Below are positions 1 to 64,000 of a stretch of DNA of 64,000 nt, piece by piece; the stretch's first letter is position 1; each line of letters begins with the position of its first letter. The position numbers and the translations under genes were made by a program. The notes beneath the pieces were generated by a model. That model ran no database searches. It saw nothing but the letters and a program-made list of their open reading frames with translations, and was not told the origin of the DNA. The stretch is taken from contig NZ_JACWIJ010000002.1 of assembly GCF_017811175.1 (NCBI RefSeq), forward strand, positions 1,984,001 to 2,048,000, in the 5' to 3' direction. The DNA is from Melaminivora jejuensis (GTDB lineage: Bacteria > Pseudomonadota > Gammaproteobacteria > Burkholderiales > Burkholderiaceae_C).

Positions 1-1
1 C

Positions 2-1060
2 TTTCACCCCTCGGTCACGCTGTCGGTGCTGAAATTCCTGGCCTTCGAGCAGACTTTCAAGAACGCGCTGACCACGCTGCCCATGGGTGGCGGCAAGGGC
101 GGCTCGGACTTCGACCCCAAGGGCAAGAGCCCGACCGAGATCATGCGCTTTTGCCAGGCTTTCGTGACCGAGCTGTTCCGCCACGTGGGTGCCGATACCG
201 ATGTGCCGGCTGGCGACATCGGCGTGGGCGGGCGCGAGGTCGGCTTCATGGCCGGCATGTACAAGAAGCTGGCCAACAACGCCGCCGGCGTGTTCACCGG
301 CAAGGGCCTGGCCTATGGCGGCTCGCTGATCCGGCCCGAGGCCACGGGCTACGGCACGGTGTACTTTGCCGAGGAAATGCTGAAAACCCGGGGCCGCTCC
401 TTCGACGGGCTGCGCGTGTCCGTGTCCGGCTCGGGCAACGTGGCGCAGTACGCCGTGGAAAAGGCCATGCAGCATGGCGCGCGCGTGGTCACCGTGTCGG
501 ATTCCAGCGGCACCATCATCGACGAGGACGGCTTCACGCCCGAGAAGCTGGCCATCCTGATGGACGTGAAGAACCACTGCTATGGCCGCGTCGGCGACTA
601 CGCTGCACGCACCGGCGTGCGCTTCGAGGCCGGCATGACGCCCTGGCAGGTGCCGGTCGATGTCGCCCTGCCTTGCGCGACCCAGAACGAGCTGGATGAG
701 CACGACGCCGCCACGCTGATCAAGAACGGCGTGCTGTGCGTGGCCGAGGGTGCCAACATGCCCTGCACCAACGAGGCTGCCAAGGTCTTCGAGGCTGCCG
801 GCGTGCTGTATGCGCCGGGCAAGGCCAGCAACGCCGGCGGCGTGGCCACCTCGGGCCTGGAGATGAGCCAGAACTCCAGCCGCCTGTGCTGGACGCGCGA
901 AGAGGTGGATGCCCGACTGCTGCGCATCATGCAGGGCATCCACGCCGCCTGCGTCGAGCATGGCCGCCGCGCCGATGGCCGCCTGAGCTACATCGACGGC
1001 GCCAATATCGCCGGCTTTGCCAAGGTGGCCGACGCCATGCTGGCGCAGGGCGTGGTCTGA
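2..1060 (+). CDS. gdhA: NADP-type glutamate dehydrogenase, 5' end cut by window edge
   Basis: Cytoplasmic hexameric enzyme that interconverts 2-oxoglutarate plus ammonium and glutamate. The frame is open from base 2, giving 352 visible residues that follow the enterobacterial GdhA sequence almost without gaps; roughly the first 95 residues lie outside the window. Visible landmarks are the substrate-site motif PMGGGKGGSDFDPKGKS (about residues 27-43), DTDVPAGDIGVGGREVGFM, the nucleotide-binding SVSGSGNVAQYA and the C-terminal GANIAGFVKVADAMLAQG-type block (here GANIAGFAKVADAMLAQG). The stop is TGA at 1058-1060. The 91 bp that follow contain a 7-bp hairpin (1079-1085 with 1093-1099) with no T-run, so it is not a convincing terminator. 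Function is secure. Confidence 0.96.
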   Translation, partial: FHPSVTLSVLKFLAFEQTFKNALTTLPMGGGKGGSDFDPKGKSPTEIMRFCQAFVTELFRHVGADTDVPAGDIGVGGREVGFMAGMYKKLANNAAGVFTGKGLAYGGSLIRPEATGYGTVYFAEEMLKTRGRSFDGLRVSVSGSGNVAQYAVEKAMQHGARVVTVSDSSGTIIDEDGFTPEKLAILMDVKNHCYGRVGDYAARTGVRFEAGMTPWQVPVDVALPCATQNELDEHDAATLIKNGVLCVAEGANMPCTNEAAKVFEAAGVLYAPGKASNAGGVATSGLEMSQNSSRLCWTREEVDARLLRIMQGIHAACVEHGRRADGRLSYIDGANIAGFAKVADAMLAQGVV

Positions 1061-1151
1061 GCTGAGAAGTTGGGCGTTGTGCGCCAGACGTGGGCGCACG
1101 GCGCCAGGCCTTTAAGGTGCTCCGTGTGCTGGCGTTCTGGCAGGGGGCGAG

Positions 1152-1819
1152 TCAGGCCAGCCTGAGCCGTTCCTGCCAGGCAATATCGTCTGCCAGAGCG
1201 TCCCAGTGGGCCACCGCCAAGACACGCCGGGCCAGGCCGGGCGGGCGTGCGGCCTCGCGCGCCAGGGCGGCGCACAAATAAGCAATCGACGAGCGATCCA
1301 GCGCTGCCACAGGCTCGTCGATCAGCGTCAGCGGCGCACCGCTGGCCAGGGCAGCGGCCAGCAAGACCTTGCGCTGGCTGCCGGTGGAGAGCTGGAACAT
1401 GGCCTTTTCCAGATGGGGCTGCAGTCCGAAGCCCTGCACATGGCGCTGCCACTGCTGCGCGCTCCAGTGCGGCTGCTGGCTGGCCAGTTGCGCGCTCCAG
1501 GCCAGCGGCGTCAGCTCCTGCAGCCAGGGGCCAGCGGGTCGCGCCAGAAGACCTGCTGGCCATAGGCCGGGCTGCCATGCGCAGCACCGTTGAGCGACAG
1601 GCTGCCGGCGGTGGGCGCCAGCTCACCAGCGAGCAGTCGCAGCACGCCAGCCTTGGCCTCGCCCTCTTCGTCCAGCAGCAACAGCAGGCCTGCGGGGATG
1701 TGCGCCGTCCAGCCCTGCAGCACGGCTTGCCCGCGAAAATCGCAGCACACTTTCAGGGCGACAAGGCCAGCCGATGACGCTGCCACGCCCGCTTGCTCAT
1801 TCTGGAAGCTGGAAACCAT
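1152..1819 (-). pseudogene. ABC transporter ATP-binding protein, frameshifted
   Basis: Two minus-strand frames together make one small ABC-type ATPase of about 220 residues. The first (1819 down to about 1530) carries the N-terminal half, ending VFWRDPLAP and then a spurious stop; the second (from about 1528 to 1152) continues WLQELTPLAWSAQ and carries the signature LSTGSQRKV and Walker B LTLIDEPVAALD. One extra G in the GGGG run at 1527-1530 would join them. The P-loop region reads LLDEEGEAKAGVLRLLAGEL, so the Walker A glycine/lysine pattern is degenerate even apart from the frameshift; with signature and Walker B intact the protein may bind nucleotide poorly or act structurally. The start ATG (1819) overlaps the start of the divergent gene. 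The substrate cannot be told; no permease gene is adjacent. It could be a sequencing artefact rather than a true pseudogene. Confidence 0.7.
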
Positions 1820-2189
1820 GACCCTGCACTTTCTGGATTTCGACTACAGCGAGGACGCCGATGGCATTGCCACCTGGGACGCCATGGCCTGCGTGCAGCC
1901 CGGGCGCCTGCCTGCCCTGCTGGCGGAGGTCGAAAGCATACTGGGTTGGGCGCTGGCCAATTTTGCTGCCGAACAAGGGCCGCACGAGGACGGCGGGCTG
2001 TGGCAGTACGACCTGCAGTGCGAGCGCGACGGGCAGCCACTGGCCGAGCTGCGACTCGATCCGCAGACCGGGCGCATCGCTGCGCCGACTGATCTGGCCG
2101 CCGGGCAGGCGCTCACGCTGAACCTGTCGCTGAGTGGCTCAGGCGCCTTTGCCGAAGCTTTTGCAGCCCGCTTTCCGGAGCCGGGCTGA
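1818..2189 (+). CDS. Conserved hypothetical protein, 123 aa
   Basis: Unrecognised small acidic protein starting MTLHFLDFDYSEDADG, with no signal peptide, membrane segment or cysteine pair suggesting a cofactor. The ATG at 1818 was chosen because the residues after it look like real protein, while the frame upstream is the shadow of the antisense ABC gene. The sequence alternates short hydrophobic strands with acidic turns (WDAMACVQPGRLPALLAEVES, LWQYDLQCERDGQPLAELRL), consistent with a compact cytoplasmic fold. It starts back-to-back with the ABC ATPase: both start codons share the CATG at 1817-1820. No function is proposed. Confidence 0.7.
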   Translation: MTLHFLDFDYSEDADGIATWDAMACVQPGRLPALLAEVESILGWALANFAAEQGPHEDGGLWQYDLQCERDGQPLAELRLDPQTGRIAAPTDLAAGQALTLNLSLSGSGAFAEAFAARFPEPG

Positions 2190-2237
2190 ACCACAAGAGC
2201 TGGACGCCAGCCGCACCTGGTTCAGGACGGGCGGCTG

Positions 2238-2759
2238 CTATTGCAGGGTTTCCTTGGCCGCTTCGGGCAGCAACAGGGGCAGGACGGCAATGCCCTCTTC
2301 CATCAACTCCTGCGCCTGCTCGGCACTGGCGCGGCCCCGGATGCCGCGCTCTGGCGCCTCGCCATGGTGGATACGCCGGGCCTCGCTGGCGAAGTTCTCG
2401 CCCACATCCTCGGTGGCGGCCACGATCTTGCGCGCCAGCTGCATCCAGGCAGCCTGCCATTGCTGCGGCCCATCGGCCACCGGCGCGTCAGCCGATGGGC
2501 CGGGTGAGGAAGCATCAGATGGCTCCGCCGCAGCGGGTACGCCGGGGGCGCCATTCTTGCGCGCTCCGGGGTTGCCCTCGTCCTGCCTGCCACTGCGCAG
2601 GTTCAGACGGGGCGCGCTCAGGGTCTTGCGGATTTCGGCACTGCCGCACAGGGGGCACTGCACCAGCGCGCGCGCCAGCTGGCCCTGGAAATCGTCCTCC
2701 GAGGCGAACCAGCCCTCGAAGCCGTGGCCGTGGACACACAGCAGATCAAGCACCTTCAT
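2238..2759 (-). CDS. DUF1178 family protein
   Basis: 173-residue cytoplasmic protein of unknown function, DUF1178 family. The N-terminus MKVLDLLCVHGHGFEGWF is the family hallmark, followed by QCPLCGSAEIRKTLSAP, a CxxC pair that with the upstream Cys/His could form a zinc ribbon. A low-complexity Ala/Pro/Gly/Ser linker (about residues 55-95) separates it from the conserved C-terminal helical part (WMQLARKIVAATEDVGENFASEARRIHHGE). It is the last gene of the long minus-strand run that begins at nuoA, 33 bp after the DUF2818 gene, so it is probably co-transcribed with complex I. Family assignment is firm; role unknown. Confidence 0.88.
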   Translation of the reverse strand: MKVLDLLCVHGHGFEGWFASEDDFQGQLARALVQCPLCGSAEIRKTLSAPRLNLRSGRQDEGNPGARKNGAPGVPAAAEPSDASSPGPSADAPVADGPQQWQAAWMQLARKIVAATEDVGENFASEARRIHHGEAPERGIRGRASAEQAQELMEEGIAVLPLLLPEAAKETLQ

Positions 2760-2792
2760 GGCGGGTCTCCTTCCTGCCCCGTGCCTGCGCTC

Positions 2793-3122
2793 TCACTCCT
2801 CTTCGGCTACCGCAGTGCCCTTGCGCCGCACCAGGTAGCGATAGACGAAGCCCGGGAAGGCCAAGGTCAGGAACAGTGTTGCGGTGACGGCATAGAACTC
2901 CCATCCCTGTGGGGCGATCTGCCCGGCACGTTTTTCGATCAGCAGCGCCAGCGCGCCGACCAGGAAGTACAGCAGCACCAGCTCGGCCAGGCGCGCCACG
3001 AAGGGTTTGGCACCAGCCCGGGCCGGCTTGCCGACGATCAGCCAACGGTCGTTCAGGAACGGTAGGTTGGCGGCGGCAAAGGCCGCCACGATGACCAGCC
3101 AGATGGCCGCAGTCTGGGTCAT
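2793..3122 (-). CDS. DUF2818 family membrane protein
   Basis: 109-residue inner-membrane protein with three likely transmembrane helices (about residues 5-20, 44-62 and 76-94) and a charged C-terminus (YRYLVRRKGTAVAEEE). It belongs to DUF2818, a family found in Burkholderiales directly after nuoN, and that is its position here: 13 bp downstream of nuoN on the same strand. This conserved linkage suggests a role in assembly or membrane packing of complex I, but that is inference. No catalytic motif is visible. Confidence 0.88.
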   Translation of the reverse strand: MTQTAAIWLVIVAAFAAANLPFLNDRWLIVGKPARAGAKPFVARLAELVLLYFLVGALALLIEKRAGQIAPQGWEFYAVTATLFLTLAFPGFVYRYLVRRKGTAVAEEE

Positions 3123-3135
3123 GCAGGTAGCGCGC

Positions 3136-4629
3136 TCAGGTGGTCAGCGAGCGCACGATGGCGTCGGCACACAAGGCCATCAGGCCGCCGGGCAGGATGC
3201 CCAGGATCAGCACTAGTGCGCCGTTGACGGTCAGCACCACGCGCACCTGCAGCGGCGCCGACACGCGGGTGGCGGTCAGCGGCGCGTCGAAATACATCAC
3301 CTTGACCACGCGCAGGTAGTAGAAGGCGCCGATCAGCGACATCATGACAGCGAAGACGGCCAGCGCGATGTGCAGGCCCTGACCCGAGGCTACCAGTGCC
3401 TGCAGCACCGACAGCTTGGCGTAGAAGCCCACCAGCGGCGGAATGCCGGCCAGCGAGAACATGCAGATCGCCATGACGCCAGCGTACAGCGGGCTACGCT
3501 GGTTCAGGCCGGCGAAGTCGGCGATTTCCTCGCTCTCGAAGCCCTCGCGCGCCAGCAGCAGGATGATGCCGAGGGTGGCGGCAAAGGTCAGCACATAGGT
3601 CACGATGTAGAACATGGCCGAGCTGTAGGCGTTGCCCGCCGCCGTGGCATCCACGTTGCCATGGACTACACCCGACATCAGGCCCAGCATGACAAAGCCC
3701 ATCTGGCCGATGGTGGAGTACGCCAGCATACGCTTCAAGTTGGTCTGCACGATACCGGCCAGGTTGCCCACCAGCAGCGAGCCGATGGCCAGCACGGCCA
3801 GCATCTGCTGCCAGTCGATGGCCAGCGGCAGCAGGCCGTCCACCAGCAGGCGGATGATGATGGCGAACGCCGCCAGTTCGGGGGCCGTGCCCAGGAACAG
3901 CGTGATGACCGAAGGCGCGCCCTGATAGACGTCGGGCACCCACATGTGGAAGGGCACGGCGCCCAGCTTGAAGGCCAGGCCCGCCACCACGAAGACCAGG
4001 CCGAAGACCAGCACCTGATGGCGGATCTGGCCGCCGTCGATGGCCTTGAAGACCTGGCCGATGTCCAGCGAGCCGGTGGCGCCATAAATCATGGACAGGC
4101 CGTACAGCAGGAAGCCGCTGGCCATGGCGCCGAGCACGAAATACTTCATGGCGGCTTCGGTGGCCACGGCGTTGTCGCGGCGCAGCGCCACCAGGGCGTA
4201 GCTGGACAGGGTCAGCAACTCCAGGCCCAGGTACAGCACCAGGAAGTTGTTGCCCGAGATCATCACGAACATGCCCAGCAACGACAGCAGGCTCAGCGTG
4301 AACAGCTCGCCGCCGCGCAGCATGTCGCGCTCGGCGGCATACGAGCGACCGTAGACCAGGGTGACCATGACGGCTACGGTGGAGAAGCACTTGAGCCAGT
4401 TGCCCATGGCATCGCTGACGATCATGTTGCCCCAGCCATAGACCGTGCTGCCGGTGCTGGCGTACATGGCCTGCATGACGGCCACGACGGCCAAGGTGAG
4501 CATGGTCAGCACATAGGTGGCCGTGCGCTGCGCGCTTTTCACGCCCAGATCCACCAGGGCGATCACGCAGGCCATGACCAGCAGCACGAGCTCGGGGTAG
4601 ATCGCCAGCCAGCTGATGTTGTCAATCAT
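3136..4629 (-). CDS. nuoN: NADH-quinone oxidoreductase subunit N
   Basis: Antiporter-like membrane subunit of respiratory complex I, taking part in proton pumping; 497 residues, about 14 transmembrane helices. Diagnostic stretches are [20 protein letters not shown] and [22 protein letters not shown], the broken-helix and lysine motifs shared by NuoL, NuoM and NuoN. The ATG at 4629 (MIDNISW) is preferred over a TTG two codons upstream because GAGAG lies about 8 nt in front of it. It follows nuoM by 24 bp on the minus strand. A 929-residue open frame on the opposite strand across nuoN and nuoM is a high-GC shadow. Confidence 0.97.
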
Positions 4630-4653
4630 CTTCAATCTCTCGGTTCAGTCTGG

Positions 4654-6129
4654 TCAGGGCAGCTTGGATTGCGCGACGTGCTGCAGCAACTGCGCCACGG
4701 AAGGATCCATCGCATCGGTGAAGGGCTTGGGATACAGGCCCATGTACAGCACGGCAATGGCCAGCAGGCCCAGCACCAGGAATTCACGGCTGTTGATGTC
4801 GGTGAGCTGGCGCACGTTGTTGTTGGTCACCGGGCCGAGATAGACACGCTTGTACATCCACAGCGAGTAGCTGGCGCCCAGGATCAGCGCCACGGCGGCG
4901 CCCAGGCCGACCCAGAAGTTGTATTGCACGCCGGCGATGATGACCATCCACTCGCCCACGAAACCCGCCGTGCCCGGCAGGCCGCAGTTGGCCATGGAAA
5001 ACAGCAGGGCAAAGGCGGCGAACTTGGGCATGGTGTTGACCACGCCGCCGTAGTCGGCGATTTCGCGCGAATGCACGCGGTCGTACAGCACGCCGATACA
5101 CAGGAACATGGCGCCCGAGACGAAGCCGTGGGCAATCATCTGCGCCAGGCCGCCCGACACGCCCATCTGGTTGAACATGAAGAAACCCAGCGTGACGAAA
5201 CCCATGTGCGCCACGGACGAATAGGCCACGAGCTTTTTCATGTCCTTTTGCACGATGGCCACCAGGCCGACGTAGATCACGGCGACCAGCGACAACGTGA
5301 TCATCAGCCACGACCACTCGTGTGCGGCGTCCGGCGCAATCGGCAGCGAAAAGCGCAGGAAACCGTAGGCGCCGAGTTTCAGCATGATGGCCGCCAGCAC
5401 GGCCGAGCCGCCCGTGGGTGCTTCGACGTGAACATCGGGCAGCCAGGTGTGTACCGGCCACATCGGCACCTTGACGGCAAAGGCGGCGAACAGCGCGAAG
5501 AACAGCAGCGTCTGCGCCGTGCCTGCCAGCGGCAAGGTGTGCCAGGTCAGGATGTCGAAGCTGCCGCCGGCCTGGTTGTACAGGTAGATGAAGGCGATCA
5601 GCGTAAGCAGCGAGCCCATCAGCGTATAGAGGAAGAACTTGAACGCTGCATAGATGCGGTTCGGGCCACCCCAGATGCCGATGATCAGGTACATCGGAAT
5701 CAGCGTGGCCTCGAAGAACACATAGAACAGCATTCCGTCCAGGGCGCTGAAGACGCCGATCATCAGCCCCGACAGGATCAGGAAGGCGCCCATGTATTGA
5801 TGAACGCGCTCGGTGATGGATTGCCAGGAAGCAATCACCACGATTACCGTGATGAAGGCTGTCAGTGGCACGAACCACAGCGCGATGCCGTCCACGCCCA
5901 GGTGGTAGAAGATGTTGAAGCGCTCGATCCAGGGCGCTTTTTCAACAAACTGCATGGCGGCACTGGCCGTGTCGAAGCCGCTCATGAGCGGCAGCGTCAC
6001 CGCCAAGCCGATCAGCGAACCGATCAGCGCAATCCAGCGCACCGCCTGTGCCTGGCCCTCTCGCCCCAGCAACAGCACCAGGGCGCCAAAGGCGATGGGC
6101 ACCCAGATGGCAAGACTCAACAAACCCAT
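4654..6129 (-). CDS. nuoM: NADH-quinone oxidoreductase subunit M
   Basis: 491-residue proton-translocating membrane subunit of complex I. It has the expected polytopic pattern from MGLLSLAIWVPIAFGALVL onward, the conserved glutamate region ALDGMLFYVFFEATLIPMYL, and FAVKVPMWPVHTWLPDVHVE followed by KKLVAYSSVAHMGFVTLG. Length matches the family. It lies 19 bp after nuoL and 24 bp before nuoN on the same strand, in the canonical complex I order. Confidence 0.97.
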   Translation of the reverse strand: MGLLSLAIWVPIAFGALVLLLGREGQAQAVRWIALIGSLIGLAVTLPLMSGFDTASAAMQFVEKAPWIERFNIFYHLGVDGIALWFVPLTAFITVIVVIASWQSITERVHQYMGAFLILSGLMIGVFSALDGMLFYVFFEATLIPMYLIIGIWGGPNRIYAAFKFFLYTLMGSLLTLIAFIYLYNQAGGSFDILTWHTLPLAGTAQTLLFFALFAAFAVKVPMWPVHTWLPDVHVEAPTGGSAVLAAIMLKLGAYGFLRFSLPIAPDAAHEWSWLMITLSLVAVIYVGLVAIVQKDMKKLVAYSSVAHMGFVTLGFFMFNQMGVSGGLAQMIAHGFVSGAMFLCIGVLYDRVHSREIADYGGVVNTMPKFAAFALLFSMANCGLPGTAGFVGEWMVIIAGVQYNFWVGLGAAVALILGASYSLWMYKRVYLGPVTNNNVRQLTDINSREFLVLGLLAIAVLYMGLYPKPFTDAMDPSVAQLLQHVAQSKLP

Positions 6130-6148
6130 TTTTCTTCTGCTCCCCGTC

Positions 6149-8164
6149 TTAGTTGTTGAGCCACACGAAGTAAGTCATGAGGGCGAAGATGCCCAGGATC
6201 ATGAACAGCGCGTAGTGGTAGAGGTAGCCGGTCTGCAGGGCGCGCAGCACGCCGCCGAGGCGTGCCATCAGCTTCCACGAGCCATTGACCACGGCCCCGT
6301 CGATCAACGCCTGGTCGCCGCCCTTCCACAGGGCAATGCCCAGACCGCGGGCGCCGCGCGCAATGATGTTCTCGTTGATCCAGTCCAGGTAGTACTTGTT
6401 GTCCAGTAGCGTGTGCAGCGGTTGCAGGGCCCGCTTGATCGCTGCAGGCAAGGCCGGATTGATGATGTACATGTAGTACGACAGGGCAACGCCAGCAATC
6501 GCCATCCAGGTCGGCACGGCCACGAAGCCATGTGTGCCCATGGCCACGGCGCCGTGGAAGGCCTCGCTCAGCTTGAGCATGGCCGGGTGGCGCGCCTCGT
6601 CCACGGTGATGACGCCCTTGAAGAAGTCGCCGAACAGCATGGGCTCGATGGCCATGAAGCCGATGATGACCGAGGGAATGGCCAGCAGCACCAGCGGCAC
6701 CGTCACCACCCAGGGCGACTCGTGCGGCTTGGCGTGCGGGTCATGGCCGTGGTGGTCGCCATGGTGCGCGTCCGGGTTCTGGTCGTAGCGCTCCTTGCCG
6801 TGGAAGACCAGGAAATACATGCGGAAGGAGTAGAAGGCCGTGATGAACACGCCGGCCAGCACGGCGGCATAGGCCCAGCCGGCAGCCGGCAGCGTGCTGT
6901 GGCGCACGGCGTCCACGATGCTTTCCTTGGAGTAGAAGCCCGAGAAGAACGGCGTGCCGATCAGCGCCAGCGAACCCAGCAGCGAGGTAATCCAGGTGAT
7001 GGGCATGTACTTGCGCACAGCCCCCATCCAGCGGATGTCCTGGTTGTGGTGCATTCCGATGATGACCGAGCCGGCGCCCAGGAACAGCAGGGCCTTGAAG
7101 AAGGCGTGCGTCATCAAGTGGAACACCGCCACCGAGTAGGCCGATGCGCCCAGCGCCACCGTCATGTAGCCCAACTGCGACAGCGTGGAATACGCCACCA
7201 CGCGCTTGATGTCGTTCTGGATGATGCCCAGGAAGCCCATGAACAGGGCCGTGATGGCGCCGATGATCAGGATGAAATTCAGTGCCGTGTCCGACAGCTC
7301 GAACAGCGGCGACATACGCGAGACCATGAAGATGCCAGCCGTCACCATCGTGGCGGCGTGGATCAGGGCCGAAATCGGCGTCGGGCCTTCCATAGAGTCG
7401 GGCAGCCATACGTGCAGCGGGAATTGCGCCGACTTGCCCATGGCGCCGATGAACAGGCAGATGCAGATCACGGTGATCAGCATCCAGTCGGTACCCGGAA
7501 AGCCCATGGTGCCCAGCTCGCCAGCCTTGGCGAAGATTTCGGCGTAGTCGAAGGTGCCGGCATAGGCGGCGATCAGGCCAATGCCCAGGATGAAGCCGAA
7601 GTCGCCCACGCGGTTGACCAGGAAGGCCTTCATGTTGGCGAACGTGGCCGAGGGTTTGTTGTACCAGAAGCCGATCAAGAGGTAGGACACCAGACCCACC
7701 GCCTCCCAACCGAAGAACAACTGCAGCAGGTTGTTGCTCATGACCAGCATGAGCATGGAGAAGGTGAACAGCGAGATATACGAGAAGAAGCGGTTGTAGC
7801 CCGGGTCTTCCTCCATGTAGCCGATGGTGTAGATATGCACCATCAGCGACACGAAGGTCACCACGCACATCATCATGGCCGTCAGGCTGTCGATGAGAAA
7901 ACCCACCTCCATCTTCAGGTCGCCCACCACCATCCAGGTGTAGAGGGTCTGGTTCAGGTGCGCGCCATCATTCATGACGCTCCACAAAGTCATGGCCGAG
8001 ATGACGAAGGAGATGAACACGCCCAGGATGGTCAGCGTGTGCGAGACGCCGCGGCCGATGCGGTTGCCGCCGAAGGCCGTGCCGAAGACGCCTGCCAGCA
8101 GCGAGCCGGCAAGCGGCGCCAGCGGCACCGCCAGCAGCGTCGAGACAGAGAGGGTTTGACTCAT
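6149..8164 (-). CDS. nuoL: NADH-quinone oxidoreductase subunit L
   Basis: 671-residue membrane subunit at the distal end of complex I, with antiporter core plus the C-terminal lateral helix. Motifs include LLQLFFGWEAVGLVSYLLIG, MGKSAQFPLHVWLPDSMEGP and IQNDIKRVVAYSTLSQLGYM. A His-rich loop (HHGDHHGHDPHAKPH) near residues 455-470 is typical of the variable loop in this subunit. The frame is open 12 codons upstream, but the ATG at 8164 (MSQTLSVSTLL) is the natural start. The gap to nuoK is 32 bp. Confidence 0.97.
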   Translation of the reverse strand: MSQTLSVSTLLAVPLAPLAGSLLAGVFGTAFGGNRIGRGVSHTLTILGVFISFVISAMTLWSVMNDGAHLNQTLYTWMVVGDLKMEVGFLIDSLTAMMMCVVTFVSLMVHIYTIGYMEEDPGYNRFFSYISLFTFSMLMLVMSNNLLQLFFGWEAVGLVSYLLIGFWYNKPSATFANMKAFLVNRVGDFGFILGIGLIAAYAGTFDYAEIFAKAGELGTMGFPGTDWMLITVICICLFIGAMGKSAQFPLHVWLPDSMEGPTPISALIHAATMVTAGIFMVSRMSPLFELSDTALNFILIIGAITALFMGFLGIIQNDIKRVVAYSTLSQLGYMTVALGASAYSVAVFHLMTHAFFKALLFLGAGSVIIGMHHNQDIRWMGAVRKYMPITWITSLLGSLALIGTPFFSGFYSKESIVDAVRHSTLPAAGWAYAAVLAGVFITAFYSFRMYFLVFHGKERYDQNPDAHHGDHHGHDPHAKPHESPWVVTVPLVLLAIPSVIIGFMAIEPMLFGDFFKGVITVDEARHPAMLKLSEAFHGAVAMGTHGFVAVPTWMAIAGVALSYYMYIINPALPAAIKRALQPLHTLLDNKYYLDWINENIIARGARGLGIALWKGGDQALIDGAVVNGSWKLMARLGGVLRALQTGYLYHYALFMILGIFALMTYFVWLNN

Positions 8165-8196
8165 TGTTGGGAACCTTGCAAGTGGCGGGTCTGACG

Positions 8197-8505
8197 TCAA
8201 CCCTTGAGGGTGTTGAGATCTTCCGCGTCGATGCTGGAGCGGTTGCGGAACAGCAGCACCAGGATGGCCAGGCCGATGGCGGCCTCGGCAGCAGCCACCG
8301 TCAGGATGAAGAACACGAAGACCTGGCCGTGCATGTCACCCAGGTAGCTGGAGAACGCCACGAAGTTCATGTTCACCGCCAGCAGCATCAGCTCGATGGC
8401 CATGAGCAGCACGATGAGGTTCCTGCGGTTCAGGAAGATGCCCACCACCGCCAGCGCGAACAGCAGAGCACCCAGCGACAGATAGTGGCCCAGGGTGGGG
8501 GTCAT
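8197..8505 (-). CDS. nuoK: NADH-quinone oxidoreductase subunit K
   Basis: 102-residue, three-helix membrane subunit of complex I. The middle helix carries the conserved glutamate within [20 protein letters not shown], needed for proton transfer, and a second conserved glutamate lies in [14 protein letters not shown]. Length is typical. Its ATG overlaps the nuoJ stop codon by 4 bp (8502-8505), indicating translational coupling. Confidence 0.97.
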
Positions 8506-9164
8506 TGCTTTTTCTCCTCGGCAATGGGCGCAGCTTCAGGCACCGGCTGGCGCACGGCGGCCATGTTGACCATGACCAGGCGATCTTCGGCACGCACGCG
8601 GATCTGCTGGGCCGGATCGATGGCCTTGCTGTCCTTGCGCTGGCGCAGCGTGAGTGCGATAGCGGCGATCATGGCCACCAGCAGGATCACGGCAGCGATC
8701 TCGACGGGCAGCAGGTATTCGGTGTAGAGCAGCTGGCCCAGTGCCCGGGTGTTGGAGTACGGCAGTACCTGGCCGGCGGCATCGACCACAGTGCCAGCCA
8801 GCTTGGGTTCACTGGTGGTGCTGAAGCCTGTCATCAGCACCGCCGCCATTTCCAGGGCGATCAGTACGCCGATCAGCACGGCCAGCGGAACATGCCGCCA
8901 GAAGCTGCGCCGCATGTTCTCGATACGGATGTCCAGCATCATGACCACGAACAGAAACAGCACCATCACCGCGCCCAGGTACACCAGCACCAGCACGATG
9001 GCTAGGAATTCGGCCTTGAGCAGCAGCCACAGGCCTGATGCCTGCGAGAACGCCAGGATCAGATGCAGTACGGCGTGTACAGGATTGCGCGCCGTGATGA
9101 CCCGGAAGGCTGCATACAGCAGCACTACCGAGAACAGGTAGAAAAAGCCGGTCTTGACGTCCAT
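8502..9164 (-). CDS. nuoJ: NADH-quinone oxidoreductase subunit J
   Basis: 220-residue membrane subunit of complex I with five predicted helices, starting [20 protein letters not shown] and containing the conserved [19 protein letters not shown] third helix (here [20 protein letters not shown]). The C-terminal tail after about residue 170 is charged and cytoplasmic. The stop overlaps the nuoK start by 4 bp; the gap to nuoI is 46 bp. Confidence 0.96.
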
Positions 9165-9210
9165 GAATCGGTTCTTTTCAAAGGTTCAGACGATTGGGGT
9201 ACCCAGAAGG

Positions 9211-9735
9211 TCACCGGTATGGGGCGTCAGCGGCCTTGGCGGCAGCAATCTGCGGCTCGTAGCGATCGCCCACGGCCAGCAGCATGTCCTTGGTGTAGTA
9301 CAGGTCGCCGCGCTTTTCGCCGTGGTATTCGAGGATTTGCGTCTCCACGATGGAGTCCACCGGGCAGCTTTCCTCGCAAAAGCCGCAGAAAATGCACTTT
9401 GTGAGGTCGATGTCGTAGCGCGTGGTGCGGCGTGAGCCGTCGGCGCGCACGTCCGACTCGATGGTGATGGCCAGCGCTGGGCACACGGCTTCGCACAGCT
9501 TGCAGGCGATGCAGCGCTCTTCGCCATTTTCATAGCGGCGCAGCGCGTGCAGGCCGCGAAAGCGCGGCGACAGCGGCGTCTTTTCCTCTGGGAACTGCAC
9601 AGTGACCTTGCGGCGGAAGGCATAGCGGCCCGTAAGCGCCATGCCCTTGGCCAGCTCCCAGAGCATGAAACTCTTGAAGAAGTCCCGGATCGAGAAGGCG
9701 GACGAAGAAGATGAAGGAGCAGCAACAGCAGCCAT
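9211..9735 (-). CDS. nuoI: NADH-quinone oxidoreductase subunit I (2x 4Fe-4S)
   Basis: 174-residue peripheral-arm subunit carrying clusters N6a and N6b. Both cysteine motifs are intact: [12 protein letters not shown] and [12 protein letters not shown]. The N-terminus has an amphipathic, membrane-facing stretch ([21 protein letters not shown]). The ATG at 9735 ([12 protein letters not shown]) is used; the frame extends 22 codons further but only as read-through of spacer. It is 11 bp downstream of nuoH. Confidence 0.96.
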
Positions 9736-9746
9736 GGATGCCCCCG

Positions 9747-10823
9747 TTATTTCCAGATGTTCCAGGGCGACAGCAGCCAGCCGCCCACGAGGATCAGCCA
9801 CACCAGGGTGACCGGGATGAAAATCTTCCAGCCCAGGCGCATGATCTGGTCATAGCGAAAGCGCGGGAAGGTAGCGCGGATCCAGATGAAGCAGGACACG
9901 ACCATGAAGGTCTTGATGCCCAGCCAGATCCAGCCCGGGATGAAGGCTAGGAACGACAGCGGTGGCAGCCAGCCGCCCAGGAACATGAGCACAGCCAGGA
10001 TAGACACCAGCCACATCGCGGCGTACTCGGCCAGGAAGAAGATGGCAAAGCCCATGCCCGAATACTCGACCATGTGGCCGGCGACGATCTCGGCCTCGCC
10101 CTCCACCACGTCGAAGGGGTGGCGGTTGACCTCGGCAACGCCCGAGACCAGATAAACGATGAAGATCGGCAGCAGCGGCAGCCAGTTCCAGGACAGGAAG
10201 CCCAGGCCCATGCCGGCCATGGTGCCGCGCGCCTGCACGGCCACGATGTCGGTCAGGTTCATGCTGCCCGAGACCATGATGACCACCAGGAAGCAAAAGC
10301 CCATGGCAATTTCATAGCTGACCATCTGCGCCGAAGCCCGCAGCGCACCCAGGAAGGCGTACTTGGAGTTGGACGCCCAGCCGGCAATGATCACGCCATA
10401 GACCTCAATGGAGGCGATGGCGATGACCAGCAGCAGGCCGGCGTTGATGTTGGACAGCGCCATGTCCGGCCCGAAGGGGATGACGACCCAGGCGGCCAAG
10501 GCCGGCATGATGGCCATGATCGGCCCCAGGTAGAACAGGCCCTTGGCGGCGGCCGTGGGCTGGATCAGCTCCTTGGTCAGCAGCTTGAGAGCGTCGGCAA
10601 TGGGCTGCAGCAGGCCGAAGGGGCCGACCCGGTTGGGGCCCATGCGCACCTGCATGAAACCCAGGAACTTGCGCTCCCACAACGTCAGGTAGGCCACGGC
10701 GCCCAGCAGGGGCAGCAGCACGGCGACGATCTTGATCAGGTTCCACAGCACCGGCCAGGCGATGGACGACCACCAGCTGGCCGCGACCAGGTTCAGGCCG
10801 CCGTTGTACAGCGCGTCGATCAT
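9747..10823 (-). CDS. nuoH: NADH-quinone oxidoreductase subunit H
   Basis: 358-residue membrane subunit forming the quinone-site junction between the two arms of complex I; about eight helices. Conserved stretches include [22 protein letters not shown] split around residues 60-82, and the acidic loop [20 protein letters not shown] that lines the quinone/proton channel. Its ATG overlaps the nuoG stop by 4 bp (10820-10823). Confidence 0.97.
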
Positions 10824-12961
10824 GCGGCAGCTCCTTCGCCGCGTGCGGCACGCGCATCGGCGGTCAGTTGCAACGACGGTGCGCGGCGCACCAGGCTATC
10901 GAGCTGGTAGATGCTGGCAACCACAGGCTCAGGGATGGCGCCGCCTGCGGCAGCGGCGATCTGCACCTGTGTGCGGTTGCTCAGGCGCTCGGCAGGCAGC
11001 TGCGTCAATTCACCTGCCGGCTTGCCGGTGGCAGCGCCCAGCACGTCCTGCGAGGTCTCATAATCCACGCCTTCGATGCCCATCAGGTTGGCCAGCACAC
11101 GCAGCACCTTCCAGGCGGGACGTGTCTCGCCCAGGGGGCGGGCGGCGGCATGGAAGCTCTGCACGCGGCCTTCGGCATTGACGAAAGTGCCCGAGGTTTC
11201 GGTGAATGGCGCGATGGGCAGCAGCACGTCGCTGAATTCCATGTTGGCCTTGAAGGGACTCAGGGTCACGACCATGTCCACCTGGCCGAGCTTTTCAGCC
11301 GCAGCGGCGCCCAGGGCCGAGTCGTATTGCGGCTCGGTGTTGATCAGTAGCAGCGCCTTGAGATCGCCCTGGAGCATCTGCGCGGCGTTGTAACCTTGCG
11401 CCTGCGGCTGGACACCGATGAACTGCGCGCCCACGGTATTGGCCGCTTCGGTCAGGTAGCCGACTGCAGCGCCGGTGTGTTCACCCAGCCACTGCGCCAG
11501 GGCCAGCAGTTGCGAGGCCTGCGCGTGATGCGCGGCGCCATTGCCCAGCAAGATGACCTTGCGTTCACCAGCCAGCAGTGCCTTGGCGATGGCGCCGGCT
11601 TCTGCGCTGGCCTCGATGCCAGCCACCGGGGCGGCGACTCCCTTCTCGCCAGCCACGGCTGCAGCCACTTGCGCCAGCTGCCCGGCCCAGCCGGCAGCGG
11701 GTGCCAGCAGCGTGTGCGCCACCGGCATGGCCCAGTCGTATGCTACTGTATTAATAGCTGCCACCGCACAGCCGGTGCGGGCCGACTGGCGAATTCGCTG
11801 CGCAAACAGCGGATGATCCTTGCGGAGGTTGGAGCCCACGACCAGCACGGCTTGCAGATTGCTCAAGGCGGCAATCGGCAGGCCCAGCCAGCGCACGCCT
11901 TCTGCCTGGGTGAACTCGGCGTGGCGCAGGCGGTAGTCGATGTTGTCGCTGCCCAGGCCGCGCACCAGCCGGCCGGCCAGGTACAGCTCTTCCAGCGTGC
12001 TATGCGGGCTGACCAACGCGCCGATGGCTTCGCTGCCATGATCCTTGGTCACGCAGCGCAGGCCGTTGGCCACATATTCGAGGGCCGTCTGCCAGTCCAC
12101 TTCCTGCCACTGACCGCCCTGCTTGAGCATGGGACGCGTCAGGCGCTCGGGGCCGTTCAGGGCCTCGTAGGAGAAGCGGTCGCGGTCGGCGATCCAGCAC
12201 TCGTTGACCTCTTCGTTCTCGAAGGGCACGACGCGCATCACGCGGTGGTTCTTGACCTGAACGATCAGGTTGGCACCCGTGGAGTCGTGCGGGCTGACCG
12301 ACTTGCGGCGCGACAGCTCCCAGGTGCGGGCGCTGTAGCGAAAAGGCTTGCTGGTCAGCGCGCCCACCGGGCACAGGTCGATCACGTTGCCCGACAGCTC
12401 GGAGTCCACGGTGTCGCCGACCACGGTGGTGATCTCGGCATGTTCGCCGCGATTGACCATGCCGAGTTCCATGATGCCGGCGATCTCCTGGCCGAAGCGC
12501 ACACAGCGCGTGCAGTGGATGCAGCGCGCCATCTCTTCCATCGAGATCAGCGGGCCGACATCCTTGTGCGGCACGGTGCGTTTTTCCTCGCCGTAGCGCG
12601 AGCTGCTGGCGCCATAGCCCACGGCCAGATCCTGCAGCTGGCATTCGCCGCCTTGGTCGCAGATGGGGCAGTCCAGCGGATGGTTGATGAGCAGGAACTC
12701 CATCACCGACTGCTGCGCCTTGATGGCCTTGTCGCTCTTGGTGCGCACGATCATGCCCTGCGTCACGGGCGTGGCGCAGGCGGGCATGGGCTTGGGGGCT
12801 TTCTCGATGTCCACCAGGCACATGCGGCAGTTGGCGGCAATCGACAGCTTCTTGTGATAGCAAAAATGCGGGATGTAGGTGCCAGCCTTGTCGGCTGCAT
12901 GCATGACCATGCTGCCTTCGGCGACCTCTACCTTCTTGCCGTCCAGTTCAATTTCAACCAT
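10820..12961 (-). CDS. nuoG: NADH-quinone oxidoreductase subunit G
   Basis: 713-residue Fe-S subunit of the peripheral arm. Cluster ligands are visible in order: the [2Fe-2S] set [17 protein letters not shown] with a fourth Cys in PMPACATP, the His/Cys set [19 protein letters not shown], and [16 protein letters not shown]; a molybdopterin-oxidoreductase-like domain without molybdenum chemistry follows from about residue 225. Unusual: codons around residues 399-407 ([10 protein letters not shown]) are AT-rich (ATT AAT ACA GTA GCA) in a high-GC gene, and the DNA there (11742-11767) matches the dispersed intergenic repeat of this genome at 23 of 26 positions. The frame is intact through it. Confidence 0.97.
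11742..11767 (+). repeat. Intragenic remnant of the dispersed repeat, inside nuoG
   Basis: GCTACTGTATTAATAGCTGC followed by CACCGC. It differs at only three positions from the reverse complement of 22485-22510 in the pnp leader. It is read in frame by nuoG on the other strand. Such similarity in an AT-rich island of a GC-rich gene is best explained by an old repeat copy tolerated in the coding sequence. Confidence 0.6.
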
Positions 12962-12976
12962 ATGCGTCTGGCCTCG

Positions 12977-14329
12977 TCAGGCGGCTGCGGCCTGCCTGCC
13001 GGCGGCCTCGATCTTGGCGACGAACTCGTGCCGGAAATGCTTGATCATGGCGCGCACCGGCATGGCCGCTGCGTCACCCAGGGCGCAAATGGTGCGGCCC
13101 ATGATGTTGAATGCCACTGAATCCAGCAGCTCGATGTCCTCGGGCCGACCCTGGCCATGCTGGATGCGATCGACCACGCGCCACAGCCAGCCCGTGCCCT
13201 CGCGGCAGGGCGTGCATTGGCCGCACGACTCATGCATGTAGAAGTAGGACAGGCGCAGCAGCGACTCGACCATGTCGCGCGAGTCGTCCATGACGATGAC
13301 CGCGCCCGAGCCCAGCATGGAGCCGGCCTTGGCGATGGAGTCATAGTCCATGGTGCATTCCATCATGATGGAAGCCGGCAGGACGGGGGACGACGAGCCG
13401 CCCGGGATCACCGCCTTGAGCTGGCGCCCCTGGCGCACGCCCCCGGCCAGCTCCAGCAGCTTGGGAAACGGCGTGCCCATGGGCACTTCGTAGTTGCCCG
13501 GCTTTTCCACATCGCCCGAGACCGAGTAGATCTTGGTGCCGCCGTTGTTGGGCTTGCCGCACTCCAGGTAGGCCTGGCCGCCGTGGCGGATGATCCAGGG
13601 CACCGCCGCGAAGGTCTCGGTGTTGTTGATGGTGGTCGGCTTGCCGTAGAGGCCGAAGCTGGCGGGAAACGGCGGCTTGAAGCGCGGCTGGCCCTTCTTG
13701 CCTTCCAGCGATTCGAGCAGTGCAGTTTCCTCGCCGCAGATGTAGGCGCCGAAGCCGTGGTGGGCGTGCAGCTGGAAGCTGAAACTGCTGCCCAGGATGT
13801 TGTCGCCCAGGTAGCCGGCGGCGCGGGCCTCTTCGAGGGCTGCCTCGAAGCGCTCATAGACCTGGAAGATCTCGCCGTGAATGTAGTTGTAGCCCAGGCT
13901 GATGCCCATGGCATACGCCGCAATCGCCATGCCTTCGATGACGATGTGCGGGTTGTACATGAGGATGTCGCGATCCTTGCAGGTGCCGGGCTCACCCTCG
14001 TCGGAGTTGCACACCAGGTGCTTTTGCCCCGGAAACTGGCGCGGCATGAAACTCCACTTCAGGCCCGTGGGAAAGCCCGCGCCGCCACGGCCGCGCAACG
14101 CCGACTCCTTCACGGTGGCGATAACCTGCTCCTGCGTCAGGCCCTCGCCGCCGTCAATGGCCAGAATCTTGCGCAGCGCCGCATAGCCGCCGCGTGCCTC
14201 GTAGTCCTTGAGGCCCCAGTTCCTGCCGTCCAGGCCGGCATAGATCTGCGGCTCGATATGCCGGCCATGAAAGCAGGTCTCCAGGCCGGTGGCCTGGAAC
14301 TGCTGCAGCAGTTGTGCGACCGCGCTCAT
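12977..14329 (-). CDS. nuoF: NADH-quinone oxidoreductase subunit F
   Basis: 450-residue subunit that binds NADH, FMN and the N3 [4Fe-4S] cluster. It shows the NADH/FMN site [33 protein letters not shown], and the cluster motif [15 protein letters not shown] with a fourth Cys in RTICALGD. The ATG at 14329 overlaps the nuoE stop by 4 bp, which fixes the start; the longer frame upstream is a shadow of nuoE. It is 15 bp upstream of nuoG. Confidence 0.97.
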
Positions 14330-14817
14330 ACCTGGCCCTCCGCAGCACGCAGGCCATCCACCAGCTGGTCGAGCTTGTCGCCGTCCATGAAGCTGCACAT
14401 ATTGCGGTCGTTGACCAGCATGGCCGGCGCATCGGCGCAGGCACCCAGGCATTCGCACTGCTGCAGCGTGAACATGCCGTCTGCCGTGGTTTCGCCCATC
14501 TTGATGCCCAGCCGTGCTTCCAGGTGGCGCAGCGTCTCGACACCGCCGCGCAGCTGGCATGGCAAATTGGTGCATACGGCCAGCTTGAACTTGCCCACCG
14601 GCTGCTGGTTGTACATGTTGTAGAAAGTGGTGACTTCATGCACCGCGATCTCAGGCATGTCCAGGTACTGGGCGATCTCGGCCTCGGCAGCCTGCGTGAT
14701 GTGGCCCTGTTCCTGCTGCACGATGGCCAAGCAGGCCATGACGGCAGACTGCTTCTGCTCGGCCGGGTACTTGGCTACTTCGCGGGCGAAGCGCTCGCGG
14801 GTTGCTTGCGTGATCAT
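14326..14817 (-). CDS. nuoE: NADH-quinone oxidoreductase subunit E
   Basis: 163-residue thioredoxin-fold subunit holding the N1a [2Fe-2S] cluster. Ligands appear as CTNLPC and, about 36 residues later, CECLGAC-type (here [12 protein letters not shown]). The N-terminal helical bundle begins [18 protein letters not shown]. Start and stop both overlap neighbours by 4 bp (nuoD stop at the start, nuoF start at the end), indicating tight translational coupling nuoD-nuoE-nuoF. Confidence 0.96.
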
Positions 14818-16067
14818 CGATCGATTTCTCCAAACACGATGTCCAGCGTGCCCAGGATGGCCACGGCGTCGGCGATCATGTGGCCGCGCGTCATCTCGTC
14901 GAGCGCTGCCAGATGGGCAAAGCCGGGCGCGCGGATCTTCAGGCGATAGGGTTTGTTGGCGCCGTCGCTGATCATGTAGATGCCGAATTCACCCTTGGGG
15001 TGCTCCACCGCGGCGTAGGCCTCGCCCTCGGGCACGCGAAAGCCCTCGGTGAAGAGCTTGAAATGGTGGATCAGATCCTCCATGCCGCTCTTCATGCGCT
15101 CGCGCGGCGGCGGGGCGATCTTGTGGTTGTCCACGATGACCGGGCCGGGATTGGCGCGCAGCCAGTCCACACACTGCTTGATGATGCGGTTGGACTGGCG
15201 CATCTCGGCCACGCGCACCAGGTAGCGGTCGTAGCTGTCGCCGGTCACGCCGACCGGGATGTCGAAGTCCAGCCGGTCATAGACCTCGTAGGGCTGCTTC
15301 TTGCGCAGATCCCAGGCGATGCCCGAGCCGCGCAGCATGGGGCCGGTCATGCCCAGGCTCAGTGCGCGCTCGGGACTGACCACGCCAATGCCCACGGTGC
15401 GCTGCTTCCAGATGCGGTTGTCGGTGAACAGCACCTCGTACTCGTCCACGCACTTCGGGAAGCGCTGCGTGAAGTCGTCGATGAAGTCCAGCAGCGAGCC
15501 GCGGCGGTTTTCGTTCATCAGCTCCAGCGAGCGCGCGTTGCGCACCTTGCTGGCCTGGTACAGCGCCATGCTGTCGGGCAGGTCGCGGTACACCCCGCCC
15601 GGACGGAAGTAGGCCGCGTGCATGCGCGCGCCGGACACCGCCTCATACATGTCGAACAGGTCTTCACGCTCGCGGAAGGTGTAGATCAACATGGTCGAGC
15701 TGCCGCAGTCGTTGCCGTGCGAACCCAGCCACATGAGGTGGTTCATGATGCGCGTGATCTCGGCGAACATCACGCGGATGTACTGCGCACGCAGCGGCAC
15801 CTCGATGCCCAGGAGTTTTTCGATAGCCAGGCAGTAGGCGTGCTCGTTGCACATCATCGAGACGTAATCCAGCCGATCCATGTAGGGCAGCGACTGGAGA
15901 TAGGTCTTGTGCTCGGCCAGTTTTTCGGTGGCACGGTGCAGCAGACCGACGTGCGGATCGGCGCGCTGCACGACCTCGCCGTCGAGTTCCAGCACCAGGC
16001 GCAGCACGCCGTGCGCCGCCGGGTGCTGCGGCCCGAAGTTCAGGGAGTAGTTCTTGATTTCAGCCAT
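14814..16067 (-). CDS. nuoD: NADH-quinone oxidoreductase subunit D
   Basis: 417-residue 49-kDa-type subunit that forms the quinone-reduction pocket with NuoB and NuoH. The start [20 protein letters not shown] contains the quinone-site histidine loop, and [18 protein letters not shown] and [14 protein letters not shown] follow. ATG at 16067 chosen; 27 upstream in-frame codons are spacer. It is 28 bp downstream of nuoC and overlaps nuoE by 4 bp. Confidence 0.97.
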
Positions 16068-16095
16068 GGGTCGATCACCTGGACGCTGGCGCGCT

Positions 16096-16722
16096 TCAGT
16101 GCAGGCCTCCGTAGTGTTCCTCGCGGATGATGCGGGGCGTGACTTCACGCGGCTCGATGGTCACGGGCTCATAGACCACGCGGCGCAGCTCGGGGTCATA
16201 GCGCATCTCGACATGGCCCGACAGCGGGAAGTCCTTGCGGAAGGGGTGGCCGATGAAGCCATAGTCGGTCAGGATGCGGCGCAGATCCTGGTGGCCATCA
16301 AAGACGATGCCATACAGGTCGAAGGCCTCGCGCTCGAACCAGTTGGCCGAATTCCATAGACCATTGACCGAGGGCACGACCGGGAAGTCATCATCGGGAC
16401 AGAAGACCTTGACACGCACGCGCTGGTTCAGCGACACCGACAGCAGGTGCGAGACGGCGGCGTAGCGCGGGCCATCGGTGCCCGCATCGCGATAGGCCGA
16501 GTAGTCCACGCCGCACAGGTCGATCAATTGCTCGAACTGGCAGCCGGGCGCATCGCGCAGGGTCTGCATGGCAACCAGATAGTCGGCGGCACGCACGGTG
16601 ACCGTGACCTCATCCAGGGCGATGGCGATGTCGCGCGCGCGCGCGCCCAATGCGACGGCGACGGCATCACGCACAGCCTGCGCGGCAGGAGCGACGGCGG
16701 GGCCGGTGGAAATGGCGTTCAT
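16096..16722 (-). CDS. nuoC: NADH-quinone oxidoreductase subunit C
   Basis: 208-residue 30-kDa-type subunit of the complex I peripheral arm. The conserved C-terminal block [27 protein letters not shown] is present in two adjoining parts, followed by [19 protein letters not shown]. NuoC and NuoD are separate genes here, unlike the fused NuoCD of Escherichia coli. The ATG at 16722 (MNAISTG) is preferred; the frame is open nine codons further. Confidence 0.95.
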
Positions 16723-16735
16723 CGAGTCGTCTCCC

Positions 16736-17215
16736 TCAGGCGCGCGCAATGGTGTGCGTGCGGCGGATCTTTTGCTGCAACTGAATGATCCCGTAGATCA
16801 GCGCCTCCGCCGTGGGCGGGCAGCCGGGCACATAGACGTCCACGGGCACGATGCGGTCGCAGCCGCGCACCACCGAATAGCTGTAGTGGTAATAGCCGCC
16901 GCCATTGGCGCACGAGCCCATGGAGATGACCCAGCGCGGCTCGGCCATCTGGTCATAGACCTTGCGCAGCGCCGGCGCCATCTTGTTGCACAGGGTACCG
17001 GCAACGATCATCAGGTCGGACTGCCGGGGACTGGCGCGAAACACCTCGGCGCCGAAGCGCCCGAGGTCATAGCGCGCAGCCGCCGCATGCATCATCTCGA
17101 CGGCACAGCACGCCAGGCCGAAGGTCATGGGCCACAGCGATCCGGTCTTGGCCCAGTTCACCACCGAGTCATAACTCGTGGTGATGAAGCCTTCCTTCAT
17201 CACACCTTCAATCAT
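16736..17215 (-). CDS. nuoB: NADH-quinone oxidoreductase subunit B
   Basis: 159-residue subunit carrying the terminal N2 [4Fe-4S] cluster. The tandem cysteines and partners are visible in [24 protein letters not shown] and [13 protein letters not shown], with [14 protein letters not shown] between them. Start [16 protein letters not shown]. It is 30 bp after nuoA and 13 bp before nuoC. Confidence 0.97.
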
Positions 17216-17245
17216 CTTTCGATCCTTTGTGCAGCCGCGCGGCGT

Positions 17246-17605
17246 TCATTCCCAGTTCAGGGCACCCTTTTTCCACTCGTAGGCAAAGCCCACGACCAGG
17301 ATCGCCAGGAAAATCAGCACAGCGACGAACCCGGTCATGCCGACATCCTGCAGGCTCACGGCCCACGGGAAGAGGAAGGCGATTTCCAGGTCGAACAAAA
17401 TGAACAGGATGGCCACGAGGTAATAGCGCACGTCGAACTTCATGCGCGCGTCCTCGAAGGCCTCGAAGCCGCATTCGTAGGGGGAGTTCTTGGCCGGATC
17501 CGGGCGATTGGGGCCCAGCACATAGCCCAGCAACAAGGGCACGACCCCAATGGCAGCCCCCACCAGAATGAACAGGAGGACTGGGAGGTACTGATCGAGA
17601 TTCAT
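17246..17605 (-). CDS. nuoA: NADH-quinone oxidoreductase subunit A
   Basis: 119-residue three-helix membrane subunit, first gene of the complex I run. Conserved loop [20 protein letters not shown] and the following [10 protein letters not shown] helix are present. No obvious sigma-70 promoter is seen in the 75 bp between it and tRNA-Leu, so transcription may come through secG and the tRNA or from upstream. Confidence 0.96.
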
Positions 17606-17680
17606 GTGGGCCTGCTCACCGTTGAAAAGCCGCCTTGCCCGTACCGCGCTGCGGCTCAGGTAAGGCGGCCCTTATGTGAT

Positions 17681-17765
17681 TGGTGCCGTCGGCGAGACTC
17701 GAACTCGCACAGCTTTCGCCACTACCCCCTCAAGATAGCGTGTCTACCAATTCCACCACGACGGC
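17681..17765 (-). tRNA. tRNA-Leu (anticodon GAG)
   Basis: 85 nt including encoded CCA. Acceptor GCCGTCG pairs with CGACGGC; the anticodon loop TTGAGGG gives GAG (reads CTC/CTT); a long class II variable arm follows, then the T arm GAGTTCGAGTCTC. It sits between secG and nuoA, the usual betaproteobacterial position. Confidence 0.95.
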
Positions 17766-17896
17766 TTCTTTTTCTGTGTACCCGGATAGCCAGCCTTCCT
17801 GCGCGGGACTGGCCTATCCAGACAGACGGCGATTCTAACCCGGAAAAACCCTGTCACAGTTCGGGTACCGGCTTTTTTCACCGCCTTTGCGCTGGA

Positions 17897-18286
17897 TCAC
17901 TTGGTCGGAATCTGCGCTGCATCCGAGGCCGGTTCGGCAGCCGGAGTGGACTCCTCCTGCGCTGCCGCCGGCTGAGGCGGCGCCGTCCCTGAGGCCGGAG
18001 CCACGGCAGCAGCCGGCGCCTCCAGCACGCTACCCACGCTGGGTGTGCGCTGGTTGCCCAGATAGGCCAGCGCCAGCGTGGCCACGAAGAACACCGTGGC
18101 CAGCGCTGCCGTGGAGCGCGACAGGAAGTTGGCACTGCCGCTGGCGCCGAACAGGCTGCCCGAGCTGCCGCTGCCGAAGGCCGCACCCATGTCCGCACCC
18201 TTACCGTGCTGGATCAGGATCAGGCCGATCATGGCCAGCGCCGTCAATATCTGCACGGCCAAAATGACATTCACCAAGGTATTCAT
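17897..18286 (-). CDS. secG: Preprotein translocase subunit SecG
   Basis: 129-residue inner-membrane partner of SecYE that eases protein export. Two transmembrane helices (about residues 5-25 and 58-77) flank the conserved cytoplasmic loop QHGKGADMGAAFGSGSSGSLFGASGSANFLSR (read in two parts). The C-terminal 45 residues are an Ala/Pro/Glu-rich low-complexity tail, common in Burkholderiales SecG. Start MNTLVNVILAVQ. It lies 39 bp downstream of tpiA. Confidence 0.95.
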   Translation of the reverse strand: MNTLVNVILAVQILTALAMIGLILIQHGKGADMGAAFGSGSSGSLFGASGSANFLSRSTAALATVFFVATLALAYLGNQRTPSVGSVLEAPAAAVAPASGTAPPQPAAAQEESTPAAEPASDAAQIPTK

Positions 18287-18305
18287 GTTTCTTTCAACTC
18301 CTGAA

Positions 18306-18330
18306 TTAATAGCTGCAGACGCTTGTCAGG
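18306..18330 (+). repeat. Partial dispersed repeat at the 3' end of tpiA
   Basis: TTAATAGCTGCAGACGCTTG followed by TCAGG, the left half of the window-wide repeat. The tpiA stop codon (18326-18328) lies within it. Confidence 0.6.
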
Positions 18331-19081
18331 AGCCGGCTGCAGCGATGATTTGCAGAAAATCCTGGGCCTTGAGCGAGGCTCCACCCACCAGGCCGCCGTC
18401 GATATCGCCCTGGGCCAGCAATTCGGCGGCATTGGCCGCATTCATGCTGCCGCCGTACAGCAGCGGCACGCGCGCCGCGGCACTGGTGGCCGCTGCCAGC
18501 TGGGCGCGCAGCACGGCGTGGACTTCCTGCGCCTGCTCGGGCGTGGCGGTGCGGCCCGTGCCGATGGCCCAGACCGGCTCGTAGGCCACGACGATCTCGC
18601 TGATGCAGTGGCCGTTGGCCTGGATCACGGCAGCCAGCTGGCGCCGCACCACGTCCATGGTCTGGCCGGCCTCGCGTTCGGCCAGCGTCTCGCCGACGCA
18701 GACGATGGGCGTGATGCCGGCAGCCAGCGCCTTCTGTGCCTTGGCGGCTACGGTCGCGTCGCTCTCGCCGTGGTACTGGCGGCGCTCAGAATGGCCGACC
18801 AGCACGTAGCGCGCGCCAAAGTCGCGCAGCATGGCAGCCGATACCTCCCCGGTGTAGGCGCCACCGTCGTGCTGCGACACATCCTGCGCGGCCAGCCCGA
18901 TCGGCGTACCAGAGACCAGCGCCTGCGCCTGCGCCAGATAGGGCGCCGGCACGGCCACGGCGATGGCGCAGATCGGCTGCGTGCCGGCCAGGCCAGCACG
19001 CAAGGCCGCCAGCAGGGCCTCGTTGGCTGCTAGGCTGCCGTTCATCTTCCAGTTGCCGGCAATCAGTTTTTGCTTGGACAT
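18326..19081 (-). CDS. tpiA: Triosephosphate isomerase
   Basis: 251-residue TIM-barrel enzyme interconverting dihydroxyacetone phosphate and glyceraldehyde 3-phosphate in glycolysis and gluconeogenesis. Active-site features: GNWKMNG (Lys), [10 protein letters not shown] (His) and [13 protein letters not shown] (Glu), plus phosphate loop [14 protein letters not shown] at 19081 chosen over GTG one codon upstream. Its start shares one base with the stop of the preceding oxidoreductase gene (TGATG), indicating coupling. Confidence 0.96.
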
Positions 19082-20088
19082 CACGTGCTCCAGGTCAGGA
19101 CAATTTTCCCCACGTGCTGGCGGGACTCCATCAGCGCGTGGGCGGCAGCGGCCTCGGCGGCCGGGAAGGTGCTGTGGATGACCGGCCTGATGGCGCCGCT
19201 GGCCAGCAGCGGCCAGACCTCACGCTGCAGCGCCTGGGCGATCTGCGCCTTGAAGGCCACCGGGCGCGGGCGCAGCGTGGAGCCGGTGATCGTGAGGCGC
19301 TTTCTGAGCACCGCGCCGGCGTCGATCTGCGCCTGGACGCCCCCTTGCACGGCGATGATGACGATGCGCCCATCCTCGGCCAAGCAGCCGATCTCGCGTG
19401 CCAGATAGTCGCCAGCCACCATGTCCAGCACCACGTCGGCGCCGCGCCCTTCGGTCAGGCGCAGCACCTCGGCGGCAAAGTCCTGTGTGCGGTAGTTGAT
19501 GGCGTGGTGCGCGCCCAGCTCCAGGCAGGCAGCGCACTTGTCGCCCGAGCCGGCAGTGGCGATCACCGTCGCGCCGCGCGAGCGGGCCAGTTGGATGGCG
19601 GTGACGCCGATGCCGCTTGAGCCGCCCTGCACCAGCAGCACTTCGCCGGCCTGCAGACGGCCCCGGTCGAATACGTTACTCCAGACGGTGAAGAAAGTCT
19701 CAGGCAGCGAGGCTGCCTCGACATCCGACAGCCCTGCCGGCACCGGCAGGCACTGCGCCACCGGGGCCACGCACCACTGGGCGTAGCCGCCGCCGGCTAC
19801 CAGCGCGCAGACCCGGTCGCCTATGCGAAGGCCGGCCTGATCCAGGGCTGCCGCATCGCCGGCCTCAATGACGCCGGCCACTTCCAGCCCCGGCAGGTCC
19901 GAGGCGCCGGGCGGCGGGGCGTAGTGGCCCTTGCGCTGCAGCACGTCCGGACGGTTCACCCCGCTGGCGCTCACGCGGATCAACAGCTCGCCGCTGCTCG
20001 GCTGCGGGCGCGGGCGCTGCGCCAGGCGCAGCACCTCGGGCGGGCCAAAGCCGGCCAGTTCCACGGCCTGCATGTTGGTTTCGCTCAT
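19081..20088 (-). CDS. NAD(P)H-quinone oxidoreductase, zinc-independent MDR family
   Basis: 335-residue medium-chain dehydrogenase/reductase of the PIG3/quinone-oxidoreductase branch, expected to reduce quinones with NADPH in the cytoplasm. It has the GroES-like N-domain ([29 protein letters not shown]) and the Rossmann motif [20 protein letters not shown]; the zinc-ligand cysteines of alcohol dehydrogenases are absent. ATG at 20088 ([19 protein letters not shown]) chosen; 26 upstream codons are in the repeat-containing spacer. Exact substrate uncertain. Co-directional with pnp and tpiA. Confidence 0.88.
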
Positions 20089-20110
20089 GGCAGTCCCTTC
20101 ATTGAGCATC

Positions 20111-20165
20111 AAAAACGACTGAAACGCTTGCCCAACAAGCGTTGACAGCTCTTTTATTGATAGCA
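20111..20165 (-). repeat. Dispersed palindromic repeat between pnp and quinone oxidoreductase
   Basis: The core on the minus strand is GAGCTGTCAACGCTTG, then TTGGG, then CAAGCGTT. AACGCTTG (20123-20130) and CAAGCGTT (20136-20143) form a perfect 8-bp stem with a 5-nt loop. It begins right after the pnp stop. Confidence 0.8.
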
Positions 20166-20166
20166 A

Positions 20167-22401
20167 TCAGGCATCTGCGGAACCGGCTGCGTCCTGGCCA
20201 TTGCTGTCACGGCGCTCATCGCGACGGTCATCGCGGCGGTCGTCGCGACGCTCGCGACGCTCGCCCCGATCGTGGCGCTCACCGCGCTCGGGACGCTCCA
20301 TGCCGGCAGGGCGCTCGGTCAGCGCCTTGAGCGACAGCTTGACGCGGCCCTTCTCGTCCGTCTCCAGCACCTTGACGCGCACGACCTGGCCTTCCTTGAG
20401 GTAGTCGTTCACGTTCTCCACGCGCTCGTGGGCGATCTGGCTGATGTGCAACAGGCCGTCCTTGCCGGGCAGCAGGTTGATGAGGGCGCCGAAGTCCAGG
20501 ATCTTGGTGACCGGGCCTTCGTAGATCTTGCCGACCTCGACCTCTGCCGTCAGCTCCTCAATGCGGCGGCGCGCCTCGTCGGCACGCGCTGCCTCGGTGG
20601 CGGCGATGGTGATGGTGCCGTCCTCCTCGATGTTGATCTGCGTGCCGGTCTCCTCGGTGAGCTGGCGGATGGTGGCGCCGCCCTTGCCGATCACGTCGCG
20701 GATCTTCTCGGGGTTGATCTTCATGGTGTAGAGCTTGGGCGCGAAGCTGGAGATCTCCGTGCGTGCCTCGCCCATGGCTTCCTGCATCTTGGCCAGGATG
20801 TGCATACGCGCTTCCTTGGCCTGGGCCAGGGCGACTTCCATGATCTCGCGCGTGATGCCCTGGATCTTGATGTCCATCTGCAGCGCCGTGATGCCGCCCG
20901 TGGTGCCGGCGACCTTGAAGTCCATGTCGCCCAGGTGATCCTCATCGCCCAGGATGTCGGTCAGCACGGCAAAGCGGTTGCCGTCCTTGATCAGGCCCAT
21001 GGCGATGCCGGCCACGTGCGCCTTCATGGGCACGCCGGCGTCCATCAGCGACAGGCAGCCGCCGCAGACCGAGGCCATGGAGGACGAGCCGTTGGATTCG
21101 GTGATCTCGGACACCACGCGGATGGTGTAGGGGAACTCGTCCTTGGAAGGCAGCGCGGCGATCAGCGCGCGCTTGGCCAGGCGGCCGTGGCCGATCTCGC
21201 GGCGCTTGGTCGAGCCCATGCGGCCCACTTCGCCGGTGGCAAAGGGCGGCATGTTGTAGTGGAACAGGAAGCGATCCTCGAACTCGCCGGCCAGCGCATC
21301 AATGCGCTGCGCGTCGCGCTCCGTGCCCAGCGTGGTCACCACCAGCGCCTGCGTCTCGCCGCGCGTGAACAGGGCCGAGCCGTGCGTGCGCGGCAGCAGC
21401 GAGCTGCGGATCTCGATGGGGCGCACGGTGCGCGTGTCGCGGCCATCGATGCGCGGCTCGCCGGCCAGGATCTGGCTGCGCACGATCTGCGCCTCGATGT
21501 CGAACAGGAGGGCTTCGACCTTCACTTGATCGAACTCGGCGCCCTCGTCTTTGAGGCTTTGCAGCACAGAGGCTGAGGCCTCGCGCAGCGCCTGGGTGCG
21601 CGCCTGCTTGCTGCGGATCTGGTAGGCGGCGCGCAGTTTTTCTTCGGCCAGCTGGGTGACCTTGGCAATGAAGGCCTCGTCCTTGGCCGGGGCCTGCCAA
21701 TCCCACACCGGTTTGCCGGCATCACGCACCAGCTCATGGATGGCCTCGATGGCCACGCGGCCCTGCTCGTGGCCGAAGACCACGGCGCCCAGCATCACGT
21801 CCTCGGGCAGCTGCTCGGCCTCGGACTCGACCATCAGCACGGCGGCTTCGGTGCCGGCAACGACCAGATCCAGGCTGGAATTCTTGCGCTCGGTCTGGCC
21901 GGGGTTGAGCACGTATTCACCGTTGACATAGCCCACGCGCGCGGCGCCGATAGGGCCATTGAACGGGATGCCCGACACGGACAGGGCGGCGCTCACGGCG
22001 AGCATGGCAGCGATGTCGGCGTCCACCTCCGGGTTCAGCGAGATGGTGTGGATGACCACATGCACCTCGTTGTAGAAGCCCTCGGGAAACAGCGGGCGGA
22101 TCGGGCGGTCGATCAGGCGGCTGGTGAGTGTCTCCAGCTCGCTGGGTTTGGCTTCGCGCTTGAAGAAGCTGCCGGGGATCTTGCCAGCGGCGTAGGTCTT
22201 CTCGATGTAGTCCACCGTCAGCGGGAAGAAGTCCTGCCCCGGCTTGGCACTCTTGGATGCGACCACGGTGGCCAGCACCACGGTGTCGTCGATGTTGACG
22301 AGGACGGCGCCGCTGGCCTGGCGGGCGATCTCGCCGGTCTCCATGGTGACCGTGTGCTGGCCCCACTGGAAGGTCTTGGTGACTTTGTTGAACATCGTCA
22401 T
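20167..22401 (-). CDS. pnp: Polyribonucleotide nucleotidyltransferase (PNPase)
   Basis: 744-residue phosphorolytic 3'-5' exoribonuclease, part of the RNA degradosome. Domains in order: RNase PH-like 1, helical linker, RNase PH-like 2 ([20 protein letters not shown]), KH (about 555-610, [19 protein letters not shown]) and S1 (about 622-690, [20 protein letters not shown]). After S1 there is a highly charged tail of about 45 residues built from RDDRR/ERRE-like units, encoded by near-repeated CG-rich triplets. ATG at 22401 is preceded by AGGAG six bases upstream. rpsO lies directly upstream on the same strand, the classical rpsO-pnp order. Confidence 0.97.
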
Positions 22402-22416
22402 GGTTTGCTCCTGAAA

Positions 22417-22514
22417 AAATAGCTGCTCGCGCTTGAGCAGCAAGCTTTTGGAGGTCAAACAGACCGCGATGCCATTCCAGGCAAGCGCTGGCAGCTATTA
22501 AAAAAGTAGCTACA
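22417..22514. repeat. Two half-copies of the dispersed repeat in the pnp leader
   Basis: A forward half (AATAGCTGCTCGCGCTTG, about 22417-22446, ending CAAGCTTTTGGAGG) and an inverted half (22479-22514, AGGCAAGCGCTGGCAGCTAT then TAAAAAAGTAGCTA). The second is the closest match to the nuoG remnant. Together they occupy most of the leader between the rpsO terminator and the pnp ribosome-binding site. Confidence 0.7.
22422..22441 (-). promoter_or_regulatory. Hairpin just upstream of the pnp ribosome-binding site
   Basis: GCTGCTC (22422-22428) and GAGCAGC (22435-22441) form a perfect 7-bp stem with a 6-nt loop, about 15 nt from the pnp Shine-Dalgarno. In E. coli a leader hairpin at this place is cut by RNase III and mediates PNPase autoregulation. 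That this one has the same role is inference. Confidence 0.45.
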
Positions 22515-22584
22515 TGACTTCAGCACTGGCTTGGAATGACACAGCTTCGCTCTGTCTGACGGGTCTCCAAAGGGGATGGGTGAA

Positions 22585-22623
22585 GTAAAAAACGCCTGAG
22601 CCGGTGCATCCAACTCAGGCGTT
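22585..22623 (-). terminator. Rho-independent terminator after rpsO
   Basis: Perfect 10-bp stem AACGCCTGAG / CTCAGGCGTT (22591-22600 with 22614-22623), 13-nt loop, followed on the minus strand by TTTTTT. It should end the short rpsO transcript, with read-through or a second promoter feeding pnp. Confidence 0.88.
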
Positions 22624-22640
22624 GCGGGCGAAGGCGCTGC

Positions 22641-22907
22641 TTACTTGCGCAGGCCCAGCTTGGCGATCAGGGCCGTGTAGCGCTCGGCGTCCTTGGCCTT
22701 GAGGTAGTCCAGCAGCTTGCGGCGGCGGCTGACCATGCGCAGCAGGCCGCGGCGACCGTGGTGATCCTTGGCGTGCTGCTTGAAGTGGGGGGTCAGCTCG
22801 TTGATGCGCGCCGTGAGCAGGGCGACCTGCACTTCGGGGCTGCCGGTATCGTTGGCAGCGCGCTGGTTGGCCTTGACGACTTCGGCCTTGACGGAGGATG
22901 CGATCAT
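22641..22907 (-). CDS. rpsO: 30S ribosomal protein S15
   Basis: 88-residue primary rRNA-binding protein of the small subunit platform. Conserved core: [39 protein letters not shown] and the basic [17 protein letters not shown] at 22907 matches the family N-terminus; upstream open frame is leader. A clear terminator follows 18 bp after the stop. Confidence 0.97.
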
Positions 22908-23066
22908 GAAAATTTCCTGAGTGGCCGGGCGGTGGCCTGGGCGGCGAGGAGGTATGGAATGCACGCTCTTGCCGCCAAAGAAGCCAGGCACCGCAGCCTG
23001 GTTGTGACTTGCGCCGGCCACTGGAAAGGCCGCCGGCGTGCGTCTTGCACTATGCAAAACCGCACG

Positions 23067-23072
23067 ATTATA
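23067..23072 (-). promoter_or_regulatory. Candidate -10 box of the rpsO promoter
   Basis: Perfect TATAAT on the minus strand, about 160 nt upstream of the rpsO ATG, in the only gap longer than 300 bp in the window (22908-23214). No good -35 hexamer is seen 16-18 nt upstream. The rest of that gap shows nothing else I can name; a long rpsO 5' leader is implied if this box is used. Confidence 0.45.
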
Positions 23073-23214
23073 TCCCGCCGGGCTTTTTTCCGGCATCCGC
23101 AGCGACGCCGATTGCCCTGCTGCGGCAAGGGTGGCGATGATGCCCGTCGCTGCGCCCCGCCCAGCCCGCCGCCCCTGTCGGGCCTTGCCCTTGTTCGATC
23201 ACGAGGACTCCGCC

Positions 23215-23493
23215 ATGCCTGCCCTGCCTGCATCCGCCCCTCGGCTGCCACGCCGCGCTGCCCTGGGCCTGGCCCTGTCCCTGACGGCAGCCAGTCTTGT
23301 CGCCCTGACTCCCACCCCAGCCTGGGCCGGGAAGAAATCGGGTAAATCGGGCGGCAAGGGCAAGAAATCCGGCGGCAAGGCCGGCCCGCCGCGCAGCAGC
23401 TCCGAAGAAACCCGTGCCGAGCGCGAGCGCCGGCTGGCGCGCGAATGCCGCACCATGCCCAACTCCGGCGCCTGCCTGGGCTATGGACGTTAA
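23215..23493 (+). CDS. Small secreted basic Gly/Lys-rich protein
   Basis: 92 residues, not recognised. Residues 1-38 form a signal peptide with a paired-arginine n-region (RLPRRAALGLALSL) and a likely cut after TPTPAWA; the mature part starts GKKSGKSGGKGKKSGGKAG, a strongly basic low-complexity stretch, then an Arg/Glu helix (SSEETRAERERRLARE) and a short tail with two cysteines (CRTMPNSGAC) that could form a disulfide. It stands alone on the plus strand between divergent rpsO and tRNA-Arg. ATG at 23215 has ACGAGGA a few bases upstream. Role unknown; the basic repeat suggests binding to cell-wall polymers, nucleic acid or heme-like anions, as a guess. Confidence 0.68.
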   Translation: MPALPASAPRLPRRAALGLALSLTAASLVALTPTPAWAGKKSGKSGGKGKKSGGKAGPPRSSSEETRAERERRLARECRTMPNSGACLGYGR

Positions 23494-23625
23494 GCGATGG
23501 GCGATGCACGCCGGGTATTTTTCTCGCAACTTGCTGCGGACGGCCGAAAAAGCGCATTACAATTGCCCTCGTTGCTGCATTGCAGGCCGGTACAGACCAC
23601 TGACCGACACCACAGGCAGCAATTT

Positions 23626-23656
23626 TTGAAAGACAGCCGATTTATCGTGCTAGAAT
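23626..23656 (+). promoter_or_regulatory. Promoter of tRNA-Arg
   Basis: TTGAAA (23626-23631), a 19-bp spacer, then TAGAAT (23651-23656) preceded by TGC, an extended -10. The tRNA begins 10 nt after it. Confidence 0.6.
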
Positions 23657-23666
23657 TCAAAGCTTC

Positions 23667-23743
23667 GCGGCTGTAGCTCAGCTGGATAGAGTACTTGGCT
23701 ACGAACCAAGGGGTCGTGGGTTCGATTCCTGCCAGCCGCGCCA
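23667..23743 (+). tRNA. tRNA-Arg (anticodon ACG)
   Basis: 77 nt with encoded CCA. Acceptor GCGGCTG pairs with CAGCCGC; anticodon stem CTTGG/CCAAG encloses CTACGAA, anticodon ACG (A34 would be deaminated to inosine); T arm GTGGGTTCGATTCCTGC. It has its own promoter and terminator. Confidence 0.96.
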
Positions 23744-23750
23744 AACGACA

Positions 23751-23782
23751 AGCCCTGAATCCGAAAGGATTCAGGGCTTTTT
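23751..23782 (+). terminator. Rho-independent terminator after tRNA-Arg
   Basis: Perfect 12-bp stem AGCCCTGAATCC / GGATTCAGGGCT closed by a GAAA tetraloop and followed by TTTT. Among the clearest terminators in the window. Confidence 0.92.
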
Positions 23783-23818
23783 CGTTGGCTCCCAGCCAAA
23801 GCACGGCACTATCAGGCC

Positions 23819-24399
23819 ATGAGCAAGGCCTTTACCCGCGAAGACGACGCGCCCGAGGACGACGATCCCGGCGCGGCACCCGCACCCGCCATCCCGGCGG
23901 GCAGCAAGAACTACATCAGCCCCCAGGGCTACGCCCGCCTGCGTGGCGAGCTGATGCAGCTCATCGACGAAGAGCGCCCCAAGGTCGTGGACATCGTGCA
24001 TTGGGCCGCCAGCAACGGCGACCGTTCGGAAAACGGCGACTACCTGTATGGCAAGAAGCGCCTGCGCGAGATCGACCGGCGCATCCGCTTCCTGACCAAG
24101 CGGCTGGAGATCGCCGAGGTCGTCGATCCCTCGGTGCATCAAGGCAGCGACCAGGTGTTCTTCGGCGCCACTGTGACCTATGCCGACGATCTGGGCGAGG
24201 AGCGCACGGTGACCATCCTGGGTATCGATGAGGCCGACAACGCTCGCCAGCAGATCAGCTGGATTGCGCCCGTGGCACGCGCCCTGCTCAAGGCGCGCGA
24301 GGGCGATGAGGTGGCGCTGCAAACGCCTGCCGGCCTGCGTCGGCTGGAGGTGCTGCAGGTCAGCTATCGGTCGCCCGCGCAGCCGGGCGAGCCGGGCAA

Positions 24400-24412
<13 letters not shown>
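23819..24412 (+). CDS. greB: Transcription elongation factor GreB
   Basis: 197-residue factor that binds the RNA polymerase secondary channel and stimulates cleavage of backtracked RNA. After an acidic, Pro/Ala-rich N-extension (about 28 residues) comes the coiled-coil finger NYISPQGYARLRGELMQL to LTKRLEIAEVVDP, with the acidic tip SNGDRSENGDYLYGKKRLRE, then the FKBP-like C-domain (FFGATVTYADDLGEERTVTI). YGKKRLREIDRRIRFL is typical of GreB rather than GreA. Its 3' end overlaps that of convergent spoT by 13 bp. Confidence 0.93.
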
Positions 24413-26685
<2,273 letters not shown>

Positions 26686-26740
26686 AGCCGGTCAACTATA
26701 GCGCTGCAGGAAAACGTATGCGCACCAACACCATCTGGAG

Positions 26741-26773
26741 CCGCAAAAACAAAAGCACCGCCAGGCGGTGCTT
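26741..26773 (-). terminator. Terminator between rpoZ and spoT
   Basis: On the minus strand AAGCACCGCC, one base, GGCGGTGCTT (26753-26773), followed by TTGTTTTTG. Likely reduces transcription from rpoZ into spoT. Confidence 0.72.
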
Positions 26774-26803
26774 CGTGCTTGGGGCAACAGACGGGCAGGC
26801 GTA

Positions 26804-27007
26804 TCAGCCGGGCACCTTCTTGAGCATTTCCAGGCCGACCTTGCCGGCGGCGATCTCGCGCAGCGCCGTCACGGCGGGCTTGTTGCGGCTTTCGATGCGC
26901 GGCGTATGGCCCTGGCTCAACATGCGGGCGCGATAGGTGGCAGCCAGCACCAGCTGGAAACGGTTGGGGATCTGCTCCAGGCAGTCTTCCACGGTAATGC
27001 GGGCCAT
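26804..27007 (-). CDS. rpoZ: RNA polymerase omega subunit
   Basis: 67-residue subunit that helps assemble RNA polymerase and forms a ppGpp-binding site. [20 protein letters not shown] and the AGKVGLEML tail are diagnostic. Its first 91 bp overlap the annotated 3' end of gmk; the overlap is probably caused by a one-base loss in gmk (see gmk) rather than being ancestral. Confidence 0.95.
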
Positions 27008-27660
27008 GGTTTCTCCAGGGGATTGAGGGCGTCAGTTCGGGGGGGGATGTCGAGCGAGGCGAAGGTGTCGGCCCGGGCGCGGCACTGGGCGGGAACCTTC
27101 AGCCGCTGGGCGTGGACGATGGCTTTCAGGTCGAAAAGCGCTCGCTCAAAAACTTCGTTGATTATAACGAAGTCGAATTTCCCGACCTGGGCCATTTCCT
27201 GGCGCGCGTTGGTCAGGCGCAGCTCGATGATTTCGGGGCTGTCCTCGCCGCGGCGCTCCAGGCGCGAGCGCAGCTCCTCCCAGCTCGGCGGCAGGATGAA
27301 GACCAGCACGGCGTCGGCAAAGCTCTGGCGGATCTGCAGCGCGCCCTGGTAGTCGATCTCCAGCACCACGTCGGCGCCCGAGGCGACGCGCTCCTCGATG
27401 GCGCGGCGCGAGGTGCCGTAGCGCCGCCCATGCACGTTGGCCCACTCGACGAAGCCATTGGCCGCGACCATGGCGTCGAATTCCTGCTCGGAGGCGAAGA
27501 AATATTCACGCCCGTGCTTTTCCTGGCCGCGCGGCGCGCGCGTGGTGTGCGAGACCGAGGGCTGGACGTGCGAGTCCACCTCCATCAAGGCCTTGACGAG
27601 GCTGGACTTGCCGGCCCCGCTGGGGGCCGAGACGACAAAGAGATTTCCGGGATAAGCCAT
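26917..27660 (-). CDS. gmk: Guanylate kinase, with probable artefactual C-terminal run-on
   Basis: Phosphorylates GMP to GDP with ATP. Walker [12 protein letters not shown] near residues 11-21, the GMP-binding SHTTRAPR and GREYFF, and the lid [11 protein letters not shown] are intact. As it stands the frame gives 247 residues, about 40 more than usual; the extra tail after SLDIPPRTD reads antisense-free but unlike any kinase ([15 protein letters not shown]) and overlaps rpoZ. At 27039-27046 there are eight G on the plus strand; nine would give DIPPPN and a TGA near 27033, about 209 residues, the family length. ATG at 27660 preferred over TTG at 27669. Functional core is secure; the C-terminus is doubtful. 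Confidence 0.9.
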
Positions 27661-27707
27661 ATGGGTCAAGCGGCAGGCGCTATCAAAACAGGGTCATTCG
27701 AGCAGGA

Positions 27708-28616
27708 TCATTCGAGGTTTTGCACCTGCTCGCGCATCTGCTCGATCAGCACCTTCATATCCACACTAATGCGTGTGAGTTCCATGGTGGCGGACTTGGA
27801 GCCCAGGGTGTTGGCCTCGCGGTGCAGCTCCTGGATCAGAAAATCCAGGCGCTTGCCGACCTCGCCGCCCTTGTCCAGCAGCTGGCCGATCTCGTCCACG
27901 TGGGCGACCAGCCGGGTCAGCTCCTCGGCCACGTCGATGCGGATGGCGAACGCCGTGGCCTCGGTCAGGGCGCGCTCCTGCGCCGCCTCGGGCACGGCGG
28001 CGCCCTCGGCTAGCTGCATGGCCTCGCGCCAGCGCTCCATGAAGCGCTGGCGCTGCTGCTGGGCCAGCAGCGGGATGAGCGGGCCAGCCTGGGCGGCCAG
28101 CGTGCGCAGCCCGGTCAGGCGCTCGCGCAGCGACTCGGCCAGGCGCTCGCCCTCGCGCTGGCGCGCCGCCAGGAACTCGGCCAGCGCCTGACGCGCCAGC
28201 TCCAGCAGCTGCGGGCCCCAGTCTTGCGGATCGGCGCTGGCGCCGGCGCTCAGGCGCAGCACGTCGGCCACACTCAGCGGCCGGGCGGTCGGCAGTTGTG
28301 CCTGCACGGTCTGCTGCACCGCCGCCAGGCGCTGCAGCATCTGCTGCGACGGCTGGGCCAGGGCGGCGGCGTCCGCACTGTCCACGAAGGCGCGCAGTTC
28401 GACCTTGCCGCGCTTCATGGCGCCCGTGAGCAGCGTGCGCAGGGCCGGCTCGTGCGTGCGCAGCTCCTCGGACAGGCGCAGCGTCAAGTCCAGGAAACGG
28501 CTGTTGACCGAGCGCAATTCCAGCCCCAGCCGGTACCCTTCGTGTCCCGGCGCGCCCTGCGGCGCCAGCACCGTGCGCTGCACGCTGGCGTAACCGGTCA
28601 TGCTGTAAACTGCCAT
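27708..28616 (-). CDS. YicC family endoribonuclease
   Basis: 302-residue YicC/YloC-family protein; E. coli YicC is an endoribonuclease linked to small-RNA turnover and stationary phase. Family marks: MAVYSMTGYASVQ at the start, LELRSVNSRFLDLTLRL, MKRGKVELR, and the C-terminal GGEVGKRLDFLIQELHREAN with NTLGSKSATMELTRISVDMK. It precedes gmk by 47 bp and is divergent from the kinase gene across 102 bp. Confidence 0.93.
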   Translation of the reverse strand: MAVYSMTGYASVQRTVLAPQGAPGHEGYRLGLELRSVNSRFLDLTLRLSEELRTHEPALRTLLTGAMKRGKVELRAFVDSADAAALAQPSQQMLQRLAAVQQTVQAQLPTARPLSVADVLRLSAGASADPQDWGPQLLELARQALAEFLAARQREGERLAESLRERLTGLRTLAAQAGPLIPLLAQQQRQRFMERWREAMQLAEGAAVPEAAQERALTEATAFAIRIDVAEELTRLVAHVDEIGQLLDKGGEVGKRLDFLIQELHREANTLGSKSATMELTRISVDMKVLIEQMREQVQNLE

Positions 28617-28718
28617 GAGACTTCTCTGCTGGTGGTGGCTGGTCGATGCAGGGCATCGTGCAAACCGGCGATTATCCGGCTTTCCCGCCGCAGCCTGCGC
28701 GCCTTTTGCTCCCGCTCC

Positions 28719-29735
28719 ATGTCAAAAGTCAAACCGGCTCCCCTGCCTCCGGGCACCCAGATCGGCGGCTACCGCATCGTGCGCCGCCTGGCCTCGGGCG
28801 GCTTTGGCGTCGTCTATCTGGCGCTCGACCCCGAGGGCCAGCAAGTCGCCATCAAGGAATACATCCCGGCCTCGCTGGCCACACGCGAGGCCGGCGAGCT
28901 GCTGCCTCGGGTGGCACCGGAAAAACTCTCGCTGTACCGCCTGGGCCTCAAGAGCTTCTTCGAGGAAGGCCGCTCGCTGGCGCAGATCTCGCACGCCTCG
29001 GTGGTCAGCGTCTACAACTTTTTCCGCGAGAACGAGACCGTCTATATGGTGATGAACTACCTGGAGGGCGCCACGCTGCAGGACTTCATCATCACCGCAC
29101 GCGACCTCAAGACGCAGAAGATCTTTCGCGAGTCCACCATCCGCTCGCTGTTCGACGAGGTGCTGCGCGGCCTGCGCATCGTGCATCAGCACAAGATGCT
29201 GCACCTGGACATCAAGCCGGCCAACATCTTCATCACCGACGACAACAAGGCCGTGATGATCGACTTCGGCGCTGCGCGCGAAGTGCTGTCCAAGGAAGGC
29301 AACTTCATCCGCCCGATGTACACGCCCGGCTTTGCCGCACCCGAGATGTACCGGCGCGACACGCAGATGGGGCCGTGGACGGACATCTACGCCATCGGCG
29401 CCTGCATCTATGCCTGCATGGCCGGCTTTCCTCCGCCCGAGGCGCCGCAACGCCAGGACAAGGACAGGTTGAGCACCGCCCTGGCCAAGCTGCGCGGGGT
29501 CTATTCGGACAACCTGATCGAAGTCGTCGAATGGTGCATGGCGCTCGACCCGATGACGCGCCCGCAGTCGGTCTTCACGCTGCAAAAGGAGCTTTCGCGC
29601 GAAGGCGAGCGCCGCTACACCAAGCTGTCGGTGGCGGAGAAGATGCGCCTGCAGCTCGACACCCTGGTGAGCGACACCAGAAAGAGCATCAACCGCGGTG
29701 GTGACGCTGGCGCCGCTGCCGCAAGGCCCAAATGA
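28719..29735 (+). CDS. Ser/Thr protein kinase, Hanks type, non-RD
   Basis: 338-residue soluble kinase. Gly-rich loop LASGGFGVVYLA (about residues 24-35), Lys46 in VAIKEY, catalytic loop HLDIKPANIFI (His162, Asp164, Asn169), DFGAAR at 182 and FAAPEMY. The residue before the catalytic Asp is Leu, not Arg, so it is a non-RD kinase, probably active without activation-loop phosphorylation. No transmembrane or sensor domain follows; the C-terminal 60 residues are helical and basic. ATG at 28719 chosen. It overlaps the phosphatase gene by 4 bp, so the two form a kinase/phosphatase pair. Targets unknown. Confidence 0.9.
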   Translation: MSKVKPAPLPPGTQIGGYRIVRRLASGGFGVVYLALDPEGQQVAIKEYIPASLATREAGELLPRVAPEKLSLYRLGLKSFFEEGRSLAQISHASVVSVYNFFRENETVYMVMNYLEGATLQDFIITARDLKTQKIFRESTIRSLFDEVLRGLRIVHQHKMLHLDIKPANIFITDDNKAVMIDFGAAREVLSKEGNFIRPMYTPGFAAPEMYRRDTQMGPWTDIYAIGACIYACMAGFPPPEAPQRQDKDRLSTALAKLRGVYSDNLIEVVEWCMALDPMTRPQSVFTLQKELSREGERRYTKLSVAEKMRLQLDTLVSDTRKSINRGGDAGAAAARPK

Positions 29736-30637
29736 AGTTCTCCGTCTTCCAGATCAGCCGCCGCGGCGGGCGTGAAAAGAACGAAGACCGCATGGGCTAC
29801 TGCTATACGCGCGCCGCCTGCCTGTTCGTGCTGGCCGACGGCATGGGCGGGCACCCACAGGGCGAGCTGGCCGCGCAGATCGCCGTGCAGACGGTCTCGG
29901 CGCTGTTCCAGCGCCAGGCCCGGCCGGCGCTGGCCGACGTGCAGGCCTTTCTGTCCTCGGCGCTGCTGGCCGCGCACCAGCAAATCCTGCGCCACGGCAA
30001 CCAGCACGGGCTGCTGGACTCGCCGCGCACCACGCTGGTGCTGGCCGTGGTGCAGGACGGCATCGCGCGCTGGATCCACTGCGGCGACTCGCGCCTGTAC
30101 CTGGTGCGCCACGGCGAGGTGCGCGTGCGCACCCGCGACCACTCCTACATCGAACTGCGCAACGCCGCCATCCCGGGACTGGAGCGCGTCAACCGCAACG
30201 TGCTGTTCACCTGCCTGGGCTCGCCCACGCGCCCGCTGTTCGACATCTCCAGCCCGATGGCGCTGGAGCAGGGCGACCGGCTGCTGCTGTGCTCGGACGG
30301 CCTGTGGAGCGCGCTCGACGACACCACCATCGCCCGGCAGCTGGGCCATAGCCCGGTGGCCCAGGCCGTGCCCGAACTGGTCGAGCAGGCGCTGCGCCGC
30401 GCCGGCCCGAGCAGCGACAACGTCACCGCCGTGGCCATGGAGTGGGAAACCCCCAGCGCCTTCGAGTCCACCCTGGGCATCTCCACCGAAGAATTCGGCG
30501 ACGACGAGTTCTCCTCGACCATCCAGTGCGGGCCGCTCGATGGCCTGGCCGATGACCTGGACGACGAGGCTATCGAGCGCTCCATCGCCGAGATCAACGA
30601 AGCCATCCGCCGCTCGGCAGCGCGCCGGGCTTCGTGA
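29732..30637 (+). CDS. PP2C-family Ser/Thr phosphatase
   Basis: 301-residue metal-dependent phosphatase. PP2C motifs: RGGREKNEDRMGY, VLADGMGGHPQGE, HCGDSRLYLVR, LCSDGLWSALDD and SDNVTAVAME, which supply the metal-binding aspartates. After the fold ends near residue 238 there is an acidic tail of about 60 residues rich in Ser/Thr (STLGISTEEFGDDEFSSTIQ), a possible substrate of the partner kinase. Translationally coupled to the kinase (ATGA overlap). Probably reverses the kinase's phosphorylation. Confidence 0.92.
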   Translation: MKFSVFQISRRGGREKNEDRMGYCYTRAACLFVLADGMGGHPQGELAAQIAVQTVSALFQRQARPALADVQAFLSSALLAAHQQILRHGNQHGLLDSPRTTLVLAVVQDGIARWIHCGDSRLYLVRHGEVRVRTRDHSYIELRNAAIPGLERVNRNVLFTCLGSPTRPLFDISSPMALEQGDRLLLCSDGLWSALDDTTIARQLGHSPVAQAVPELVEQALRRAGPSSDNVTAVAMEWETPSAFESTLGISTEEFGDDEFSSTIQCGPLDGLADDLDDEAIERSIAEINEAIRRSAARRAS

Positions 30638-30706
30638 CCGCCAGGCTGGCGCCAGCAGACACCAGACGGCGCCCAGGCCGCACCGCCCCGAAGAAAGCCC
30701 CGCCCC

Positions 30707-31459
30707 ATGACCCCTGCCCCAGCTCCCTTTGCGCGCAGCGCCGGTCGCGCCGCCGATGCCCTGCGCGCCGTGCGCCTGACACGCGGCTACACCCTGCACG
30801 CCGAAGGTTCGGTGCTGGTCGAATTCGGTCGCACGCGCGTGCTGTGTACCGCCTCGGTCGAAGAAAAGGTACCGCCGCACCGCCGGGGCAGCGGCGGCGG
30901 CTGGGTCACCGCCGAATACGGCATGTTGCCGCGCGCCACGCACGCGCGCAGCGACCGCGAGGCCGCACGCGGCAAGCAAAGCGGGCGCACGCAGGAGATC
31001 CAGCGCCTGATCGGGCGCAGTCTGCGCGCCGTGTTCGATCTGCAGGCCCTGGGCGAGCGCACCATCACCCTGGACTGCGACGTGCTGCAGGCCGACGGCG
31101 GCACGCGCACCGCTGCCATCACCGGCGCCTGGGTCGCGGCACATGACGCCGTGAGCGCGCTGCTGGCCGCCGGCAAGCTGGCCGCCTCGCCCATCACCGA
31201 CGCCGTGGCCGCCGTCTCCGTAGGCATGGTGCAGGGCGCGGCGCTGCTCGATCTGGACTACCCCGAGGACGTGGCCTGCGATACCGACATGAACGTGGTG
31301 ATGACCGGCGCCGGGCACTACGTGGAAGTGCAAGGCACGGCCGAGGGCGCCGCCTTTGCCCGCCGCGAACTCGATGCGCTGCTGAACCTGGCCGAGGGCG
31401 GCATCACCCAATTGGTCGCACTGCAGCGCCAGGCACTCGTTGAAAAACTACTAATTTGA
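30707..31459 (+). CDS. rph: Ribonuclease PH
   Basis: 250-residue phosphorolytic exoribonuclease that trims tRNA 3' ends. It shows [39 protein letters not shown] and [20 protein letters not shown], then [20 protein letters not shown]. It lies 69 bp after the phosphatase gene. The final codons and TGA (31457-31459) run into a copy of the dispersed repeat, so the tail VEKLLI is partly repeat-encoded. Confidence 0.95.
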
Positions 31460-31500
31460 TAGCTGCAACCGCTTGTCCCACAAGACTTTCAGCCCGATTT
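31446..31500 (+). repeat. Dispersed repeat at the 3' end of rph
   Basis: CTACTAATTTGATAGCTGCA then ACCGCTTGTCCCACAAGACT then TTCAGCCCG. It contains the rph stop codon. Confidence 0.8.
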
Positions 31501-31516
31501 GACCATTATTTCAGAT

Positions 31517-32116
31517 ATGCAACTGGTACTCGCCTCCAACAACCGCGGCAAGCTCGCCGAGCTGCAGCAGCTGCTGGCTCCGCTGGGCGTGCAGCTCATC
31601 GCCCAGGCCGAGCTGGGCGTGGGCGAGGCCGAGGAGCCGTTTCACACCTTCGTCGAGAACGCCCTGGCCAAGGCGCGCTTTGCCGCCGCCCACACCGGCC
31701 TGCCGGCACTGGCCGACGACGCTGGCCTGTGCGTACACGCCTTCGGCGGCCTGCCCGGCGTGCAGACCGCCCACTACGCCACGCAGTTCGGCTACACCAA
31801 GGGCGATGCCAACAACGTGCGCGCGCTGCTGGAGCAGATGGCCGGCATCGACGACCGCCGCGCCGCCATGGTCAGCACCCTGGTGGCCGTGCGTAGCCCC
31901 GCCGATCCCGAGCCTTTGATCGCCGTAGGCCGCGTGGCCGGCAGCATTGCGCGCGCGCCGCGCGGCGCCGGCGGCTTCGGCTTCGACCCCATCATGGAGC
32001 TGCCCGCGCTGGGCCGCACCTTCGCCGAGCTGCCCGCCGAGCAGAAGAACGCCCTGAGCCACCGTGGCCGCGCCACGCGCCAGATGCTGGAGCTGATGCG
32101 CGAGAACTGGTTCTGA
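31517..32116 (+). CDS. rdgB: XTP/dITP diphosphatase (RdgB/HAM1)
   Basis: 199-residue pyrophosphatase that removes inosine and xanthosine triphosphates from the nucleotide pool. Typical start MQLVLASNNRGKLAELQQLL, catalytic FVENALAKARFAA and LADDAGLCVHAFGGLPGVQT, and C-terminal GFGFDPIMELPALGRTFAEL with SHRGRA. ATG at 31517 chosen over a TTG at 31499. Co-directional with rph and hemW. Confidence 0.95.
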   Translation: MQLVLASNNRGKLAELQQLLAPLGVQLIAQAELGVGEAEEPFHTFVENALAKARFAAAHTGLPALADDAGLCVHAFGGLPGVQTAHYATQFGYTKGDANNVRALLEQMAGIDDRRAAMVSTLVAVRSPADPEPLIAVGRVAGSIARAPRGAGGFGFDPIMELPALGRTFAELPAEQKNALSHRGRATRQMLELMRENWF

Positions 32117-32133
32117 CCCACCCTGCTTGCTCT

Positions 32134-32184
32134 CAAAAAAGATAGCTGCCAACGCTTGCTAGACAAGGGTTTTCAGGCAAAAAG
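32134..32184 (+). repeat. Dispersed repeat between rdgB and hemW
   Basis: AAAAAAGATAGCTGCCAACG then CTTGCTAGACAAGGGTTTTC then AGGCAAAAAGA, one of the fullest copies. Confidence 0.85.
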
Positions 32185-32195
32185 ACCCTTTTTTT
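32165..32195 (+). terminator. Probable terminator after rdgB formed by the repeat
   Basis: AAGGGT (32165-32170) pairs with ACCCTT (32185-32190), extended by TTT/AAA across a bulge, followed by a T-run through 32195. The right half of the repeat supplies the upstream arm. Confidence 0.55.
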
Positions 32196-32229
32196 ATCTA
32201 CCTTGAGCGTTCTGCACCATGATCGGCGC

Positions 32230-33471
32230 ATGACCACCCTGCCCCTCCAGCCCGCCGCCCCTGCGGCCGCTCCGGTGCGCGATGTGCAGCACTACCTGCG
32301 CCCCGGCCTGCTGCAACTGAGCAGCCTGCCGCCGCTGTCGCTGTACGTCCACATCCCCTGGTGCCTGCGCAAGTGCCCGTACTGCGACTTCAACTCGCAC
32401 GAGGCACGTGGCGGCAGCGAGCAACTGCCGGTGCAGCGCTACCTGGACGCGCTGACCGCCGACCTGGAGGCCACCCTGCCGCTGATCTGGGGCCGCACCG
32501 TACACAGCGTTTTCATCGGCGGCGGCACGCCCAGCCTGCTGGCGCCCGAGGCCATCGACCGGCTGCTGGCCGCCATCCGCGCGCGCCTGCTGCTGGAGCC
32601 GGGCAGCGAGATCACCCTGGAGGCCAACCCCGGCACCTTCGAGCGCGAGCGCTTTCGCGGCTACCGCAGCGCCGGCGTGACGCGGCTGTCCATCGGCGTG
32701 CAAAGCTTCAACGACGCGCACCTGTCCGCCCTGGGCCGGGTACACGACCGCGCGCAGGCCCTGGCCGCCGTGCAAGAGGCCGCCGAGGCCTTCGAGACCT
32801 TCAACCTGGATCTGATGTACGCCCTGCCCGGCCAGAGCCTGGCGCAGCTGGAGCAGGACGTGGCCACCGCCCTGGCGCACGCCCCGCCGCACCTGTCCAT
32901 CTACCACCTGACCGTGGAGCCGAACACGTTTTTCGCCAAGCACCCGCCGCCCGGCCTGCCCGAAGACGACGAGGCCTACGCCATGCTCGACCGCATCACC
33001 GAGCTGACGGCAGCGGCGGGCCTGCGGCGCTATGAAATCTCGGCCTTCGCCCGGGCCGGGCATGAGAGTGTGCACAACCGCAACTACTGGCAGTTCGGCG
33101 ACTACCTGGGCATTGGCGCGGGCGCGCACAGCAAGCTGAGCTTTGCCCACCGCATCGTGCGCCAGACGCGCTTTCGCGAGCCGCGCCGGTACATGGAGCA
33201 GGCGCTGGCCGGCCAGCCCATGGCGCAGGACGAGGACGTGCGCCGCGCCGACCTGCCATTCGAGTACATGCTCAACGCGCTGCGCCTGAAGGACGGCTTT
33301 GCCCTGGCCGACTTCAGCGCCAGCACCGGCCTGGCGGTCACCGCCATCGCACGCGGGCTGGAGCAGGCCGAGGCGCGCGGCCTGATCGAGCGCGACATGG
33401 AATACGTGCGGCCCACCGAACGCGGCTTCGACTTCCTGAGCGATCTGCAGGCGCTGTTCCTGCCCGATTGA
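32230..33471 (+). CDS. hemW: Heme chaperone HemW (radical SAM, coproporphyrinogen oxidase-like)
   Basis: 413-residue radical-SAM protein. Cys45, Cys49 and Cys52 in WCLRKCPYCDF bind the [4Fe-4S] cluster, and FIGGGTPSLL and ITLEANPGTF follow. It has the C-terminal HemN-like winged helix (YMLNALRLKDGF, LEQAEARGLIERD). The N-terminus lacks the extra Cys-containing arm of true HemN, so the heme-trafficking HemW role is preferred. ATG at 32230 (MTTLPLQPAAP) chosen. It ends 45 bp before the convergent SPOR gene. Confidence 0.93.
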   Translation: MTTLPLQPAAPAAAPVRDVQHYLRPGLLQLSSLPPLSLYVHIPWCLRKCPYCDFNSHEARGGSEQLPVQRYLDALTADLEATLPLIWGRTVHSVFIGGGTPSLLAPEAIDRLLAAIRARLLLEPGSEITLEANPGTFERERFRGYRSAGVTRLSIGVQSFNDAHLSALGRVHDRAQALAAVQEAAEAFETFNLDLMYALPGQSLAQLEQDVATALAHAPPHLSIYHLTVEPNTFFAKHPPPGLPEDDEAYAMLDRITELTAAAGLRRYEISAFARAGHESVHNRNYWQFGDYLGIGAGAHSKLSFAHRIVRQTRFREPRRYMEQALAGQPMAQDEDVRRADLPFEYMLNALRLKDGFALADFSASTGLAVTAIARGLEQAEARGLIERDMEYVRPTERGFDFLSDLQALFLPD

Positions 33472-33516
33472 CGCACGAGCTGGTCGGCTGGCAGCCCTGG
33501 TTGCGCCTGTCGCGGG

Positions 33517-34881
33517 TCAATCAGCCGCCACTGCCGGCACGCCCTCCAGCCCCAGCTCACGCACGCGGGCGGCAGCCTCGTTGGCCTCGCTGGCCGTCTC
33601 GAACGGCCCGACACGCACGCGCTGCAGGCGCCGCCCACTCTTTTGGCGTATTTCCTGCGTCCTGGACGGCAGACCGGCCAGCAGCAACTGGGCATGGGCA
33701 CGCTGGGCGTTGTCCCGGTTGGCGAAAGTGCCGACATTGATGTAGAGGCGCCGCTTTTGCGTGGCCGCCGCCTCGGCAGCCCCGGCCCGGGCGGCCTCGG
33801 CCTGTGCCGCCGGTGCTGCCGACGGCTCTTTTGCGGCTTCCGGGGTTGGCGCGGGCCTGCTGGCCTTTGCGGCTTTCGTGTCCTTGCCGGCCCTGGTGGC
33901 CTTTGCGGCCTTGGTGTCCTTGGTGTCCTTGGTGGGCTGTGCCGGTGGCGCAGACCGCGCCGGTGCTGCCGCTGGCGGGGCAGCCGAGGCTGCAGGGCGC
34001 GCACCCGGGGGAACAGCTGCAAGCGCCGCAGGAGCGATGGCTGGCGCGGCCGCGGTCTCTGGCGGCGCGGCCTCGGGCGCTGTGGCCGGCAGCGCCGCCG
34101 ACGGTTCCGTATCCGACGATCCAGCAGCCGCTCCTGCCGCAGGTGCCGTCGCCGGCTCCGTGGCCGGTTCCATGGCTGTTTCGAGCGCTCGCTCGGTTGT
34201 TGGCTCCAGGGCGGGTGCCGGCGGCTGCGGCAAGGGTGCTGCTGCCGGGGCCAGCCCAGCTGGCTCGACTGGCTCATGCACCAGGCGATCCGGCCCCTGG
34301 TCGAGCACTGCATCGCCCATGGCCAGCCACAGGGCGGCCAGCGCCGCCAGTGCCAGCAGCGCAGCGCCGGCAGCGACGGCCAGCAGCCAGTTCTTCGTGG
34401 CTGCCTGACGCTCCAGCCGGGCCACGGCATCGCTGATGGTGGGTGCGGCATCCACGACCTGGGCAATCCGGCGGCGCACCTGGCGATACACCAGCACATC
34501 GCCATACAGGCCCGGCAGCACACAGGCCAGCAGGCCACCGGCCAGCAGCACCCCAGCCAGCACCGGCGCGGGCAGGCCGGCACCCACCCGCAGCAGCACC
34601 CAGCCGGCCAGCAGCAGCACGGCCAGGCCTGCCAGATACGCTCCCAGCTCCAGCCACAGGCGCCGGAACACCATCCAGGCCGGCGGGCAGACGGCGGCGG
34701 CCCAGTTCCAGCTGGGCAACAGGCGTCCGGTCGCGTCCAGGCGCGCAAAAGCGTTCAGATAGCGGTCTGCATTGACCGGCCCCAGCGCAGCCCGGTAGAG
34801 CTGCTGGCCCACATCGGCAACGCTGGCTTCGAGCTTGCTCAACTGCGGGTCGGCAGCGGATGAGGAGAGGTTCGCACTCAT
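33517..34881 (-). CDS. Membrane protein with DUF2628-like N-domain and C-terminal SPOR domain
   Basis: 454 residues. About residues 25-140 resemble DUF2628: a cytoplasmic start with a Trp-rich hydrophobic entry (SWNWAAAVCPPAWMVFRRLW), two membrane helices and VLVYRQVRRRI. A further helix (about 170-190) is followed by a 180-residue Ala/Pro/Glu and Lys/Thr/Ala low-complexity linker (KDTKDTKAAKATRAGKDTK), long enough to cross the periplasm. The final 75 residues (RRLYINVGTFANRDNAQ to RVRVGPFETASEANEAAARV) are a SPOR domain, which binds denuded septal peptidoglycan. Probably a division-site protein. ATG at 34881 chosen. Confidence 0.82.
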   Translation of the reverse strand: MSANLSSSAADPQLSKLEASVADVGQQLYRAALGPVNADRYLNAFARLDATGRLLPSWNWAAAVCPPAWMVFRRLWLELGAYLAGLAVLLLAGWVLLRVGAGLPAPVLAGVLLAGGLLACVLPGLYGDVLVYRQVRRRIAQVVDAAPTISDAVARLERQAATKNWLLAVAAGAALLALAALAALWLAMGDAVLDQGPDRLVHEPVEPAGLAPAAAPLPQPPAPALEPTTERALETAMEPATEPATAPAAGAAAGSSDTEPSAALPATAPEAAPPETAAAPAIAPAALAAVPPGARPAASAAPPAAAPARSAPPAQPTKDTKDTKAAKATRAGKDTKAAKASRPAPTPEAAKEPSAAPAAQAEAARAGAAEAAATQKRRLYINVGTFANRDNAQRAHAQLLLAGLPSRTQEIRQKSGRRLQRVRVGPFETASEANEAAARVRELGLEGVPAVAAD

Positions 34882-34994
34882 GCGGCGGATTCTGGCACGC
34901 TGCCTGACAGGTGTTGCCGGGTGTTGCGCCAGCGCCGTGCTTCGCGCAGCACCAGGGCCAGCCCCGAAGAACCGGCCCAAGTGCTTGATTTGAT

Positions 34995-35071
34995 TGGTAG
35001 GGCGTGCAGGACTTGAACCTGCGACCAAGGGATTATGAGTCCCCTGCTCTGACCAACTGAGCTAACGCCCC
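34995..35071 (-). tRNA. tRNA with CAU anticodon (Met elongator or Ile2)
   Basis: 77 nt with encoded CCA. Acceptor GGGGCGT pairs with ACGCCCT (first pair G-U); anticodon stem GGGGA/TCCCT encloses CTCATAA, anticodon CAT. The stem-loop GACTCATAATC and following TTGGTCGC resemble Ile2 tRNAs, whose C34 becomes lysidine, more than elongator Met, and it is clearly not an initiator (no GGG/CCC anticodon-stem triplet and no 1-72 C-A mismatch). Identity left open. Confidence 0.9.
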
Positions 35072-35142
35072 GGGTGGGCCGGCAAGGCCCCGAATGGGCT
35101 GCGGCGGGCCGCCATTGTAGGGGCGCCGGGCCGGGCCAGGCG

Positions 35143-36156
35143 TCACTTGCGGTGGCTCAGCGCGTTGGAGACCAGCTTGGAGGTGATGTCCACGATCTGG
35201 ATCATGCGGTCGTAGGCCATGCGTGTGGGGCCGATCACACCCAGCGTGCCCACCACCTGGCCATCGACCTCATACGGCGCGCTGACCACCGACAGCTCCT
35301 CGAACGGCACGACCTGGCTCTCGCCGCCGATGAAGATGCGCACCCCCTCGGCACGGCTGGAGATGTCCAGCAGGCGCAGGATCTGCGTTTTCTGCTCGAA
35401 CAGGTCGAAGGCGCGGCGCAGGTTGTCCATGTCGCTGGAAAAATCGCTCACCGACAGCAAGTTGCGCTCGCCCGAGAACACCACTTCCTCCTGCGACTGG
35501 CTCATCTCGGTGCCGGCGCTCAGCGCCGCCTGCATCAGCGCGCCGATCTCGCCGCGCAGGCGCTCGACCTCGCCCTTGAGGCGCTCGCGCACCTGCTCCA
35601 TGGCCAGGCCCGCGTAATTCGTGTTCAGGAAGTTGGCCGCCTCGACCAGCTGCGACTGCTCGTAGTCCACCTCGGTGAAGATGACGCGGTTTTGCACGTC
35701 GCCGTCGGGCGAGACGATGATGACCAGCAGGCGGCGCTCGGACAGGCGCAGGAATTCGATGTGCCGAAAGACCGAGGCGCGGCGCGGCGCCATGACCACG
35801 CCGACGAACTGCGACAGGTTGGACAGCAGCTGCGCGGCGTTGGCGATCACCTTTTGCGGCTGCTCGGGCATGAGCTGCAGCGCCGGCAGCTCGCCCTTGA
35901 ACTCGCCCTTTTGCACGGTGAGCATGGTGTCCACGAATAGCCGATAGCCCCGGGCGGTGGGGATGCGCCCGGCGGAGGTGTGCGGGCTGGCGATCAGGCC
36001 GAGCTCTTCCAGGTCGGCCATGACGTTGCGGATGGTCGCCGGCGACAGCTCCAGCCCCGAGGCGCGCGAGAGCGTGCGCGAGCCCACTGGCTGGCCCTCA
36101 GCGATGTAGCGCTCCACCAGCGCCTTGAGCAACACCTTGGCACGATCGTCCAGCAT
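35143..36156 (-). CDS. hrcA: Heat-inducible transcription repressor HrcA
   Basis: 337-residue repressor of groE/dnaK-type genes through the CIRCE operator. N-terminal winged helix ([42 protein letters not shown]), [20 protein letters not shown], then GAF-like domain ([37 protein letters not shown]). No CIRCE element is present in its own 31-bp upstream gap, so it is not obviously self-regulated here. Divergent from nadK. Confidence 0.96.
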
Positions 36157-36187
36157 CGGGGCATTTTAGTGATGTAATTTCCGGGCA

Positions 36188-37084
36188 ATGAAGCCCATCT
36201 TCCGCCGCGTCGCCCTCATCGGCAAATACCAGCGCCCCGCCACCGGCCCTGCCGCCAGCGGCTCGCGCGAGATCATCGACTGCATCGCCCGCTTCGTCAT
36301 CGCTCAGGGCTGCGAGCTGGCGCTGGAGGAGGAAACTGCAGCCCACCTGGAGTTGACCGACTACGCCACGCTGGATGTCGATGGCATTGGCCGCCAGTGC
36401 GACCTGTGCCTGGTAGTGGGCGGCGACGGCACCATGCTGGGCGTGGGCCGGCGCCTGGCCAGCTTCGGCACGCCGCTGGTAGGCATCAACCAGGGCCGGC
36501 TGGGCTTCATCACCGACATTCCGCTGGACAGCTACCAGGCGGCGCTGCAGCCCATCCTGCACGGCGAGTACGAGGAGGACGTGCGCCCGCTGATGCACGG
36601 CTGCGTCATGCGCGGCAGCGAGTGCGTGTTCGAGGCGCTGGCGCTCAACGACGTGGTGGTCAACCGCGGTTCGACCTCGGGCATGGTCGAGCTGCGCATC
36701 GAGGTCGATGACGTGTTCGTCGCCAATCAGCGCGCCGACGGCCTGATCGTCGCCTCGCCCACCGGCTCGACGGCCTATGCGCTGTCGGCGGGCGGGCCGC
36801 TCTTGCACCCGTCGATCCCCGGCTGGGTGCTGGTGCCGATCGCGCCGCACACCCTGTCCAACCGGCCCATCGTGCTGTCGGACGCCAACAAGGTGGCCAT
36901 CGAGGTGGTGGGCGGACGCGACATCAGCGCCAGTTTCGACATGCAGTCGCTGGCCTCGCTGCAGCACGGCGACCGCATCTTGGTACACCGCTCGGCGCAC
37001 CGGGTGTGCTTTCTGCACCCACGCGGCTGGAGCTATTTTTCCACCCTGCGCAAGAAGCTGCGCTGGAACGAGGGAGGTTCCTGA
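36188..37084 (+). CDS. nadK: NAD kinase
   Basis: 298-residue enzyme making NADP from NAD and ATP. GGDGT at residues 78-82, [19 protein letters not shown] and the glycine-rich NAD-binding [15 protein letters not shown] are intact. Start [15 protein letters not shown]. It precedes recN by 2 bp, an operon common in proteobacteria (nadK-recN, after hrcA). Confidence 0.96.
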
Positions 37085-37086
37085 CC

Positions 37087-38793
37087 ATGGCCCTGAGGCG
37101 CATCACGCTCTCGGATTTCGTGATCGTGCGCGCGCTGGAGCTGGAGCTGCAACCCGGCTTCACCGTGCTCACCGGCGAGACTGGCGCCGGCAAGTCCATC
37201 CTGATCGACGCGCTGCAGCTGCTCCTGGGTGCGCGCGCCGACGCCGGCGTGGTGCGCGAGGGCGCGCAGCGCACCGACATCAGCGCCGAGTTCGACCCGG
37301 ACAGCGCCGGTAGCGCCCAGGTGGTGGCCGACTGGCTGGAGGAGGCTGGCATCGAGGCGCAGGACACGCTGCTGCTGCGCCGCACGGTGGATGTGCAGGG
37401 CCGCAGCCGCGCCTGGATCAACGGCACGCCGGTGACGGCCACGCAGATGCGCGCCCTGGGCGTCTATCTGCTGGACATCCACGGCCAGCACGCCTGGCAG
37501 AGCCTGACCCGCCCGGATGCCGTGCGCGCCCTGCTGGACGCCTACGCCGGCGTGCAGACCGATGGCCTGCAGCCGCTGTGGAGCAACTGGCGCGAGGCTG
37601 GCCGGGCGCTGGAGCGCGCCCGCCAGGCGCAGGACACGCTGGCGCAGGAGCGCGAGCGCCTGCAGTGGCAGATCGGCGAGGTGGACAAGCTGCAGCCCGC
37701 CGAGGGCGAATGGGAAGAGCTCAACGCCCGGCACGCCCGCCTGTCCAACGCCCAGGCGCTGATCGACAGCGCCCAGGGCGCGCTGGCGCTGCTGCAGGGC
37801 GGCGAGGAAAGCGGCGACATGGCCAGCGCCGCCCTGAGCGCGCTGGCCCAGGCGCAGGAGCTGCTGCAGGGCTACGAGGACGTGGACGAAGCGTTTCGCG
37901 CCATGGGCGAGGTGCTGACCTCGTGCATCGCCCAGGCCAGCGACGTGGTGCATTCGCTGCAGGGCTATCTGCGCCATGCCGACCCCGACCCGCAGGAGCT
38001 GGCCCAGCTCGACGCGCGCCTGGCGCAGTGGCTGCACCTGGCGCGCCGCTACCGGCGCACGCCCGTGGAGCTGCCCCAGCTGCTGGCCGGCTGGCGCGAG
38101 GAGCTGCGCCGGCTGGACGACGCCGCCGACCTGCAGGCGCTCGAAGCCGCCGAGCAGCGCCACGCCAGCGCCTACGACAAGGCCGCACGCGCGCTGAGCG
38201 AGCGGCGTGCCAGGGCCGCGCCGCAGCTGAGCGCCGCCATCACCCAGGCCATGCAGGGTCTGGGCATGACCGGCGGGCGCTTCGAAGTGCAGCTCAGCGT
38301 CGCCGAACCCAGCCCGCAGGGTGTCGATCAGGTGGCCTTTCTGGTCAGCAGCCACCCCGGCATGACGGCGCGGCCCATTGGCCGGGTGGCATCGGGCGGC
38401 GAGCTGTCGCGCATCGCGCTGGCCATCTCGGTCACCACCAGCGAGCTGGGCGAGGCGCCGACGCTGATCTTCGACGAGGTGGACACTGGCGTGGGCGGCG
38501 CCGTGGCCGAGACCGTGGGCCGGCTGATGCAGCAGCTGGGCCATGCGCGCCAGGTGCTGGCCGTGACCCATCTACCCCAGGTTGCCGCCTGCGCCGACCA
38601 GCACCTGGTCGTCGCCAAGCACAAGGGCGCGCAGGAGACCACCAGCAGCGTACACAGCGCCAGCGGCGACGCGCGCGTGGCCGAGCTGGCGCGGATGCTG
38701 GGCGGGCAGCAGCAGTCGGCCACCACACTGGCCCACGCCCGCGAGATGCTCGAAGGCCGCTGCGGCGCCAGCACGACCAGGGCAGCGCCATGA
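37087..38793 (+). CDS. recN: DNA repair protein RecN
   Basis: 568-residue SMC-like ATPase acting on double-strand breaks. Walker A GETGAGKS at 30-37, long central coiled coil (about 155-375) and C-terminal signature [14 protein letters not shown] with Walker [13 protein letters not shown] and [19 protein letters not shown] at 37087 chosen; upstream in-frame codons belong to nadK's shadow. It overlaps rapZ by 4 bp. Confidence 0.96.
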
Positions 38794-39653
38794 CGCTGGA
38801 GATCACCGTCATCACCGGTATGTCCGGCTCGGGCAAGTCCGTGGCCCTGCACGCGCTGGAGGACGCCGGCTACTACTGCGTGGACAACCTGCCGCCCGAG
38901 CTGCTGGGCGCCTTCGTGGCGCTGGAGCACGCGCGGCACGGGCACCGCGCCGCCGTGGCCATGGACGTGCGCAGCGCCACCGCCCTGCCCCTGGTGCCGC
39001 GCGAGCTGGCGCAGCTACGCCGCCAGGGCGTGGCCGTGCGCTCGCTGTTCCTGGACGCTTCCACCGACACGCTGCTGCGGCGCTTTTCCGAGACGCGGCG
39101 GCGCCACCCCTTGAGCTGCGAGACGCTGCAGGGCGGCCAGCAGGCACTGGAGCAGACCCTGGAGCTGGAGCGCGAGCTACTGGCCGAGCTGCGCGAACAG
39201 TCGCACGTCATCGACACCAGCCTGCTGCGCCCGGCGCAGTTGCTCGGATACGTGAAAAGCCTGCTGCCGGTGCCGCCCGACCGCCTCAGCCTGGTCTTTC
39301 AGTCCTTTGCCTTCAAGCGCGGCGTGCCTCTGGATGCGGACTATGTGTTCGACGTGCGCATGTTGCCCAACCCGCACTACGAGCCGCTGCTGCGTCCGCT
39401 CACCGGGCGCGACGAGCCGGTGGCGCACTACCTGCGCCAGCAGCCCGAGGTGCAACTGATGCTGGAGCACATCGGCCAGTTCCTCGACCAGTGGCTGCAG
39501 GCCATGGCGCGCAACCACCGCAGCTACGTCACCGTGGCCATCGGCTGCACGGGCGGGCAGCACCGCTCGGTCTATCTGGTCGAGCAACTGGTGCAGCGCT
39601 TTGCCGGACGCTGGAACACGCTGCGCCGGCACCGGGAGCTCGATGGGTTATAG
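38790..39653 (+). CDS. rapZ: RNase adapter protein RapZ
   Basis: 287-residue P-loop protein; in E. coli it targets GlmZ small RNA for RNase E, and in Gram-positives binds UDP-GlcNAc. Walker A GMSGSGKS at 10-17, [12 protein letters not shown], and the C-terminal RNA-binding half with [30 protein letters not shown] and [17 protein letters not shown]. The ATG at 38790 overlaps recN; a long upstream open frame is a shadow of recN. No ptsN/hprK neighbours are seen here. Confidence 0.95.
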
Positions 39654-39665
39654 AAGCGCCCGGAA

Positions 39666-39720
39666 TCTCAAAATTGATAGCTGTCAGCGCTTGCTGGGCA
39701 AGGGTTTGAGGCCGAAAAGA
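39666..39720 (+). repeat. Dispersed repeat between rapZ and mutY
   Basis: CAAAATTGATAGCTGTCAGC then GCTTGCTGGGCAAGGGTTTG then AGGCCGAAAAGA; nearly consensus. Confidence 0.88.
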
Positions 39721-39737
39721 ATGAAATTTTCGGCCTC
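39708..39737. terminator. Bidirectional terminator between convergent rapZ and mutY
   Basis: GAGGCCGAAAA (39708-39718) and TTTTCGGCCTC (39727-39737) form an 11-bp stem with an 8-nt loop and A/T flanks on both sides. The left arm is the right end of the dispersed repeat. Confidence 0.72.
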
Positions 39738-39745
39738 TGCAATCA

Positions 39746-40825
39746 TCAGGCCATGTCCCCCGCCAGGCCATCCAACAGGCTGCGGATCGGCGCCGGCAGG
39801 CCCAGGGCGCCCCACTGGGCAGCGTCGTACCAGCCGCCCGGCTGGTCTTCCTGCACGGCTGCCGCAGCACCTGGCGCGAGCACCGGATGCAGATGCAGAT
39901 CGCGATGCGTCAGCACATGGGTGAAGGCCGGCAATTCCTGCACCGCTGCGCTGTCCTCTTCCAGCCCCAGCGCCGCCAGCAGTGCCTCGCGGCTGTCCCA
40001 GACCGGCGGGCAATACAGCCCGGCCCAGATGCCGGCACCCGGGCGGCGCTGCAGCCAGATGCGGCCTGCGGCGTCGCGCTGCAGCAGCAGCCACCAGGCC
40101 TGGGCACTGCGCCGGAGCGTGCGCGTGCGCACCGGGTAGCGCTCGGGCTGGCCATCGCGCCGTGCCACGCAGATGTCCTGCAGCGGGCACAGCAGGCAGG
40201 CCGGCTGGCGCGGCAGGCAGATGCCGGCGCCCAAGTCCATCAGGCCCTGGGTGTAGCGCGGCATGGTGGCGGCCAGGTCGCTGTCGGGCGATGGCAGCAA
40301 TGCTTCGGCGCGTTGCCACAGGAGTCGCTCATTGGCCGGGCGCGCCAGGTCGTCGGCGAAACCCAGCACCCGGGTCAGCACGCGGCGCACGTTGGCATCC
40401 AGGATGGGCGCACGCACGCCAAAGCAGAACGCGGCAATCGCCCCCGCCGTCGAGCGGCCGATGCCGGGCAGCGCCGCCAGGGCCTCGACGCTTTGCGGAA
40501 ACTGGCCGCCGTGCTCGGCCATCACCACCTGCGCACAGCGGTGCAGGTTGCGCGCCCGGCTGTAGTAGCCCAGGCCGCTCCACAGCGCCAGCACTTCGTC
40601 GAGCGGTGCTGCGGCCAGGCTGGCCACGTCGGGCAGGCGCTGCAGGAAGCGCTCGTAGTAGCCCAGCACCGTGGCTACCTGGGTCTGCTGCAGCATGATT
40701 TCCGACAGCCAGACGCGGTAGGGTTCGCGGGTGTTCTGCCAGGGCAGATGGTGGCGCCCGTGCGCGCCTTGCCAGCGCACGACGCGCTCGGCAATGCTGC
40801 CGCCCGCATCGACCGGCCGGGTCAT
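39746..40825 (-). CDS. mutY: A/G-specific adenine glycosylase MutY
   Basis: 359-residue base-excision enzyme that removes A opposite 8-oxoG. MLQQTQVATVLGYYERF, the helix-hairpin-helix ALPGIGRSTAGAIAAF with the catalytic Asp in ILDANVRRVLTRV, and the [4Fe-4S] set C-x6-C-x2-C-x5-C (CLPRQPACLLCPLQDIC) are intact; the C-terminal Nudix-like domain recognises 8-oxoG. ATG at 40825 chosen. It is 10 bp after the dynamin-like gene and in one minus-strand run with mutM. Confidence 0.96.
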   Translation of the reverse strand: MTRPVDAGGSIAERVVRWQGAHGRHHLPWQNTREPYRVWLSEIMLQQTQVATVLGYYERFLQRLPDVASLAAAPLDEVLALWSGLGYYSRARNLHRCAQVVMAEHGGQFPQSVEALAALPGIGRSTAGAIAAFCFGVRAPILDANVRRVLTRVLGFADDLARPANERLLWQRAEALLPSPDSDLAATMPRYTQGLMDLGAGICLPRQPACLLCPLQDICVARRDGQPERYPVRTRTLRRSAQAWWLLLQRDAAGRIWLQRRPGAGIWAGLYCPPVWDSREALLAALGLEEDSAAVQELPAFTHVLTHRDLHLHPVLAPGAAAAVQEDQPGGWYDAAQWGALGLPAPIRSLLDGLAGDMA

Positions 40826-40835
40826 GTGGGCTGGG

Positions 40836-42866
40836 TCATGCGGGCTGCTGCAGCGGCTCGGACAGGTCGATGTCCACAGCGCGCGCACCCGCCGGCTCAT
40901 CGCCCGGCAGTTGCAGCAGCGCGCCGGTGAGCGCATCCAGGCGGGCCTGCAGCTCGTTCAGGTAGCGCTCGCTGTCCTCCAGCTCGGCGATGCGCTCGGC
41001 CAGGCTCTCGGCGGCGGTCTGGATGCGCGTCACGGCCTCGATGCGGCGCGCAAAGCTGTTCTTGCGTTCGCGCAGCTGCACGTCCAGCTGCGCCGTGGCG
41101 GCCTTGCTCCACTGCTCCAGTTCGGTGGCCGCGCCCTCGAAGACAGTGCGCAGGCGCAGGTTGAGTGCGCGCAGCAGGCGCTGGGTGAATTCGGGCTGCG
41201 CCAGGCGCAAGGTGTTGCCCATGCCGACGTATTGCAGGTGGCGCTGTTCGACCTCGCGCAGATCCAGGCTGAACGAACCCAGCTCCGGCGCTGGCGGCAC
41301 CTGCAGTGAAAAGCCGTGCTCGGCATTGAGCTGGCGGAAGGTGCCGGCCAGCATGGCCTGGATCTCGATGCCGGTGGTCTGCGCCGACTCGACGATGGCG
41401 CGCGCACCGGCGAAGGTTTCGGCATAGACCTTGCGCACGCCCAGCTTCAGGCCGGCGGGGGTCAGCGCCTCGGTCAGCGGCACCAGCTGCGCCTTGAGCG
41501 AACGCGCCCCGAGCTGGCGGAACAGCTCGCGCAGCATCTTCAGTTGCACGGCGCGCACTGCCTGGATGCGCGCGGCGCTGGCCTCGAACTCCTGCTGCTC
41601 CTGCTCGATGCGCACGCGCATGGCGTCGATCACCGAGGCGTTCTTGCCGCGCAGGCTGCGCAGCTCCAGCATCTGGTCGTCCAGATCGCGCCGGCGCACA
41701 TTGATGGTGCGCTGGGCCTGCTCGTGCAGCGCCTGGACGCTGGCCGTCACGGTGGCATGCAGGATGGCCTGGCGCCGCCCGACGATGCCCTCGGCCAGCG
41801 CTTCCTCCAGCGCCGGCAGGCCGCTGGCCTCCAGCAGCACGTCGTCGCACTGGATCTTGGCCACCAGGCCCTTTTGCGCCGACACCGGCACCACCCGGGA
41901 CAGCGGCACACCCAGCATTTCGGCGGAGGTATGGCACTGGCGCTCCAGTTGCGCCTGCACCTGCGAGGGCGAGCTGAGGCTGTCCCACAGCGTGTCGATC
42001 TTGTTGAGTACCACCAGGCGGGCCTCTTGCGCGGCAGCCTCGCCCAGATGCTCGCGCCAGATGGCCAGATCCGAGCGCGTCACTCCGGTGTCGGCCCCCA
42101 GGATGAAGACCACGGCATGGGCCTGCGGGATCAGGTTGATGGTCAGCTCGGGCTCGGCGCCCACGGCGTTCAGGCCGGGCGTGTCCAGGATGACCAGGCC
42201 CTGGGCCAGCAGCGGGTGGGGAATATTGATCAGCGCATGGCGCCACATGGGCACCTCGACCAGGCCAGCGGCGTCGGGCACGGGGTTGTCGTCGCCGCCC
42301 TCGTCCTGCCAGAAACCCAGGGCACGTGCCTCGTCCACCGGCACGCGGCGCACCTGCGAGACCTTCTCCAGCGCACCGGCCAGCTGCGCGGCATCGTCCA
42401 TGTCCAGCGGCACCTCGACCCAGCGGTCGGTGCGCATACGCCACTCGGCCAGGCCCTGCGACTGCAGGCGCGTCTCGATGGGCAGCAGGCGCAGGCTGGG
42501 CGCCGTGCCGCTTTCGTAGCCGATCTCGGTCGGGCACATGGTGGTGCGCCCGGCGCTGGCCGGCATGATGCGCCGGCCATAGCCGGCAAAGAACACGGCG
42601 TTGATGAGTTCGGACTTGCCGCGCGAGAACTCGGCCACGAAAGCGACCATCACCTTGTCGCGCCGCACCTGCTCCTCCAGGTTGTGCAGGCGCTCCTGCA
42701 CGGCAGCGCTCATCAGGTCGTGCGCCGACATCCACTGGCCCAGTTGGCCAAGCTGCTGGGCAAAGGCACGTCGCCAGGCGCCGTGCTGGTCAAACTGTTC
42801 GTTGAAGGAAGGTACCACTGGGCTTGCGCTGGAGATAAGGGTCTGGCGGCGTGCCCGCAGGGGCAC
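40836..42866 (-). CDS. Dynamin-like GTPase
   Basis: 676-residue bacterial dynamin-family protein. G1 AEFSRGKS near residues 78-85 (Ala replaces the usual first Gly), G2-like GRTTMCPTEIGYESG, G3 LDTPGLNAVG and G4 VLNKIDTLWD are in order, followed by a long helical stalk (about 370-660) without a clear transmembrane segment. Such proteins bind and remodel membranes or act in DNA/chromosome-linked processes; the role here is unknown. It lies between mutM and mutY, all minus strand, with gaps of 62 and 10 bp. The start is uncertain: GTG at 42866 is used because no ATG occurs before residue 46. Confidence 0.85.
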   Translation of the reverse strand: MPLRARRQTLISSASPVVPSFNEQFDQHGAWRRAFAQQLGQLGQWMSAHDLMSAAVQERLHNLEEQVRRDKVMVAFVAEFSRGKSELINAVFFAGYGRRIMPASAGRTTMCPTEIGYESGTAPSLRLLPIETRLQSQGLAEWRMRTDRWVEVPLDMDDAAQLAGALEKVSQVRRVPVDEARALGFWQDEGGDDNPVPDAAGLVEVPMWRHALINIPHPLLAQGLVILDTPGLNAVGAEPELTINLIPQAHAVVFILGADTGVTRSDLAIWREHLGEAAAQEARLVVLNKIDTLWDSLSSPSQVQAQLERQCHTSAEMLGVPLSRVVPVSAQKGLVAKIQCDDVLLEASGLPALEEALAEGIVGRRQAILHATVTASVQALHEQAQRTINVRRRDLDDQMLELRSLRGKNASVIDAMRVRIEQEQQEFEASAARIQAVRAVQLKMLRELFRQLGARSLKAQLVPLTEALTPAGLKLGVRKVYAETFAGARAIVESAQTTGIEIQAMLAGTFRQLNAEHGFSLQVPPAPELGSFSLDLREVEQRHLQYVGMGNTLRLAQPEFTQRLLRALNLRLRTVFEGAATELEQWSKAATAQLDVQLRERKNSFARRIEAVTRIQTAAESLAERIAELEDSERYLNELQARLDALTGALLQLPGDEPAGARAVDIDLSEPLQQPA

Positions 42867-42928
42867 GTGGGCTGGCCGGCTCAGGCGAGCCGGAAGTCGG
42901 CGGCCAATATAGCACTGGCCTTGAAACT

Positions 42929-43756
42929 TCAGTTTCGCTGACAGCGTCGGCAGAAAAAGGTGCTGCGCTGGCCCTGGCGCAGCATCTGCACCGGCTGGCC
43001 GCAGCCCGGGCAGGGCTGGCCCTGGCGGCCATAGACGCGAGTTTCGGTCTGGAAGTGCCCAGCGCTGCCGTCGGCGCTGGCAAAGTCGCGCAGCGTCGTG
43101 CCGCCGCGCTCCACGGCGCGCTCCAGCACCTGGCGGATGGCCGCGTGCAGCCGCCGGGCGCGCACCGGGCCGATGCTGCAGGCTGCTGCAGTGGGCCGGA
43201 TGCCGGCCAGGTGCAGCACCTCGCTGGCATAGATGTTGCCCACGCCCACCACCAGCCGGCCCGCCAGCAGCAGTTGCTTGATGGGCGCGCGGCTGGCGCG
43301 CAGACCGGCGTGGAAGACGGCGAGGTCGAACTGCGCTTCATCCAGCGGCTCCATGCCCAGGCCGTCCAGCAGCTTGCGCGCGCGCTCGTCATCCAGCCCC
43401 GTCACCCAGACCACGGCGCCAAAGCGGCGCGGATCGTGCAGGCGCAGCGTGCCGCGCTCGGTCGTCAGGTCGAAATGATCATGCTTGCCGGGCGGCGGCA
43501 GCTCGGGCGCGAAGCGCAGGCTACCCGACATGCCCAGGTGCATCAGCAGCAATCCGCCAGCGCCACCGTCGAGTTCCAGCAGCAGATATTTGCCGCGTCG
43601 GCGCACATCCGTCACGCGCCGCCCGGCCAGGGTCTCCGGCGCGCAACCCAGCGGCCAGCGCAGCGGCTTGCCCAGGCTGACCTGCTGCACGCTGGCGCCG
43701 GTGATGGCATCGGCAAAGCTGCGGCGAGTGACCTCGACTTCGGGCAGTTCGGGCAT
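42929..43756 (-). CDS. mutM: Formamidopyrimidine-DNA glycosylase
   Basis: 275-residue bifunctional glycosylase/AP lyase that removes 8-oxoG paired with [10 protein letters not shown] supplies the catalytic Pro2 and Glu3; [10 protein letters not shown] includes the conserved Lys-equivalent loop region, [10 protein letters not shown] the helix-two-turn-helix, and the zinc finger is C-x2-C-x16-C-x2-C (CPGCGQP to FFCRRCQ). First gene of the mutM-dynamin-mutY run; divergent from the TPR gene across about 95 bp. Confidence 0.97.
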
Positions 43757-43851
43757 GGCGGCTGAAGGGACGGAAAGTGGCGTGAAAACGCACCGGCTGG
43801 CGCTGGCTCAGCCGACAGAAAAGGCCGGCAGGCTTGGATTATTATGGGTCG

Positions 43852-45650
43852 ATGCTGCTTTTGCTCCATCGTTTCAGGCCTTTGGCCATTGCCGCCTGGC
43901 TGGCCCTGGGCGCGCTGCCGGGCGCCTTTGCCCAGTCTGGCGTGCTCGGTAGCCCCACAGGGCCGGTGTCGGCGCCCCTGCCGGAAATCGAAGACCCGGA
44001 GCCGGCGCTGGCCGACCGCGACACTGCCTTGACCGCCGAGCTGTTCTATGAACTGCTGATGAGCGAGATGACCACCAGCAATGGCGATGCCGCCACCGGC
44101 TACGCCCTGATGCTGGACGCCGCCCGGCGCAGCCATGACCCGCGCCTGTACCGCCGCGCCAGCGAGATGGCGCTGCAGTCACGCTCGGCGGAGGCCGCCC
44201 TGATTGCCATCCGCGCCTGGAACAACGCCTACCCCGAATCGCGCGATGCCAATCGCTACCTGCTGTATGTGCTGGTCATGCTCAATCGGGTCAACGAAAG
44301 TGGCGAACCCCTGAAAAAGGAGCTGGCACGCGCCAACACACGCGACAAGCTGTCCACCATCCGCGCCCTGCCCCAGCTCTATGCCCGCGCCAGCAGCAAG
44401 AGTGGCGCTGCACGCGTGGTCGAAGAGGCTCTCAAGGCCGAGCTGCAGCACCCTGCCGTCGGCCCGGCGGCCTGGGTCACCCTAGGGCGTATGCGCCTGG
44501 TGGCGGGCGACAAGGCCGGTGCGCTGCAGGCGACGCGCGAAGCCCTGGCCCTGGATCACACCGAGGACGGCGCTGCCGCGCTGGCGCTGCAACTGATCGA
44601 GCTGGGCGACAGCGGCGCCGAAGCGCTGCTGGCACCCTACTTTGCCGCCACCCCCTGCCCGAGTTGCGCATGACCTACGCCCGGCTGCTGCTGGAGGCGC
44701 AGCGGCTGGCGGATGCACAGGAGCAGGTGGACGCCCTGACCCGCGAGCGCCCCGACGCCCCGGAGGCCTGGCTGATCCAGGCGTCGCTCAAGCTGCAGTC
44801 GGGCGAACTGCAGCAGGCGCAGGAGGCGCTGGAGCGCTTCACCCAGCTGCTGGAAGCAGCCCCGGCCAGCGAGGCACGCGAGCGCGCCATGACGCAGGCC
44901 TGGCTGATGCACGCGCAGATTGCCGAAAAACGCGGCGATCTGGCCCAGGCCGAGGCCTGGCTGGCACGCATCGACAACGGCGCCGAACTGCTGAGCGCGC
45001 AGGTGCGGCGCGCCTCGCTGCTGGCGCGCCAGGGCAAACTCAGCCAGGCGCGCGCGCTGATCCGCGCCACACCGGTCAAGACCGAAGAGGATGAGCGCCT
45101 GAAGTGGCAGGCCGAGGCCCAGTTGCTGCGCGAGGCCGGCGAGTACCGCGAGGCCTACGACATCCAGGGCAAGGCCGTGGCGCTGGCACCGGACGACGAC
45201 GACCTGCTTTATGACCAGGCCATGCTGGCGGAAAAGGCCGGCCAGCCGCGCGAGGCCGAACGCCTGCTGCGCAGCATCATCGCGCGCAAGCCCCAGCACC
45301 ACCATGCGCTCAATGCCCTGGGCTATCTGCTGGCCGACCGGGGCGAGCGCCTGAGCGAGGCGCGCACCTTGATCACCCGGGCGCTGGAGCAGATGCCGGG
45401 CGACCCTTTCATCACCGACAGCCTGGGCTGGGTGGAATTCCGCCTGGGCCAGCGCGAACGCGCGCTGGAACTGCTGCAGCAGGCTTTCGAGACTCAGCCT
45501 GATGCGGAGATCGCCGCCCACCTGGGCGAAGTGCTGTGGAGCCTGGGCCGGCGCAAGCAGGCGCTGCAGGCCTGGCGCGAAGGCCAGCGCCTGAACCCGG
45601 ACAACGACACGCTGCGCGAAACCCTCAAGCGCCTGGGAGTGCAGCTTTGA
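43852..45650 (+). pseudogene. TPR-repeat exported protein, frameshifted
   Basis: Two overlapping frames make one TPR protein of about 599 residues. The first (43852-44673) has a signal peptide (LALGALPGAFA, cut near residue 33) and TPR-like helices up to LLAPYFAATP; it then ends CPSCA and a stop. The second frame carries on PLPELRMTYARLLLEAQRL through at least five more TPR units (LALNALGYLLADRGERL-type, here HALNALGYLLADRGERL) to GVQL at 45650. Adding one C to the five-C run at 44651-44655 restores FAATPLPELRMTYARLLLE. The gene is coupled to lolB (stop TGA shares bases with a TTG start). The family sits before lolB-ispE in Burkholderiales and probably acts at the envelope. A sequencing error is more likely than loss of the gene. 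Confidence 0.8.
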
Positions 45651-46174
45651 GCGCTGCCCTGCCACCCCGGCGGGCACGCCGGCACTGCCTGGCCCTGCTG
45701 GCTGCCGGCTGCGGCGCCCTGCTGGCCGGCTGCGCCCAGCCGCCGCACTCGGCAGCCGATGCCGGGCGCAGCGACTTCTGGAGCGGTCGCCTGGCGGTGC
45801 AGGTCGAGGAGAGCGGGGACGCGGCAGCGCAATCCTTTAGCGCCGGCTTCACCCTGTCCGGTTCGGCCAGCGCAGGCGAACTGCGACTCTTCACGCCCTT
45901 GGGCAATGCCCTGGCCGAACTGCGCTGGGCACCCGGCCATGCGGCGCTCAGGAGCAGCGACGGCGAGCGCGCATCACCCTCGCTGCAGCAGCTGACGCAC
46001 GAGCTCACTGGCGTCGATCTGCCGGTGGAGGCACTGTTTGCCTGGCTGCACGGCGATGCTGTCCAGGTGGCCGGCTGGCAGGCCAACCTGTCGCGCCTGG
46101 GTGATGGGCGGCTCGTCGCCGTGCGCCACACCCCTGCACCTCAGGCCACGCTGCGCCTGGTGCTGGAGCGTTGA
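45647..46174 (+). CDS. lolB: Outer-membrane lipoprotein LolB
   Basis: 175-residue lipoprotein that accepts lipoproteins from LolA and inserts them in the outer membrane. A basic n-region (PPRRARRH), hydrophobic core and two candidate lipoboxes (LAAGC at 22, LLAGC at 29) open the protein; FWSGRLAVQVEE and ELRLFTPLGNALAELRWAPG follow the LolB pattern. The start is inferred as TTG at 45647, within the stop of the TPR gene (TTGA); no ATG is available. Next gene is ispE. Confidence 0.85.
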   Translation: MSAALPPRRARRHCLALLAAGCGALLAGCAQPPHSAADAGRSDFWSGRLAVQVEESGDAAAQSFSAGFTLSGSASAGELRLFTPLGNALAELRWAPGHAALRSSDGERASPSLQQLTHELTGVDLPVEALFAWLHGDAVQVAGWQANLSRLGDGRLVAVRHTPAPQATLRLVLER

Positions 46175-46175
46175 A

Positions 46176-47027
46176 GTGCGCGCACTGCACGACGTGCCGG
46201 CCCCGGCCAAGCTGAATCTGTTCCTGCACATCACGGGCCGCCGCGCCGACGGCTACCACCTGCTGCAATCGGTCTTCGTGCTGATCGACTGGTGCGACAC
46301 GCTGCATTTCGAACTACGCCCGGATGGTGCCATCACGCGCGAAGACCTGGGTGCGGCGTTGCCGCCTGACGATCTGTGCCTGCGCGCCGCACGCGCCCTG
46401 CAGCGCGCCACCGGCTGCACGCAGGGCGCGCACATCGCCATCGACAAGCGCATTCCCGCCCAGGCCGGCATGGGCGGCGGCTCGTCGGACGCGGCCAGCG
46501 TCCTGCTGGCGCTCAACCGGCTGTGGGGCCTGGGCCTGACGCGCGCGCAGCTGCAGGCACTGGCCCTGGCACTGGGCGCCGACGTGCCGTTCTTTTTGTG
46601 CGGCACAAACGCCTGGGTGGAGGGAATTGGTGACATAATTTGCCCTCTCGAATTGCAGCACGCGTTCGAATGCGAGCGCTTCGTGGTCGTCAAGCCCGAA
46701 GCCGGACTGGATACCAAGGCAATTTTTTCCAGCCCTTTGCTCAAACGCGATTCACAGCGTGCTACAATCGCAGACTTTGCTGCAGCACCAAACCGTTTCA
46801 CCCGAAACGACCTGCAGCCAGTTGCCCAGGCACTGTGCCCGGATGTCGATAAAGCCCTGCAGTGGCTCGCATCCAAAGGGTTGTCAGGCCGGATGACAGG
46901 CTCAGGCAGTGCGGTGTTTGCACAAAGTTCGCGCGCAGTCGATCTGCTCGATGCACCCGCAGCATGGCAGGTCAGAATGTGCGAGAATCTCGGGCTTCAT
47001 CCGCTTGCCGGTTGGGCCAGGGATTGA
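46176..47027 (+). CDS. ispE: 4-diphosphocytidyl-2-C-methyl-D-erythritol kinase
   Basis: 283-residue GHMP kinase of the MEP isoprenoid pathway. PAPAKLNLFLHITGRRADGY, the ATP loop PAQAGMGGGSSDAASVLLAL and C-terminal GRMTGSGSAVFA are intact. The start is GTG at 46176, one base after the lolB stop codon. Downstream is tRNA-Gln, then prs. Confidence 0.95.
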   Translation: MRALHDVPAPAKLNLFLHITGRRADGYHLLQSVFVLIDWCDTLHFELRPDGAITREDLGAALPPDDLCLRAARALQRATGCTQGAHIAIDKRIPAQAGMGGGSSDAASVLLALNRLWGLGLTRAQLQALALALGADVPFFLCGTNAWVEGIGDIICPLELQHAFECERFVVVKPEAGLDTKAIFSSPLLKRDSQRATIADFAAAPNRFTRNDLQPVAQALCPDVDKALQWLASKGLSGRMTGSGSAVFAQSSRAVDLLDAPAAWQVRMCENLGLHPLAGWARD

Positions 47028-47066
47028 AAGATCAAGGGTGGATTGGTCACGCCAGTCAACCTGTGT

Positions 47067-47143
47067 AGGGGAGTCGCCAAGTCGGTTAAGGCACCGGATT
47101 TTGATTCCGGCATGCGAGGGTTCGAGTCCTTCCTCCCCTGCCA
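47067..47143 (+). tRNA. tRNA-Gln (anticodon TTG)
   Basis: 77 nt with encoded CCA. Acceptor AGGGGAG pairs with CTCCCCT; anticodon stem CCGGA/TCCGG encloses TTTTGAT, anticodon TTG; T arm GAGGGTTCGAGTCCTTC. A weak GCCC/GGGC hairpin with ATTTTT follows at about 47154-47172. Confidence 0.94.
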
Positions 47144-47230
47144 AATTTCTTCAGCCCCCAGCGGGCATTTTTCAGTCCCAGACGCTCTCGCCCGGGACGC
47201 GGCACAAGTCCACAAGCCCAGTTGTTGCAC

Positions 47231-48196
47231 ATGCAAGCCCACTCACCTGATTTCATGGTTTTCACGGGCAATGCCAACCCCGTGCTGGCCTCGGACATCG
47301 CCCGCCACCTGGGCACCACGCTGGGCGCCGTCGATGTCGGTCGCTTCTCCGACGGCGAGGTCACCGTCGAGATCAAGCAGAACGTGCGCGCGCGCGACGT
47401 GTTCGTCATCCAGTCCACCTGCCAGCCCACCAACGAGAACCTGATGGAGCTGCTGATCATGGTCGATGCGCTCAAGCGCGCCTCGGCCGAGCGCATCAGC
47501 GCCGTCATCCCCTACTTCGGCTATGCGCGCCAGGATCGCCGCCCGCGCTCCACGCGCGTGCCGATCTCGGCCAAGGTCGTGGCCAACATGCTGCAGGCCG
47601 TGGGTGTGGCGCGCGTGCTGACCATGGACTTGCACGCCGACCAGATCCAGGGCTTCTTCGACATCCCGGTGGACAACATCTACGCCTCGCCGGTGCTGCT
47701 GGGCGACCTGATACAGAAGGACTACGACGACCTGATCGTGGTCAGCCCCGACGTGGGCGGCGTGGTGCGCGCGCGCGCCCTGGCCAAGCAGCTGGGCTGC
47801 GACCTGGCCATCATCGACAAGCGCCGCCCCAAGGCCAACGTCTCCGAAGTCATGCACGTGATCGGCGAGATCGAGGGCCGCAACTGCGTCATCATGGACG
47901 ACATGATCGACACCGCCGGCACGCTGGTCAAAGCCGCCGAGGTGCTCAAGGAGCGCGGCGCAAAGAAGGTCTATGCCTATTGCACGCACCCCATCTTCTC
48001 CGGCCCGGCCATCGACCGCATCGCCAACGGCACGGCCCTGGACGAGGTGGTCGTGACCAACACCATTCCCTTGAGCGAGGCTGCGCGCGCCTGCGCCAAG
48101 ATCCGCCAGCTCTCCGTGGCACCGCTGATCGGCGAGACCATCCACCGCATCGCCCGGGGCGAGTCGGTCATGAGCCTGTTTTCGGAGCAGAACTGA
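47231..48196 (+). CDS. prs: Ribose-phosphate pyrophosphokinase (PRPP synthase)
   Basis: 321-residue enzyme making phosphoribosyl pyrophosphate from ribose 5-phosphate and ATP for nucleotide, His and Trp synthesis. [51 protein letters not shown] and the PRPP loop [20 protein letters not shown] are intact. ATG at 47231 ([17 protein letters not shown]) chosen over a TTG at 47222. It follows tRNA-Gln and is ended by a hairpin before rplY. Confidence 0.96.
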
Positions 48197-48236
48197 AGGT
48201 TTTCCAGCGTCCGCCGCGTGCGGTCGCACATCGCAC

Positions 48237-48271
48237 GGCCCGCAGCCTTTCCTGGCATGGCGGGCCTTTTT
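48237..48271 (+). terminator. Terminator after prs
   Basis: GGCCCGC (48237-48243) and GCGGGCC (48260-48266) pair across a 16-nt loop and are followed by TTTTT. Confidence 0.72.
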
Positions 48272-48320
48272 CAACCACGGGCCGAGCTGGTCGCGGCCGG
48301 CCCTGACAGGAGTTATCCAA

Positions 48321-48941
48321 ATGCAATTCGTCGCTTTTGAGCGCGCCAAGCAAGGTACGGGTGCGAGCCGCCGCCTGCGCATCACGGGTCGCGCCCCGGG
48401 CATCGTCTATGGCGCCGGCGCCGAGCCCCAGATGATCGAGCTCGATCACAACGCCCTGTGGCACGCCCTTAAGAAGGAAGCCTTCCACTCCAGCATCCTG
48501 GACATGGAGCTGAACGGCCAGACCTCCAAGGTGCTGCTGCGCGACGTGCAGTACCACCCCTTCAAGCAGCAGGTGCTGCACGTGGACTTCCAGCGCGTGG
48601 ACGAGCGCACCCGCGTACACCTGAAGGTGCCGCTGCACTTCGAGGGCGTGGAGGAGTCCCCTGCCGTCAAGCAGGAAGGCTGCACCGTGACCCCGGTGAT
48701 GCACGAGCTGGACGTGGTGTGCATGCCCTCGCAGCTGCCCGAGTTCATCAAGGTCGATCTGAGCCAACTGACGGCCAAGTCCACCGTGGGCGTGCAGTCG
48801 CTCAAGCTGCCGCACGGCGTCAAGGCTGTGGTGCGCGGCTCCAACAAGAACCCGGCACTGATCTCCATCAAGCTGCCCGAGGTCGTGGTCGAGGCCGCTG
48901 CCGCTGCCCCGGCTGCTCCCGCCAAGAAGGGCAAGAAGTAA
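48321..48941 (+). CDS. rplY: 50S ribosomal protein L25 (Ctc form)
   Basis: 206-residue 5S-rRNA-binding protein of the longer Ctc type. The L25 part spans about residues 1-92 ([34 protein letters not shown]) and the C-terminal beta domain follows ([18 protein letters not shown]), ending in an Ala/Pro/Lys tail. ATG at 48321 has AGGAG nearby. Between prs and pth, the usual order. Confidence 0.95.
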
Positions 48942-48952
48942 TCTTCTGCCCC

Positions 48953-48988
48953 AGGCCGCCCCCGCTGCCCTGGCAGCGGGGGCGGCCT
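48953..48988 (+). terminator. Long GC-rich hairpin after rplY
   Basis: A perfect 17-bp inverted repeat, AGGCCGCCCCCGCTGCC, then CT, then its complement; only TT follows, so termination may be weak or the hairpin may protect the 3' end. Confidence 0.6.
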
Positions 48989-49048
48989 TGCCTGCTGGCC
49001 CGCCGCGTGCGGGCCATTGTCGTTTTCATCACCCGGATAATGCGCCAG

Positions 49049-49660
49049 ATGATCAGATTGATGGTGGGCCTGGGCAACCCCGGGCCGGAATACGAGGACA
49101 CGCGCCACAACGCGGGCTTTGCGTGGATCGACCAAGTGGCCAGCCAGCTCAAGGTGCAGCTCGCGCCCGAGCGCAGCTACTGGGGCCTGGCGGGGCGCGC
49201 CAATGTGCAGGGCCAGGCGCTGTGGCTGCTCCAGCCCCAGACCTACATGAACCTGTCGGGCAAATCGGTGGCCGCGCTGGCGCGCTTTTTCAAGATCGCA
49301 CCCGATGAAATCCTGGTGGCGCACGACGAGCTGGACTTCGAGCCCGGCACGGTCAAGCTGAAAAAAGGCGGCAGCCACGGCGGCCACAACGGCCTGCGTG
49401 ACATCCACGCGCAGCTGGGCAGCGACTACTGGCGCCTGCGCATCGGCATCGGCCACCCGGGTCTCAAGCACGAGGTCGTGGGCTGGGTGCTCAAGCGCCC
49501 CATGCAGACCGAGCGCGAGCGCATCGAGGACAGCATCGCCCACGCCCTGAAAGCCCTGCCGGTGCTGCTGTCGGGCGACATGGACAAGGCCGTGCAGCAG
49601 ATCAACACGCTCAAGCCGCCCCGGCCCAAGCCGCCGCGCCCGCCAGCAGCACCAGTTTGA
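49049..49660 (+). CDS. pth: Peptidyl-tRNA hydrolase
   Basis: 203-residue enzyme that recycles peptidyl-t[22 protein letters not shown] contains Asn10 and catalytic His20; [31 protein letters not shown] and GGHNGLRDI follow. ATG at 49049 used; ATG at 49040 (three codons longer) is equally possible. The Pro/Lys-rich tail ([13 protein letters not shown]) is typical of the family here. Convergent with the ferredoxin gene. Confidence 0.95.
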
Positions 49661-49716
49661 TTTAAGAAAGATAGCTACCAGCGCTTGTCTGGCAAGGCTT
49701 TGCGGCCAAAAAGACC
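49661..49716 (+). repeat. Dispersed repeat between pth and ferredoxin
   Basis: TTTAAGAAAGATAGCTACCA then GCGCTTGTCTGGCAAGGCTT then TGCGGCCAAAAAGACC; starts at the pth stop. Confidence 0.85.
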
Positions 49717-49721
49717 AAAAA

Positions 49722-50003
<282 letters not shown>

Positions 50004-50133
50004 TTATCCGCCCCGCCGGGCAGCAGCCCCAAGCGCCCCCCCGGCGACCCTGTTGCGTTTGCCGCTATGCTGCGGCCCCCAGGCGCATTGCCGTACTGCC
50101 GTACCGCCGCACTGCTGCGCCGCCCTGCATCCC

Positions 50134-51096
50134 ATGGCCCTGTTCCTGCTCAAACGCCTGTCCACGCTGTTCGCCACGCTGCTGGCCGCCTCGGTCGTGG
50201 TCTTTGTGGTGCTGGAGATCCTGCCTGGCAACGCCGCCCAGGTGCTGCTGGGGCCGGACGCCGCGCCCGAGGCCGTGGCCGAACTGGCACGCCAGCTGGG
50301 CCTGGATCGAAGCGCCTGGCAGCGCTACTGGAGCTGGCTGGCCGGCCTGCTGCGCGGCGACATGGGCCTGAGCCACGCCTATGGCACTGCGGTGGGCGAG
50401 CTGATTGCCGAGCGCCTGCTGCTCACCGTGCCGCTGGCGCTGCTGGCCATGCTGCTGGCCAGCGCCATCGCCCTGGCTGCCGGCATCTACGCCGCCGCGC
50501 GGCACAACCGGCTGGGCGATGTGGGCGTGATGGCGCTGGCGCAGCTGGGCATTGCCATTCCCAACTTCTGGTTCGCCATCTTGCTGATCCTGCTGTTTTC
50601 GGTGCAGTTGCAGTGGTTCTCGGCGGGCGGCTTTCCGGGCTGGACGGCCGAAGCCGGCGGCGGCATCGGGCCGGCGCTGCAGGCCCTGCTGCTGCCCGCC
50701 ATCTCGCTGGCCGTGGTGCAGGGCGCCATCCTGGCGCGCATCACGCGCTCGGCGGTGCTGGACGTGCTGCGCGAGGACTTCGTGCGCACCGCCCGCGCCA
50801 AGGGCCTGTCGCAGCGCGCCGCCCTGTGGCGCCATGTGCTGAGGAACGCCATGATCCCGGTGGTCACCGTCATGGGCCTGCAGTTCGCCAACCTGCTGGC
50901 CGGCACCATCGTGGTGGAAAACGTCTTCTACCTGCCCGGCCTGGGCCGGCTGATCTTCCAGTCCATTGCCAACCGCGACCTGGTCGTGGTGCGCAACTGC
51001 GTCATGCTGCTGGCGGCCATGGTGGTGCTGGTCAACTTCGTGGTCGATCTGCTGTATGCCGCCATCGACCCGCGCGTGCAGGTGGCCAGCACATGA
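50134..51096 (+). CDS. Peptide-type ABC importer permease (DppB/OppB family)
   Basis: 320-residue inner-membrane permease with six helices. MALFLLKRLSTLFATLLAAS start, the N-terminal periplasmic loop with LGLDRSAWQRYWSWLAGLL, and the cytoplasmic EAA-type coupling loop DFVRTARAKGLSQRAALWRHVLRNA in two parts, then LLAGTIVVENVFYLPGLG. Opens an operon permease-permease-ATPase-ATPase-binding protein-amidase. Overlaps the second permease by 4 bp. Substrate not predictable from this subunit. Confidence 0.92.
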   Translation: MALFLLKRLSTLFATLLAASVVVFVVLEILPGNAAQVLLGPDAAPEAVAELARQLGLDRSAWQRYWSWLAGLLRGDMGLSHAYGTAVGELIAERLLLTVPLALLAMLLASAIALAAGIYAAARHNRLGDVGVMALAQLGIAIPNFWFAILLILLFSVQLQWFSAGGFPGWTAEAGGGIGPALQALLLPAISLAVVQGAILARITRSAVLDVLREDFVRTARAKGLSQRAALWRHVLRNAMIPVVTVMGLQFANLLAGTIVVENVFYLPGLGRLIFQSIANRDLVVVRNCVMLLAAMVVLVNFVVDLLYAAIDPRVQVAST

Positions 51097-51929
51097 AAGA
51101 CCTGCTGCCGCGTGCGCTGCGCCAGCGCAGCCTGGTACTGGGCGCACTGCTGACCCTGGCGCTGCTGGCTGCGGCCCTGCTGTCCTTCGTCTGGACGCCC
51201 TGGCCGCCGTATGAGATGGACATGGACGCCGTGCTGCAGCCACCCAGCCGCGCGCACTGGCTGGGCACGGACGCCTACGGGCGCGATGTGGCCTCGCTGC
51301 TGCTGGTGGGCGCGCGCGCCACCATCGCCGTGGGCCTGATCGCCGTGGGCATCGGGCTGGCTGCAGGCACGCTGGCGGGCCTGCTGGCAGCGGCGCGCCG
51401 GGGCTGGGTGGAGGAGCTCATCATGCGCATGGCCGATTTCACCTTCGCCTTCCCGGCGCTGCTGCTGGCCATCATGCTCACCGCCGTCCACGGCCCGGGC
51501 ATGGTGAATGCCATCATCGCCATCGGCATCTTCTACATCCCCACTTTTGCCCGCGTCACGCGCGCCTCGGCGCAGGCCGTGTGGGCGCGCGAGTACGTGC
51601 TGGCCGCGCGCGCCAGCGGCAAGGGCACGGCGCGCATCACCATCGAGCACGTGCTGCCCAACATCGCCTCGGTGCTGATCGTGCAGGCCACCATCCAGTT
51701 CGCCCTGGCCGTGCTGGCCGAGGCCGCGCTGTCCTACCTGGGCCTGGGCACGCAGCCGCCGCAGCCGTCGTGGGGCCGGATGCTGGCCGAGGCGCAGACG
51801 CTGATGTTCCAGGCGCCGCTCTTGGCCGTGTGGCCGGGCGTGGCGATTGCCCTGGCGGTGCTGGGCCTGAACCTGCTGGGCGACGGGCTGCGCGACGTGC
51901 TCGACCCGCGCCTGGCGCGCCAGCGCTGA
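51093..51929 (+). CDS. Peptide-type ABC importer permease (DppC/OppC family)
   Basis: 278-residue partner permease. LGTDAYGRDVASLLLVGAR is the family's signature region; coupling loop YVLAARASGKGTARITIEHV, then LAEAALSYLGLGTQPPQPSW and GDGLRDVLDPRL. ATG at 51093 overlaps the first permease stop (ATGA). It is 20 bp upstream of the first ATPase gene. Confidence 0.92.
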   Translation: MKDLLPRALRQRSLVLGALLTLALLAAALLSFVWTPWPPYEMDMDAVLQPPSRAHWLGTDAYGRDVASLLLVGARATIAVGLIAVGIGLAAGTLAGLLAAARRGWVEELIMRMADFTFAFPALLLAIMLTAVHGPGMVNAIIAIGIFYIPTFARVTRASAQAVWAREYVLAARASGKGTARITIEHVLPNIASVLIVQATIQFALAVLAEAALSYLGLGTQPPQPSWGRMLAEAQTLMFQAPLLAVWPGVAIALAVLGLNLLGDGLRDVLDPRLARQR

Positions 51930-51949
51930 GAGCCGGGCAGACCGTGGCC

Positions 51950-52947
51950 ATGACCGACACCACCCTCCCGCTGCTGCAGGTGCAGAACCTGTCCATCAGC
52001 CTGCCGACCCGGCGCGGCCTGGTGCGCGCCGTGCATGGCCTGGATCTGACGCTGGCGCGCGGCGAGACCGTGGGCCTGATCGGCGAGTCGGGCAGCGGCA
52101 AGTCGCTCACGGCGCTGGCGCTGCTGGGCCTGCTGCCCGAGGGCGCGCAGGTGGCGGGCAGCTTTCGCCTGAACGGCCAGGAGCTGCTGGGCCTGCCCGA
52201 GCGCGACTGGTGCCGCCTGCGCGGCAACCGGCTGGCAATGATTTTTCAAGAACCCATGACGGCGCTCAACCCGGTGCATAGCATTGGCCGGCAGGTGGCC
52301 GAGCCGCTGCGCCTGCACCGCCGCCTGCCGGCGCGGGCGGCGCGCGCCGAGGCCATCGCCCTGCTGGAGCGCGTGGGCATCGCCCGCGCCGCCGAGCGCT
52401 TCGACGCCTACCCGCACCAGTTCTCCGGCGGACAGCGCCAGCGCATCACCATCGCCATGGCGCTGGCCTGCGCGCCGGATCTCCTGATCGCCGACGAGCC
52501 GACCACGGCCCTGGACGTGACCCTGCAAAAGCAGGTGCTGGAGCTGATCCAGGAACTGGTGGCCGAGCGCGGCATGGCGCTGCTGCTGATCTCGCACGAC
52601 CTGGCGGTGATTGCCGGCGCGGTGCAGCGCACGCTGGTCATGTATGGCGGCACCGTGGTCGAGCAGGGCCGACGCACGCCGTCTTCGGCACTCTGGCCCA
52701 CCCCTACACCCAGGGCCTGTTTGCCGCACGCCCGCAATTGGGCGCCGGACGCGTGCCGGGCCTGCGCCTGCCGACCATTGCCGGCACGGTGCCCGAACTG
52801 GCCGACCTGCCGCCCGGCTGCCCGTTTGCCGGGCGCTGCCCGCGCACCATCGCTGCCTGCAACGCGGCGCTGCCGGCGCCAGTGGTGGTGGGCGACGGGC
52901 ACACGGCGCGCTGCATCCGCCTGAACGAGCCTGAGCCAGGTGGATAA
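51950..52947 (+). pseudogene. Peptide-type ABC importer ATPase (DppD family), frameshifted near 3' end
   Basis: The first 240 residues are a complete ATPase core: Walker A GESGSGKS, signature FSGGQRQRI, Walker B LLIADEPTTALD, switch His in LLISHDL. After VMYGGTVVEQG the frame turns into RRTPSSALWPTPTP, while the next frame holds the proper family tail (THAVFGTLAHPYTQGLF to the oligopeptide C-terminal Cys motif CPFAGRCPRTIAAC) ending at 52947. One missing base near 52666-52672 explains this. If real, the core may still work but the C-terminal module shared by DppD/DppF ATPases is lost; a consensus error is more likely. Confidence 0.82.
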
Positions 52948-52950
52948 GCT

Positions 52951-53003
52951 ATGTTTTGTATAGCTGTCAGCGCTTGCTGGACAAGGGTTTCAGGCCTTTT
53001 TCA
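52951..53003 (+). repeat. Dispersed repeat inside the ABC importer operon
   Basis: TTTTGTATAGCTGTCAGCGC then TTGCTGGACAAGGGTTTCAG then GCCTTTTTC, located between the two ATPase genes and starting 3 bp after the first stop. Confidence 0.85.
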
Positions 53004-53027
53004 TCCAGAAAACCGAGGGCTTGCCCG

Positions 53028-53828
<801 letters not shown>

Positions 53829-53852
53829 CGTGCTGTAGTAAAAAGACGCCGG

Positions 53853-53871
53853 GCGCCGCATGGTGCGGCGC
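53853..53871 (+). promoter_or_regulatory. Intercistronic hairpin before the binding-protein gene
   Basis: GCGCCGCA, TGG, TGCGGCGC: a perfect 8-bp stem with a 3-nt loop and no T-run. Possibly an mRNA-stability or partial-termination element separating ATPase and binding-protein expression. Confidence 0.45.
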
Positions 53872-53920
53872 AGCATGGAACAACCACGGCACACGAAAGA
53901 CTTCACAAGGAGATCCGCCC

Positions 53921-55417
53921 ATGAGCTTCACCCGCCGCACCGCCCTGGCCACTGGCGCCCTGGCTGCCAGCGTCCTGACCACCCCGCTGCAGGCACTGGC
54001 CCAGTCTGCGGGCAAGGACAGCGTCACCCTGGCCATGACGCTGGAGCCGCCGGGGCTGGATCCCACCGCCGGCGCCGCCTCGTCGATCGCTGAGGTCACG
54101 CTCTACAACATCTACGAGACGCTGACCAAGATCAACCCGGACGGCAGCGTCTCGCCCCTACTGGCCGAGAGCTGGGAAGTCTCGCCCGACCTCAAGACCT
54201 ACACCTTCCGGCTGCGCCGCGGGGTGAAGTTCCACAACGGCGCGCCCTTCAACGCCGAAACCGTCAAGTTCTCCTTCGACCGCGCCGGCGGCGACAAGAG
54301 CACCAACAAGGACAAGCGCACCTTCGCCAACCTGAGCACGCAGGTGGTCGATGAGCACACCGTGGTGCTGCTGAACCAGGAGATCGACCCGGATCTGCTG
54401 TTCCTGCTGGGCCAGGCCACAGCCATCATGGTCGAGCCGGGCAGCGCCGACAGCAACGCCGCCAAGCCCGTGGGCACCGGCCCCTACAAGCTGGGTGCCT
54501 GGAGCCGGGGCGCGTCGGTGTCGCTGGTGGCTTGGGATCAGTGGCGCGACGCGGCCAAAGTACGCATCCGCCGCGCCACCTTCCGCTTCATCCCCGACCC
54601 GGCCGCGCAGGTCGCCGCGCTGCTGGCCGGGGACGTCGATGCCTTTGCCCGCGTCACGCCACGCAGCATGGCGCAGTTCAAGGGCAACCCGCGCTTTCAG
54701 GTCATCGTCAGCGGCTCGCGCGCCAAGACCATCGTGGCCATCAACAACACCAAAAAGCCGCTGGACGACGTGCGCGTGCGTCGCGCCATCGCTGCCGCCA
54801 TCGACAGAAAGGCCGTGATCCAGGGCGCTGCCGACGGCCTGGGCGTGCCGATCGGCAGCCACTACGTGCCCGGCGCGCTGGGCTATGTGGACACCACCGG
54901 CATCAACCCCTACGACCCGGACAAGGCCAGGCGGCTGCTGGCCGAGGCCGGCGTCAAGACGCCGCTGCAGCTGACCATGACGCTGCCGCCCGCACCCTAT
55001 GCACGCCAGGGCGGCGAGGTGGTGGCAGCGCAACTGGCCAAGGTCGGCATCACGCTCAAGCTGCAAAACGTCGAGTGGGCGCAGTGGCTGAGCGGCACCT
55101 ATGGCAACAAGAACTACGACCTGACCATCATTTCGCACGTCGAACCCTTCGACCTGGGCAACTTCACCAAGGCGGACTACTACTGGGGCTACCAGTCGGA
55201 GAAGTTCAACCGGCTCTACGACGAGATCAGGAACGCCCCCCGCCCAGCCGACCGCGCCCGTCTGCTGGGCGAGGCGCAGCGCCTGCTGGCCGAGGACAGC
55301 GTGCACGCCTTCCTGTACCAGCCACAGTGGGTCACCGTGGCCAACAAGAACCTGCGCGGGCTGTGGAAGGACATGCCGGTGTTCGTCAACGACCTGTCGG
55401 CGCTGTCCTGGGCCTGA
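53921..55417 (+). CDS. ABC importer periplasmic substrate-binding protein (SBP_bac_5)
   Basis: 498-residue binding protein of the peptide/nickel/opine family. N-terminal export signal with paired arginines (FTRRTALATGALAAS, cut near ALAQS). Family block YNIYETLTKINPDGSVSPLL, then RLRRGVKFHNGAPFNAETVK, VGTGPYKL, VRRAIAAAIDRKAVI and NPYDPDKARRLLAEAG. A strong AAGGAG is nine bases before the ATG, stronger than for the other operon genes, as expected for the protein needed in excess. Ligand unknown; the adjoining amidase suggests an amide- or peptide-like compound. Confidence 0.92.
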   Translation: MSFTRRTALATGALAASVLTTPLQALAQSAGKDSVTLAMTLEPPGLDPTAGAASSIAEVTLYNIYETLTKINPDGSVSPLLAESWEVSPDLKTYTFRLRRGVKFHNGAPFNAETVKFSFDRAGGDKSTNKDKRTFANLSTQVVDEHTVVLLNQEIDPDLLFLLGQATAIMVEPGSADSNAAKPVGTGPYKLGAWSRGASVSLVAWDQWRDAAKVRIRRATFRFIPDPAAQVAALLAGDVDAFARVTPRSMAQFKGNPRFQVIVSGSRAKTIVAINNTKKPLDDVRVRRAIAAAIDRKAVIQGAADGLGVPIGSHYVPGALGYVDTTGINPYDPDKARRLLAEAGVKTPLQLTMTLPPAPYARQGGEVVAAQLAKVGITLKLQNVEWAQWLSGTYGNKNYDLTIISHVEPFDLGNFTKADYYWGYQSEKFNRLYDEIRNAPRPADRARLLGEAQRLLAEDSVHAFLYQPQWVTVANKNLRGLWKDMPVFVNDLSALSWA

Positions 55418-55419
55418 GC

Positions 55420-56838
55420 ATGGCCGAGTTGCACGAACTGTCCGCGCGCGAGCTGCTGGCGGGCTACCGCACGCGCGCGTTCTCGCCGGTCGAGGCCACG
55501 CGCGCGGTGCTGGCGCGCATCGAGCGCTGGGAGCCGCACCTGCGCGCCACCTGGCTGCTGCGCCCCGACAAGGCGCTGGCCCAGGCGCGCGAGAGCGAAG
55601 CGCGCTGGCTGCGCAGCGCGCCCTGCGGGCCGCTCGATGGCGTGCCGGCCACGCTCAAGGACAACATCGCCACGGCGGGCGACCCGACGCCGCTGGGCAC
55701 GGCCGCCACCGAGCTGCGGCCCGCCCCCGCCGACGCCCCGCCCGCCGCGCGCCTGGCCGAGGCCGGCGCGGTGCTGGTGGCCAAGACCACCATGCCCGAC
55801 TTCGGGATGCTGTCGTCGGGCCTGTCGTCGTTTCACGCGCTGGCGCGCAACCCCTGGGACTTGTCCAAAGGCCCGGGCGGCTCCAGCAGCGGCGCCGGCG
55901 CGGCAGCAGCAGCCGGCTATGGGCCGCTGCACGTCGGCACGGACATCGGCGGCTCGGTGCGCCTGCCGGCCTCCTGGTGCGGCATCTTCACGCTCAAGCC
56001 CAGCCTGGGGCGCATCCCGATCGACCCGCCCTACGTGGGCCGCGCCGCCGGCCCCATGACGCGCAGCGTGGGCGATGCCGCCCTGCTGATGCAGGTGCTG
56101 AGCCGCCCCGACGCGCGCGACAGCATGAGCCTGCCGGCGCAGGACATCGCCTGGGACGACTGGGCCAGCTGGGCCGACCGCCCCGGACGGCTGCGCGGCC
56201 TGCGCCTGGGCCTGCTGCTGGACGCCGGCTGCGGCCTGCCGGTGCAGCCCGAGGTGCGCGCCGCCGTCCTGGCCGCCGCGCGGCTGCTGGAGAGTGCCGG
56301 CGCCAGCATCGTGCCCCTGCGCCCCTTCCTGACGCGCACCATGCTCGACGGCATGGATCACTTCTGGCGGATGCGCTCGTACATGGATTTGCGCACCCTC
56401 GGCGCGCAGCAGCAGGCGCGCGTGCTGCCTTTCATCCGCGACTGGGCCATGAGCGCCGCCGCCTTCGACGCCGCGCACGTCTATGAGGCCAGCCAGCAGT
56501 TCCACGCCACGCGCGTGGCCACGGTGCAGGCCTGCGCGCAGGTGGACTATGTGCTGTCGCCGGTCGCGCCCATCACGGCCTTTGCCGCCGAGCTGCCCGC
56601 GCCGACCAACGACCCGCTGCGCCCGCTGGAGCACATCGCCTTCACCGTGCCCTACAACATGTCGGAGCAGCCGGCGGCCTCGGTCAACTGCGGCTGGAGC
56701 AGCACCGGCCTGCCCATCGGCCTGCAGATCGCCGGCCAGCGCTTCGACGACCTGGGCGTGCTGCGCCTGGCCCACGTCTTCGAGCAACTGCGCGGGCCAC
56801 AGCGCCCCTGGCCCGAACCGCCTGCAGCCGAAAAATAA
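55420..56838 (+). CDS. Amidase (amidase signature family)
   Basis: 472-residue hydrolase with the Ser-cisSer-Lys triad: Lys80 in ATLKDN, Ser155 in GPGGSSSG and nucleophile Ser179 in GTDIGGSVRLPAS. No GatB/GatC partner is present, so a GatA role in tRNA amidation is unlikely; it more probably hydrolyses a small amide brought in by the importer. Starts 2 bp after the binding-protein stop, so it is in the operon. No signal peptide, hence cytoplasmic. Substrate unknown. Confidence 0.9.
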   Translation: MAELHELSARELLAGYRTRAFSPVEATRAVLARIERWEPHLRATWLLRPDKALAQARESEARWLRSAPCGPLDGVPATLKDNIATAGDPTPLGTAATELRPAPADAPPAARLAEAGAVLVAKTTMPDFGMLSSGLSSFHALARNPWDLSKGPGGSSSGAGAAAAAGYGPLHVGTDIGGSVRLPASWCGIFTLKPSLGRIPIDPPYVGRAAGPMTRSVGDAALLMQVLSRPDARDSMSLPAQDIAWDDWASWADRPGRLRGLRLGLLLDAGCGLPVQPEVRAAVLAAARLLESAGASIVPLRPFLTRTMLDGMDHFWRMRSYMDLRTLGAQQQARVLPFIRDWAMSAAAFDAAHVYEASQQFHATRVATVQACAQVDYVLSPVAPITAFAAELPAPTNDPLRPLEHIAFTVPYNMSEQPAASVNCGWSSTGLPIGLQIAGQRFDDLGVLRLAHVFEQLRGPQRPWPEPPAAEK

Positions 56839-56849
56839 TAGTCAAATCG

Positions 56850-56908
56850 GCTGGAAATCCAATACTGGCAAGCGCTTACAGCTATCATTTTTGATAACTG
56901 TCAGCGCT
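56850..56908. repeat. Inverted pair of dispersed-repeat fragments between amidase and lysE-like gene
   Basis: A near-complete minus-oriented copy (about 56850-56886; on the minus strand GATAGCTGTAAGCGCTTGCC) abuts a forward fragment, GATAACTGTCAGCGCT (56893-56908). The lysE-like stop codon (56901-56903) is inside the second fragment. Confidence 0.78.
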
Positions 56909-57626
56909 GTGCCGTAGCCAGGCGCAGCGCCAGAGCGAGAAAGACCAGGCCTGCCGTGCGGTTGAGCAGGCGCTGCGCCCGTGCCGAGCGCTGCAGCAGC
57001 ACGCCGAACGCCCCGGAAAAGCACGCGATGGCGCCAAAGACCAGCAGCGTGGCCAGCATGAAGACCAGGCCCAGCAGCATGATCTGCGGCGCCAGCGGGC
57101 CACGCTGCGGATCGGCAAACTGCGGCAGGAAGGCCAGGAAGAAGATCAGCACCTTGGGGTTGGTCAGGTTCATGACCACGCCGCGCCCGACCATGCGCCA
57201 GGCGCTGGTGCGCGGCTGGGCTGGCGCGCCGGTGCCGGAGGTGCCGGACGTGCCGGACGTGCCGGACGTGCCGGACGCATTGGACATATTGGCCGGTGTC
57301 AGCGGCTCCTGGCTCCCCTTGCCCTCGGCGTCCGCGCTGGCCGGCGCCCGCAGCGCCCCCCAGGCCAGCCAGGCCAGATAGGCCGCGCCGCACAGCTTGA
57401 GCGCCGTGAACGCCACGCTGGAGGCGGCAAACACCGCGGCCAGCCCCAGCGCCACGGCCGCCGTGTGCCCCACCAGCCCCAGGCACAGGCCCAGCACCAC
57501 GCACATGCCGGCGCGCCAGCCGCGCTGGGCGGACTGCAGCAGCACGAAGATATTGTCCGGGCCGGGCGTGAGCGCCAGCAGCGCGGCAACGCCGAAAAAT
57601 GCGATCAGGGACTGTGCGGAGGGCAT
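56901..57626 (-). CDS. LysE/RhtB-family amino-acid exporter
   Basis: 241-residue inner-membrane protein with six helices; exports amino acids or homoserine lactones. Start MPSAQSLIAFFGVAALLALTPGPDNIFVLL has the TPGPD motif; MNLTNPKVLIFFLAFLPQF is the second hallmark. The loop between helices 3 and 4 contains a run of Ser-Gly-Thr repeats encoded by a 9-bp tandem array. ATG at 57626. Divergent from the 202-aa gene, convergent with the amidase. Confidence 0.9.
   Translation of the reverse strand: MPSAQSLIAFFGVAALLALTPGPDNIFVLLQSAQRGWRAGMCVVLGLCLGLVGHTAAVALGLAAVFAASSVAFTALKLCGAAYLAWLAWGALRAPASADAEGKGSQEPLTPANMSNASGTSGTSGTSGTSGTGAPAQPRTSAWRMVGRGVVMNLTNPKVLIFFLAFLPQFADPQRGPLAPQIMLLGLVFMLATLLVFGAIACFSGAFGVLLQRSARAQRLLNRTAGLVFLALALRLATAQR
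57232..57285 (-). repeat. 9-bp tandem repeat in the lysE-like gene
   Basis: Five copies of GTGCCGGAC (first with G at the last position) plus a degenerate sixth, on the plus strand. It encodes SGT units in a loop, so copy-number change alters loop length in steps of three residues without shifting the frame. Confidence 0.85.
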
Positions 57627-57759
57627 GGAGACCAGTTGGGGCAGGGCCAGGAAAGCCGGCCATTGTGCCCGCCCGCGCCCGCACAATAGCCTCTTCGCTG
57701 CCCCGCCCTCATGCTGCCGGGGCGCTCCGCCCTGCCGACTGATTTCGCTCCTGCACCCG

Positions 57760-58368
57760 ATGGATCCTCTTGTCTTGCTTTTGCTTGCCGCCACCGGCTC
57801 CTGGCTGATCAACGGCCAGCAGCAGCGCCAGCGCGTCGCCTTGCTGGCCCAGCACCTGGCGCCCTACCAGATCGAGCGCCTGATGCAGGACTTGACCCAG
57901 GGCTATCTGCGCGCCGTGGGCGAGGCCACGCCCGAGCGGCGCCAGCAGGTGCTGGACACGCTGGCCGGCGCCGAGACGCAGCTATGCGCGCAGTTCGAGC
58001 GCTTTGCCGCCGACTTCGCCCGCTTGCCGGCCGCCGCCACCCGCGTCAGCCGCCTGGCGCTGGGCCTGCCCTTTGCCACGCAGCTGCTGCCCGGTGCAAG
58101 CTTCGACATGCGCGCCCTGCTGACCGTCCACGCACAAGGCATCGCCCGGGCGGCACGCAACGAGGGTGGCCTGGCCGCGCGCGACCGCGCCTTCGTCATG
58201 ACGGCGGAGCTGCTGCTGATGCAGCACAGCTGCCACTGGTTCTGCAAGTCGCGCACCGTGGCCAGTGCCCGCGTGCTGGCGCGCCACCAGACACCACACG
58301 CCCAATTGGTGCAATCGGTGGCACCGGACACGCGCGCGGCCTATCTGGCACTGACCACGGGCGGCTGA
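57760..58368 (+). CDS. Conserved hypothetical protein, 202 aa
   Basis: Unrecognised. It begins with a hydrophobic segment (MDPLVLLLLAATGSWLINGQ) that could be a signal anchor, then a largely helical Ala/Arg/Leu-rich body (RVALLAQHLAPYQIERLMQDL, TRVSRLALGLPFATQLLPGA) and a Cys/His cluster (LLMQHSCHWFCKSR). The HSCHWFC pattern could bind a metal, but no known domain is recognised. ATG at 57760; the open frame upstream is antisense to the lysE-like gene. Confidence 0.65.
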   Translation: MDPLVLLLLAATGSWLINGQQQRQRVALLAQHLAPYQIERLMQDLTQGYLRAVGEATPERRQQVLDTLAGAETQLCAQFERFAADFARLPAAATRVSRLALGLPFATQLLPGASFDMRALLTVHAQGIARAARNEGGLAARDRAFVMTAELLLMQHSCHWFCKSRTVASARVLARHQTPHAQLVQSVAPDTRAAYLALTTGG

Positions 58369-58511
58369 TCCGCACCTGCGGGCCGAGGGGACTGGTGCGC
58401 TGTGCAAGCCCCGGAACGCCCTGAACGCACCGCCACGGGCGCGCCCGCACGCTCACACACCTGCTTACATGCGGCACCGTCCTACCTGCACTCCTGCGGT
58501 GGGCTGCTTCA

Positions 58512-59255
58512 ATGCCTAGCCAAGCCATGACAGACCACCAACCGCCCCTCACCCCCGCCCCTTCCCCCTGCCGCGCCTGGATGGCCCTGGGCGTGCAGCA
58601 CGCCATCCTGGCGCGCGCCATGCCGGTGCTGCGCCATGACTTGGCAGGCCTGTTGACCATCATGCGCATGGGTGCCGTGGTGCTCAGGCGCCGCGCCGGC
58701 GATGCGGCCCAGGCAGCGGGCTCCGACACCCTGGCCCAGCAGCTGGAGCAGCAGGAAGAACACCTGGCCAGCCTGGCCGACAACGCCCGGCTGCTGCGCC
58801 ACTGGGATCTGCAAGGCCCGCACACGCCCGAGCCGCTGGCCGAGACCGCTGCCCTGGCACGCCGGCTGTCGCGCCCGCTGCTGGCCATGCGCGGCCTGGC
58901 GCTGGAGCTGCCTGCCGAAGGCACGCCCGCCCTGCCCGCCGCCCGCACGCCGCAGCAGCCGGTGCTGTGCCTGCTGCTGGGGGCCATCCACCTGCTGGCA
59001 GAAAATCCCGCCGGCGCACCCGCCGCCATCCACCTGCAGCCCCTGCCCGGGCGCGCCGCCGGCCTGCGCGTACAGGCCAGCGGCACCTGCCCGGACGCCC
59101 CGCCCGCCGCCGCCACGCCCGGTATGCCGCCGCTGGACGGCGCTGCCCTGGCCTTGCTGGCCGAACACGTCGGCGCCCAGCTGCGCTGCGGCCCGGACTG
59201 GGTGGAAATCGAGGCCCCTGCCGCTGCCCCGGACGCCCGCCCGGCAGCAGCCTAG
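58512..59255 (+). CDS. Histidine-kinase-like protein, degenerate
   Basis: 247 residues, no membrane segment. Residues 30-55 (ILARAMPVLRHDLAGLLTIMR) resemble the H-box of a dimerisation domain, with a His-Asp pair, followed by a helix with a coiled-coil look (LAQQLEQQEEHLASLADNAR). The C-terminal half has the spacing of an ATPase domain (LLLGAIHLLAENPAGAPAAIHLQ; LALLAEHVGAQLRCGPDWVEIEAP) but lacks clear N, G1 and G2 boxes. It may be a phosphotransfer or degenerate kinase relic. Start ATG 58512 or 58527. Convergent with the BLUF gene. Assignment tentative. Confidence 0.5.
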   Translation: MPSQAMTDHQPPLTPAPSPCRAWMALGVQHAILARAMPVLRHDLAGLLTIMRMGAVVLRRRAGDAAQAAGSDTLAQQLEQQEEHLASLADNARLLRHWDLQGPHTPEPLAETAALARRLSRPLLAMRGLALELPAEGTPALPAARTPQQPVLCLLLGAIHLLAENPAGAPAAIHLQPLPGRAAGLRVQASGTCPDAPPAAATPGMPPLDGAALALLAEHVGAQLRCGPDWVEIEAPAAAPDARPAAA

Positions 59256-59346
59256 CTCAGCCCGGGGCCGCGCTCCCGGCTGCGGGCCGCGCGGGGGCGA
59301 CGCCGTGCGCTGTGCGTTATGCGTTGTGCGCCGGGCCTGGGCAGCC

Positions 59347-59769
59347 TCAGGCGCGGCCGATGATGGATGCCGTGGCCATGAGTTCCTCCAGCAGCGCGAA
59401 CGACACCCGGCCCGAGGCGGCGTAGGGGTCGAACTCGGGCCGCTCGGAGTATTTGAGGACGATGGAGTGGTTCAGCCGGGCCAGATTGACCTGCCCCATA
59501 GTCCAGCCGCCGAAGCGCCGCTCGGAGATTTCCTCGAACGACAGCAGCTCCACATCCTTGTGGCGCGCGTCGCGCTGGATGTGGCCGAACAGCTCGCTCA
59601 CCGCCCGGCGTCCGCCCTCGATGGCTTGCAGGAAGACGCCGCCGCCGTGGCACAGCACCCCGGTGATGCCGCTGGCCGGGTTGTGCTGGCGCGACTGCGC
59701 CAGGATGGCTTCGATGGCGGCGGGGGACGTGTCCACCGCACGGCTGACGTAGAGCAGACGCACCAGCAT
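59347..59769 (-). CDS. BLUF-domain blue-light photoreceptor
   Basis: 140-residue, single-domain FAD-binding light sensor. The key residues are present with the spacing of AppA: Tyr7 (LLYVSRA), Asn30 (QHNPASGITGVL), Gln48 (FLQAIEGG), Trp89 and Met91 (GGWTM). No effector domain is fused, so output must go through a partner. It follows folE by 43 bp on the same strand, suggesting co-transcription. Target process unknown. Confidence 0.93.
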   Translation of the reverse strand: MLVRLLYVSRAVDTSPAAIEAILAQSRQHNPASGITGVLCHGGGVFLQAIEGGRRAVSELFGHIQRDARHKDVELLSFEEISERRFGGWTMGQVNLARLNHSIVLKYSERPEFDPYAASGRVSFALLEELMATASIIGRA

Positions 59770-59812
59770 GGCTCGGCCTCCTTGAAACGGCTGTGTTGCC
59801 TGACAGTGTGCG

Positions 59813-60550
59813 TCAGTTGCGCCCCGGGATGAGCGAGAGAAATTCGCGCCGCAGCGTAGGGTCGGTGAGAAACACGCCGCGCATGACCGAGTTGAGCATC
59901 TTGCTGTCCATCTCGCGCACGCCGCGCCAGGACATGCAAAAGTGGCTGGCCTCCATGACGATGGCCAGGCCGTCGGGCTGGGTCTTGTCCATGATCAGGT
60001 CGGCCAACTGCACCACGGCCTCCTCCTGGATCTGCGGGCGGCCCATGACCCAGTCCACCAGCCGCGCGTACTTGGACAGGCCGATGACGTTGGTGTGCTC
60101 GTTGGGCATGACGCCGATCCAGATCTTGCCGATGACCGGGCAGAAGTGGTGGCTGCAGGCGCTGCGCACGGTGATCGGGCCGACGATCATCAGCTCGTTG
60201 AGGCGCTCGGCGTTGGGGAACTCGGTGATGGGCGGCGCCTCGGCATAGCGGCCCTTGAACACCTCGTTGATGTACATCTTGGCCACGCGCCGCGCTGTGC
60301 TGCGCGTGTTGTGGTCGCCCTCGGTGTCGATGACCAGGCTGTCGAGCACGCCCTGCATCTTGGACTCCACCTCGTCGAGCAGCAGCTCCAGCTCGCCCGG
60401 CTCAATGAACTCGGCGATGTTGTCGTTGGCATGGCAGCGCTGGCGCGCGGCAGCCAGGCGCTGGCGGATACGCACGGAAACGGGCGTACCCTCCTCGGGC
60501 GCGGCGTGGTGCTCGGCGGCGGCAGTCAGATCAGGCAAAAGAGCAGACAT
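59813..60550 (-). CDS. folE: GTP cyclohydrolase I
   Basis: 245-residue enzyme for the first step of folate synthesis (GTP to dihydroneopterin triphosphate). Zinc ligands in SACSHHFCPVIG and MEASHFCMSWRGV, and NEHTNVIGLSKYARLVDWV and GRPQIQEEAVVQLAD are conserved. ATG at 60550 (MSALLPDLTAAAE). Precedes the BLUF gene; nudB, the next enzyme of the pathway, is 2.2 kb upstream on the same strand. Confidence 0.95.
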   Translation of the reverse strand: MSALLPDLTAAAEHHAAPEEGTPVSVRIRQRLAAARQRCHANDNIAEFIEPGELELLLDEVESKMQGVLDSLVIDTEGDHNTRSTARRVAKMYINEVFKGRYAEAPPITEFPNAERLNELMIVGPITVRSACSHHFCPVIGKIWIGVMPNEHTNVIGLSKYARLVDWVMGRPQIQEEAVVQLADLIMDKTQPDGLAIVMEASHFCMSWRGVREMDSKMLNSVMRGVFLTDPTLRREFLSLIPGRN

Positions 60551-60589
60551 GGGGCGGCATCGTAACAGTGAATGACACAACAGGTTTTT

Positions 60590-60650
60590 TTGGTGTTTTT
60601 GGCCTCAAACCCTTATGGGACAAGCGCTGAAAGCTATATAAAAGATAGTA
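60590..60650 (-). repeat. Dispersed repeat between clsB and folE
   Basis: On the minus strand ATATAGCTTTCAGCGCTTGT then CCCATAAGGGTTTGAGGCC then AAAAACACC. It fills much of the gap upstream of folE. Confidence 0.85.
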
Positions 60651-60692
60651 ACCCACACCTGGGCAATCAAGCACGCGGCGGCAGGTGCGGCA

Positions 60693-61946
60693 TCAATAGC
60701 GGTTGCCGCTGACCCACAGGGCGGCGCGCATACAGCCAAAGGCAATGCGGTCGAGCGCGCGCACGCGCCAGGGCCGGCTGGCATAGACCTGCGCGTCCAG
60801 GCGCTGGCCGGCGTGCTCCATGGCCTGCACCAGGCGCGCCCGCAGTTCGCGGGCAAAGGCGCCGTCCTTGACCACGACGTTGGCCTCGCGCGCCAGCAAG
60901 AGCGACAGCGGGTCGAGGTTGCTCGAACCCACGGTGGCCCAGGGCCGGGCGCCGTGGGCATCGATCACCGCCACCTTGGCGTGCAGAAAGCTCGGGGCGT
61001 ATTCGTGGATTTCCACGCCGGCGGCCAGCAGCGCGCCATAGACCGGGCGCGCCGCGTGGTACTGCATGAAGTACTCGTAGCGCCCCTGCAGCAGCAGTTG
61101 CACGCGCACGCCGCGTGCGGCGGCCAGCTTGAGCGCGCGGCGCAGCTTGGCGCCGGGAATGAAATAGGCGTTGGCAATGATGATCTCGTGGCGCGCGCGC
61201 CCGATGGCGCGCCGGTAGGCGCGCTCGATGCTGGCGCGGTGGCGGATGTTGTCGCGCAGCAGTAAAAGCGCGCGCATTCCCTGGCCGTCCTTTTGCGCCT
61301 GCCGGCCCTTGAGCTTGGCGGCGCGAGCGGCACGCCAGTCGGCCAGCGCCAGGCCCAGGCGGCGCTGGCGCGCGTCCTGCCCGGCCTTGAGGTTCCACCA
61401 CAGTTGCTCCATGGCATCGCTGGCCTGGCCCACCAAGTGCCCCTGCACGCGCACGGCAAAGTCCAGGCGCGGCGCGGCCAGCCGGCCATGGTTGGGGTCG
61501 TGCCAGTCATCGAGCACGTTGATGCCGCCGCAAAACAGCACCTGGCCATCGACCACGCACAGCTTGCGGTGCAGCCGGCGCCAGCGCCGGGGCAGCAGCA
61601 GGCCCAGCGGCCCCAGCGGCGAATAGACCTGCAGCCGCACGCCGGCCTCGTCGAAGGCCTGGCGCCAGTACGCCGGCAGCCGGCCCGTGCCGAAGCCATC
61701 GACCACCAGGTGTACGCGCACGCCGCGCCGCGCCGCGCGCACCAGCGCCTGCGCCACGTCAGCGCCGCTGCCGGTGGTGTCGAAGATGTAGGTCTCGAAC
61801 TGGATGTCCGACAGCGCCGCATCCATGGCCTGGACGAGCGCCGGGAAGAACTCCGCCGTGCCCTGCAGCAGGGCCACCTGGTGGTTGGCGCGGCGCGGGC
61901 GGGGCCGGGCGGCGGGCGCGGGCATGAGCGCGGGCGTGGGGCGCAC
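60693..61946 (-). CDS. clsB: Cardiolipin synthase ClsB-type phospholipase D protein
   Basis: 417-residue phosphatidyltransferase that makes cardiolipin at the inner membrane. Two HKD motifs are intact: HRKLCVVDGQVLFCGG (about 130-145) and HAKVAVIDAHGARP with GSSNLD (about 344-368). No N-terminal membrane helices, as in ClsB rather than ClsA. The start is GTG at 61946 or ATG at 61925. It follows the EEP gene by 6 bp; in Burkholderiales EEP and clsB are a regular pair. Confidence 0.9.
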   Translation of the reverse strand: MRPTPALMPAPAARPRPRRANHQVALLQGTAEFFPALVQAMDAALSDIQFETYIFDTTGSGADVAQALVRAARRGVRVHLVVDGFGTGRLPAYWRQAFDEAGVRLQVYSPLGPLGLLLPRRWRRLHRKLCVVDGQVLFCGGINVLDDWHDPNHGRLAAPRLDFAVRVQGHLVGQASDAMEQLWWNLKAGQDARQRRLGLALADWRAARAAKLKGRQAQKDGQGMRALLLLRDNIRHRASIERAYRRAIGRARHEIIIANAYFIPGAKLRRALKLAAARGVRVQLLLQGRYEYFMQYHAARPVYGALLAAGVEIHEYAPSFLHAKVAVIDAHGARPWATVGSSNLDPLSLLLAREANVVVKDGAFARELRARLVQAMEHAGQRLDAQVYASRPWRVRALDRIAFGCMRAALWVSGNRY

Positions 61947-61952
61947 GGCCGC

Positions 61953-62723
61953 TCAGAGCTGGAACTCGGCAATCAGCGGCAGGTGATCCGACATGCGCCA
62001 CCAGATGCGCCCGCGCGGCACCTGCAGCGACAGCGGGCGCAGGCCGCGCACATAGACGTGATCGAGCTGCACCAGCGGCAGGCGCGCCGGATAGGTATAG
62101 GACTGCGGCGCCTCGTCGTACTCGAACAGGCCAAAGCCGGCCAGCATGTTCTTGATCTGAAAGCCCCAGTCGTTGAAGTCGCCGGCCACCACCAGCGGCG
62201 CATCCGGGGGCACCTCGCGCTCGATGAAGCGCTGGATCTGCGCCACCTGGCGGATGCGGCTGCCAGCAATCAGGCCCAGGTGGACGCAGATGGCGTGTAC
62301 CGCGCGGCCCTCGACCAGCACCTCGGCGTGCAGCAGGCCGCGCTGCTCGAAGCGGTGGTCGGAGATGTCCTCGTGCTGGTGGCCGACCACCGGCCAGCGC
62401 GTCAGCAGTGCGTTGCCGTGCTCGCCGTGGCGCGTGTAGGCGTTGGTGCGATAGACCGCCTCGTAGCCCTCGGGCGCCAGGTATTCGGCCTGCGAGACTT
62501 CGGGCCAGCGGTCGAAGTACAGCGCCTCGCGCCGGTTGACCGAGCGCACTTCCTGCAGGCAGACGATGTCGGCGTCCAGTTGCTCCACCGCCAGGCCCAG
62601 GTTGTGGATCTCCAGGCGCCGCGCCGGCCCCAGGCCCTGCACGCCCTTGTGGATGTTGTAGGTCGCCACGCGCAAGATGCCGCTGTGGCTGTGGGAGAGG
62701 TCAAGCGCGGAGTCGTCGGTCAT
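61953..62723 (-). CDS. Endonuclease/exonuclease/phosphatase (EEP) family protein
   Basis: 256-residue hydrolase of the DNase I-like superfamily. Metal and catalytic motifs: ATYNIHKGVQG, IVCLQEVRS, VAGDFNDWG and SDHLPLIAEF. It is the counterpart of E. coli YbhP, linked to clsB (YbhO). Substrate (nucleic acid or phospholipid) unknown. It lies 24 bp after nudB. Confidence 0.9.
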   Translation of the reverse strand: MTDDSALDLSHSHSGILRVATYNIHKGVQGLGPARRLEIHNLGLAVEQLDADIVCLQEVRSVNRREALYFDRWPEVSQAEYLAPEGYEAVYRTNAYTRHGEHGNALLTRWPVVGHQHEDISDHRFEQRGLLHAEVLVEGRAVHAICVHLGLIAGSRIRQVAQIQRFIEREVPPDAPLVVAGDFNDWGFQIKNMLAGFGLFEYDEAPQSYTYPARLPLVQLDHVYVRGLRPLSLQVPRGRIWWRMSDHLPLIAEFQL

Positions 62724-62747
62724 CGGGCAGGGGTCAACGGGTGTGGA

Positions 62748-63221
62748 TCAACGGTCAGGACACGAGGCAAGGCGCGGCAGCCAGAGGATGGCCTCGGCAT
62801 TGGAGGGCGAGGCGCAGCGATCCGCCGCCGCGCGCCAGTCCAGCCAGGCATATGCCGTGTGCTCGCGCGGGTTCAAGGTGACCGGCGTGCCCGGCGGCAC
62901 GCGCAGGCCCAGCACCCGCTCGGTGTTGTGCCACACGCCCGGCGCGTAGCGATGCTGCCACTGTGGGTAGATGGTATAGACGTTCGTGAGGCCCCAGTCG
63001 GTCAGACGGCAGCCCGGCGCGCTGGCGTCGATGCCCGTCTCCTCGGCCACTTCGCGCACCGCCGTATGCCGCCACGACTCGCGCCGCGTGTCCTTGCTGC
63101 CGGTGACCGACTGCCAGAAATCCTGGCCCTGGTGCGGCTCGGTGCGGCGCAGCAGCAGCACGTCGAGCTGGGCGGTGTGGATGATGACCAGGACGGACTG
63201 GGGGATCTTGTGGGCAGTCAT
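62748..63221 (-). CDS. nudB: Dihydroneopterin triphosphate diphosphatase
   Basis: 157-residue Nudix hydrolase removing pyrophosphate from the FolE product. Nudix box GSKDTRRESWRHTAVREVAEETG (read in two parts) has one residue more than the usual first spacer, common in betaproteobacterial NudB. NVYTIYPQWQHRYAPGVWHNTE is specific to NudB. ATG at 63221 (MTAHKIPQSVLVII). First of a run nudB-EEP-clsB. Confidence 0.92.
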   Translation of the reverse strand: MTAHKIPQSVLVIIHTAQLDVLLLRRTEPHQGQDFWQSVTGSKDTRRESWRHTAVREVAEETGIDASAPGCRLTDWGLTNVYTIYPQWQHRYAPGVWHNTERVLGLRVPPGTPVTLNPREHTAYAWLDWRAAADRCASPSNAEAILWLPRLASCPDR

Positions 63222-63267
63222 GGCTACGGGCTGCGGGATGTGTACGCCGGACGCACAACGCACAACT

Positions 63268-64000
63268 TCACACCAGCTGCGTGACCCGGTAGTGGTTGTC
63301 CGGGGTTTCCTCGCGCTGCGTTTCGCGGTGCTCGACCAGGCGGATGAACACGCGCAGCGCAGCCTGGCTGTCCTCGCGCAGGGCGCTGACCAGCTCGCCC
63401 TGCACGGCGTCGATGGTGGTGCGGCGCAGGCTGTCTTCCTGCACGCGGTGGATGTCGTGGTTGCCCGCCTCGGGGATCAGCATCCCCTCGTTGCGCGCCT
63501 TCAGCCAATGCGCCGTGAGCTGCGCGCGCTGGGCCTGGACGACGCTTGCATCGCCCTCGTTCCTGCCGGCGCGCAGCTCGGTCTCCTGGCTCAGGCGGTA
63601 GGCCGCATGTCCCGTTTCGCTGACCGCGCCGAAGCGGTTGGTGCGCACCGTGTCGCCGCTGAATTCGGCATCGAAATCGGCCAGGCCGCTGACCAGCTCG
63701 CGCACGCGCGCCGGCAGCGTGGCGGCCAGCTGCACCGGCTTGCCTGCCGTGGCCGGGCTGTCGGCCGGCGATACGCCGTGCAGCTGCGCCAGGCCGCTCT
63801 TGAACAGGCCGACCAGCGCCGCGCCGGCGTGGCCGCGCTCGGCGGCAGCATCCACCTGCTCCAGCAGGCGGGCGATGGCTGCCTGGCGCTGGCCACCGGC
63901 GCTGGCAGCCAGCGGCGTGGCGCCATCGACCCGCACGGCCAGCCGTCCGGACGCGCCCTCCAGCGCCAGGCGGCTCTCGGCGTCCGACAGGTGCAGCGCA
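63268..64000 (-). CDS. Unrecognised protein, 5' end beyond the window
   Basis: At least 243 residues, open to the right edge, so the true start is outside. Ala/Arg/Glu-rich and largely helical, with no signal peptide, membrane segment or cysteine seen. The better-conserved-looking part is the C-terminal 90 residues (HAAYRLSQETELRAGRNEGD, NHDIHRVQEDSLRRTTIDAVQ, RVFIRLVEHRETQREETP). No family recognised and no function proposed. It is 46 bp upstream of nudB on the same strand. Confidence 0.7.
   Translation of the reverse strand, partial: ALHLSDAESRLALEGASGRLAVRVDGATPLAASAGGQRQAAIARLLEQVDAAAERGHAGAALVGLFKSGLAQLHGVSPADSPATAGKPVQLAATLPARVRELVSGLADFDAEFSGDTVRTNRFGAVSETGHAAYRLSQETELRAGRNEGDASVVQAQRAQLTAHWLKARNEGMLIPEAGNHDIHRVQEDSLRRTTIDAVQGELVSALREDSQAALRVFIRLVEHRETQREETPDNHYRVTQLV

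Follow-up and report, generated by a model that had tools for sequence, protein, structure and literature searches.

The window analysed here, a 64,000-nt stretch of the genome of Melaminivora jejuensis (Comamonadaceae; genome G000), contains tpiA, pnp, rph, rdgB and hemW, and copies of a short palindromic repeat lie at or between these genes and in further convergent and tandem gaps (Table 1). A preliminary description of this DNA had listed eleven positions for the family, and profile and 20-mer searches identified element copies at all 11. Two of them, at 22417 and 22479, are indeed both real copies, but they turned out to be the halves of one ~104-bp dyad rather than separate elements. The same description had the repeats begin at 11742; the only match there, of 16.4 bits, falls within nuoG, where the protein sequence is conserved and free of indels; it was taken as a chance coding match and not as a family member. 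The 20-mer, with at most three mismatches, matched the window nine times, against 0.08 matches expected from 100 shuffles. A search of the window for RNA families at the gathering threshold returned only three tRNAs, and a known RNA family was therefore rejected as the identity of the element. Among the matches listed from the literature searched, which takes in few subscription papers, we found no published description of the family, though one may exist elsewhere.

Table 1. Copies of the repeat in the 64,000-nt window
Feature	Coordinates	Strand	Basis
Copy at tpiA stop	18297..18361	+	profile match
Copy directly 3' of pnp	20100..20164	-	20-mer and profile match
~104-bp dyad, two inverted copies at 101-nt spacing, upstream of pnp	22407..22510	.	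profile and dyad scoring
Copy between rph and rdgB	31447..31511	+	profile match and synteny
Copy between rdgB and hemW	32130..32194	+	20-mer match
Copy, convergent gap; top window match at 49.4 bits	39665..39729	+	20-mer and profile
Copy, convergent gap	49659..49723	+	20-mer and profile
Copy, tandem gap	52948..53012	+	20-mer and profile
Copy, convergent gap	56833..56897	-	20-mer and profile
Copy, tandem gap	60585..60649	-	20-mer and profile

Read by eye, the left arm of the copy at the tpiA stop gives GCTAT..AGGAG on the minus strand, at the place expected for the Shine-Dalgarno sequence of the next gene, and the dyad upstream of pnp falls in the loop region of a pnp leader hairpin, likewise recognized by eye.

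Anatomy and placement of the element

A seed profile was built from alignment A1 of the 11 listed sites and refined in rounds over the window and 60 stretches of 20 kb each (1.264 Mb in all). It produced 218 matches, with 0 in the reversed sequence control. Four of these sit on contig C1 (L063), whose sequence repeats a part of contig C2. The sample of ~1.24 Mb thus holds 214 non-duplicate copies, or ~640 by extrapolation to the whole genome; two scorings that covered only 40 of 331 and 150 of 3137 candidates were left out of all counts. Identity, pairing and folding tests used copies that scored above 20 bits and lay wholly within a stretch: 207 of them, or 203 unique ones in the pairing tests. 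All placement counts rest on gene calls made with a purpose-written script, not a standard annotator.

The unit is ~65 bp long. It opens with a small hairpin whose loop is AT-rich (GCTAY..ATAGC); behind this come an imperfect second hairpin and a T-rich tract. The inner CGCTTG...CAAGCG repeat of the preliminary description is present but not universal: in G000 the 3' arm mostly reads CAAGGG, which produces a G.G mismatch. In the sample, T accounts for 77-79% at positions 51-53, which makes the terminal NAAAAA the less common form. Close pairs are few (9 among the 214 copies), all of them facing, seven at exactly 101 nt and two at 60 nt; the seven 101-nt dyads score 29.6-45.9 bits, and the next best copy -20.0. 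Inverted doublets thus exist, but singlets dominate. The ~65-bp unit looks like the half-unit of a ~104-bp REPIN-like dyad, and this combination of hairpin and dyad agrees with the REP/BIME-like build proposed earlier. Facing copies were also considered as the ends of an autonomous element, and this was rejected: seven more widely spaced pairs, 0.77-1.87 kb apart, each enclose one or two called genes, identified for the pair in the window as tpiA and one more gene.

The check named in the preliminary description, conserved pairing between the arms, came out mixed. Within G000, the two arms of a copy match each other no more closely than arms shuffled between copies. No arm covariation was detected among the 203 unique copies, and there was little compensatory pairing in the same-genus genomes G001, G003 and G004. 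Compared with mononucleotide shuffles, hairpins are clearly more stable in G004 (mean MFE -15.8 versus -9.4) and G001 (-14.2 versus -6.7) and hardly so in G003 (-8.3 versus -7.1), with -9.8 versus -7.6 in G000. The G003 value means that a structural role cannot be universal.

The preference for gene 3' ends holds up well: copies occupy 42 of 101 convergent and 112 of 472 tandem gaps but only 5 of 135 divergent ones. By copy, tandem or convergent gaps hold 160 of the 214 and divergent gaps seven; a further 42 fall within called ORFs and five at stretch edges. The closeness to stop codons noted earlier was likewise confirmed: of the 160 copies in tandem or convergent gaps, 122 have a stop no more than 50 nt away and 142 have one no more than 100 nt away. 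Orientation relative to transcription in tandem gaps is neutral (57 same, 55 opposite). Terminator-like folding in either direction is commoner among copies than among shuffles (104/203 versus 41/609). Among convergent gaps of at most 350 nt that carry an element, 27/35 are terminator-like with the element counted and 2/35 outside it, compared with 22/47 element-free gaps. Like the neutral orientation, two results count against a gene-end role: across genera, gaps downstream of pnp that lack the element seldom have another terminator by our own criterion (4/40, with 15/28 where the element is present), and along the direction of transcription, terminator-like copies were not enriched in larger tandem gaps (14/52 versus 23/63).

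The copies inside ORFs were represented by 17 hand-chosen ones (14 unflagged, 3 flagged), and these mostly share one phase. In kdtA, the 21 residues at the element are present to 80% or more in 119 of the 120 listed relatives (the best 120 of 7,997 matched, query included), which means that an insertion, if any, is old. Solved structures of four other proteins have 8, 13, 5 and 8 extra residues at the element, with gaps counted by hand. Those residues fall in loops that are variable anyway. The idea that in-frame copies are insertions was set aside. Rickettsia palindromic elements (RPE) have copies inside open reading frames. Some copies of the present family resemble them in lying inside ORFs, mostly in one phase; unlike RPE, most are extragenic.

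Conserved sites and species-specific centres

The copies look old and, within the genus, appear to have descended in place. Nearest-paralogue identity has a median of 75% and a maximum of 86% among 207 copies, assembly duplicates aside, so that none of the near-identical copies expected from recent replication was seen. In a species comparison covering one region of 160-264 kb per genome, the G000 model alone found 13/13 G000 sites occupied in G004. With species models, the three comparisons gave 13/13, 13/14 and 16/17 G000 sites in common, with 0 in reversed controls, while 1, 2 and 2 sites occurred in the other species alone; orientation was the same at 28/28 scorable common sites. The syntenic rph-rdgB gap carries an element in 15 of 30 genomes examined, G000 included. 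The species models for G001, G003 and G004 were seeded from orthologous gaps, and a mixed model also used includes a single rph-rdgB gap sequence for each of seven genomes, so that the figures are biased in favour of detecting elements at such places. Sites are partly kept across genera as well, at the few gaps examined.

The high divergence between copies would suit neutral fossils of a dead element, an idea that is very improbable given this presence in half of the rph-rdgB gaps and largely refuted by a constraint test, for which only sites where each of two species has a single copy per orientation were used. At 13 orthologous G000-G004 pairs, the core (positions 14-17 and 23-28) is 99.2% identical and the remainder 60.8%, the latter itself exceeding the 47.5% obtained with shuffled partners (0/2000 shuffles). 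Core identity in non-orthologous G000-G004 copies is 97.1% (p=0.08), so the core test alone cannot part selection in place from homogenisation. The core is not kept in other dialects, falling to 81.2% with G003 and 71.5% with G001.

Centres differ between species in concert while the sites stay, a pattern not readily accounted for by ordinary mobile repeats. In 20 orthologous sets, chosen by the same single-copy rule, centre identity was 0.599 between paralogues (466 pairs) versus 0.514 between orthologues (73 pairs), and flanks showed the reverse trend (0.405 versus 0.544). Shuffling species labels within sites gave a centre identity of 0.500 (sd 0.0065) that never exceeded 0.525 in 300 shuffles, against the observed 0.599. 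In four more genera the same frame holds different centres (with 0 matches in reversed controls), and the CGCTTG core is common to several other genera.

On one account of how centres change together, which we consider rather unlikely, though it is the main rival to copying since a binder with drifting preference would give much the same pattern, centres would be candidate sites of a single trans-acting protein or RNA with lineage-specific preference, the selected sites following by point mutation. Such a binder would fit the TAGCT and CGCTTG blocks, 91-100% invariant in G000 amid variable neighbours, the more variable left core and better conserved right-arm motif of G003, and the 50 of 62 left-out copies that were assigned to the centre of their own species. 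Multi-base blocks of TT type (20 copies) and GC type (14 copies) in G000, however, are slightly easier to explain by copying than by independent point changes. The copies of the TT sub-variant are about as homogeneous as the others (0.675 versus 0.654), and a recent wave of copying is thus not shown.

RAYT and the question of mobility

REP-like repeats are mostly explained as transposase-driven populations (PMC3116915). The preliminary description had suggested a mobile element and a search for a RAYT-type transposase alongside it. Present mobility is not supported: no non-duplicate pair exceeds 86%, sites are common to same-genus species, and the RAYT model NF047646 has no match in G000 at E<=1; RAYT as a present driver there is likewise unsupported. 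Matches to the Y1 transposase (PF01797) in G000 are confined to a single interrupted gene in three pieces, which is followed by tnpB and of IS200/IS605 type (labels by eye). Copies lack strand bias relative to replication (56+/55- in positive-skew and 42+/51- in negative-skew stretches, p=0.48), so the lagging-strand insertion bias expected of single-strand transposition was not seen. Spread on plasmids or phages was likewise rejected, one window copy of a single dialect matching 2 of 72,556 plasmid and 0 of 50,697 phage records at E<=0.01.

Could the family nevertheless be an ordinary RAYT-mobilised REP/REPIN population, decaying after RAYT loss in G000? We find this unlikely. The dyad form exists, the RAYT model matches 176 of 200 family genomes at E<=0.001 (57 over the cut-off), and by eye element-like sequence follows the RAYT stop in many of 20 RAYT loci; scored with the G000 model, that sequence is strong only at locus L097 and modest at L103, and at L086 and L090 copies lie upstream of the RAYT domain. 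On the other hand, singlets dominate, and the core blocks are still intact in G000 without a RAYT match. The inverted pair bracketing RAYT is another motif (GGGGTCAGATT with 0 matches and ATCTGACCCC with 1 in the G000 sample). The CGCTTG pattern, which sees one dialect only, is absent from many genomes that have a RAYT match, and G114 has 53 pattern matches and no RAYT match. A gltB query also gave no match in G000, G003 and the fragmented draft G002. Given this and the two-protein tree (G004,(G001,(G000,G003))), one RAYT loss before the G000-G003 split is simplest, although independent losses are possible; yet G000 and G003 centres differ, and at least one centre change is probably later than the loss. 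It is possible, though less likely than not, that a RAYT-independent system of Comamonadaceae, either active short-tract conversion or a fast-evolving trans-acting binder, rewrites in concert the centres of hundreds of fixed gene-end elements; lineages, down to single species, would then have dialects of their own on an ancient common scaffold of positions.

Related systems and a proposed history

The reading to which we give an even chance is that of ancient REP-like gene-end elements, present in many Comamonadaceae and kept vertically, whose centres are rewritten within lineages by short-tract copying. REPIN-type spread probably established the family long ago, and there is no sign of present transposition in G000. 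Copies may have been retained as gene-end hairpins that work in either direction, in termination or in the protection of mRNA 3' ends. The centre of each lineage may have been rewritten by short-tract, non-reciprocal copying between dispersed copies.

The family resembles REP/BIME/REPIN and RAYT systems (PMC3116915) in its hundreds of dispersed palindromic copies with hairpins, mostly in gene gaps, and in some inverted pairs at fixed spacing. It differs in that no RAYT was found in G000, in having no near-identical copies and a majority of singlets, and in sites and orientation kept across species with a centre that is species-specific in concert. Six taxon names sought in two papers on such systems (PMC2817692, PMC3733652) did not occur there. 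BRE of Bordetella, 75-91 bp at full length, 69% G+C, often tandem and with at most 29 copies per genome, are also reported in Comamonadaceae and are usually intergenic (PMC3110155). They are alike in that habit and occurrence, but length, G+C, tandem arrangement and copy number in Bordetella set them apart, by description and not by sequence. DNA uptake sequences (DUS), whose dialects are described in PMC3630211, are enriched in Neisseriaceae by biased natural transformation and share with the present family an abundant motif whose form differs between species. As an explanation here they are very improbable: the unit is no short core but a hairpin-bearing element of ~65 bp, and it is strongly tied to gene 3' ends.

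The family parts position from sequence: sites and orientation stay across species, centres change together, and no RAYT was found in G000. Concerted evolution of tiny dispersed elements thereby becomes testable, and the element is a candidate for a common gene-end signal of Comamonadaceae.

Copies, anatomy and placement

The 20-mer on which the preliminary description was based has nine matches at no more than 3 mismatches, where 0.08 would be expected, and a profile seeded with the 11 listed sites and then iterated found 218 matches in a 1.264-Mb sample of the M. jejuensis genome (G000; 3.75 Mb, two contigs), with 0 in the reversed sequence. The observation of a dispersed repeat in the window therefore stands. 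Contig C1 duplicates a portion of C2, so that four of the 218 are counted twice: these copies (stretches L062 and L063) are identical including their flanks, and the assembly is redundant there. The remaining 214 extrapolate to about 640 copies per genome; a strict core pattern has 342 matches across the whole genome and 0 when read backwards. Two other repeats occur in the sample stretches L004-L062 and the window, AGAGCGTGTTTACGATC 15 times and a 30-mer starting CGATAGCACGGGCTATCG eight times; about 5 kb of this sequence is N.

Copies set in one register cover about positions 0-64, with GCTAC followed by an AT-rich loop, then GATAGCTGYCAG and CGCTTG, a short loop and CAAGGGTTTGAGGCC, and finally a T-rich tract, GAC and a further AT tract. 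TAGCT (13-17) and CGCTTG (23-28) are 91-100% invariant, and most other positions are variable. All nine close pairs face each other, spaced by exactly 101 nt in seven (a dyad of about 104 bp) and by 60 nt in two. The eleven copies originally listed did seed a real family, although two of them are halves of one dyad.

With gene calls from our own script, gaps of at least 40 nt and the duplicated stretch included, the element is carried by 42/101 convergent, 112/472 tandem and 5/135 divergent gaps; with duplicates removed, a stop lies no more than 50 nt away for 122 of the 160 copies in tandem or convergent gaps. The proposed proximity to stop codons, enrichment at gene 3′ ends and rarity in divergent gaps are all borne out. 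Tandem-gap copies follow transcription in 57 cases and oppose it in 55 (duplicates removed). Called ORFs contain 42 of the 214 copies. Among 28 re-examined, codon-position composition flagged 14 ORFs as doubtful and left 14 unflagged; 15 of the 17 listed cases share one reading phase, a pattern to which stop codons in the remaining phases would tend to lead.

A simple model finds terminator-like structure in 104/203 copies in either direction (80 forward, 42 reverse) and in 41/609 shuffles. Within convergent gaps of up to 350 nt, such structure is present in 27/35 element-bearing gaps with the element included versus 2/35 outside it, a contrast exaggerated because masking leaves less sequence, and in 22/47 element-free gaps. 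A putative gene-end role is plausible; against it stand the neutral orientation in tandem gaps, weak folding in the congeneric genome G003, the lack of enrichment of terminator-like copies in larger tandem gaps, and a terminator in only 4/40 element-free gaps downstream of pnp.

Features with coordinates and side observations
Feature	Location	Observation
Window	G000:C2:1984001-2048000
Dyad	window 22417 and 22479	two copies of one ~104-bp dyad
tpiA-secG gap (L202-L281)	window 18287-18325	left arm GCTAT..CAGGAGT in several genera, at the expected Shine-Dalgarno of the next gene (by eye)
pnp leader hairpin loop (L202-L281)	window 22396-22640	element-like sequence in G000 and several Comamonas records, plain loops elsewhere (by eye)
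IS200/IS605-type tnpA (L001-L003)	G000:C2:578622-583272	broken by another transposase gene, then tnpB (by eye)
3-deoxy-D-manno-octulosonic acid transferase gene	L019:7137-8489	in-frame element; variable residues there in the relatives listed
IncP plasmid pYKBP039 (L282)		match to the element, diverged (83%, 48 nt), close to an integrase gene and genes for drug resistance

Shared sites and lineage-specific centres

Contiguous regions were compared among G000 and three congeneric genomes, G004, G001 and G003. When only the G000 model was used, 13 G000 gaps bearing the element had a G004 counterpart, and every one of these counterparts carries it as well, in the same orientation in 8/8 scorable cases. 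The same model saw it in only 5/17 gaps in G003 and 3/14 in G001, a low yield that led us to recognise dialects: direct alignments reveal that in G003 and G001 the corresponding sites hold centres of a different spelling. Species models, seeded from orthologous gaps and hence favouring site sharing, gave 13/13, 13/14 and 16/17 shared sites, with 1, 2 and 2 further sites seen only in the other species; orientation is the same in 28/28, and reversed controls gave 0. Such sharing, together with a nearest-paralogue identity of 75% (median) that never exceeds 86% for any pair among 207 copies, duplicates aside, speaks against the mobility initially suggested, at least at present.

Identity between G000 and G004 orthologues is 99.2% in the core (positions 14-17 and 23-28) and 60.8% in the remainder of the element. 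Because the latter exceeds the 47.5% obtained with shuffled partners, the sequences indicate that copies descend in place. Constraint on the core is clear; its identity with shuffled partners is still 97.1%, which would fit site-by-site action or homogenisation alike.

Across 20 orthologous sets, centre identity is 0.599 between sites within one species and 0.514 between species at one site; flank identity runs the opposite way (0.405 versus 0.544). Shuffling species labels within sites gave a centre identity of 0.500 (sd 0.0065, largest 0.525 in 300 shuffles), and 50/62 copies were assigned to their own species with the tested copy left out. For G000 versus G003, the centre has no orthologue signal (38.2% versus 37.1% shuffled); the flanks do (62.9% versus 44.2%).

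The element in other genera

A mixed model, applied to 83-99 kb in each of four further genera that have 1-5 matches to the CGCTTG pattern, yielded 8, 8, 14 and 16 copies, whose centres are different but keep the frame; reversed controls gave 0. Since the CGCTTG pattern occurs in 46/200 family genomes, with at least 50 matches in 16 of them, the core is common to several genera, and dialects do not differ in every genus. Oryzisolibacter belongs to the Comamonadaceae.

Syntenic rph-rdgB gaps carry the element in 15/30 genomes, all in one orientation, with 0 in reversed gaps; 7 of these 30 sequences are in the mixed model. It also occurs in one orientation in 28/68 pnp-downstream and 11/79 tpiA-secG gaps, and in 28/80 rpsO-pnp gaps with orientation 24 versus 4, where dyads blur orientation (reversed controls 0 throughout). 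The names pnp, tpiA, rph, rdgB, hemW and nuoG come from protein matching; rpsO, secG and gltB are what we take the remaining genes to be.

RAYT, copying and known REP systems

The RAYT model (NF047646) matches 176/200 family genomes, over the cut-off in 57/200, and the RAYT gene precedes gltB in most loci read. A co-occurring RAYT-type transposase, a proposed check, was not found in G000, whose only PF01797 (Y1 transposase) matches are at L001-L003; RAYT-model matches in G002 and G003 are weak and partial, and a gltB query found nothing in G000, G002 or G003. Most of the loci L084-L103 have a RAYT-like gene immediately upstream of gltB; in many it is bracketed by an inverted motif, GGGGTCAGATTCCAATT, and in several an element-like sequence follows its stop. 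On the tree (G004,(G001,(G000,G003))), which was built from two proteins and has support of 0.92-0.99, the simplest history is a single RAYT loss before G000 and G003 diverged. As G000 and G003 centres differ, such a loss argues against RAYT having caused at least one centre change, with independent losses as the other possibility. Shared multi-base sub-variants hint at copying between copies; members of the largest sub-variant resemble one another no more closely than the remaining copies do, and copies have no replichore bias.

Among the papers listed by our literature searches, none describes this Comamonadaceae gene-end element. The Bordetella BRE is described (PMC3110155) as a longer repeat, 69% G+C and often tandem. 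REPIN elements and DUS dialects are treated in PMC3116915 and PMC3630211. The REP/BIME-like reading holds for anatomy and the dyad, but several REPIN traits are lacking in G000, where no RAYT and no recent copies were found and doublets are few among 214 copies. The element works like REP; what would be new relative to known REP elements is that its positions are conserved and its centres are lineage-specific.
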